From Bacteroidota bacterium (GTDB lineage Bacteria > Bacteroidota > Bacteroidia > Chitinophagales > Saprospiraceae), in assembly GCA_020160935.1 (NCBI GenBank), contig JAIUPL010000042.1:1-32895 (forward strand): 32,895 bases of DNA. The letters are read 5' to 3'. The notes below the pieces were generated by a model, which saw nothing but the letters and a program-made list of their open reading frames with translations, was not told where the DNA came from and ran no database searches. The first letter of the stretch is position 1. Each line of letters opens with the position of its first letter. This document shows positions 1 through 32,895 of the stretch, piece after piece. The position numbers were made by a program, and so were the translations under genes.

Positions 1-1284
1 TCCTGCGGCCAGTGGATTGCCGTTTTTGCCGGTAGCCAGTTGGTAAGGCGCTACATTGGGCACGCCGGTATGGAAAATAGGCCAGAGGTCGACGGAGCGT
101 GGTTTGCCTGGCCCGGGCAGCAAAAGGCCGCCAAAAACGGCATCATCGAGCGCGGTTCCGGCCACAGCAGCCGAACCTTTCAGGGCAAACAGCCCGTCCT
201 GTCCGTTGCCGAAGTCGAATGCGCCGAGGGCATCGCGCTGAATGCGCAGTTTCGAAAGCGCCGGTACGGCGCCGCCAAACAGAGAATCGTCCATGTACAA
301 GCCCAGTTCCGGGTTGTAGAAAAATCCGTCGAGCAGCGTATCCGAAATTTCAGCATAGGGCGACAGCGCATTCCAGTAATCCTTGTAACCGATCGGAATG
401 ACGGCTTCGTTGGTCAGCGGCATGCCGAGGCGCGAAATTTGCACCCAATCACCGGATGTTTCCACGCGGCCGTATTTTTTCAGGGTACGCATGGCCTGGC
501 GGCTGGCGGAGGCCCACACGCCGATGACGTAGTCGGAATCGAGAATGCTCGTGGGCGCAGAAGGCGCGCCTGCTTTCAACAGCATGGAAATCGGCACCTG
601 AATACAGATAGAACTGGTGTTTTTGCAGGCCACGCCGTCGACAGCGCTGCCGCTTTGACGTGGCAGGTCGCCCAGATCGAACACGCCGCCGAGGTCTACG
701 AAGAATGGATCGTCGGCCGGGCCGCAGTAAATTTTCTCACCGGAAGAAAGCGTTTTGATGGCCTTTTGCACGAGTGCTTCATAGGTGGTGCTCAAACCCA
801 CACCGCTCTCGATGGACCGTTTGCCGATATTCGGCGGCGGTACAAAACCGTCGGTCACCAGCGTGACAAAGTTGGCGCCACCATCCATGCTGCGCTCCAG
901 GCGATAGGTCGTGCGGTTGTTGCGCAATCCCAGGCGGATGGAAAAGAAGGTGGTTGGGTCTTCGAACACATTTTTGAACGTAAAACGATAAATGATGTCG
1001 TCGCCGGCCGTTGCAGCGTTGTTGTCGATGTGAATTTCATACCGAATACCTTCTCCGAAAAAGTAGTAGTTCGGGCCGCCTTGTGGCAGTTGCAAAGGCA
1101 CGTAGTTGGCAATAATGGTGACGGTACTGGGGTTGTCGGGGCTGCGGAAAGCATACAGATCCGTATTGTCGGCGAGCGGATCGTCGGCAATCAAAGGCGC
1201 TTCCCGGTGGCTCGATGCCAGCGCCATTGTCAGTGACAGCAAGGCAAAAACGGCTGTCAGACTATGTTTGAAAAAGGATTTCAT
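1..1284 (-). CDS. DUF4331 family secreted protein, 5' part only (C-terminus beyond left edge)
   Basis: This reading frame is open on the minus strand from an ATG at 1284 to the window edge (428 codons, no stop), so the C-terminal part of the protein is missing. It begins with a signal peptide (MKSFFKHSLTAVFALLSLTM, then ALA before SSHREAP), so export is expected. The motifs SSHREAPLIADDPLADNTD, YAFRSPDNP, GPADDPFFVDLGGVFDLG and WPIFHTGVPNVAPYQLATG are shared almost word for word with the next gene upstream (1404-3125), so the two are tandem paralogues. The SHREAPLI start is typical of the DUF4331 family, whose biochemical role I do not know. It is the last visible gene of a minus-strand locus with HupE-like, TPR and TonB-receptor genes. 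A long plus-strand frame over the same bases is an antisense shadow. Confidence 0.85.
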   Translation of the reverse strand, partial: MKSFFKHSLTAVFALLSLTMALASSHREAPLIADDPLADNTDLYAFRSPDNPSTVTIIANYVPLQLPQGGPNYYFFGEGIRYEIHIDNNAATAGDDIIYRFTFKNVFEDPTTFFSIRLGLRNNRTTYRLERSMDGGANFVTLVTDGFVPPPNIGKRSIESGVGLSTTYEALVQKAIKTLSSGEKIYCGPADDPFFVDLGGVFDLGDLPRQSGSAVDGVACKNTSSICIQVPISMLLKAGAPSAPTSILDSDYVIGVWASASRQAMRTLKKYGRVETSGDWVQISRLGMPLTNEAVIPIGYKDYWNALSPYAEISDTLLDGFFYNPELGLYMDDSLFGGAVPALSKLRIQRDALGAFDFGNGQDGLFALKGSAAVAGTALDDAVFGGLLLPGPGKPRSVDLWPIFHTGVPNVAPYQLATGKNGNPLAAG

Positions 1285-1369
1285 TGTATTGATTTTTAAT
1301 GTTTTATTGAAAAAAACGCCCCTTTCAGCATCAAGAATAATTCGTTTTATTCCTGCAAATGCCAAGGGT

Positions 1370-1402
1370 ACACTCCCCTCCCTTGGGGGCCGGGGGGTGA
1401 GG
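1370..1402. repeat. G/C-tract intergenic hairpin-like element
   Basis: A C-run facing a G-run (CTCCCCTCCCTTGGGGGCC followed by GGGGGGTGAGG) sits directly after the stop codon of the upstream DUF4331 gene and could fold into a small hairpin between the two paralogues. It has no T-tract, so it is not a clear intrinsic terminator. Confidence 0.4.
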
Positions 1403-1403
1403 T

Positions 1404-3125
1404 CTACTCCACACCGCTCCACGGTGCTGCCACATACGGGAACTGCGATTTGAACACCTTGTCGTTGGCATTCACGCCCGTGCGGTAGCCCAGTACGTCG
1501 AGCAAATCCTGTGTCAGAGGGTTCGAGCCGTCGAAATCGTCGTACCACAGACCCACGGCTGCCAGTACGGCGCCCGAAACGGCTTGCAGTTCGATGAGCG
1601 TCACGTCGTCCTCCAGGCGTCGACCGTTCGGGAAGCCATCCATGTTGGGTATAAATTGCAGGTCGGTGGTCGTGTTGTACGCAGGGTCGGTGAGGCCCAG
1701 TACCGCCGCCTGAATGAGCCCTTCGGAACTGAAATTCGGGTCGTCGCGCGGGGTGACGGGCACCGCCATATTCAGGCGCAGCATATCGGCCTGGTTGGGC
1801 AGGAAGTTGTTGATGAAGGGTTTTCCTGCTGCCAGCGGGTTGCCCTCTTTGCCGGTAGCCAGTTGGTACGGCGCTACATTGGGCACGCCGGTGTGGAAAA
1901 TCGGCCAGAGGTCGACCGACCGTGCGGCAGCGGCCTGCGGCAACAAAAGGGTGCCAAAAACATCGTCGTCGAGTGCCGTGCCGTCGAGCGCCGGGTTGCC
2001 TTTCAGGGCAAACAAACCATCTTTTTTGTAACCGAAATCAAACATACCCAGCGAACTGGTCTGGATGCGCAGGGGCGCAAACGCTGGCACCGCGCCGCCG
2101 TAAAAACGATCGTCCATGTACAAAGAGAGTTCGGGATTCCAGAAAAACTGATCGAGGAATTTATCGTACACATCTTCATAAGCGGGCAGCGAATTCCAGT
2201 AATCTTTGAATGCCGTAGGGATAATCACTTCGTTGGTGAGCGGCATACCCAGACGCGACACCTGAATCCAGCCGTCGCCGCCATCGGTGAGGGTGCCATC
2301 GGTATGGAACGTACGCACACTCGGGCGACTGGCCGAGGCCCATACGCCGATGACGAAATTCGGATCGAGGATGTTCACGGGCGTCGGGTTCACACCTGTT
2401 TTCAGCAGCGAGGTGATCGGAATTTGCAGGCAAATGCTGTGTACATTGAGCCTGCCGATGCCGTCGCGGCTCGGGCCATCCTGGCGGGGCAGGTTGCCGA
2501 GGTCGAACACGCCGCCCAGGTCTACGTAGAAAGGATCGTCGGCAGGCCCGCAGAACACTTTTTCACCCGTGCTGGCGGTGGTAATGGCTGCCGTGATCAG
2601 CGATTCATAGTCGCTGGCGCCGAGGCCGACCGGACTTTGAATGGAGCGTGGGCCGATGTTGGGCGGCGGTACGATGCCATTTTGCACGATCGTCTGCCAG
2701 GTGTTGCCACCGTCGGTCGAGCGCTCCAGTGTGTACGAGGCGCGCAGGTTTTGCTGGCCGAGGCGGATGTTGAAAAACGTACTCGGGTCGCCATTGGTAC
2801 GGGTAAAAGTGAAGCGATAGGTGATTTCATCGCCCCATTTGCTGGCATCATTGTCGATGTGGATCTCGTAGCGGATGTTTTCCCCGAAGGTGTTGTAGTT
2901 CGGTCCGCCGTACGGCAGTTCGGCCGGAATGTAGTTGGCAATGATGGTAATGGTATTGGGGTTGTCGGGACTGCGAAACGCGTAGAGGTCGGTGTTATCG
3001 GCCAGCGGATCGTTTGCAATGAGGGGTGCTTCGCGGTGCGAAGATGCATTCAACGTGTTGAAAACCAACAGTAAAAGCATAGAAATCACTCCCCAACGCA
3101 GTGGTTGGAAATGGAAAGTTTTCAT
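1404..3125 (-). CDS. DUF4331 family secreted protein (complete tandem paralogue)
   Basis: The protein has 573 residues from the ATG at 3125. The frame extends further upstream, but that extension runs into the HupE-like gene, and only the 3125 start puts a signal peptide (MKTFHFQPLRWGVISMLLLL...) at the N-terminus. After cleavage near ASSHREAP the mature protein carries the DUF4331 hallmark SHREAPLIANDPLADNTD and ends in GVE, without a T9SS sorting domain or membrane anchor, so a periplasmic or surface location is likely. The function of the family is not known to me. It lies 35 bp downstream of the HupE-like gene and 119 bp upstream of a close paralogue, and is probably co-transcribed with both. 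The conserved Asp- and His-containing patches (for example WPIFHTGVPNVAPYQLATG) are the best candidates for an active or metal-binding site, which is inference only. Confidence 0.88.
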   Translation of the reverse strand: MKTFHFQPLRWGVISMLLLLVFNTLNASSHREAPLIANDPLADNTDLYAFRSPDNPNTITIIANYIPAELPYGGPNYNTFGENIRYEIHIDNDASKWGDEITYRFTFTRTNGDPSTFFNIRLGQQNLRASYTLERSTDGGNTWQTIVQNGIVPPPNIGPRSIQSPVGLGASDYESLITAAITTASTGEKVFCGPADDPFYVDLGGVFDLGNLPRQDGPSRDGIGRLNVHSICLQIPITSLLKTGVNPTPVNILDPNFVIGVWASASRPSVRTFHTDGTLTDGGDGWIQVSRLGMPLTNEVIIPTAFKDYWNSLPAYEDVYDKFLDQFFWNPELSLYMDDRFYGGAVPAFAPLRIQTSSLGMFDFGYKKDGLFALKGNPALDGTALDDDVFGTLLLPQAAAARSVDLWPIFHTGVPNVAPYQLATGKEGNPLAAGKPFINNFLPNQADMLRLNMAVPVTPRDDPNFSSEGLIQAAVLGLTDPAYNTTTDLQFIPNMDGFPNGRRLEDDVTLIELQAVSGAVLAAVGLWYDDFDGSNPLTQDLLDVLGYRTGVNANDKVFKSQFPYVAAPWSGVE

Positions 3126-3160
3126 ACAGTAACTGTGAAAATTGGTGAAAAAAAAGGGAA

Positions 3161-3829
3161 TTAAAAGAATGTTCGTTCGATGGTCCAGAACAAGGCGATT
3201 CCGGCAATCAGGGCAGACATGGGATGAACAATTCGAGTACGATACCAGGGTTTTTCGGAAAACCATTTTCCGACCAGCAGCCAGGCAGAAAGAATTACTG
3301 CCAACTGTCCCAATTCCACCCCGACATTGAAACTCAGCAGCGAAATCAGGTAATCGGACGGTGGAAGGCCGGTTTCAGCCAGCGCGCCTGCGAACCCCAT
3401 GCCGTGCACCAGTCCGAAACCGAAAATAATGGCAATGCGACCGGGTTTCAACTCCCTGACCAGCATGTTTTCTACGGCAACGAAAAAGATGGACAGGGCA
3501 ATGATCGGCTCGATGATGGCGGGCAATGGCTCGATGATGCCGTATGCTGCCATGCCAAGCATAATGGAGTGGGCTATGGTGAAAGCCGTGGCCTGCCAGA
3601 TGACGGTCGACAGTTTCGGGCTGAGAAAAAACAGGCTCAACACAAACAGGATATGATCCAGCCCCAGCGGCAGAATGTGCAGGAAACCCAGTTTCAGGTA
3701 AGACCACGCCACGGCTTCTTGCGACATTTTCGCCAGGTCGTAGTTGATGGTATGTGCCTGCGCTGCGGCTGACAGGCCCAGCAGGCCCATCAACAGCACG
3801 CATTTTCGGTAAAGGGATAGTTGTTTCAT
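3161..3829 (-). CDS. HupE/UreJ-family membrane protein (putative metal transporter)
   Basis: This 222-residue protein has a signal peptide (residues 1-25, ending AAAQA) and several hydrophobic segments. Conserved polar residues sit inside the membrane segments: GFLHILPLGLDHILF (H51, D58, H59), FTIAHS (H87), VAVEN (E120, N121) and GLVHGMGFAGAL (H142), then FNVGVELGQ. These are the hallmarks of the HupE/UreJ family, whose characterised relatives are linked to nickel or other transition-metal handling; the substrate here is not visible in the sequence. Its start lies 2 bp after the stop of the TPR gene and its stop 35 bp before the DUF4331 gene, so the three are almost certainly one transcription unit. 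There is no urease or hydrogenase gene in the window, which argues for a different role from classical UreJ/HupE. Confidence 0.85.
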   Translation of the reverse strand: MKQLSLYRKCVLLMGLLGLSAAAQAHTINYDLAKMSQEAVAWSYLKLGFLHILPLGLDHILFVLSLFFLSPKLSTVIWQATAFTIAHSIMLGMAAYGIIEPLPAIIEPIIALSIFFVAVENMLVRELKPGRIAIIFGFGLVHGMGFAGALAETGLPPSDYLISLLSFNVGVELGQLAVILSAWLLVGKWFSEKPWYRTRIVHPMSALIAGIALFWTIERTFF

Positions 3830-3831
3830 GG

Positions 3832-5169
3832 TTATTGACCGATGAAAGGTTTTGCAATGGTTACCAGGGAAGTGTCCATATAAGGTTTTAAGGATAATCC
3901 TTTGCTAATCAAGTCTTTACCCTCGGTAGTTTTTCCACTGGCAGAAAGCACCACGCCCATTTTTACCAGCCGCTCGGGGTGTTGCGATCCAGTGCGCAGG
4001 GCCGTTTCTGCATAGGGCAGGGCTTCGGTGGCTTGCCCGTTGCGGTAGAGTACCCAGGCCAGGGTTTCGCAGGCGTCGATGTTTTGCGGACGGCGGGCGT
4101 GTTCTGTACGGGCATGTTCGAGCGCTTTTGTGGCATCGTTTTGTTGCAGGTACAGGTTGGCCAGTTCCATGTCGGAGTAGTGGCCCAGGTCCTTGTTTTT
4201 CTGTGCCGTAATGTTGTCGGCCAGCAAGGCATTGAGCGTGATGCGCGCGCTTTCTTCGGCCTCTTTGGGCTGGTTGTTGAGCCGGTACAATTCGCTGAGT
4301 TGTTCCAGAAAAGCGACGTCGCTCATGATATTCCGCGCTTTTTCCAGGTACTGAATAGCGGCAGGATAATCCTTTTGGTACTGAGCGATGCGCCCCATAC
4401 CGGCCAGCGCGAACGGATAATCGGGGCGCTCGCTCAGGGCAATCTGATATTGTTCTTTTGCCTTTTCCCACTGGTTGGTGTCTTCGTACAAGTGCGCCAG
4501 CACCATACGCGCCCACTCGGTGTCTTCCTGTCCGGGATAACCTGCGCTGATGGCCATTTGAATGGCCTGGATGGCGCCGGGCATGTCGCCGAATATTTCC
4601 CGGACGTACGACACCCTTGAGTAAGATCGGATATCGGGGCGGATGGTCACCATTTTATCGGCCATTTTTACGGCCTCGTCGTAGTTGCCGAGTTCTACGT
4701 TGGCATCGCAGAGCAAGCCGTACACAAAGGAATTGTAAGGGTTGACGCGCAGGGCCTCCATGGCCACATCCCGGCCTTCAGAAAAGCGGTGCTGCGAGAG
4801 GTACACCATACTTTTCAGGCAAATGGCTTCGAAATTGCCCGCATCTTTTGCCAGTACCCTGCCAATTAGGTCCAGCGATGCCTTGTTGTAGTAGGCGTAA
4901 TCGCCGGTGATGCGGCCTTCCTGCATGAATTCTTTCGACAACATCAGCAGCGTGCGGGCGTCGTTGGGCTTGGCTTCCAGTTCATGGATGAGTTTGTTCA
5001 CATTGGCCTGGGTAGTGGCCCATTCCGGGGCTTTGGCCAGCGTGCCCTGGCGTGGTTTCAATTCAGGTAAATTTGATTTCTGCCTGCCATTGTAAAAAAT
5101 GAAGGCCGTGAAAACAGCGCAAAAGATGATGAGGGCGCCGTAGAGGATTTTGCGAAAAGGAGATTGCAT
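3832..5169 (-). CDS. Membrane-anchored tetratricopeptide-repeat protein
   Basis: I take the ATG at 5169 as the start (445 residues). The frame extends upstream, but there it only translates a GA-rich repeat into Ser/Leu/Thr low complexity. The protein starts MQSPFRKILYGALIIFCAVF, a single N-terminal membrane anchor, followed by a short linker and a helical array of TPR-like units (for example AYYNKASLDLIGRVLAKDAG, NPYNSFVYGLLCDANVELGN, YPFALAGMGRIAQYQKDYP, NIDACETLAWVLYRNGQA) to the C-terminus. TPR arrays are protein-protein scaffolds, so a periplasmic assembly or partner-binding role in this locus is plausible. Spacing to the following HupE-like gene is 2 bp, indicating tight co-expression. 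The 197-bp gap to the TonB-receptor gene is filled by a repeat. Confidence 0.85.
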   Translation of the reverse strand: MQSPFRKILYGALIIFCAVFTAFIFYNGRQKSNLPELKPRQGTLAKAPEWATTQANVNKLIHELEAKPNDARTLLMLSKEFMQEGRITGDYAYYNKASLDLIGRVLAKDAGNFEAICLKSMVYLSQHRFSEGRDVAMEALRVNPYNSFVYGLLCDANVELGNYDEAVKMADKMVTIRPDIRSYSRVSYVREIFGDMPGAIQAIQMAISAGYPGQEDTEWARMVLAHLYEDTNQWEKAKEQYQIALSERPDYPFALAGMGRIAQYQKDYPAAIQYLEKARNIMSDVAFLEQLSELYRLNNQPKEAEESARITLNALLADNITAQKNKDLGHYSDMELANLYLQQNDATKALEHARTEHARRPQNIDACETLAWVLYRNGQATEALPYAETALRTGSQHPERLVKMGVVLSASGKTTEGKDLISKGLSLKPYMDTSLVTIAKPFIGQ

Positions 5170-5170
5170 A

Positions 5171-5370
5171 TTTCTAGAAGGTGAGAGGGTGAGAGAGTGA
5201 GAGAGTGAGAGGGTGAGAGAGTGAGAAGGTGAGAGATGTGAGAGGGTGAGAGATGTGAGAGTGGTGAGAGATGTGAGAAAAGGCATGAGAAAGGCCAAGC
5301 GAGCAGAGTTGTACACTCTACGCACTCTCACTTCTCTCACTCTCTCACTTCTCTCTTCTCTCTTCTCTAG
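5171..5370. repeat. GA-rich tandem/inverted repeat (element A)
   Basis: The left two thirds (5171-5280) are tandem variants of GTGAGAGA/GTGAGAGG on the plus strand; the right end (about 5315-5370) is the complementary CTCTCAC/TTCTCTC sequence. The outer ends match as TTCTAGAAGG and the reverse complement of TTCTCTAGAA. It fills the gap between the TonB-receptor stop (which lies inside it) and the TPR start. It can form a long imperfect hairpin. Confidence 0.85.
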
Positions 5371-7637
5371 AACTTGAACATAATGCCCCCTTTCAAAAAG
5401 AAAGGAGTGCCGGGTGTGTAATGGATTTCAGTGACAGATTCTGGTTCGTTGCGCAGGCGGGATTCGGTTTCAAATTGTGCTTCTTTCCATGCTTCATTGA
5501 GCAGGTTTTGAGCGCTCAGGGTGAATTCAACTTTTTTTCCTTTCCAGCCGGCCACCGCGTCGAGCAGGAAATACCCGTCGGCAGTGAGGCTGTTGTCTTC
5601 ATTGGCAGATCGGTCGCCCAGGTGGCGGAAACGCAGGCTGCCGTAAAAACCGGCGCCTTTGTCCCAGGTGATGCCGCCAGTACCGGTAAACACAGGCGCC
5701 AGCGGGATGTAACTTTCCGAAGCAGGCACCTCGGGTTCGTTGCCGCGGGCATAGGTGTATGTGGCATCCAGGTCGGCATACAAATACTTAAACATCTGAA
5801 GGCGCGCAGAAAGGTCGAGGCCCATGCGGCGGGTTTTGCCACCGGCTTCCACTACGGCTGCGTCGCCGACGTATACAAACTCCTGTTCCAGATCGAGCCA
5901 CCAGGCGGCGGCGTTGACCAGCAGGGCAGGAGAGGGTTTGAAAATAGCGCCCAAATCGGCGCCGAGGGCTTTGGGAAGGATGTCCAGCCCGTTTTGTGGC
6001 ACTACCACGCGGGCGTCGTTGGAGTGAAACCCGTAACCCGTATTCAGGTAAAATCGTACACGCGGGTTGGCATCGAAGTAAAAATTGAGTTTGGGGCTGA
6101 GCAGCGAAGCCGTTACCTGTTTCGGGTTGTACAGGGTGTCGAGTTTGTTTTCATAGCCGAACTGAAATACATCGGCGCGCAGGGCCGCATTCACGTTCAG
6201 TCGGGGCGCTACCTGCCAGGTGGCAGAGGCATATGCGCCGGTGTTGGTTTCGCTGATGTCGCCCAGTGCAAGCGGTCGGATCACCCGGGTGCGGTTGGCG
6301 GTACCGGAAAGTTCGCTGTTGTCGGTGGCGTCGTTTCGGAAAAACAGGCCGATTTCGGAATTCAGTTTTTTGCCGCCCAGTACGCCCTGCGCCTGATACG
6401 AACCATTGTAGCCAAACATGCGCCGGTGCTCTTTTTGCCGGATCTGGTCGCCATTTACAGGGTCTTCGAGGAAAAAGGTAAAATTGGAGTAGAGTTCGAA
6501 GTTGTAATCCGAGTAGTACAGGTTATTTTTGAATAAACTGTTGTTATTCAGGTTTTTAACGTGTTCAAATATGAAATTGTACCGACTGGTGATGCCGCCT
6601 TCGGTGTCGTCGATGGAGCCGAAACGATCGATTTGACCGCTGCGCACCGCCCGTTCTGGTATCTGACCCGAAGCATTCCAGGAACTTTGAAACGCCGATG
6701 CTGAAAAACTGATGCGCTGGTCGTCGTCCATGAGTGCGTTGAATTTTCCAAACACATTGAGCCGGCGAAATGCCTGCGGACTCTCGAAATAACCATCCGA
6801 GTACATGGTTTCGGAGGCGAGGTAGGCGTGGCGGTTGCGGCGGGCTGCATTTTGCCCCAGCAGGTTGAACGCGCCTACCGCCCGGGCTGTGTTGAACTGG
6901 CCGCCTTCCACTTTTACAAAACTGTTGTCGAGGGCGTCGGTGGTTTTAAAACGCACCAGACCGGCCGTGGTAAAATCGCCGGCATCGGCGTAGTAAGGCC
7001 CTTTTTTGAACTCCACATTTCCCAGCAATTCCGGGATGACGAAGTGCAGATCGGCGTACCCTTGTCCGTGTGCGTGGCTCACCATATTGACCGGCATGCC
7101 ATCTACGCTCAGGTTGATGTCGGTACCGTGGTCGATGTCGAAGCCGCGCAGGAAAATCTGTTCGGCCTTGCCGCCGCCGGCGTGTTGGGCAATAAACAAA
7201 CCAGGTACCACGCGCAACACATCCTGCGTCGTACTGATGGGCCGTGTTTCGATGTCGAGCACGCTGATGCTCTGAAATGGCTGGGAAGTAGCCGATTTGA
7301 TCTCTACATCCTGCAGGTTGATCGGGGCGGGATTCAGGTCGATGCGCAGGGTAGTAGTTTCGGAGTCGCGCACATTCACCTCTTTGATCGTTTTGGTTTC
7401 ATAACCAATGTAACTGACGGTGAGGGTGTACGTTCCGGCCTGAAGGTTGTTGTAGGTAAAAAATCCGAGGGGGTTGGCAGTGGTGTAAATGCCTCCTGGG
7501 TCCAGTCGAACCGTAGCGCCGGCAAGTTCAAGTCCTGTCCCGTTTTCGGTGAGTTGGCCATTGATAGAACCGTTGTGTGCGGCGAGTTGGGCCACGGCAA
7601 GCATCGGAAGGCAGGAAAAAAGTAGACGTTTGAACAT
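5367..7637 (-). CDS. TonB-dependent outer-membrane receptor with carboxypeptidase-regulatory-like N-domain
   Basis: This 756-residue protein has a signal peptide (residues 1-20), a carboxypeptidase-D regulatory-like domain (about 25-105, with YTLTVSYIGYETKTIKEVNV), a plug domain (about 115-230, with DVLRVVPGLFI and FLRGFDIDHGTDINLSVDGMP) and a 22-strand-type barrel ending in MFKF, the usual aromatic C-terminus of outer-membrane barrels. It should import a TonB-energised ligand across the outer membrane. The plug carries a His-rich stretch (HAHGQGYADLHF, 188-199) conserved in style with metal or metallophore receptors, though the ligand cannot be read from sequence. It is the first gene of the minus-strand locus TonB receptor > TPR > HupE-like > DUF4331 x2. 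The stop codon is embedded in repeat element A. Confidence 0.92.
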   Translation of the reverse strand: MFKRLLFSCLPMLAVAQLAAHNGSINGQLTENGTGLELAGATVRLDPGGIYTTANPLGFFTYNNLQAGTYTLTVSYIGYETKTIKEVNVRDSETTTLRIDLNPAPINLQDVEIKSATSQPFQSISVLDIETRPISTTQDVLRVVPGLFIAQHAGGGKAEQIFLRGFDIDHGTDINLSVDGMPVNMVSHAHGQGYADLHFVIPELLGNVEFKKGPYYADAGDFTTAGLVRFKTTDALDNSFVKVEGGQFNTARAVGAFNLLGQNAARRNRHAYLASETMYSDGYFESPQAFRRLNVFGKFNALMDDDQRISFSASAFQSSWNASGQIPERAVRSGQIDRFGSIDDTEGGITSRYNFIFEHVKNLNNNSLFKNNLYYSDYNFELYSNFTFFLEDPVNGDQIRQKEHRRMFGYNGSYQAQGVLGGKKLNSEIGLFFRNDATDNSELSGTANRTRVIRPLALGDISETNTGAYASATWQVAPRLNVNAALRADVFQFGYENKLDTLYNPKQVTASLLSPKLNFYFDANPRVRFYLNTGYGFHSNDARVVVPQNGLDILPKALGADLGAIFKPSPALLVNAAAWWLDLEQEFVYVGDAAVVEAGGKTRRMGLDLSARLQMFKYLYADLDATYTYARGNEPEVPASESYIPLAPVFTGTGGITWDKGAGFYGSLRFRHLGDRSANEDNSLTADGYFLLDAVAGWKGKKVEFTLSAQNLLNEAWKEAQFETESRLRNEPESVTEIHYTPGTPFFLKGGIMFKF

Positions 7638-7775
7638 GATTACAAGGCAGTGATGATCGTTCGTTTGGTGGTGTATTCTGTGTTTGCTGTCAGCGCTTCT
7701 CTATGTACGAGGTGAAGCGTTTTTTGGTTTTCGGGAATTATAAAAGTTGGCAGTTTGAGGTGTTTAGTTTAAAAA

Positions 7776-7820
7776 TGAAAAAAAAATGAGTCATCCCTAA
7801 AACCAGGAATGACTCATTTT
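7776..7820 (-). terminator. Intrinsic terminator of the CotH-family gene
   Basis: AAAATGAGTCAT (ending at 7794) pairs with ATGACTCATTTT (7809-7820). Read on the minus strand the hairpin is followed by a run of T (7776-7784), and it starts 23 bp after the stop of the gene at 7843. It also insulates the downstream TonB-receptor gene from read-through. Confidence 0.8.
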
Positions 7821-7842
7821 GGGCCTTTATTCTAAATTCCGC

Positions 7843-10194
7843 TTACCTCGTCACCATCAATTTGGCAAATGTATTTCCTACCCGGGCAATATACATGCCT
7901 GCTGGCCATTCTGAAACATTGATGGTATGAGAAGTGCTTGCCGGGGTTTCCAGCATCTGTTTACCATCAATACTACTTACCGTCAGGCGTGCGCCACGTG
8001 CGGACTCCTCCATGCGAATTTGTACGGTTTCAGTAGCCGGATTTGGCGAAATGTTCAATATTACCGTGCTGTTCTCCGGTGTTTCTGTGGCAGAAACGCT
8101 GTTTGTTGCATTGAATGTAGGCGCCTGAATGACGAAAGGGCCTGTTCCATTGGGCACCCGGGCATAGCCGAGGTCGGTGGTTTGCTGGCCGAAATTCAGC
8201 GTATCTACCCACTGCGATTGCGGATCGAGCAGATACAGTTGTTCGCCCGAAGCGGAGAGTTTGAAATTGCAATGCAACGGCCCTTGCTCCTGTTCTTCAT
8301 CGGCCCAAACGATCAGGTAACCATTGGCAGCGATGCTGGTCCCTGCCGGGAAAGCCCATTTGGTCAGGTTGGCGGGGTTGTCGGTCAGGTAATAACCGCT
8401 CAGGTCGACCGCCGCGCCGCTGGTGTTGTAGAGTTCAATCCAGTCGTCGAAATCGCCGTTTTCATCGCTGGCTGTGGTCGTGTTGGAAGCCATGACTTCA
8501 TTGATCACGACCGGACTGGAAGAGGTAGCGGCGTCGATGCCGAAATAAAACACATCGTGTTCGGCGCCTGTGGGCAGGTAGGTGCGGCTGCCGGCGGTAT
8601 TGTCGGCGATGGCTTCCACATAAAACCGCACCAGCGCACCCGCCTGAAAACCAGGCATTTGTGCGCCGTACACGCCGTCGTCGGCTGCGCCATCGTTGTG
8701 CTGGCCGTCGTCGAACATTTCCGTTTTTTCAAAATTACCGTATGCCTGCGGGGCGTAGTACAACCAGGCCGCGGCAGTATTGCTGCTTGCGCTCACGTTT
8801 ACCGTCGCCGTTTCTCCTGCCAGCGGATTGCCCCAGTCGCCTGCTGCGCTTTTCAGCACAGGATTTGAAATGACGGGGCCGATGGCAGCCATTTCAATGT
8901 TGGCCAGCAGGTTGTTGCGGTGATTGAGCACAAAATTGCGCAGCGTGGTTTTTTCAGTGTTGTACTGGTTTACAGAGTACAATTTTTTGGTGTCGGCCTG
9001 TACACCTGCATTGATCAAAGCGTCGTACTGGTCGATCAAGGGGTTGAAAGATGCAGGGTTTAACGCATCCTGGAGCAGCGTTCTGAAGTGCGCCAGGTAG
9101 CGCTGGCGAATGGATGGCACTGCCAGGAGGCGATTGAGCAGGGGATAGTTGACTTTATTGGCATTGTAAAAAGGACCCCAGTTGGCTGCATTGGTGGTCA
9201 TGGCACTGTTGCCGTCTACTTCCAGCGGCGTCAGACGCCCGGTTTCCGGGTCCCAGTAAATATAGTAGTCCATTTTTCCTTTAAACACATAACTGTCGTC
9301 GTCGGAAAACGCAATTTCAGTGGCCAGGAACCACAGGGTGCGGTCGAGGTCGAGCACTTCTCGTACGCGGGCTTCGAGGCTGTCGAGTGGCGTGTTGTTG
9401 AGCACGTCGCATACGTGTACGAGTTTATCCCAGGGATTTTCTACATGCGATGATTTAAGCGTGTAGTATTGCTGGTATTCCGTGGTATCCGAACCGAGGT
9501 AGTTGATGGCTGCGGTGCCATCGCCCCACATTGGGCCACCGCCGCCGCCGCCACCCGGGCCGCCACCTGTGGCGCCGTCGGGGCGATCGGCGCGCCAGCG
9601 TGCGCCGTCGTTGCTGAAAAACCATTCTTTCAGGTAATCGCCGTCGAGTTGTTGTACCTGCGGGTAAATGCCCCAACTTTCGCCATTGATAAACAGGTGT
9701 ACGTACGAGGCTTTGGATGCCGGAACATGCCTGCGAATCTGGTGCAGATACGCTACTTCACGCATGAATGAAGCATCCTGGAAACAGTTGTTGAGGTTGA
9801 CGGTGCTGTATCCTTGCAGGTTCTGATCGGGGTGCAGGTAATCGAGCGTAATGTTAAACGATTTTTTTTGCGAAGTACCACTTTGGGAGTAAGACGTCTG
9901 TCCCTTGAAACGAACGCCTACATCCGGAAATGTATCGCCATCGACAATCAGGGTGGCCGGAATGTCGGTGTGCGAACTGTAATTTGTGGTCATTTGCTGC
10001 CAGTAATTGCTTTGCGAAAACCACAATTCGTAGGTACGAATCACAGACTCGTCGAACAAGCCTTCCGATGCGGTGCCGTCGGTAATGAGCAGGTGATCGG
10101 CTGGGGAAAGGTGCATAGTAGGCGGTACATCCTGTGCATACAAGGACGATGCAAACAAGACCAGCGCAGTAAAAATGGTACAGATTTCTTTCAT
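7843..10194 (-). CDS. CotH kinase-family protein with lamin-tail domain and T9SS sorting signal
   Basis: This 783-residue secreted protein has a signal peptide (ending SLYA before QDVPP). A CotH-like region (about 50-430) includes VHLFINGESWGIYPQVQQLDG and YIYWDPETGRLTPLEVDGN, matching the ligand loop and acidic catalytic patch of CotH protein kinases. It is followed by an Ig-like segment (about 450-555), a lamin-tail domain (about 560-690, VVINEVMASN ... DDWIELYNTSG) and a C-terminal T9SS type A sorting domain starting ISPNPATETV and ending FAKLMVTR. The CotH region is interrupted by a Gly-rich insert (GATGGGPGGGGGGGPMWGDG) not usual in the core family. By analogy with CotH it may phosphorylate a surface protein, but the substrate is unknown. 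It is a monocistronic unit with an intrinsic terminator. Confidence 0.88.
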   Translation of the reverse strand: MKEICTIFTALVLFASSLYAQDVPPTMHLSPADHLLITDGTASEGLFDESVIRTYELWFSQSNYWQQMTTNYSSHTDIPATLIVDGDTFPDVGVRFKGQTSYSQSGTSQKKSFNITLDYLHPDQNLQGYSTVNLNNCFQDASFMREVAYLHQIRRHVPASKASYVHLFINGESWGIYPQVQQLDGDYLKEWFFSNDGARWRADRPDGATGGGPGGGGGGGPMWGDGTAAINYLGSDTTEYQQYYTLKSSHVENPWDKLVHVCDVLNNTPLDSLEARVREVLDLDRTLWFLATEIAFSDDDSYVFKGKMDYYIYWDPETGRLTPLEVDGNSAMTTNAANWGPFYNANKVNYPLLNRLLAVPSIRQRYLAHFRTLLQDALNPASFNPLIDQYDALINAGVQADTKKLYSVNQYNTEKTTLRNFVLNHRNNLLANIEMAAIGPVISNPVLKSAAGDWGNPLAGETATVNVSASSNTAAAWLYYAPQAYGNFEKTEMFDDGQHNDGAADDGVYGAQMPGFQAGALVRFYVEAIADNTAGSRTYLPTGAEHDVFYFGIDAATSSSPVVINEVMASNTTTASDENGDFDDWIELYNTSGAAVDLSGYYLTDNPANLTKWAFPAGTSIAANGYLIVWADEEQEQGPLHCNFKLSASGEQLYLLDPQSQWVDTLNFGQQTTDLGYARVPNGTGPFVIQAPTFNATNSVSATETPENSTVILNISPNPATETVQIRMEESARGARLTVSSIDGKQMLETPASTSHTINVSEWPAGMYIARVGNTFAKLMVTR

Positions 10195-10275
10195 GGTATT
10201 GGAAAATGAACAATTAAGAGGGCGAACTCGCTTTAAAGCGGATTAGACGCATGCCAGGGTAAATGGTTTAGGCAG

Positions 10276-10283
10276 CAAAGTTA
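10276..10283 (-). promoter_or_regulatory. Candidate -7 promoter element of the CotH-family gene
   Basis: The minus strand reads TAACTTTG, a match to the Bacteroidota -7 consensus TAnnTTTG, 82 bp upstream of the ATG. No convincing -33 TTTG was found at the usual spacing. Confidence 0.3.
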
Positions 10284-10341
10284 ATGGCAGCGGGTACAAC
10301 TTGATGGTCAGGAAATGACACTTCCGGCTGTTTCGGTCCAC

Positions 10342-10387
10342 TACCAAAAAACAGTGCCTCTGTTTGCCAAGGCAACAGAGGCACTGC
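10342..10387 (-). terminator. Intrinsic terminator of the His-rich lipoprotein gene
   Basis: CAGTGCCTCTGTTTGCC (10352-10368) pairs with GGCAACAGAGGCACTG (10371-10386) with one bulged base and a two-base loop. On the minus strand it is followed by six T. It lies 31 bp after the stop codon at 10418. Confidence 0.85.
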
Positions 10388-10417
10388 AAGTGTTTGGGTT
10401 TTCACACCCCGTTGTAA

Positions 10418-10798
10418 TTAGTGGCCGCCGCCATGACCACCATGACCACCGTGACCGCCACCGTGTGGGCCGCCTTGTGGACCGCCGTGCGGGATTGTAT
10501 CATGTGGTACGTGACCCAGTGAGTCTGGATGCTGGTGTCCCAGGCTGTCGAGCGGGAAATGTGGGTGACCGTGATGGCCGATGCTGTCGTGCCACAGGCT
10601 GTCGAGATGCTGATGTCCCAGGCTGTCCAGCGGGTGGTGCCCCAGAGAGTCGCAGTGGTGCGTGTTGGTGCTGTCACCACGCTCGGAAGTCGAGTAGGAT
10701 ACAGATGTTCCAGTCAGTTCATTGGGAGAAAATGCTTCCTTTTGGCAGGAGTAGGCGATCAGAGCCAGTACGGCAACAAAAAACAACGTTTGTTTCAT
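10418..10798 (-). CDS. Histidine/glycine-rich lipoprotein
   Basis: This 126-residue protein starts with a lipoprotein signal (MKQTLFFVAVLALIAYSC, lipobox IAYSC, lipidated Cys18). Residues from about 47 onward hold six repeats of the form DS(L/I)(G/W)H separated by short His/Pro spacers, and the C-terminal 25 residues are almost only Gly and His. In all 21 of 126 residues are His, and a free Cys follows a His pair (THHCDSLGH). Such composition is typical of metal-buffering proteins (Zn, Ni, Cu), but no named family is recognised. It lies downstream of the ECF sigma/anti-sigma pair on the same strand, separated by a 145-bp inverted repeat, and has its own terminator. It may belong to the regulon of that sigma factor. 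Confidence 0.8.
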   Translation of the reverse strand: MKQTLFFVAVLALIAYSCQKEAFSPNELTGTSVSYSTSERGDSTNTHHCDSLGHHPLDSLGHQHLDSLWHDSIGHHGHPHFPLDSLGHQHPDSLGHVPHDTIPHGGPQGGPHGGGHGGHGGHGGGH

Positions 10799-10895
10799 GA
10801 AAACTGGTAATTAGAAAGATGTTTGTTGCAAGCGAAATTGCTTTGTTACACCATACGGGAATTTGGTTGCGGGGGTTGCGTGGCATTGCGAATTA

Positions 10896-11040
10896 GTTAT
10901 TAAGTTATTGGTTAATAAGTTATTTGGGTTGGTTAGGGGCCATCTGCACATATGTTTGGCGTCCATTTTTGTATGGCCAAACATATGTGCAGATGGCCCC
11001 TAACCACCCCAAATAACTTAATAACCAATAACTTAATAAC
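10896..11040. repeat. Large inverted repeat (element B), 65-bp arms
   Basis: Arms 10896-10960 and 10976-11040 are reverse complements over 65 bp with two mismatches (A/T at arm position 20, T/G at 34), separated by a 15-bp loop. The outer part contains repeated TTATTAAG/GGTTA words. It begins 4 bp after the stop codon of the anti-sigma-like gene. Flanks lack a T-tract. Confidence 0.95.
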
Positions 11041-11044
11041 CCAA

Positions 11045-12583
11045 TCAGAGGATTTTGTACTGCAATCCCGCCTGCACCATCACCGAGTTAAACATCGCAT
11101 CTGAAGAAGCAAAATCGCGCATATAATCGGCGCCGATCCCAAAAATCCAGCGGTGGGTATCATACTGTAACCCAATGCCGGCCCGCCAGACTTTGTTCAA
11201 ATCCTGCGCCAAGGCCTTTTCAGCCTGATAACGTATTTCCGGATCATGCATGGGGCCTCCATGCGGCTGTTCTTCATAGGTGTAGGTGATCAACTGTGGG
11301 TCGATATGCACCCAGGTATGGGCTATGTGAACGCTGGGGCGCACAGGGAAGTGCAGAGGCACTGAATATTGAAGGCCAAAAGACAACAGTCGCTGGCGTT
11401 GTGTGCTTTCCACCTTTACCAGTTGATCGTCCTGTCCGGGGCCGCCATGTGGACCAGGGCCAGGGTGGTGGGGGTGAAAACGCGGTACAAATTTCGTGGT
11501 ATTGATATCGAAACGGAGCCAATTGGCATCTGTGGTGAGCGAAAATTGATTCCAGAACCGCCAGGCAGCAGAAATGCCCTGCCCCTGGAGTACCGAAACG
11601 CCATCCTCTCCGGGCATCGCAAAACCGCGAAAAATTTGAGCGCCAGCCCGCAGGCGGGAGTAGGTTTTAGGCGCTTTGGGCGGTTCGAGGGCCAATGTTT
11701 TTGATGCCTGTAGGGTGTCCGTGTGCGCAGCCACAGGCGGGAGAAGCGCTTCTTTGTGGAGGGCAACCGTGTCTTTTATGGTTGTTTGCGCAGTGTCGAC
11801 GACCGTGGATTTAAGTGGCGCCTGGGCGGTTGCCGTGCTGTCTATGGCAGTCGGAAGGCCTGGAACAGCCGGCTCAGTATCGGATGTGATTGCCGAACCG
11901 CTATTTTCCGGGGCCGTGGTGCGATTTTCAGTATTTTGCTGCTCTGTTTTTTCCTGAACAGGAGTGCTGTCTTGCCCCTTGGCGGGTATAGCAATGTTTT
12001 GTTGTGCAATTTCAGAAGACTTGTTCTGCGCTCGGGCTTCCGGGGCGGCAGGAGCGCCAGTGCGTCGTTGGGACTGTTTTTGCGCTACACGGTTCTCATT
12101 TCTGTGTTGTCCTGGGGCCGTTTTTTTCGTTCCGGGCGTTGCGCTGATCTGCTCGTTTGTGATCTTGCGTGTGCGGGTATTGGGAGATAAGTCCTCTTGT
12201 TGGGGTTCTTTTTTAGCGTTTACTGTATTTTTAGCGGATGGCGTGCTTTCAGATGGAAGTGAGAGGGCGGTAGATTCGGTATGGGAGGCTTCCGTTTTTA
12301 AGGGCAGGTGTTCAGGTGCGGCGGGCAGGCTGCTCGTTTGCACAATTTCTTCGAGCCGCCGGTTTTCCTGTTTCAGTTTGAGCACTTTCCAGGCCAGCAC
12401 ACCGGCTGTGACGGCAGCGGCCAGCGCGGCGATTTTCCAGTATTTCAGGTAGGAATGATGGGTGATTCCGCCGTCATCGAACGCATCGAGCCGTTTGGAA
12501 ACCATTTTCCAGTTCTTGTTACGTCGGGGGAAAGGTTGCTCTTCATCGAGTTTTTCCCTGAATAAATTGTCAAAATCACTCAT
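11045..12583 (-). CDS. Anti-sigma-like transmembrane protein with outer-membrane beta-barrel-like C-terminus
   Basis: This 512-residue protein overlaps the preceding sigma-factor gene by 4 bp (ATGA), so the two are translationally coupled. Residues 1-48 are a charged, probably cytoplasmic segment; 49-66 are a transmembrane helix (KIAALAAAVTAGVLAW); 67-85 look like a short coiled coil. Residues about 86-305 are a Thr/Ser/Pro/Glu/Gln-rich linker, and about 308-512 have alternating beta-strand patterns like a small porin-type domain (ending VMVQAGLQYKIL). Position and N-terminus indicate an anti-sigma factor; fusion to a barrel-like C-terminus is a Bacteroidota arrangement. Two predicted loops are His/Pro/Gly-rich (HPHHPGPGPHGGPG near 370-384, EQPHGGPMHDPE near 438-449) and resemble the tail of the downstream His-rich lipoprotein. 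This suggests one envelope-sensing unit, possibly metal-responsive (inference). Confidence 0.75.
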   Translation of the reverse strand: MSDFDNLFREKLDEEQPFPRRNKNWKMVSKRLDAFDDGGITHHSYLKYWKIAALAAAVTAGVLAWKVLKLKQENRRLEEIVQTSSLPAAPEHLPLKTEASHTESTALSLPSESTPSAKNTVNAKKEPQQEDLSPNTRTRKITNEQISATPGTKKTAPGQHRNENRVAQKQSQRRTGAPAAPEARAQNKSSEIAQQNIAIPAKGQDSTPVQEKTEQQNTENRTTAPENSGSAITSDTEPAVPGLPTAIDSTATAQAPLKSTVVDTAQTTIKDTVALHKEALLPPVAAHTDTLQASKTLALEPPKAPKTYSRLRAGAQIFRGFAMPGEDGVSVLQGQGISAAWRFWNQFSLTTDANWLRFDINTTKFVPRFHPHHPGPGPHGGPGQDDQLVKVESTQRQRLLSFGLQYSVPLHFPVRPSVHIAHTWVHIDPQLITYTYEEQPHGGPMHDPEIRYQAEKALAQDLNKVWRAGIGLQYDTHRWIFGIGADYMRDFASSDAMFNSVMVQAGLQYKIL

Positions 12584-13137
12584 GCTTTCCTTGAAAATTC
12601 AAAATCGTTGGAAAAGAATGCTTTCAAATGCTGTCTGGCACGGGCCAAATTTGATTTGGATGCGCCTACGGAGATATGGAGGGAAGCAGATATTTCCTCA
12701 TGGGAAAATCCATCTACCACAAACATATTAAACACAGTTCGGTACGCGGGAGGCAAACGATCGAGCATGGCCATAATCTGTTCGCGCGTCAGCGATTCGA
12801 TGATGCCCTGATCGCTTTCAGAATCGTGCCAGGGCTGGATTTCGGTTGTTTGCAAGGTATGCAAATCAGATCGAAAATGGTCGATTGCAGTATTAATCAC
12901 TACCCTGCGCAGCCAGAATCGGAAGGGTTGAACGCCGGTGTACAAATGGATTTTGCTGAAAACCTTGAAGAAAGCGTCGCTTACCACCTCTTCGGCCGAT
13001 TCTACATGCCCGGTATAACGACGGGCAATCGTCATGGCATAGTTGTAAAACTGAGCAAACAGCCTTTGCTGGCTCGCCCGTTTGTTCTGACGGCAACCTT
13101 CAATGAGTTCTTCTAACTGCACATCTTTTTCTTCCAT
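12580..13137 (-). CDS. RNA polymerase sigma factor, ECF subfamily
   Basis: This 185-residue protein has region 2 at about 20-95 (FAQFYNYAMTIARRYTGH, EEVVSDAFFKVFSKI, FRFWLRRVVINTAIDHFRSD) and region 4 at about 115-175 (LTREQIMAMLDRLPPAYRTV, then GFSHEEISASLHISVGASKS, the DNA-binding helix-turn-helix). It directs RNA polymerase to a dedicated set of promoters and is expected to be held by the anti-sigma-like protein encoded immediately downstream (4-bp overlap). The 203-bp region upstream, shared with the 3' end of dnaA, shows no TAnnTTTG promoter word, so an autoregulated ECF promoter is likely there. Size and domain order are normal for the family. Confidence 0.92.
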   Translation of the reverse strand: MEEKDVQLEELIEGCRQNKRASQQRLFAQFYNYAMTIARRYTGHVESAEEVVSDAFFKVFSKIHLYTGVQPFRFWLRRVVINTAIDHFRSDLHTLQTTEIQPWHDSESDQGIIESLTREQIMAMLDRLPPAYRTVFNMFVVDGFSHEEISASLHISVGASKSNLARARQHLKAFFSNDFEFSRKA

Positions 13138-13340
13138 GTACTAGACGGATGGAATGTAGCGCGGGTTGCGTGCAAGGTGAATTTTGCAGATGGATAAATA
13201 TGCCTGCGCAGTAAGAGTGACAGGTCATGCGTGCAAATAACGCTGGTATTGCCAGATAACGATATGAGTGAGGTGTAATCTTTCGTCGATAGAAGACAAA
13301 TGGATGTATTGGTAAGGAAAAGGGTGGTTTAAACAAGCAA

Positions 13341-14774
13341 TCAGGTGTTGAGGCTCATTTTGAGTTTTTTCTCCACTTCCTCCACCGTGTCCTTGAAAAT
13401 CATGTCGGTATCCATCATGTCCTGCACGGCCTTGCAGGAGTAAATCACTGTGCTGTGGTCGCGGCCGCCAAATTGTTCGCCGATGGATTTCAGCGATTTA
13501 TTGGTGAGTTTTTTGGCCAGGTACATGGAGAGTTGGCGGGCAATCACAATGTTGCGTTTGCGCGTTTCGTGGTGCAGTTTGTCCACCGGCACCTTGAAAT
13601 GTTCGGCAACCAGTTGCTGGATAAATTCGACGGTGATTTCCTTGTTGATCGTTGTCACGAAGTTGCGAATCACCTCTTTAGCCAATTCCATGTCCACATC
13701 GCGGCGGATCAGGGTGCTTTGGGCGAGCAGGGACACCATCACGCCTTCCAGTTCGCGAATGTTGTTTTTGATATTGTAGCAAATGAACTCCAGTACGTCG
13801 CTTGGAATATCAACGCCTTCGCCTTCCATTTTGGCTTCCAGAATAGCCATGCGCGTTTCGAGGTCGGGCGCTTGCAGGTCGGCGCTCAAGCCCCATTTGA
13901 AACGGGAAATGAGGCGATCTTCCATGCCTTCGAGGTCTTTCGGCGCACGGTCGGACGTCAGGATGATCTGCTTGCCGTTCTGGTGTAACTGATTGAAAAT
14001 GTGGAAGAAAATTTCCTGGGTTTTTTGTTTTCCGGAAATAAACTGGATATCGTCGATGATCAGCACATCCACCATCTGGTAGAAATTCACAAAATCATTG
14101 ACCGAGTTGTTTTTGATTGCCTGAATGATCTGGTTGGTAAATTTTTCGGCCGACACGTACAGTACGGCTTTCGAATCCATCTTGCTGATGATGTCGTTGC
14201 CGATGGCTTGAGCCAGGTGGGTTTTGCCCAGACCTACATCGCCGAAGATAAACAGCGGGTTGAAAGCCGTACCGCCCGGTTTTTTGGCAATGGCCAGGCC
14301 TGCATTGCGTGCCAGGCGGTTGCAATCTCCTTCGATAAAATTGTCGAACACATAATTCGGGTTGAGTTGCGGATCAACCTTGATGCGTTTGATACCCGGA
14401 ATGATGAACGGGTTTTTGATCATCTCCGCGTCGAATACGCCCGGCACCGGCGCATTGTCTTTGTCGGATGAAGGTTTGGTGTCCATTTTGGCTGCCCCGC
14501 TTTTTACAGGCTCCTGAACGCCCTGTTCGGGAATATGGTATAGCAAGCGGCCGCGCTCGCCCAGTTCCTGGCGAATGCTTTTTTTGAGCAGTTGTACATA
14601 ATGCTCTTCAAGCCATTCGAAAAAGAACTTGTTGGGCACCTGTATCGTAAGTACATCATTGTCTAAATGAACCGGTTTGATCGGTTCAAACCAGGTCTTG
14701 AAACTCTGCGGGCTTACATTTTTTTTGATAGTATGGAGACAATCGTCCCATACCATCCGGCTGTCTCTTGTCAT
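13341..14774 (-). CDS. dnaA: Chromosomal replication initiator protein DnaA
   Basis: This 477-residue DnaA starts at the ATG 14774; Met7 is an alternative. Domain I (about 1-85) contains VSPQSFKTWFEPIKPVHLD. A short linker is followed by the AAA+ domain with Walker A GDVGLGKT (178-185) and Walker B VLIIDDIQF, and domain IV contains the DnaA-box-reading signature GGRDHSTVIYSC. It binds DnaA boxes with ATP and melts the origin. Length is normal for Bacteroidota. No dnaN or gyrase gene lies beside it in the window; that separation is common in this phylum. The upstream region is an unusual AT-rich non-coding stretch described separately. Confidence 0.97.
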   Translation of the reverse strand: MTRDSRMVWDDCLHTIKKNVSPQSFKTWFEPIKPVHLDNDVLTIQVPNKFFFEWLEEHYVQLLKKSIRQELGERGRLLYHIPEQGVQEPVKSGAAKMDTKPSSDKDNAPVPGVFDAEMIKNPFIIPGIKRIKVDPQLNPNYVFDNFIEGDCNRLARNAGLAIAKKPGGTAFNPLFIFGDVGLGKTHLAQAIGNDIISKMDSKAVLYVSAEKFTNQIIQAIKNNSVNDFVNFYQMVDVLIIDDIQFISGKQKTQEIFFHIFNQLHQNGKQIILTSDRAPKDLEGMEDRLISRFKWGLSADLQAPDLETRMAILEAKMEGEGVDIPSDVLEFICYNIKNNIRELEGVMVSLLAQSTLIRRDVDMELAKEVIRNFVTTINKEITVEFIQQLVAEHFKVPVDKLHHETRKRNIVIARQLSMYLAKKLTNKSLKSIGEQFGGRDHSTVIYSCKAVQDMMDTDMIFKDTVEEVEKKLKMSLNT

Positions 14775-15360
14775 ACCTGATGGGACATTTGGAAATGGGC
14801 TAACCCAGACTTACATTTTGAATTTTTGTGCCTGCTTGGTCGAAACAGGGTGACAAAGATTGCTAAACTATTTGGAAGGCAGCAGGATTTTTCGACTTTT
14901 TCGACAAAAAAAATTTGAAAGTTATTTTAAAATTTTTTGTGTTTTAAACAAGTCGAAAAATGCAGTTAAGTCGAAAAAAGATTCGTTTTGGTTTTTTTGG
15001 TCATTTGGCAATAAATTAAAAAAATGGTACATTGTTTTTAATCCAAATCAGTTTTTAGGGTTTTATTTTTGGTTATTCCAAAATTTTCAAATTTTATTTA
15101 TTTGCTTGCAGGCGATCAATTAATGCCCGTATTGACTTCCTGATTTGCGTATGTCATTGTGGTTCAGGCAAAAAGGAGGTCGAAAATTTGTTTTAAAATT
15201 GGACATGGCAGGTTGTCGTGCCGGCAAAACTGCTTTGCACAGAAGCCTCCAAGAGCACATGATTTTTTCGCCGATTTGCTGAAATTATATTGTTATAAAA
15301 GGGCAGAAAATCCCAATCGCAACGTAATCAACACGTTATCTATAGCGCAATTTGCAGGAT
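14775..15360. other. AT-rich non-coding region upstream of dnaA (possible origin or dnaA control region)
   Basis: This 586-bp stretch holds no convincing gene; the frames present encode low-complexity Phe/Lys/Asn sequence. It is far more AT-rich than the flanking genes. An 11-bp word AAGTCGAAAAA occurs four times within 91 bp (see repeats at 14888-14978). No perfect TTATCCACA DnaA box was seen; TTATCTATA near 15335 is a two-mismatch relative. It may carry the dnaA promoter and possibly oriC, but position alone is weak evidence in this phylum. Confidence 0.35.
14888..14978. repeat. Four copies of AAGTCGAAAAA upstream of dnaA
   Basis: Copies lie at 14888-14898 (reverse), 14897-14907 (reverse, one mismatch, overlapping the first), 14950-14960 and 14968-14978 (forward). 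Two overlapping reverse copies face two forward copies spaced 18 bp apart. This arrangement looks like protein-binding sites near the dnaA start. Confidence 0.5.
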
Positions 15361-15882
15361 TTAAAAGAGTTGTCCGGCTTCGGTGCGAATGGCGACGATG
15401 GCACGTTGCAGCGGTGTTGCAGGCATCTGATCGATGGCTTGCAAGAGGCTGCTGACCAGTTCATCGGCGTTGCTGTCGGCAGGGAGGTCAGAAGCCGTCT
15501 GACTGACAAAAGCGAGGGTCTCATTTTTGGCCAGCGTAATGATCTGCCAGAGCGTTTCGGACACATACAACTGCTGCGAAGTATTGTGATCGAATTCCTG
15601 GTTGATACTCAGCATGAGTGCGCCGCGCAAATCGCCAGTCGTCATACCCGGCATCCGAATACGCAGCAGGGTGCTGGGTATGCCGGCGCGGTCGCACAGC
15701 AGCGTGAGCCGCTCGTAGGCCTGAAGGCGGAGCGGCAACGTGGTTTTGAGCGATTCGGTGCGCTGAATGGCTCTTTCGTAGCGTAGCCGGTCATCGAGGT
15801 ATAGTTTGAGCAGAAAATAAGCCGTGGCAAACACCACCAGAGAAGGAATCGTGTATTTCAGCAGTTCCAGAAAAAGTTCCAT
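15361..15882 (-). CDS. Small single-span membrane protein, unknown function
   Basis: I choose the ATG at 15882 (173 residues) because the protein then begins MELFLELLKYTIPSLVVFAT, an N-terminal transmembrane helix; the longer frame adds a basic stretch with no support. The rest is a soluble helical region with a charged segment (YLDDRLRYERAIQRTESLK), LRLQAYERLTLLCDRAG and a conserved-looking middle SINQEFDHNTSQQLYVSETLWQ (abridged in sense). It resembles a widespread Bacteroidota hypothetical protein with one membrane anchor; I do not recognise a function. It is divergent from the A-type Fe-S carrier gene. Confidence 0.75.
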   Translation of the reverse strand: MELFLELLKYTIPSLVVFATAYFLLKLYLDDRLRYERAIQRTESLKTTLPLRLQAYERLTLLCDRAGIPSTLLRIRMPGMTTGDLRGALMLSINQEFDHNTSQQLYVSETLWQIITLAKNETLAFVSQTASDLPADSNADELVSSLLQAIDQMPATPLQRAIVAIRTEAGQLF

Positions 15883-15920
15883 AATTCGGTTGTTGAGCGC
15901 CCTTGTTTTCAGGCGGGCGG

Positions 15921-15928
15921 CAAAGGTA
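15921..15928 (-). promoter_or_regulatory. Candidate -7 element of the small membrane protein gene
   Basis: The minus strand reads TACCTTTG (consensus TAnnTTTG) 38 bp upstream of the ATG at 15882. No clear -33 element was found. Confidence 0.3.
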
Positions 15929-15945
15929 AGCGGAGCCGTAAACAT

Positions 15946-15981
15946 TTTTGTGCTTCCATTGGTTTTAGTGGCGTACTTTTG
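15946..15981 (+). promoter_or_regulatory. Candidate promoter of the Fe-S carrier gene
   Basis: TTTTG at 15946-15950 and TACTTTTG at 15974-15981 match the Bacteroidota -33/-7 pattern with a 23-bp spacer. Transcription would start near 15988, so the whole of inverted repeat C would lie in the 5' untranslated region of the gene at 16215. Confidence 0.4.
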
Positions 15982-15993
15982 TAGTGAGATTAT

Positions 15994-16187
15994 GTGTTTT
16001 GGTGTTTTGGTGGGCTTCGCGCTTGGGGTTGAGTTAGAGGTTGAGAAGTTGAGGGTTGAGCACCTTCAGCATTTAACTTCGAAAATGCCTTTGGGATTCA
16101 AGACAGGAATTGCTCAACCCTCAACCACTCAACTTCTCAACCTCTAACTCAACCCCAAGCGCGAAGCCCACCAAAACACCAAAACAC
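15994..16187. repeat. Large inverted repeat (element C) between divergent genes
   Basis: Left arm 15994-16062 and right arm 16111-16187 are reverse complements over about 68 bp, with one 8-bp insertion (a TGGTTGAG duplication in the right arm). The inner part of the arms is built from GTTGAG words and the outer from GTTTTGGT words. The 48-bp centre is unique sequence. It ends 27 bp before the start of the Fe-S carrier gene. Confidence 0.93.
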
Positions 16188-16214
16188 TAAAACACAGAAA
16201 AAAATAACACAAAT

Positions 16215-16574
16215 ATGGATATGGTGCTCGATCAACCTGTAGTTACTACACCTGTTACCCTCACGGATGGTGCTGTCGAACAACTCAATCAAATTCGTTC
16301 CAGTGAAAATATTCCGGCTGATTATGGTCTTCGCGTAGGCGTGAAAGGCGGCGGTTGCTCCGGATTTTCCTATGTACTCGGTTTCGACCAGCCGGAAGAG
16401 CAGGATGAAATTTTTGATGTAAAAGGTATCCGCGTCATCATGAATAAGGCGCATGCCATTTACCTGCTCGGAATGCAGATCGATTTTGTAAGCGGCCTCG
16501 ACAACCGGGGTTTTACGTTCGACAATCCGAACGCCAGTAGCACCTGCGGTTGCGGCACGTCTTTTTCGGCGTGA
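16215..16574 (+). CDS. A-type iron-sulfur cluster carrier (HesB/IscA/SufA family)
   Basis: This 119-residue protein has the family fold and the three invariant cysteines: Cys48 in GGGCSGFSY and Cys111/Cys113 in TCGCGTSF. These ligate the Fe-S cluster delivered to apo-proteins. Start is the ATG at 16215; no Shine-Dalgarno sequence is visible, as usual in Bacteroidota. It stands apart from other suf/isc genes in this window. A large inverted repeat ends 27 bp upstream, and a candidate promoter lies before that repeat, so the mRNA leader may be strongly structured. Confidence 0.93.
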   Translation: MDMVLDQPVVTTPVTLTDGAVEQLNQIRSSENIPADYGLRVGVKGGGCSGFSYVLGFDQPEEQDEIFDVKGIRVIMNKAHAIYLLGMQIDFVSGLDNRGFTFDNPNASSTCGCGTSFSA

Positions 16575-16646
16575 GAAATCTACGCGGACTAATGATTACC
16601 TTGAATTGGTATATCCCAAATAATACAGTATTCAGTACGGTATTAC

Positions 16647-17969
16647 ATGAAACCCGCCCTTTTCGCGCGAGCCGCGTTTGTTGCTTCGATGCCAGTCCTT
16701 GGTATCGCCTTTTTTCTACTGTTTTTGGGTTCCGAGTGTTCCGGACAGGTGATGTACGGAAGTACCCTCAGTCAGATCAAAAAAATCGGGCTGGGCGCCT
16801 GCCAGGATACCTTTATCGTTGCCTGTCCGCCGCTGAACGATATGGCAATTGGCCCAAGCGGCCTGTTTTATGGCATCAACAGCAATAGAATTGTTTCCAT
16901 AGACCCCGGCACGGGAACGGTTACGGTGATCGCCACCGTGAACGGGATGATTGCTACCAGCCTCGAATATGGCGAGGACGGATTTTTGTATGCCCTCGGG
17001 CAAACCTTGTGGAAAATCGACCCTGTGAGTGGTGCTGTTCAGGTGAACGGCATGTTGCCCACAGGCTGGGTGCCAATGGGCGATCTGGTATATCTTGATG
17101 GCATTTATTATGCAAGCTCCACCACGCCCCAGGGCAACAAACTGATCAATGTAAACCTGAACAATCCTGCTGCGTCCACGATAATCACCAGTTTGCCGGC
17201 GGGCGGACTGGTCGCAGGCGCTTCGGTGTATGACCCCGTTTGCCCCAAACTGTACTGGAGTCAGATCAGTACCCCGAATATTCATGCGTACGACGTCAAT
17301 TCCCAAACCTGGAGCATTGCCTGTTCCAGCGTGAACTGGGGCCTGGGCGGCGGCGACACGCCCAACGACTATTCCTTTCCATATGTATGCGGTTGTACCA
17401 TCAATGCAGGAAATGTAAATCCGCTACAGTTCAACCTCTGCGGGGAGGGCGCTACGGCCAATACGCCGTATACAGGCGGTGCTGTGCTGGGCAGCACAGG
17501 CATCCTCCGATATGTACTGGTGACGGATCAGAACAATCCTGCCGGAAGCATGCTGTTTCAAAATATCAGCCCGGTTTTCGGATTTGTGATGGGCCAAATG
17601 AATTATGGACAAACCTATTATATAGGTACAGTCGCCGGGCAGCCGCAGGGTGGAAATGTCGACCTTTCTGACCCGTGTATAGATTTTTCCAACCAATTTG
17701 CCCGGGTCGTCTGGCAACCCCAGCCATCGCTGGTTTTTACTGCTTCCAATCCGAATATCTGTGCAGGAGCGTGCAAGGATGTGCAGGTGGCTCTGACGGG
17801 CACACCGCCGTTCACCCTTAGTTATCAAGTCAATGGAGGAACCACGCAAACGCAAACTTTTACGAGCACAAACGGTTTGCTTCAGGTTTGTGTGCCATCA
17901 GGCAGTAGTGCGCAAACCCTGGTTTTAAATGCGCTGGGGCTCAGCGACGCGTATTGTAGTTGTCAGTGA
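16647..17969 (+). CDS. Secreted beta-propeller-like protein, probably C-terminally shortened
   Basis: This 440-residue protein has an N-terminal signal sequence (hydrophobic core VLGIAFFLLFLGSECSGQ). Residues about 45-240 show propeller-like repeats (MAIGPSGLFYGINSNRIVSIDP, LEYGEDGFLYALGQTLWKID, GDLVYLDGIYYAS). Residues about 365-440 look like the first Ig-like module of longer Saprospiraceae surface proteins (ICAGACKDVQVALTGTPPFTLSY ... SDAYCSC in short form). Such proteins normally continue through more modules to a T9SS sorting domain; here translation stops at SCQ, 15 bp before a perfect 53-bp inverted repeat. It may be a truncated relic or a complete short form. Function unknown. Confidence 0.7.
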   Translation: MKPALFARAAFVASMPVLGIAFFLLFLGSECSGQVMYGSTLSQIKKIGLGACQDTFIVACPPLNDMAIGPSGLFYGINSNRIVSIDPGTGTVTVIATVNGMIATSLEYGEDGFLYALGQTLWKIDPVSGAVQVNGMLPTGWVPMGDLVYLDGIYYASSTTPQGNKLINVNLNNPAASTIITSLPAGGLVAGASVYDPVCPKLYWSQISTPNIHAYDVNSQTWSIACSSVNWGLGGGDTPNDYSFPYVCGCTINAGNVNPLQFNLCGEGATANTPYTGGAVLGSTGILRYVLVTDQNNPAGSMLFQNISPVFGFVMGQMNYGQTYYIGTVAGQPQGGNVDLSDPCIDFSNQFARVVWQPQPSLVFTASNPNICAGACKDVQVALTGTPPFTLSYQVNGGTTQTQTFTSTNGLLQVCVPSGSSAQTLVLNALGLSDAYCSCQ

Positions 17970-17976
17970 GTGGCTG

Positions 17977-18100
17977 AAAAAAAATAGGTGAACGCTACGC
18001 TTTGTGTCCTTCGTGAAACCTTCGTGTCCGTTGTGGTAAAAAAACTAACCACAACGGACACGAAGGTTTCACGAAGGACACAAAGCGTAGCGTTCACCTA
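17977..18100. repeat. Perfect 53-bp inverted repeat (element D), probable terminator of rlpA
   Basis: Arms 17985-18037 and 18048-18100 are perfect reverse complements over 53 bp with a 10-bp A-rich loop. The arms contain the direct words CTTCGTG and TTGTGT/TCGTGTCC. Eight A at 17977-17984 give, on the minus strand, a T8 tract right after the hairpin, so it can act as an intrinsic terminator for the rlpA-like gene. It lies between convergent genes. Confidence 0.95.
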
Positions 18101-18119
18101 ACAAGTATTTGCGCGGCCC

Positions 18120-18953
18120 TTATATCTCGCTCAAATCCACCACAAAACACTGTTTGTACCCTTTCCGCGCCACCGTTTTTTGCTGTGCAGTGGCTGTTTT
18201 TTCATCGGCAAACGGGCCGACGATCACGCGGTAGGCCGACAAGTCATTGGCGTTGTCGCGTTCTACATTGACCATCACTTTTCCCGGAAATTGTTTTTGC
18301 AGTTTGGTAATGATTGGCAACACATTGTCGGCGTCGTACAAAGTGCTCACCTGCACACCGAAACCCGCTTTGGAAGAGCGTTCCATGGCAACTTTGTACA
18401 GTTCCGTGTTTTTTCCATTCTCCTTGATTTCTTCCTTGGCTTTAGCGCCTTTGGCGCCTTTGGCGGTTGCAGTAGTAGCGCCGGTGGTGCTGTATTGGGC
18501 CGGTCGTGCAGGGTCAAAATTGCCGCCTGATTTGGCTTTGGTAGCAGATGTTTTAGCAGCAGCCGTTTTACTGTCGGTATCCGGCACTACCTCCACGCGT
18601 ACGCTGGCCGATTTATCCTGGTCGAGATCGATTTCTTCTGCTGCGCGGCGGGAAAGTTCGATGATATACCCTTCCTTGAAGGGGCCACGGTCGTTGATGC
18701 GCACCACAACTGATTTTTTATTGTCCAGGCGCGTTACCTTTACTTTTGTACCGAAAGGCAAACTTTTATGTGCTGCGGTGAGTTCTGTTTTGTCGTATTT
18801 TTCGCCACTGGAAGTTTTCCGACCGTGCAGTGAATCGGCATAAAAATTGGCTTTTCCGAACTCTTCCGACCAGTTGGGTACGTAGGCATTGACAAGGATC
18901 CAACTGAAACAAACAAGGAACAGACCGGAGGCGGTAATGAAGGTTCGGCGCAT
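18120..18953 (-). CDS. rlpA: RlpA-like septal ring lytic transglycosylase with SPOR domain
   Basis: I choose the ATG at 18953 (277 residues), which gives an N-terminal signal/anchor ([20 protein letters not shown]). The double-psi beta-barrel RlpA domain follows (about 30-130: [47 protein letters not shown] with the catalytic-type Asp, [12 protein letters not shown]). Then comes an Ala/Lys/Thr-rich linker and a C-terminal SPOR domain (about 195-277) that binds denuded septal peptidoglycan. RlpA enzymes cleave naked glycan strands during daughter-cell separation. It is transcribed away from the oxidase gene at 19083, with promoter-like words between them. Confidence 0.88.
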
Positions 18954-18997
18954 GGCTTTTAAATTTATTGATTGTGTTAATGGATGGGCGCAAACAA

Positions 18998-19005
18998 CAA
19001 ACATA
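18998..19005 (-). promoter_or_regulatory. Candidate -7 element of the rlpA-like gene
   Basis: The minus strand reads TATGTTTG (TAnnTTTG), 44 bp upstream of the ATG at 18953. A TTTG on the minus strand at 19032-19035 is slightly far (26-bp spacer) to be a standard -33 element. Confidence 0.35.
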
Positions 19006-19036
19006 TGAGAATGCTTATTTATTTACAGGGGCAAAG

Positions 19037-19044
19037 TAATTTTG
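19037..19044 (+). promoter_or_regulatory. Candidate -7 element of the alpha-hydroxy-acid oxidase gene
   Basis: TAATTTTG matches TAnnTTTG and ends 38 bp before the ATG at 19083. No -33 TTG at normal spacing was found. Confidence 0.3.
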
Positions 19045-19082
19045 AAAACCATTGAAAATCAACCCAAAGTAAATTTTTTCAA

Positions 19083-20351
19083 ATGAAAAAAGCAAATGCT
19101 CTTGATCGGCAGCGTTCCGTGTATATCGCCGGTGCGGCAGGCCGGCGACAATTGATTCCATTCGACCCTGTGGTACTGGAACAGCAGGCTAAAGCCAAAA
19201 TGGATCCGGCAGCAGCGGCATATGTGATCGGCGCAGCAGGTCTGGAAAGCACCATGCATGCCAATCGCTCTGATTTTGAACGATACCGTATTGTACCGCG
19301 TATGCTCAGAAATGTGGAGGAGCGCGATATGTCCACTTCTTTTTTTGGGCAAACCATCCCGGCGCCTTTTTTTCTGGCGCCCATTGGAGTGCTGGAAATG
19401 GCTCACCCCGACGCCGAAAATGCCGTAGCCGTGGCTGCGGCCGAATGGGGCATTCCCATGATTTTTTCCAACCAGGCCTCCGTGCCCATGGAACAGTGCG
19501 CTGCCGCTATGGGCAACAGCCCGCGTATGTTTCAGTTGTACTGGAGCCGTTCCAACGACCTGGTACTCAGTTTTTTACAACGCGCCGAAGCCTGCGGCTG
19601 TTCGGCGCTGGTGCTCACCCTCGATACCACAATGCTGGGCTGGCGCATCCGCGACCTCGACCTGGGCTCGCTGCCATTTCTGAAAGGTATGGGTATCGCC
19701 CAGTACACCTCCGACCCCGTGTTTCAGCAATTGATGGACATGCCTGATGACATGCCTGTACCGCAGGCAAATGTTACTGTAGACGCTATCCGTACCCTTT
19801 TTTCGGCAGCAAGGCTCCATCCGGGCAGTTTCTGGCAAAACCTGCGCAGCGGCCGGGCACTGAAGGCAGTACGCACTTTTACACGCTTGTATTCCCGCCC
19901 CAATATTACCTGGGCAGACCTGCCTTTTTTGCGCCAGAACACCAAATTGCCCATCATTTTGAAGGGGATTCTGCATCCGGAAGATGCCCGAAAAGCGCTC
20001 GATTATGGCGTCGACGGCATCTACGTGTCCAACCACGGCGGCCGGCAGGTGGATGGTGCGGTGAGCGCCATTGCTGCCTTGCCCGCTATTGTTGAAGCGG
20101 TGCGCGACAAAGCCCCTATACTGTTCGACAGCGGGGTGCGGGGCGCCGCCGACGCTTTCAAAGCGCTGGCACTCGGGGCTACGGCTGTGGGTATTGGCAG
20201 GCCATATTGCTATGCCTTGACGTTGGGCGGGAGGGCCGGCGTATCGGAACTGCTGGAAAACTGGCTGGCAGATTTTGAACTCACCATGGGGCTGGCGGGC
20301 TGCAAAAATGTGGCAGAAATTCACAAAGCCACGCTTGCTCAGGGCGCGTAA
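19083..20351 (+). CDS. FMN-dependent alpha-hydroxy-acid oxidase (lactate oxidase/monooxygenase-like)
   Basis: This 422-residue TIM-barrel flavoenzyme has the family hallmarks: FLAPIGVLEMAHPDAE near the FMN site, QLYW (about 151-154), Lys294 in ILKGIL, the catalytic His318 and substrate-binding Arg321 in VSNHGGRQVDG, and the phosphate-binding FDSGVRGAADAFKALALG plus GIGRPYCYAL. It oxidises a 2-hydroxy acid to the keto acid. The length and the insert around 190-275 (WRIRDLDLGSLPFLKGMGI, PNITWADL) resemble lactate 2-monooxygenase-type members more than the about 360-residue glycolate oxidases; substrate is not certain. No signal peptide, so cytoplasmic. Its last 13 bp overlap the 3' end of the convergent gene at 20339. 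Confidence 0.9.
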   Translation: MKKANALDRQRSVYIAGAAGRRQLIPFDPVVLEQQAKAKMDPAAAAYVIGAAGLESTMHANRSDFERYRIVPRMLRNVEERDMSTSFFGQTIPAPFFLAPIGVLEMAHPDAENAVAVAAAEWGIPMIFSNQASVPMEQCAAAMGNSPRMFQLYWSRSNDLVLSFLQRAEACGCSALVLTLDTTMLGWRIRDLDLGSLPFLKGMGIAQYTSDPVFQQLMDMPDDMPVPQANVTVDAIRTLFSAARLHPGSFWQNLRSGRALKAVRTFTRLYSRPNITWADLPFLRQNTKLPIILKGILHPEDARKALDYGVDGIYVSNHGGRQVDGAVSAIAALPAIVEAVRDKAPILFDSGVRGAADAFKALALGATAVGIGRPYCYALTLGGRAGVSELLENWLADFELTMGLAGCKNVAEIHKATLAQGA

Positions 20352-23300
20352 ATCAGCCTGCCACTACTGGCCACTTTTCCGGTCTTTTTGTCGGTTATTC
20401 GGTACAGGTAGGCGCCGGGGACGGGAAATGTTTCGGCAGACAGAAATAAAGGCGGGTTTTCAGGCAAGTCCTGCTGAAACGTGATTTTACCCTGACTATC
20501 AACTATTTGCAATTCAAACGGACTGGCATTTTGTTGCCCGAAAAACAGCAAGCAACCGTCCTTCCCAAACGGATTGGGTGCCACAAAGTCTGCTGCTCGT
20601 TCGGGTTTGGACAGCAGTACAGGTTTGTAGGCAGTACCATCTAACTGAAAAAAGCAGGCCTGCGTCGGCATGTCGGAAATATGTATCGCAGCCAACAAGG
20701 ACCCTTTTTTTAGGGCCTTGAAACGCAGTTCAAACAAATCTTCCGGGCCCTCCCCAAGCAGTTTTCCACCAAGGTCGAAACTGAAGGTGAGCAGACCCTG
20801 TTCGCTTCCTTCAGTAGACATATGTTCGGCTGCCAGCCCTTCTTCCAGCGGAACAACTTGCTCCAGTTGCAATACATTCTGATCGAACCGGAGCGTAAAC
20901 TGCCACCCGGCCATATTTTTTACATCGGCTGAAAAAACGCAGGAAATGAATTCCTGCGCTTCAAATGCGCGATTTTCAAACAACAGTGGCTGCGGCGACT
21001 TTCGTTCTTCGAGGCCTGACTGAAATCCCGGAGCAGCCGTTTCATTGACGTCGCCCACTTTGATGGCTTCAAAGTCGAGTGCCGAAACAGACGTGCTGCC
21101 TGCCTGAATGTTCAGACTTTCGGGAAAAGCGCTGGAAAATGGATTCTGCGGGTTGGCAAAGATATAATCGGAAGGTACGAAGCGCCAGGATGTATTTCCC
21201 GAAAACACCGTATCGATGCCCAAAATGAGTTTCCGCAATTGCACAATATCGAAAGTGGTAACGGCTCCGGAACGATTGGCGTCGGCAGCAATAATTTTAT
21301 AGGGTGTGTTCAGTGGCTCCAGTCCCAGAATGTGTTTGGAAATCAGCACCAGATCGAAGGTAGTAACGCCATTGGTCGGGTTGTCGTTTCGGTAAGGCGT
21401 CAGGGTATAATCCTGACAACCTTCTACCGGTGAAAACTGGAAAGCGCCGGATGCGTCGGCCTGTATGTTTTGTGTAACAGGTGTAGTGGAAATAGAACCT
21501 GCTGCACCCATATTCCCCGTCAAACTGATCTGCACGCCGGGCGCTGGAATCAGCAGCGAATCGAGCGGAAATGTCCAAATTCCCCGGGCATAGGTAGCCG
21601 CTACCAGTTGATTTCTGATCACATTGTAGTCGAGGTCAAAAACCGGTACAAACGGTATGTTGTTGCCAAGCCGGTTCCACTCTGCTCCTGCATTTTTGGA
21701 AAAATACACCCCTGCGTCGGTGGCCGCAAAAAGCAGCGAGTCGGCATTGCCTGGCAATACCAGCAAATCGCTCACCGGCAGCGGCGGCAGTTCACCGGAA
21801 ATATCGACCCAGGTTTGTCCATTGTTGTCCGAACGGTGGATATGCGGGATGTAATCATCGTCGCGAAATCCGGATTGGGTCACAAAAATGCGTTGCGCCA
21901 GGGTAGGGGAGCCCTGCACCGACGTAACATAGCGATTGGGCAAACCCGCCGAAATATTGACCCATGCGCCGGCGGGTTCGCGTCGCCACACATTGGCGTC
22001 GCTGGTGCCAGCAAACAGTTTTCCCGCACTCAGCGGCGATTCGTCCAATGCAGAAATAGTGTGAAAGGCATCGCCCAGGATATTCCCATCGGTCAGGTCG
22101 CCGGAAGCGGCCGCCCAAAGGCCCTGGTTGTTCAAATATACCCTGTATGTGCCGGCGTACACTTGTTCCGGGTTATGCTGACTGAGAAAATACGGTGTAT
22201 CCCAGTTGCAGCGGTCGCTGGTGCCGAGGCAGTTTTGACCTACCTGCCAGTTGGCGCCGCCGTCGATGGTTTTATGCAGCGCCCCGCCCTGCGAAGAAAC
22301 CCAGAAAATATTCGGATCGGAGGGATGGAAAGATGCGCGGAAGCCATCGCTGCCAAAAACCTCCTGCCAGTTGTTGATCGCCTGGGCATTGCCCATACTG
22401 GTTCCGTTGTCTTGCGCGCCACCGATATACATGTCCGGGCGATGCTTGTTGTAATTGGTATGGTAAAACTGCGTCAGCGGCAGGTTCAGGCAGCGTGTCC
22501 AGCCGATGCTGCCTACATTCTGGTAATAGACGCCTCCGTCGTTGGCAGCGTAGCGTTTTCCACTGGAAAGAAATGCCAGGTCGTGGATGTCGGAATGGCC
22601 GCCGCCGATATTTACCCAGTTGTTGGAAGCGGCGGTTTTGCGCCAGAGTTGTACGCCTGGCAGGTAAATTTCATTGTCGTTGTCGGGATGCAAAATCAAT
22701 TTGCCGAAATACCAGCCGAAGTTGGCATACGCACTTTGTAAGCCACTGATACTGAACGGATTCCAGGTGTTGCCGCCATCCAGCGTCTGGTAAATAGCGC
22801 CTACACGCGAGAGGGAATCCACGTACAGGACGTACAGTTTTTGAGGATTCTGGCGAGAAATGGCCAGTCCGGTGCGACCCAGATTGTAGGTAGGAAGACC
22901 TCCGCCCAGCATGGTCCAGTTGGCGCCGCCATCGGTGGATTTGTACACCCGGGCATGCGGCCCGTACACGATCGATTCGGAATTGTTGCGGATACGATCC
23001 CAGAACGAAGCGTAGAGCACCTGCGGGTTGAGTGGGTCGATCACCAGGTCGCTGGCGCCGGCCTGGTTGCTCACGAACAATACCTGTTGCCAGGTTTGCC
23101 CGCCATCAGTGGTTTTGTACACGCCTCGGTCGTTGTTGCGGACGTATGGATTGCCCATGGCAGACACGAACAAGGTTTGTGGCTGGGTAGGATGTACTAC
23201 AATTTTGGAAATAATACCTACCTGTGTCAGCCCGATGGCCTGCCAGGTTTCTCCTGCATCCGTACTTTTAAACACCCCTTCTCCATTAAAAACATAGGAG

Positions 23301-23782
23301 GGAATATTGGAGTCGCCGGTTCCGGCATACACGATGTTGGAGTTGGATGGGTCGAAGGTGAGGTGGCCGATAGATAATTCTGAAAATTCATCGAAAACCG
23401 GTCGCCAGTTGGCCCCTCCGTCGGTGGTTTTAAAAATTCCACCTGCCGAAAAACCAGCAAGCATGGTTTGCTGTTCATTGGCTTTTACGATGAGGCTGTT
23501 CACGCGGCCGGCGATGTTGGCAGGCCCTTGTAGTGTCCAGTCGGCTAAGGTACCGGAGCAGGAATTGTCTCGTTGTTGCACCTTGCGCGCTGCCCGCGCC
23601 TGGCGCATGGCTTTTTGCCAACCTTGCCAGTCGAAACTGCGGTCGGGGTAACTGCGTTGCAGGGCAAACATCTCGTGCGGAACGGTTTTTTCGGCTACTT
23701 CTTCGAGTGCTTCGTGGAATTGCCGGTGACAGGCGGTACTATAGGCCACGACCAGCAAGAGGAGGGCTGTATAAAATTTCAT
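20339..23782 (-). CDS. Large secreted Asp-box (sortilin/GH74-like) propeller protein with dockerin-like, cohesin-like and T9SS domains
   Basis: Starting at the ATG 23782 (1147 residues), the N-terminus is MKFYTALLLLVVAYSTAC, which could be a lipoprotein signal (Cys18) or an ordinary signal peptide. Residues about 60-790 hold at least eight Asp-box motifs (for example TTDGGANWRPV, STDAGETWQAI, TTDGGQTWQQV, STDGGANWTML, SDNNGQTWVDI), the signature of sortilin/GH74-type propellers. A dockerin-like pair follows (NPTNGVTTFDLVLISKHILG and DANRSGAVTTFDIVQLRKLI), then a cohesin-like beta domain (about 945-1050), then a T9SS sorting domain starting VAPNPFGKDGC. It should be exported and surface-attached. 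Whether it acts on polysaccharide is unknown; GH74 catalytic residues were not established. Confidence 0.85.
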   Translation of the reverse strand: MKFYTALLLLVVAYSTACHRQFHEALEEVAEKTVPHEMFALQRSYPDRSFDWQGWQKAMRQARAARKVQQRDNSCSGTLADWTLQGPANIAGRVNSLIVKANEQQTMLAGFSAGGIFKTTDGGANWRPVFDEFSELSIGHLTFDPSNSNIVYAGTGDSNIPSYVFNGEGVFKSTDAGETWQAIGLTQVGIISKIVVHPTQPQTLFVSAMGNPYVRNNDRGVYKTTDGGQTWQQVLFVSNQAGASDLVIDPLNPQVLYASFWDRIRNNSESIVYGPHARVYKSTDGGANWTMLGGGLPTYNLGRTGLAISRQNPQKLYVLYVDSLSRVGAIYQTLDGGNTWNPFSISGLQSAYANFGWYFGKLILHPDNDNEIYLPGVQLWRKTAASNNWVNIGGGHSDIHDLAFLSSGKRYAANDGGVYYQNVGSIGWTRCLNLPLTQFYHTNYNKHRPDMYIGGAQDNGTSMGNAQAINNWQEVFGSDGFRASFHPSDPNIFWVSSQGGALHKTIDGGANWQVGQNCLGTSDRCNWDTPYFLSQHNPEQVYAGTYRVYLNNQGLWAAASGDLTDGNILGDAFHTISALDESPLSAGKLFAGTSDANVWRREPAGAWVNISAGLPNRYVTSVQGSPTLAQRIFVTQSGFRDDDYIPHIHRSDNNGQTWVDISGELPPLPVSDLLVLPGNADSLLFAATDAGVYFSKNAGAEWNRLGNNIPFVPVFDLDYNVIRNQLVAATYARGIWTFPLDSLLIPAPGVQISLTGNMGAAGSISTTPVTQNIQADASGAFQFSPVEGCQDYTLTPYRNDNPTNGVTTFDLVLISKHILGLEPLNTPYKIIAADANRSGAVTTFDIVQLRKLILGIDTVFSGNTSWRFVPSDYIFANPQNPFSSAFPESLNIQAGSTSVSALDFEAIKVGDVNETAAPGFQSGLEERKSPQPLLFENRAFEAQEFISCVFSADVKNMAGWQFTLRFDQNVLQLEQVVPLEEGLAAEHMSTEGSEQGLLTFSFDLGGKLLGEGPEDLFELRFKALKKGSLLAAIHISDMPTQACFFQLDGTAYKPVLLSKPERAADFVAPNPFGKDGCLLFFGQQNASPFELQIVDSQGKITFQQDLPENPPLFLSAETFPVPGAYLYRITDKKTGKVASSGRLIYAP

Positions 23783-23900
23783 ATGAATCGGATGGAATGT
23801 CGGCTTCATTACCTGCCAAAATCAGACCAAAGAAAGGCTGAAAGTGTATAACTCGATTCAAATAATTACCTTAACGTCATTAAATAACGATAAATCAGGG

Positions 23901-24512
23901 ATGGAATCAAGCAAAGCGCCGCAACAGGATGAATTCCTGTTTCACCCCAAAAATGTACAGTTGTTCGTGTTGCTGGCCGGACTCACCTTTTTGTTTCTGG
24001 CCCTCACAGTTTCCTATGTGTACATTCGGGTCACCAATGGCATCCCGCCTGTTCGCTTGCCGGCGCTTTTTCTGCTGAATACGGTCATTCTGCTGGGCAG
24101 CAGTTATACGTTGATTCGGGCCAAACGGGCTTACCTGCACGATGATACGCAAGGGTACCAGAATTTCCTGAAATGGACAATCTGGCTGTCTATTCTTTTT
24201 ATGGTGATGCAGGGTGTTGCCTGGACCTGGCTGTTCACACAAGGCATTTACATGCACTCCACCACGACCACCGGGTTTCTATACGTTATTTCCATTGTGC
24301 ATTTTGCGCATGTCGTCGGCGGGCTTCCTTTTCTGTACAATTTTTACCGCACGGCCCAAAAAAGGATGGTCGACCCCGTCACCGTGCTGGTGTATTTTTC
24401 CGATCCGGAAAAACGCCTCAAACTGCGCCTTCTGACGATTTACTGGCACTTTCTGGATATTTTATGGATATATCTGGTGGTGTTTTTTGGGGTAAATCAG
24501 TGGGTGAGTTGA
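23901..24512 (+). CDS. Heme-copper (cytochrome c) oxidase subunit III
   Basis: Starting at ATG 23901 (203 residues; the frame is open 57 bp further up without support), the protein has about five transmembrane helices. Subunit III motifs include FLFLALTVSYVYIR, the central FLKWTIWLSILFMVMQGVAW and the C-terminal LLTIYWHFLDILWIYLVVFF. It belongs to the respiratory terminal oxidase complex in the inner membrane. It stands alone here; the other oxidase subunits (I, II) are not in the window, so it is an orphan copy or an extra subunit III, as often seen in Bacteroidota. Its stop codon is inside inverted repeat E. Confidence 0.85.
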   Translation: MESSKAPQQDEFLFHPKNVQLFVLLAGLTFLFLALTVSYVYIRVTNGIPPVRLPALFLLNTVILLGSSYTLIRAKRAYLHDDTQGYQNFLKWTIWLSILFMVMQGVAWTWLFTQGIYMHSTTTTGFLYVISIVHFAHVVGGLPFLYNFYRTAQKRMVDPVTVLVYFSDPEKRLKLRLLTIYWHFLDILWIYLVVFFGVNQWVS

Positions 24513-24633
24513 TGAGGTTGATAAATGTTGATGAGGGTTGATAGTTGAGGGGTTGAGGTTCATGTACCCAAAACTAAATGGTATGGGATGCCTCTCAACC
24601 TCTCAACCCCTCAACCCCTCATCAACCCTCACC
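24503..24633. repeat. Large inverted repeat (element E) between convergent genes
   Basis: Left part 24503-24558 is built from GTTGATGAGG and GTTGAGGG words; right part 24591-24633 is the complementary CTCAACCCCTC and ATCAACCCTC. Pairing is imperfect because copy numbers differ. Both convergent stop codons (24510-24512 and 24629-24631) lie inside the outer ends. Words are shared with elements C and G. Confidence 0.85.
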
Positions 24634-27160
24634 TTACCACCTCCACCTTCCTCGTCACCACACCTTTGTTTGTTTGAGCAGAAACAAGGTATAGCCCGTT
24701 GGGCAGGAGGCTCACGTCGAGCGTGGCGCCGTCCGGGGCCGGATTTTGCTCTTGTAGCACAGTACGGCCATGCAGGTCGAGCAAGGAAACGGATTGGAGG
24801 GAGATGCCTGCTTCCGGCATTATTTGAACCATGCTATTGGCAGGTGAAGGAAATACCTGTATGCCATTTTCAGGATTGTTATCCATGCTGCGCGGGCGAC
24901 TGAGCCCGGAAGGCAAGGGTATTTTCAAGTCAATATTCGAGCCGTTCGTCAACACCCCGTCGCCCCATTGAACAGAAGAGTTCGACATGGAAAGGGAGTA
25001 GTAAGAAAAGTCGTCGGGGCGGCCTACATCAATAATATCGATGATAATAAAACTGAATTTTCCGATGGCTCCGAAACCGCTTACCGGCTGTCCGTTGGTG
25101 CGGGTGAAGGCACTTTCGAGTCGGCCATGTTGTGGTGAAACCCCCAGCGACAGGAATGGAGAGTTGCGATTGATCCAGGAGTTGTTGTAGTATTCCATCT
25201 GAAAAGCGGAATCTACAATATTTGAACTCAACAAGGCCTCGAAGGTCATGCCGTACAAGTTCAAAACGGGCTCCCCTGAATTGCCGAGCCATACTTCCAC
25301 TTCCACGCGGTCGCCGATAGAGGCATTGGGTGTGAGGAGGTTAAAAAAGAACGGCAGGCCTTTTTTGGTCAAAGGGACAGCAGGAATTACATTATCCGTA
25401 TGTCCGTAATGCTGAACGATGGCATCTGCATCGGCTTTGTTGATATAGCCATTGCCATCCGCGTCGGCATATTTGAGGTCTGTATTGATTGCCACATAAG
25501 GATTGGCCCAATCGCTGGCCTGTTGGCCGAACCAGGAGGTGCTGGCCTGCGAACGTGGCGCCCCTTCCTGTCCCATGCAAAAGCCCATGGTGAGCAAGTC
25601 TTTGTTGTTCACAATGCCGTCTTTATTCGCATCGCCGGGCCAGACGCAGTCCTGAACACAGGGGGCGCCGCCATTGGCAATATTGGCCACTTGCATGTCG
25701 ATAACGGTACCTCTGCAGGTGCCATTGGCCGTAAGGCAATAATTTATGGAAAACACATCATGTCCCGTATAGCCGGCGTTGGGGCGGTACACCATCAGGT
25801 TGTACCCTTCAATATGTTGTCCGCCAATGGTTTGCGAACTGTATCCCGGATAAAACTGGCAGGTGCCGTGCGCAGGCGCCTGTGTTACCTGAAAATTGAA
25901 AACATCGTAAGGAATCGGGTAATCCACAACGAAGGGTTGGGAACTGCGGGTAAGCAAGTGGAAGGTATCGATGGCCGGTTCCATATCGCTTACCACGATG
26001 GTAACGGTTCCTGTTTCCAGGTTATCGGCTACACCATTGCCGATGTAGTAGGGAAAAACAACAGTGCCCGAAAAACCCGGAGCAGGAGTAAAAGTGCCAA
26101 ATCCCTGTGCATTGGTGTTGCTCAAGGTGCCACCCGAGCCGGGTGTGCCCCATTCCGAAACACTCAGATTGCCCAGGTCATTCTGGCGTACATTGAACGT
26201 TACCGGCACCCCGGTAGGCGTATAAATATAATCATTGACAGCCATGGTATTGCGCGGCGGCGAAGGCAATACCTTCATATCTACCGTGACCGTGGTGTTA
26301 CTGCCATTCATGTTCCTGCGCAGGATGAACGGGTCGGGGCCGGTATAATCTGTATGCGGGGTATATCGGAATGCGCGGTTGCTGATGATCTGCACGGAGC
26401 CGTGGGCGGGCGCTTGCCACAGTGTATAACCGCCGTATTGAAGTGAAACCTGGGTAGATGTATTCTGGGCAGTAGCCAGAGGCAGCGTGCTGCTGACAGG
26501 CTGACCAACCGGACGAACCCCGACAGTTAACTGCCCCGTTTTGCAGTTGCCCATGGCGTCGCAGGCAACATAACCGATCAGTGCGACACCATTGAACCCT
26601 TGTTGCGGGGTAAATACTACCTGGTTTTGGGAATTGATGTAGGCCGTACCGTGGTTTGCTACGGCTACTTCTGATAGTGTGAGCGCTCCGGCGCTGCTGT
26701 TGTCATTTCCGAGCACATTCACTACCACCGGCGTATTGGTGTAGGTCGTCGTAAAATCTTCCTTCACCGTAAGCAAGGAAGGGTACACCATCACGCGGTA
26801 TGCCAGGTAGTGCAGGTGTGGATAGGTGAAAAACTGATTTAACTCAAGGGTAAAGGTATCCACCCCTTCAAAAGTGGGATGTGGTGTGTAGCGAACCTGA
26901 TACCTGTTGGGGGCGCCAGGACCGCCTGCCGAGATGAGGTGGATGTACACATCGCCATGATTGGCAGATGGCTCAATCGTAATGGCCTGCAAATCAACCC
27001 CTTCAATCGTATCGGCAAGTACCATTCCAGTGGCTGTACTGAGTTCCCGATACGCACTTGTCGGGCCTTGCGACCACAAAGAGACAGGCATTCCCAGGGC
27101 AAAAATCAGCCAGAAAATGAGGTTTGGGTAAGGAGATTTATTTACATTCATGATTATCAT
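24629..27160 (-). CDS. Large T9SS-secreted protein with cadherin/Ig-like modules, dockerin-like and cohesin-like domains
   Basis: This 843-residue protein (start 27160, or Met4 at 27151) has a signal peptide ending near SLWSQ. Residues about 30-490 are tandem Ig/cadherin-like modules, recognised by the recurring VNVLGNDNSS, VFTPQQGFNGVALIGY, NVRQNDLGNL, FTPAPGFSGTVVFPYY and YRPNAGYTGHDVFSINY. A dockerin-like EF-hand pair follows (GDANKDGIVNNKDLLTMG and DADGNGYINKADADAIV), then a cohesin-like domain (about 600-740) and a C-terminal T9SS sorting domain beginning FPSPANSMVQI and ending TRKVEVVR. It is a surface adhesin or structural protein by architecture; no catalytic domain seen. The stop codon is formed by the inner edge of inverted repeat E. 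Confidence 0.83.
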   Translation of the reverse strand: MIIMNVNKSPYPNLIFWLIFALGMPVSLWSQGPTSAYRELSTATGMVLADTIEGVDLQAITIEPSANHGDVYIHLISAGGPGAPNRYQVRYTPHPTFEGVDTFTLELNQFFTYPHLHYLAYRVMVYPSLLTVKEDFTTTYTNTPVVVNVLGNDNSSAGALTLSEVAVANHGTAYINSQNQVVFTPQQGFNGVALIGYVACDAMGNCKTGQLTVGVRPVGQPVSSTLPLATAQNTSTQVSLQYGGYTLWQAPAHGSVQIISNRAFRYTPHTDYTGPDPFILRRNMNGSNTTVTVDMKVLPSPPRNTMAVNDYIYTPTGVPVTFNVRQNDLGNLSVSEWGTPGSGGTLSNTNAQGFGTFTPAPGFSGTVVFPYYIGNGVADNLETGTVTIVVSDMEPAIDTFHLLTRSSQPFVVDYPIPYDVFNFQVTQAPAHGTCQFYPGYSSQTIGGQHIEGYNLMVYRPNAGYTGHDVFSINYCLTANGTCRGTVIDMQVANIANGGAPCVQDCVWPGDANKDGIVNNKDLLTMGFCMGQEGAPRSQASTSWFGQQASDWANPYVAINTDLKYADADGNGYINKADADAIVQHYGHTDNVIPAVPLTKKGLPFFFNLLTPNASIGDRVEVEVWLGNSGEPVLNLYGMTFEALLSSNIVDSAFQMEYYNNSWINRNSPFLSLGVSPQHGRLESAFTRTNGQPVSGFGAIGKFSFIIIDIIDVGRPDDFSYYSLSMSNSSVQWGDGVLTNGSNIDLKIPLPSGLSRPRSMDNNPENGIQVFPSPANSMVQIMPEAGISLQSVSLLDLHGRTVLQEQNPAPDGATLDVSLLPNGLYLVSAQTNKGVVTRKVEVVR

Positions 27161-27176
27161 TACGGCAAAAACAGAT

Positions 27177-27184
27177 CAAAAATA
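27177..27184 (-). promoter_or_regulatory. Candidate -7 element of the T9SS cargo gene at 24629
   Basis: The minus strand reads TATTTTTG (TAnnTTTG), 16 bp upstream of the ATG at 27160, which would give a very short leader. No -33 element seen. Confidence 0.25.
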
Positions 27185-27248
27185 ACCTTTTTTTATATAT
27201 TCGAAACCCTGCGCCGGAAAAAGATCGGCCCTGCATACATTTGTGATT

Positions 27249-28703
27249 ATGGCAACGAAAAATAAATCGGCTGCAACAGAGCAACACCGGAATAAAGTAT
27301 ATCAGGTGCTGGAGTGCCTGGATGAATCGGAACACAAGAGACTTTCCAGGTTTCTGCACTCGCCTTATTTTATCAAAACGAAAACCCTGGTCAATCTTTA
27401 TGAAGTATTAGTAGCGAAAATCCGGAAAGGGGAGCCCGGATTCGATCGGCTGGATGTGTGGGGGGAAATACAACCAAATGTGCCGTTCGACCCAATCGTA
27501 TTCCGCAAAAACTGTTCCGATCTGCTCAAATGGACGGAAATATTCATGGCGCAGGAATTTCAATTGCAAAATGACAATTACCGGACACTCGGGCTGCTCG
27601 ATTTCCTGGTTCAACGTAAAATAAAACCCCTCTACGATCGAAGTATCCGCGAAGCACGCGAACGCATGGCGCAAAAATCCTTCAAAGCGCTCGATGACTT
27701 TTATACTGCTTATTCCATTGAACGGCATTATTACACCATGATGGACTTTGATATGTCGGTTGATAAACGCGCCAATATTGAGGCCATTTCCGAAAACCTG
27801 GATGTTTTTTACTGGATTGAAAAACTGCGCCTGTTTAGCGCCAGCCTGAGCCAGCAACGCACCAGCCTTCACCGATACGATTTGAATGGATTGCCTCAAA
27901 TGCTGGACATTTTGTCGACTTATCCACTCGATAAGTGTCCGGAACTGGCCATTTATTACTACTCCTTCCTGACGCTCTACGAGGAAGAAAATGTGGATCA
28001 CTACAATCGGCTGCTACAATTGCTGGATCAATATTTGCCCCAAATGCCCCGGCAGGAGGCAATGGAAATTATTGATTCCGCGCTGCATTATTGCACTGGC
28101 AAAATCAACCGGGGGCAAAGCGAATTCTACCAGAAATACTTTGATTTATTCGTTTTTTCGCTTGAGAATGGCATCTTTTCTCATGAAGCCGAGTTCCCCG
28201 TATGGCGTTATAGCAACATTGTTGCGGCAGCCCTGCGCCTCGACAAACTGGACTGGGCCGAGCAATTTGTAAAAGACCACAAGCACCTGTTGCCTGAAAT
28301 CAGCCGAGAAAACACCTATTCCTTTAATCTGGCACGGGTGTATCGTTTCCAAAAAAAATATTCTAACGTCATCAACCTGTTGAAAAATGTGGAGTACGAG
28401 GACATGGGTTACAACCTCATCAGTAAAATGATGCTCCTGATCACGTACTATGAACTGGATGAATACGATGCGCTCAATAATTTTCTGGATACATTCAAGA
28501 TATTCCTCAAACGCAAGGAAAAACATATTCCCGGCCCGCGTCGAACTTCATACCTCAACCTGATCAAATATACTCGTCAACTGATTCGACTGATCCCTGG
28601 CGACAAACAGGCCGTGGGAAAACTGAAAAACGCCATAGAGCAGGAGAAATCCATGATCGTGAACCATGAATGGCTGCTGGAAAAATTGCAGCAACTTGGC
28701 TGA
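27249..28703 (+). CDS. Conserved helical protein of unknown function
   Basis: I take the ATG at 27249 (484 residues); an upstream GTG at 27243 is also possible. No signal peptide or membrane helix, so cytoplasmic. The protein is mostly alpha-helical with many Tyr, Leu and acidic residues. An N-terminal module (about 15-110, including LDESEHKRLSRFLHSPYF and FRKNCSDLLKWTEIFMAQEF) is followed by helical pairs resembling a degenerate TPR array (ELAIYYYSFLTLYEEEN, NLARVYRFQKKYSNVINLL, MMLLITYYELDEYDALNNFL). It resembles hypothetical proteins frequent in Saprospiraceae; no function is known to me. It is 81 bp upstream of a co-directional secreted protein and may share its transcript. Confidence 0.8.
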   Translation: MATKNKSAATEQHRNKVYQVLECLDESEHKRLSRFLHSPYFIKTKTLVNLYEVLVAKIRKGEPGFDRLDVWGEIQPNVPFDPIVFRKNCSDLLKWTEIFMAQEFQLQNDNYRTLGLLDFLVQRKIKPLYDRSIREARERMAQKSFKALDDFYTAYSIERHYYTMMDFDMSVDKRANIEAISENLDVFYWIEKLRLFSASLSQQRTSLHRYDLNGLPQMLDILSTYPLDKCPELAIYYYSFLTLYEEENVDHYNRLLQLLDQYLPQMPRQEAMEIIDSALHYCTGKINRGQSEFYQKYFDLFVFSLENGIFSHEAEFPVWRYSNIVAAALRLDKLDWAEQFVKDHKHLLPEISRENTYSFNLARVYRFQKKYSNVINLLKNVEYEDMGYNLISKMMLLITYYELDEYDALNNFLDTFKIFLKRKEKHIPGPRRTSYLNLIKYTRQLIRLIPGDKQAVGKLKNAIEQEKSMIVNHEWLLEKLQQLG

Positions 28704-28784
28704 TTCGCTTCCAACCTGGTTACAATTTTCAGTTCGCGCGTGCGTTCTTTTCAACGCTGCTCCACTTTTCAAACTAAACGCGGA

Positions 28785-29726
28785 ATGTCATTTCAAAAAA
28801 CGGGATTGTTTCTTGTACTCTTTTTTGCTGCCTCCTGGTACGCCGACGCACAAACCGGCGGAAAACCCGCAGGCAAACTCTCGGCACAGAACAGCGAATT
28901 GATCCGGCTCGGTGAAGACACCCTCGCCATCCTCGCCTATGCCGTGGTAAACGACTCGATCGAACAGGAGCGGTTTGCGGCCTGTCGTGCGCTTATTACC
29001 TGCCTGGTTCGTACCCTTAAAGTGGAAAATTCTTTCAAATACCGCTTCGAACGCCTGCGTAGCATTTCCATTATTGCGCCCCCCGACAGCAGTTTCCGCA
29101 TGTTTACCTGGCAATTGTTTGTCAATGATTCCACCTACCGCTATTACGGCGCTATTCAGACGAATCGAAAGGAATTGCAACTGTTTCCGCTGATCGACCG
29201 AAGTGCGGAAATGGACATTTTTCCAGCCCTCGAACAACTCACGCCCGAACGCTGGTACGGCGTACTCTACTACAACCTGCGGCAATTCGATACCAAAGAA
29301 GGGCGCAAATACCTGCTCCTGGGCTATGATGCCTATGATTTTTATACCCGCAGAAAAGTGGTCGACGTATTAAGTTTCGATGCAAACGGCAAACCCGTTT
29401 TTGGCGCGCCCGTTTTCGACCGCGAAGACCGAAAAGGCCCACCGGAGAAACGCATTTTTTCCGAATATGCCGCTGAAGCCTCCTTCCGCATGAACTGGGA
29501 CGAACAATATCAGATGATCCTGATCGATCATGCTGTTCCCATGCCCAGTCCCTATGGCAGTGGCGTCGTTATGGTACCGGATGGCAGTTACGACGGCTTA
29601 AAACTGGACAAGGGCCGCTGGAAATACATCAGCAAGGTTTTCAACGATGTAATGGAAGAAACACCTCGCCCCGAACCTGTGCTGGATGATCGGAAGAAGA
29701 AGGATATTATGGGGAAAAAACAATAA
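28785..29726 (+). CDS. Secreted hypothetical protein
   Basis: I use the ATG at 28785 (313 residues) because it gives a clean signal peptide (MSFQKTGLFLVLFFAASWYA, then DAQ). The mature protein has no sorting domain or membrane helix, so a periplasmic location is likely. Features are LGEDTLAILAYAVVNDSIEQ, a beta-rich middle (ERWYGVLYYNLRQF, YLLLGYDAYDFYTRRKVVDV, FRMNWDEQYQMILIDHAVPM) and a basic Pro-rich end (PRPEPVLDDRKKKD). I do not recognise a characterised family. It follows the helical protein gene by 81 bp and ends exactly where inverted repeat F begins. Confidence 0.75.
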   Translation: MSFQKTGLFLVLFFAASWYADAQTGGKPAGKLSAQNSELIRLGEDTLAILAYAVVNDSIEQERFAACRALITCLVRTLKVENSFKYRFERLRSISIIAPPDSSFRMFTWQLFVNDSTYRYYGAIQTNRKELQLFPLIDRSAEMDIFPALEQLTPERWYGVLYYNLRQFDTKEGRKYLLLGYDAYDFYTRRKVVDVLSFDANGKPVFGAPVFDREDRKGPPEKRIFSEYAAEASFRMNWDEQYQMILIDHAVPMPSPYGSGVVMVPDGSYDGLKLDKGRWKYISKVFNDVMEETPRPEPVLDDRKKKDIMGKKQ

Positions 29727-29891
29727 AGTCCTGAGTCCTGAGTCCTGAGTCATAAGTCCTGAGTCCTAAGTCCTGAGTCCTAAGTCCGTAGAGTACACCT
29801 TGATACCCTCGGTATTTCTGACCAGATATCCCATGAGTATCAAGGTGTACTCTACGGACTTAGGACTCAGGACTCAGGACTCAGGACTTTA
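29725..29891. repeat. Large inverted repeat (element F) spanning two convergent stop codons
   Basis: The right arm (29837-29890) pairs with the inner 54 bp of the left side (to 29806), with a few mismatches. The left side carries extra copies of the 7-bp word AGTCCTG/AGTCCTA. The inner part includes AGTCCGTAGAGTACACC, shared with element H. The outer ends coincide with the TAA stops of both flanking genes, which both read TAAAGTCCTGAG. Confidence 0.93.
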
Positions 29892-30689
29892 CTGTCCCAA
29901 CTCCCGCGCCCTTCCCAGCGCCGCATTCGCTCCGGCCACAATGTCTTCATGCAGGGCGGTTTGGCGGAAAACACGCAGGGCGGCCTCGGTGGTGCCGCCT
30001 TTAGAGGCCACTTTTCCAATCCAGTTTTCGCAACTCAGGCCCGCCTGGTTATACAGGTCGAGCGCGCCGGTAAAGGTTTGACTGACAAGCAGTTCTGACT
30101 CCGATTCGGAAAACCCCATTTGCTGCGCGGCCTCCATCATGGCGTTCATAAAAAAATAAACGTAAGCGGGCCCGGAGCCGGAAATGGCCGTCGATGCATC
30201 GATCATTTTTTCCTGCTCTACATACAGCGTTTTACCAGTGGTATTGAGCAGATTCTGTACCATCACAAGTTCTATGCGCGTCACCTGATCGGTGGAAGTA
30301 AAAGCCGTGACGCCTGCGCCGATTTGTGCCGGCAGGTTGGGCATGGCCCGAATCACCTTATCGACGCCCAGGGCCTGGGAAATCGTATCCATACGTACAC
30401 CGGCCATGATGCTGATAAATACCTGGCCAGGTTGTACTAAAGTGCGTATTTGCTCGAACAGCGATGCAGAATCCTGGGGTTTTACCGATAGGATCAACAG
30501 GTCGGCTTGTGGCACACAATCCTGCGGGTTGCTAAAAAAACGCCCATCATGCGACTGGCTGAGTTGTTGCGCTTTTTCTTCCGTGCGGCACAAAACACTC
30601 AGATTTCCGGAAGTAACAATACGGCTGCGCAAAAAACTTTGTGCATAGGTGAGGCCCATGTTGCCTCCCCCCAGGATGAGGATATTCAT
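29889..30689 (-). CDS. proC: Pyrroline-5-carboxylate reductase
   Basis: This 266-residue enzyme (ATG at 30689) catalyses the last step of proline synthesis, reducing pyrroline-5-carboxylate with NAD(P)H. The Rossmann fold starts at residue 1 (ILILGGGNMG, 4-12), followed by LILSVKPQD, SIMAGVRMDTI and VIRAMPNLPAQIGAG. The C-terminal domain has the family signature ISGSGPAYVYFF (169-180) and VASKGGTTEAAL (228-238). Length and motifs are complete. It is divergent from the asparaginase-like gene (136-bp shared upstream region, no clear promoter word) and its stop codon is the end of inverted repeat F. Confidence 0.95.
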   Translation of the reverse strand: MNILILGGGNMGLTYAQSFLRSRIVTSGNLSVLCRTEEKAQQLSQSHDGRFFSNPQDCVPQADLLILSVKPQDSASLFEQIRTLVQPGQVFISIMAGVRMDTISQALGVDKVIRAMPNLPAQIGAGVTAFTSTDQVTRIELVMVQNLLNTTGKTLYVEQEKMIDASTAISGSGPAYVYFFMNAMMEAAQQMGFSESESELLVSQTFTGALDLYNQAGLSCENWIGKVASKGGTTEAALRVFRQTALHEDIVAGANAALGRARELGQ

Positions 30690-30825
30690 ATAAAATGGTG
30701 TTTGAGTGATTTTTTGAACAGGTAGCAAGTACAAAATGCAGGAACTACCAGACAAGTTCCCATTACCTCACCCCCTTCTATTACCTTTCCGCAAAATTTC
30801 CATTTTTCCCGATCAAATGCTAAAG

Positions 30826-31869
30826 ATGAAAGAAATAAACTTTTTCCATGGCCTTGGACTTTGTTGGGTGTTGTGCCTGACAGCCTGTCAAAAAAATGCA
30901 TCCTCATCAGAAAATAAACCTGCCATGCAGCAACGCCCGGCTTATGCCATTGCCATCCACGGCGGCGCCGGCACCCTCAGCCGTGCCAATATGACGCCTG
31001 AAAAAGAGGCGGCTTATCGCAGCGCCCTCGATTCGGCCTTGATCATCGGCGAGACCGTGCTGAAAAACGGCGGCACCTCCCTCGATGCGGTTGAAAAAAC
31101 CATTACTTACCTGGAAGACTGCCCTTTGTTCAATGCAGGCCGCGGAGCGGTTTTTACCCATGACGGTCGCAACGAACTGGATGCCAGTATTATGGACGGC
31201 ACTACGCAGAAAGCAGGTGCTGTGGGGGGCGTGAGTATCGTGAAAAACCCGATTCAACTGGCCCGCGCTGTCATGGACAAATCGCCGCATGTATTCCTGA
31301 CCGGGCGCGGCGCCGAGCAATTTGCCATCGAACACCAGATCGATACCATCGACCCCAAGTGGTTTTTTACCCCCGAGCGCTGGCAAACCCTGCAAGAAAT
31401 GCTTGCTGAAGAAAAAAAGGCAGGCCCGACCGGAGAACTCGACCCTGCACTGCGCGACTATAAATTCGGCACCGTGGGTTGTGTCGCACTCGATGCGCAG
31501 GGACACCTGGCAGCAGGTACCAGTACCGGCGGCATGACCAACAAACGCTGGAACCGCCTAGGCGATTCGCCAGTGATCGGAGCAGGCACCTACGCCTCCG
31601 ACGACGCCTGCGCCGTATCGTGCACCGGCCACGGCGAGTTTTTTATCCGCTATGCAGTAGCGCATGATGTTTGGGCATTGATGTCGTACAAAAACCTGTC
31701 ACTGGAAGAAGCCGCCAATTTTGTCGTGCGCAAAAAACTCGTGGAAAAAGGCGGCGAAGGCGGACTGATCGCCGTCGATAAAGCCGGAAACATCGCCCTG
31801 CCATTTAATTCGGAAGGTATGTATCGAGGATATGCGAAACCCGGGGAACGAAAAGTGATGATTTATTAG
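30826..31869 (+). CDS. Isoaspartyl peptidase/L-asparaginase, Ntn-hydrolase, predicted lipoprotein
   Basis: With the ATG at 30826 the protein has 347 residues and begins with a lipoprotein signal (MKEINFFHGLGLCWVLCLTAC, Cys21). The Ntn-hydrolase domain shows IAIHGGAGTLS (N-terminal pocket), LFNAGRGAVF, ELDASIMDG and the autocleavage site KFGTVGCVALD with nucleophile Thr216. The following AGTSTGGMTNK and GDSPVIGAGTYAS complete the plant-type asparaginase signature. The enzyme self-cleaves before Thr216 and hydrolyses isoaspartyl dipeptides or asparagine. A membrane-lipoprotein location suggests it works on peptides in the periplasm. The stop codon overlaps the first base of repeat G. Confidence 0.92.
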   Translation: MKEINFFHGLGLCWVLCLTACQKNASSSENKPAMQQRPAYAIAIHGGAGTLSRANMTPEKEAAYRSALDSALIIGETVLKNGGTSLDAVEKTITYLEDCPLFNAGRGAVFTHDGRNELDASIMDGTTQKAGAVGGVSIVKNPIQLARAVMDKSPHVFLTGRGAEQFAIEHQIDTIDPKWFFTPERWQTLQEMLAEEKKAGPTGELDPALRDYKFGTVGCVALDAQGHLAAGTSTGGMTNKRWNRLGDSPVIGAGTYASDDACAVSCTGHGEFFIRYAVAHDVWALMSYKNLSLEEAANFVVRKKLVEKGGEGGLIAVDKAGNIALPFNSEGMYRGYAKPGERKVMIY

Positions 31870-32087
31870 TTGATGAGGGTTGATAAAGGTTGATGAGGGT
31901 TGATATTCATCAGCTCGGGTAAGGGGAAATTCCCCTTCATCAAGCTGCTGAATATCAACCCTCATCAACCTTTATCAACCCTATCAACCTCATCAACCTC
32001 ATCAACCCTCATCAACCCTCATCAACCCTCATCAACCTTTATCAACCTTTATCAACCTTTATCAACCCTCATCAACCCTATCAACCC
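31869..32087. repeat. Inverted repeat plus ATCAACC tandem array (element G)
   Basis: Left arm 31869-31915 (GTTGATGAGGG words) pairs with the right arm 31943-31988 with two differences; the centre holds a smaller palindrome, AAGGGGAAATTCCCCTT. The right side continues as an array: ATCAACC occurs 14 times between 31952 and 32085 with spacers CT, CCT or TTT (periods of 8-10 bp). It fills most of the 254 bp between the asparaginase and GNAT genes. Confidence 0.93.
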
Positions 32088-32123
32088 CATTCCATCACCC
32101 AAACACCCCAACACAAATTCCCC

Positions 32124-32657
32124 ATGCTCCCTATCAACGAACAAATTTTCCTCGCTCCCTTTCAGCCCGACGACAAGGCTGCGCTCATTCAATACCTGAA
32201 CGACCCTGTGTTATATGCCAATACCCTGAAAATTCCAAGCCCGTACACGGCGCTGCATGCGGATGAATGGCTTCAATTTGTGGCAGGAGAAAAAGATGCA
32301 CCAGGAGGTATTTGCAACTGGAGTATCCGGCACCGGGAGCACGGACTGATTGGAGGAATCGGCTGCTTTTTGAAGACAGGCCTGAATGGACATGTGGACG
32401 AAATCGGCTACTGGCTGGCACAGCCATTTCGGGGGCAAGGAATCATGACCGCTGTCGTACAGCGATTTACGCAATGGATGCTCGAACAGCGTCCCGCGCT
32501 GGTGCGTATCGAAGCAAATGTGTTTCCCACAAATCCTGCATCCATCCGCATACTGGAAAAAGCAGGGTTCCAGCAGGAAGGCTATCACCGCAAGGTGCAC
32601 CTGAAGGAGGGAAAATATCTGGATGGGGTGATGATGGCAATAAGTCGAGAGTCCTGA
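32124..32657 (+). CDS. GNAT-family N-acetyltransferase (RimJ/RimL-like)
   Basis: This 177-residue protein uses acetyl-CoA to acetylate an amine. The acetyl-CoA-binding motif A is at 93-110 (EIGYWLAQPFRGQGIMTAVV, with the RGQG pyrophosphate loop), and the later IEANVFPTNPASIRILEKAG and FQQEGYHRK match the RimJ/RimL branch (ribosomal-protein N-terminal acetyltransferases and related enzymes), although the substrate cannot be assigned. It sits 254 bp downstream of the asparaginase gene across repeat G. Its TGA stop is supplied by the first CCTGAGTCC word of repeat H. Confidence 0.88.
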   Translation: MLPINEQIFLAPFQPDDKAALIQYLNDPVLYANTLKIPSPYTALHADEWLQFVAGEKDAPGGICNWSIRHREHGLIGGIGCFLKTGLNGHVDEIGYWLAQPFRGQGIMTAVVQRFTQWMLEQRPALVRIEANVFPTNPASIRILEKAGFQQEGYHRKVHLKEGKYLDGVMMAISRES

Positions 32658-32769
32658 GTCCTGAGTCCCGAGTCCGTAGAGTACACCGTATTACTTTTGG
32701 CAATCCAATCAATAAATGCCAAAAGTAATACGGTGTACTCTACGGACTCGGGACTCAGGACTCAGGACT
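32650..32769. repeat. Perfect 53-bp inverted repeat (element H)
   Basis: Arms 32650-32702 and 32717-32769 are perfect reverse complements over 53 bp, with a 14-bp loop. The outer part is AGTCCTG repeats, then AGTCCGTAGAGTACACC (identical to element F), then a unique inner segment. The GNAT stop codon lies inside the left arm. No T-tract follows in the direction of the GNAT gene. Confidence 0.96.
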
Positions 32770-32772
32770 GCC

Positions 32773-32818
32773 GAGTTTCATTAAGTCATAGTATCATGAG
32801 TTTCAAAAAGTCGTAGTA
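32773..32818. repeat. 21-bp direct repeat near right edge
   Basis: 32773-32793 and 32798-32818 are direct copies of GAGTTTCA..AAGTC.TAGTA with three mismatches, 4 bp apart. They start just after repeat H and precede the partial gene at 32844; they could be an insertion-sequence end or protein-binding sites. Confidence 0.6.
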
Positions 32819-32843
32819 CTTGAATGCTAAAAATTGGCATTTG

Positions 32844-32895
32844 ATGAAGGCTACGACACAAGAAGAACGGCACCAGATAGCCCAAATGATAGAAC
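32844..32895 (+). CDS. Partial gene start, possibly a transposase (cut by right edge)
   Basis: An ATG at 32844 opens a frame to the window end (MKATTQEERHQIAQMIE). The TQEERHQIA stretch is reminiscent of the N-terminal helix of IS30-type and other helix-turn-helix transposases, and direct repeats lie just upstream. With 17 codons visible the assignment is weak; it could also be another DNA-binding protein or a chance frame. Confidence 0.3.
   Translation, partial: MKATTQEERHQIAQMIE

Follow-up and report, generated by a model that had tools for sequence, protein, structure and literature searches.

The window (the whole 32,895-nt stretch of DNA that was analysed) contains eight large inverted repeats, A to H, all of which were confirmed (Table 1). 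The initial annotation assigned to them about 4% of the window, and the lengths listed there sum to 1,292 bases, or 3.9%. Its description of D and H as having perfect arms, and of B as having two mismatches in 65, is borne out. Its statement that arm identity stays near 100% fits B, C, D, F and H, but is overstated for A, E and G. Elements A and E are clearly poorer hairpins; E falls under the ungapped score cut-off of 18, and its RNA fold has a z of -3.1. RNA folds of the hairpins are stable on both strands.

Most of the elements touch or overlap a stop codon, a trait absent from the initial annotation. According to the gene calls of this analysis, C is the only one found in a divergent gap, and it probably sits in the leader of the gene at 16215–16574(+).

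Table 1. Long hairpins of the window, with their words, arms and position relative to genes.
Element	Position	Words and build	Arms	Setting
A	5171–5370	GTGAGAGA words, imperfect hairpin	40 bp, 5231–5270/5316–5355, 85%	Ends at stop codon of TonB-dependent receptor gene 5367–7637(-)
B	10896–11040	GTTATY-family hairpin, loop 15 nt	65 bp, 97%	4 nt from stop of gene 11045–12583(-)
C	15994–16187	Nested hairpin; outer GTGTTTTG words and CTTCGCGCTTGG linker, inner GTTGAG words	100% over 60 bp	Divergent gap
D	17985–18100	CTTTGTG/CTTCGTG words, A-rich loop 10 nt	53 bp, perfect	Convergent gap
E	24503–24633	GTTGAT and GTTGAG words, imperfect hairpin		Convergent gap, overlaps both predicted stop codons
F	29720–29895	AGTCCTG-word hairpin with CGTAGAGTACACC linker; more word arrays outside core	98% over 53 bp (29754–29889)	Convergent gap, overlaps both predicted stop codons
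G	31869–32087	GTTGATGAGG-word hairpin 31876–31982; array of second arm continues unpaired to ~32087	91% over 53 bp	Immediately 3′ of stop of asparaginase gene 30736–31869(+)
H	32642–32777	AGTCCTG-word hairpin	Perfect core 32650–32769, 53-bp arms	Overlaps end of gene 32124–32657(+)

Abundance and build of the hairpins

The window elements are part of a genome-wide class of long hairpins that lie mostly at gene 3′ ends. Element A used as a BLAST query gives 136 pieces within its own genome. The sample consists of the window and 20 stretches of 20 kb from the same genome (433 kb, 7.4% of the genome); the 20 stretches were chosen by hand among contigs matching element A, and the density may be biased upwards. 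Genes were called with our own codon-score script and terminators with our own scanner. There is a strong enrichment, so that the first refuting outcome named in the initial annotation did not occur: 87 long inverted repeats with a score of at least 18 are present in the sample, against 1 in an order-2 Markov copy, and three order-1 Markov copies of the window show no repeat with a score of at least 16. Hairpins with a score of at least 20 number 86. Extrapolation gives about 1,100–1,200 hairpins per genome, if the sample is fair.

The sampled hairpins sort into about 14 short-word families, with a common consensus motif within families but not across them. The general build is of two arms made of short word arrays (median arm length 49 bp); the apex varies, and in many cases a linker is shared. 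Among 176 word arrays, 146 are paired in inverted orientation or lie within an inverted repeat, 19 are solo, and 11 are in predicted coding sequences. The first arm is the G-richer one in 71 of the 86 elements and in 12 of 14 word families (p 0.013).

The own genome has the exact GTTATTG pattern at 15 places; among 298 genomes of the order, a set that excludes G028, G016, G006 and G031, two others have it at one place each. Wide sharing of one hairpin was rejected on this count. A plasmid origin was likewise rejected, as element B yielded no match in a plasmid collection (E 1e-5, low-complexity filter on).

Position relative to genes and terminators

None of the 86 hairpins lies wholly inside a predicted coding sequence; they are extragenic, as REP elements are. 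They occupy 26 of 36 convergent gaps, 40 of 164 codirectional gaps and 10 of 52 divergent gaps, including that of C (p 2e-7 and 8e-7). Taking the hairpin-rich genomes together, a long hairpin is present in 48 of 62 convergent gaps, about three in four. In codirectional gaps the upstream stop is no more than 10 nt away for 24 of 41 hairpins. Placing hairpins at random in the same gap gives 7.9 ± 2.3 (maximum 14 in 1,000), and a control in which 80 bp before the next start is kept free gives 15.9 ± 2.9 (maximum 25 in 2,000). The position of the hairpins is partly consistent with avoidance of genes and promoters alone. There are also hairpins that lie closer to a 5′ than to a 3′ end (21/86) or more than 60 nt from any 3′ end (24/86).

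The initial annotation stated that most hairpins have no T-tract in the useful direction and that plain intrinsic terminators cannot account for every one. The first statement holds in the sample and supports the second: a T-tract, counted as at least 5 T within a 7-nt stretch of the next 20 nt downstream, follows 12% of the 95 sense sides and 15% of the 41 antisense sides. U-tract terminators are present in 17 of 62 convergent gaps of hairpin-rich genomes versus 24 of 42 in poor relatives (p 0.004), the poor group being pooled from small samples that include five dnaA loci hand-chosen as hairpin-poor; when these loci are removed the contrast fails (12/29 vs 17/62, p 0.23). Because the contrast depends on five hand-picked loci, the proposal that hairpins stand in for ordinary terminators was downgraded and is weak. 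Terminators do not avoid hairpin gaps either in the rich genomes (13/48 with a hairpin, 4/14 without) or in the own genome (8/26 and 2/9).

Pairing of the arms

The GTTATY family was used to follow changes in the stem. Its 15 copies display two-sided changes in 24 of 43 stem pairs and a covariation score of 0.279, versus 0.113 ± 0.012 for shuffles, none of which scores as high in 500, and no more than 0.068 for slid controls, although the copies were selected as inverted repeats or via matching words and some pairing is built into this choice. Of the 630 alignment cells, 58 carry a change on both sides, 16 are standard pairs changed on one side, and 64 are unpaired. Arm-to-arm identity averages 94%, versus 85% between copies within a family. 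These values support the earlier proposal that pairing is conserved or constantly regenerated.

As two-sided changes occur with few wobble intermediates, the arms seem to be rewritten jointly at the DNA level, via fold-back copying or gene conversion. Mismatches show no G-U preference on the transcribed strand (67 G-U vs 60 A-C, p 0.59); from this and the few one-sided pairs, RNA-level selection on pairing is not visible, and selection acting through G-U tolerance was rejected. In orthologous pairs with the same words, changes on one side are more numerous (87) than changes on both sides that still pair (26), and another 20 two-sided changes are unpaired, but word arrays align poorly. The template switching or gene conversion suggested in the initial annotation is the best fit; however, no copying event was observed, and the loop inversion that template switching can leave as its footprint gave no signal: whichever way they are turned, the loops of orthologous hairpins align no better than chance.

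Persistence of sites and turnover of words

The hairpin-rich genomes compared are the own genome (G000), a draft whose nearest relatives are Saprospiraceae MAGs, and G028, G016, G006 and G031, which are MAGs. Loci L119, L133 and L137 were chosen for the site comparison as hairpin-dense loci; G031 was compared for the window only and is outside the matching-gap counts. In G028 the hairpin is kept in 15 of 16 matching gaps (p 7.5e-10), and the words are under the similarity cut-off of a shared-6-mer measure in 4 of the 15. In the more distant G016 it is kept in 14 of 18 (p 4e-4), with words under the cut-off in 9 of 14. Persistence is not significant in G006 (5/9 vs 11/30, p 0.44). By eye, words are swapped in 2–3 of 15 and 8–9 of 14 cases (window, L133 and L119). 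The two methods disagree on L133:5174 (G028) and L119:19518 (G016), which score low yet share GTTATY words, and on L119:11773 (G016), which scores high yet looks different.

The window provides examples. At element C, G028 and G006 have the outer words and lack the inner ones; the outer words are weakly paired in G031 and absent from G016. The gap of D keeps the word family in L009 (G028), and seven other loci show by eye a short stem with a T-tract. The gap of E has an AGTCCT hairpin in G028, and that of F has different words in G016, G006 and G031. Different words are also found in the gap of G in G028 and G016; a hairpin was looked for there in G006 and G031 and none was found.

This comparison of orthologous gaps, which the initial annotation had proposed, suggests that fold and place outlast the letters, with sites surviving a change of words between the own genome and two relatives. 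Because convergent gaps hold hairpins so often, loss and regain could mimic word swapping.

Transposase, reverse transcriptase and nuclease searches

Y1_Tnp matches are present in 27 of 36 genomes searched (G028 and G031 are outside this set), hairpin-rich and hairpin-poor alike, and mobilisation by a Y1/RAYT enzyme was rejected on this ground. The repeats immediately flanking six of seven Y1_Tnp matches in G000, G006 and G016 belong to none of the word families; about 1.4 kb from one of these matches there is a GAGTATTT-type hairpin (L205:226–332). By eye, GTAG occurs in the linkers of some families and is not a terminal tag of all (the REPIN/RAYT tag is GTAG or CGTC). One filled/empty pair for element C, G000 versus G016, shows by eye no clear target-site duplication.

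Repeats made by a reverse transcriptase were rejected, since PF00078 has no match in G028, G016, G006 or G031. Loss of the SbcCD hairpin nuclease was considered as a permissive cause and rejected for want of a clean correlation: at E <= 1e-3 neither SbcD nor SbcC is matched in the own genome, but an SbcC-like frame of 1148 aa is present in hairpin-rich G006, and the matches in hairpin-poor G007, G009 and G022 are no more than weak.

Discussion

Intrinsic terminators reportedly include hairpin clusters and proposed U-less forms (PMC8355165, among others). The hairpins resemble them in lying soon after a stop codon and in being common to convergent genes, but they lack the U-tract, are far longer and often touch the stop codon. 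The STRR of cyanobacteria are short-word repeats comparable to heptamer direct repeats. TAACTGA heptamer direct repeats are found in Beggiatoaceae, cyanobacteria and Bacteroidetes, and those of Maribeggiatoa are mostly just before start codons (PMC4679880). They share with the hairpins intergenic, multi-copy short-word arrays and a patchy distribution; they are described as direct repeats, whereas most arrays here are inverted and mostly towards gene 3′ ends.

REPs, as defined in PMC12306157, are extragenic, multi-copy sequences with a common consensus and a length of 14–40 nt in E. coli; according to PMC13289151 they make RNA 3′ ends more stable but do not mediate termination. The likeness to REP/REPIN (PMC3116915, PMC3733652, PMC12306157) includes extragenic location, palindromic sequence, many copies, a frequent position 3′ of genes and inverted pairs forming hairpins. 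By comparison, the arms here are longer, there are many word families in place of one consensus, sites outlast sequences, and there is no linked transposase, REPs being often near a RAYT gene. Template-switch-made RNA hairpins (PMC8794818) show joint two-sided changes that keep the stem perfect, for which fold-back copying is proposed. Two-sided changes beyond the shuffled and slid controls are likewise seen here, in one family of 15 copies; the stems described there are mostly short rRNA stems, and the present ones are long and dispersed, with words and apex wholly replaceable.

The explanation we favour, at a probability of about 0.4, is that the hairpins act as 3′-end barriers that retain their fold and place as their letters turn over. 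The arms would be kept alike by events in the DNA: a polymerase that folds back or switches template inside the hairpin, or gene conversion, be it from arm to arm or from one hairpin to another. Either process would let words and apex be replaced with the fold retained. Transcribed right after a stop codon, the hairpin would form a highly stable RNA 3′-end barrier to 3′-to-5′ exonucleases and perhaps aid factor-dependent termination; between convergent genes it would do so in both directions. In that case selection would act on the structure and its place rather than on the sequence. The barrier function is one that we infer, because the U-tract is missing, the evidence for terminator replacement is weak and C lies in a probable gene leader.

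Almost as likely, the hairpins are a neutral by-product without function, formed and perfected by slippage and template switching, with purifying selection clearing them from genes and promoters so that they remain at gene ends. Arm matching that appears to be at the DNA level is consistent with this, as are the hairpins in divergent gaps and in one probable gene leader, the missing U-tract, the loops of orthologous hairpins that do not align, and the lack of complementarity with ordinary terminators in rich genomes. Yet crowding at stop codons is above promoter-spared random placement (24 vs 15.9), by a modest margin, and sites persist as far as G016.

An origin as REPIN- or MITE-like mobile elements, with a Y1 (IS200/RAYT-like) enzyme or another transposase moving them, is improbable. 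Dispersed families with shared linkers, the excess of paired over solo arrays, two Y1_Tnp matches in the own genome and GTAG within some linkers point to it; however, place is often kept while sequence changes, and mobile families usually do the reverse. Moreover, Y1_Tnp is also present in hairpin-poor relatives, only one word-type hairpin is near the six matches, the remaining repeats being of other kinds, and PF00078 is missing in four of five rich genomes. That ordinary U-tract terminators have grown long is very improbable: location at gene ends and in convergent gaps and RNA folds stable on both strands would fit, but the T-tract rate is low and several hairpins overlap the stop codon or start right at it. 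That fold-back reads have produced the hairpins as assembly artefacts, the other refuting outcome named in the initial annotation, is hardly credible. The analysis does use assemblies alone, a draft and MAGs, but placement is non-random, separately published MAGs have hairpins at the same gaps, one gap can contain different words, and word-type hairpins are also found, more rarely, in few-contig relatives (e.g. G007 with 9).

A stronger form of the 3′-end barrier explanation, which we consider unlikely, is that gene ends are structure-only slots in about three-quarters of convergent pairs. The fold would be kept and the letters rewritten by fold-back copying at replication, mostly with a G-richer first arm; new hairpins born in old apices would replace these from inside, and the hairpins would be the main 3′-end formers of the lineage.

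As a rule, dispersed repeats move to new places with their sequence intact; many hairpins here stay in place as their sequence changes. Predictors that seek a short stem and a U-tract would miss this class of hairpin. If confirmed, the hairpins would offer a natural many-site system in which the formation and upkeep of long stems by fold-back copying could be measured, and may represent a new kind of 3′-end signal.

Elements and genome

The window is contig C19 of a 5.84-Mb draft genome (51 contigs; termed G000). Its dnaA gene has its best matches in Saprospiraceae MAGs, the nearest being isolate new MAG-362 (JAEUUT010000083.1). Eight giant intergenic hairpins (A to H) had been claimed in the initial annotation; seven of the eight are clear by inverted-repeat search, and E is visible in folding. 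Order-1 Markov copies of the window (n = 3) contain zero such inverted repeats, and RNA folding of the elements relative to order-1 Markov copies gives z values from -2.7 (A) to -15.3 (D).

The gap upstream of dnaA, according to our own gene calls, is 604 bp; in four hairpin-rich relatives it is 604 (G028), 604 (G016), 602 (G031) and 481 bp (G006). It includes an AT-rich inverted repeat and is a candidate replication origin.

Locations of genes, gaps and repeats in the window and in sampled loci (L numbers)
Feature	Sequence	Position
dnaA	window	13341-14774
gap upstream of dnaA	window	14757-15360
AT-rich inverted repeat	window	14887-14961
gene before site D	window	16647-17969
long hairpins with other words	L151 (G021)	14471-14890
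	L155 (G005)	3571-3734
	L085	8326-8496
inverted repeats near Y1 transposase genes	L203	2084-2178
	L205	2221-2377
	L206	2332-2607

Abundance and word families

A sample of the genome (20 stretches of 20 kb plus the window, 432,895 bases) displays 87 inverted repeats with a score of at least 18 versus 1 in an order-2 Markov copy, a strong enrichment; 86 of these score at least 20. By word, 79 of the 87 can be assigned to families, which include GTTATY, GTGTTTTG, AGTCCTG, GTTGATGAGG, GTGAGAGA, GTTGAG, GAGTTAT, GGCAA, CTTTGTG, CGCAGA, GCGGAT and GGATTT. Linkers, e.g. CGTAGAGTACACC, sit between word array and apex and recur across several families. Among 176 word arrays, 146 are paired or within a repeat, 11 are in predicted coding sequences and 19 are solo; by a count from the list, 13 of the 19 solo arrays, including the two arms of E, lie 30 nt or less from a gene 3′ end.

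The 5′ arm has more G than C in 71 of the 86 hairpins (12 opposite, 3 even). With all samples combined, it is G-richer in 12 of 14 word families (p = 0.013), the exceptions being AGTCCT and CGCAGA. This polarity is missing in small intergenic hairpins (14 vs 23). Since both strands of a hairpin give the same reading, this polarity belongs to the fold rather than to gene direction; one candidate for its origin is that a G/T-rich first arm is copied by fold-back.

Distribution

A high density, 20 to 37 hairpins per 100 kb, is found in G000, G028, G016, G006 and G031. Nine more relatives from this group (20 to 120 kb sampled each) show 0 to 10 per 100 kb, and 51 of 76 further dnaA loci (L013-L088) have no hairpin. 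Long hairpins with other words (GGAGTCATTT, GTTAGCAGTCAACA, TGAGAGAA) occur in relatives that are otherwise hairpin-poor or more distant. In viral contigs (IMG/VR, L223-L231), AGTCCTGAGTCCTGAGTCC is present in 9 stretches, in some opposite a partly complementary array; thus similar words appear in seemingly unrelated sequences.

G000, rated 98% complete, gave no match to SbcD (TIGR00619) or SbcC (PF13558) at E <= 1e-3; both are over the cut-off in the related G008 and G012. G000, G006 and G016 carry Y1 transposase genes that resemble one another, each with a long inverted repeat just upstream. These repeats contain GGGCG..GCCCT segments, differ from the word hairpins and are perhaps a separate REP-like family.

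Position relative to genes

None of the 86 hairpins is wholly within a predicted coding sequence, and several overlap gene ends. Among gaps of at least 30 bp, hairpins are present in 26/36 convergent, 40/164 codirectional and 10/52 divergent ones. Sixty-five of the 86 are closer to a 3′ than to a 5′ gene end; 49 start 20 nt or less from a gene 3′ end and 24 are more than 60 nt away. In codirectional gaps, 24 of 41 hairpins are at most 10 nt from the upstream stop, where random placement in the same gap predicts 7.9, and 4 of 41 are at most 10 nt from the downstream start (7.7 expected). When the 80 bp preceding the next start are reserved for a promoter, the expectation near the upstream stop is 15.9 ± 2.9; promoter avoidance thus accounts for part of the stop-adjacent placement. 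Element C follows a TACTTTTG box, which several relatives retain and which we take to be a promoter element. The element shows that not every hairpin serves a gene end.

No description of these hairpins was found, by title or abstract, among the matches listed from open-licence full texts. Perfect inverted repeats were surveyed across 118,019 genomes in a 2026 study, which reports enrichment after bacterial stop codons; "Bacteroidota" and "Saprospir" are absent from its main text (PMC13155455).

Same sites, changed words

Orthologous gaps were anchored on the flanking genes of four own stretches (the window, L133, L119, L137). In G028 (88% anchor identity), hairpins are present in 15/16 gaps with an own hairpin vs 3/40 others, and in G016 (79%) in 14/18 vs 9/35; the values for G006 (77%), 5/9 vs 11/30, do not differ significantly. 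Word similarity at shared sites is below 0.25, a level reached by 9% of pairs among different own sites, in 4/15 (G028), 9/14 (G016) and 4/5 (G006). The element F site has AGTCCT words in G000 and G028, GTTATT in G016, and GAGTTAT in G006 and G031. Hairpins are the norm in convergent gaps, and a site there that lost its hairpin and later gained another would look no different from one with changed words.

At site G, G028 has a GGATTT-type hairpin amid remnants of GTTGAT words. Element C in G000 is a GTTGAG hairpin nested in a GTGTTTT hairpin, of which only the outer words are present in G028 and G006. Sites G and C both suggest that new hairpins form within the apex of old ones. The gene before site D is mostly gone at the G028 counterpart (L009); only its last bases are present, before the site-D hairpin.

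Changes in the arms

Fifteen GTTATY copies from G000 were compared, 9 from the sample and 6 retrieved by pattern search. Two-sided change is seen in 24 of 43 stem pairs, with a covariation score of 0.279 (shuffles 0.113 ± 0.012; slid structures at most 0.068). The 630 cells include 58 two-sided changes, 16 one-sided changes and 64 unpaired, and mean identity is 94% arm-to-arm and 85% copy-to-copy; picking the copies as inverted repeats or through matching words inflates the paired share in these figures. Orthologous same-word hairpins show 26 paired two-sided, 20 unpaired two-sided and 87 one-sided changes, which is weak either way as the arrays align poorly. In codirectional hairpins of five genomes, read on the transcribed strand, G-U mismatches (67) are about as frequent as A-C mismatches (60), so there is no sign of RNA pairing filtering mutations. 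The two-sided changes and the lack of G-U preference point to DNA-level copying between the arms, in line with the template switching or gene conversion suggested initially. Loop inversion, one footprint of such copying, was not seen in the loops of orthologous hairpins, where alignment is not beyond chance. Copying of this type has been proposed for rRNA stems (PMC8794818).

Possible function

The hairpins themselves are without a U-tract, as the initial annotation had remarked for most of them. In convergent gaps of hairpin-rich genomes, hairpins are present in 48/62 and U-tract terminators in 17/62 (shuffled 11); in hairpin-poor relatives the values are 8/42 and 24/42 (shuffled 7). This terminator contrast (p = 0.004) is fragile, because it is lost without five dnaA loci hand-picked as poor (17/62 vs 12/29, p = 0.23) and because within rich genomes terminators are equally common in convergent gaps with a hairpin (13/48) and without (4/14).

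In E. coli, REP hairpins are reported to stabilise RNA 3′ ends and not to mediate termination, and RNAs ended by Rho are reported to be trimmed back to such hairpins (PMC13289151). A REP-like stabilisation of 3′ ends, with Rho-terminated RNA trimmed to the hairpin, is the most likely candidate mechanism here.
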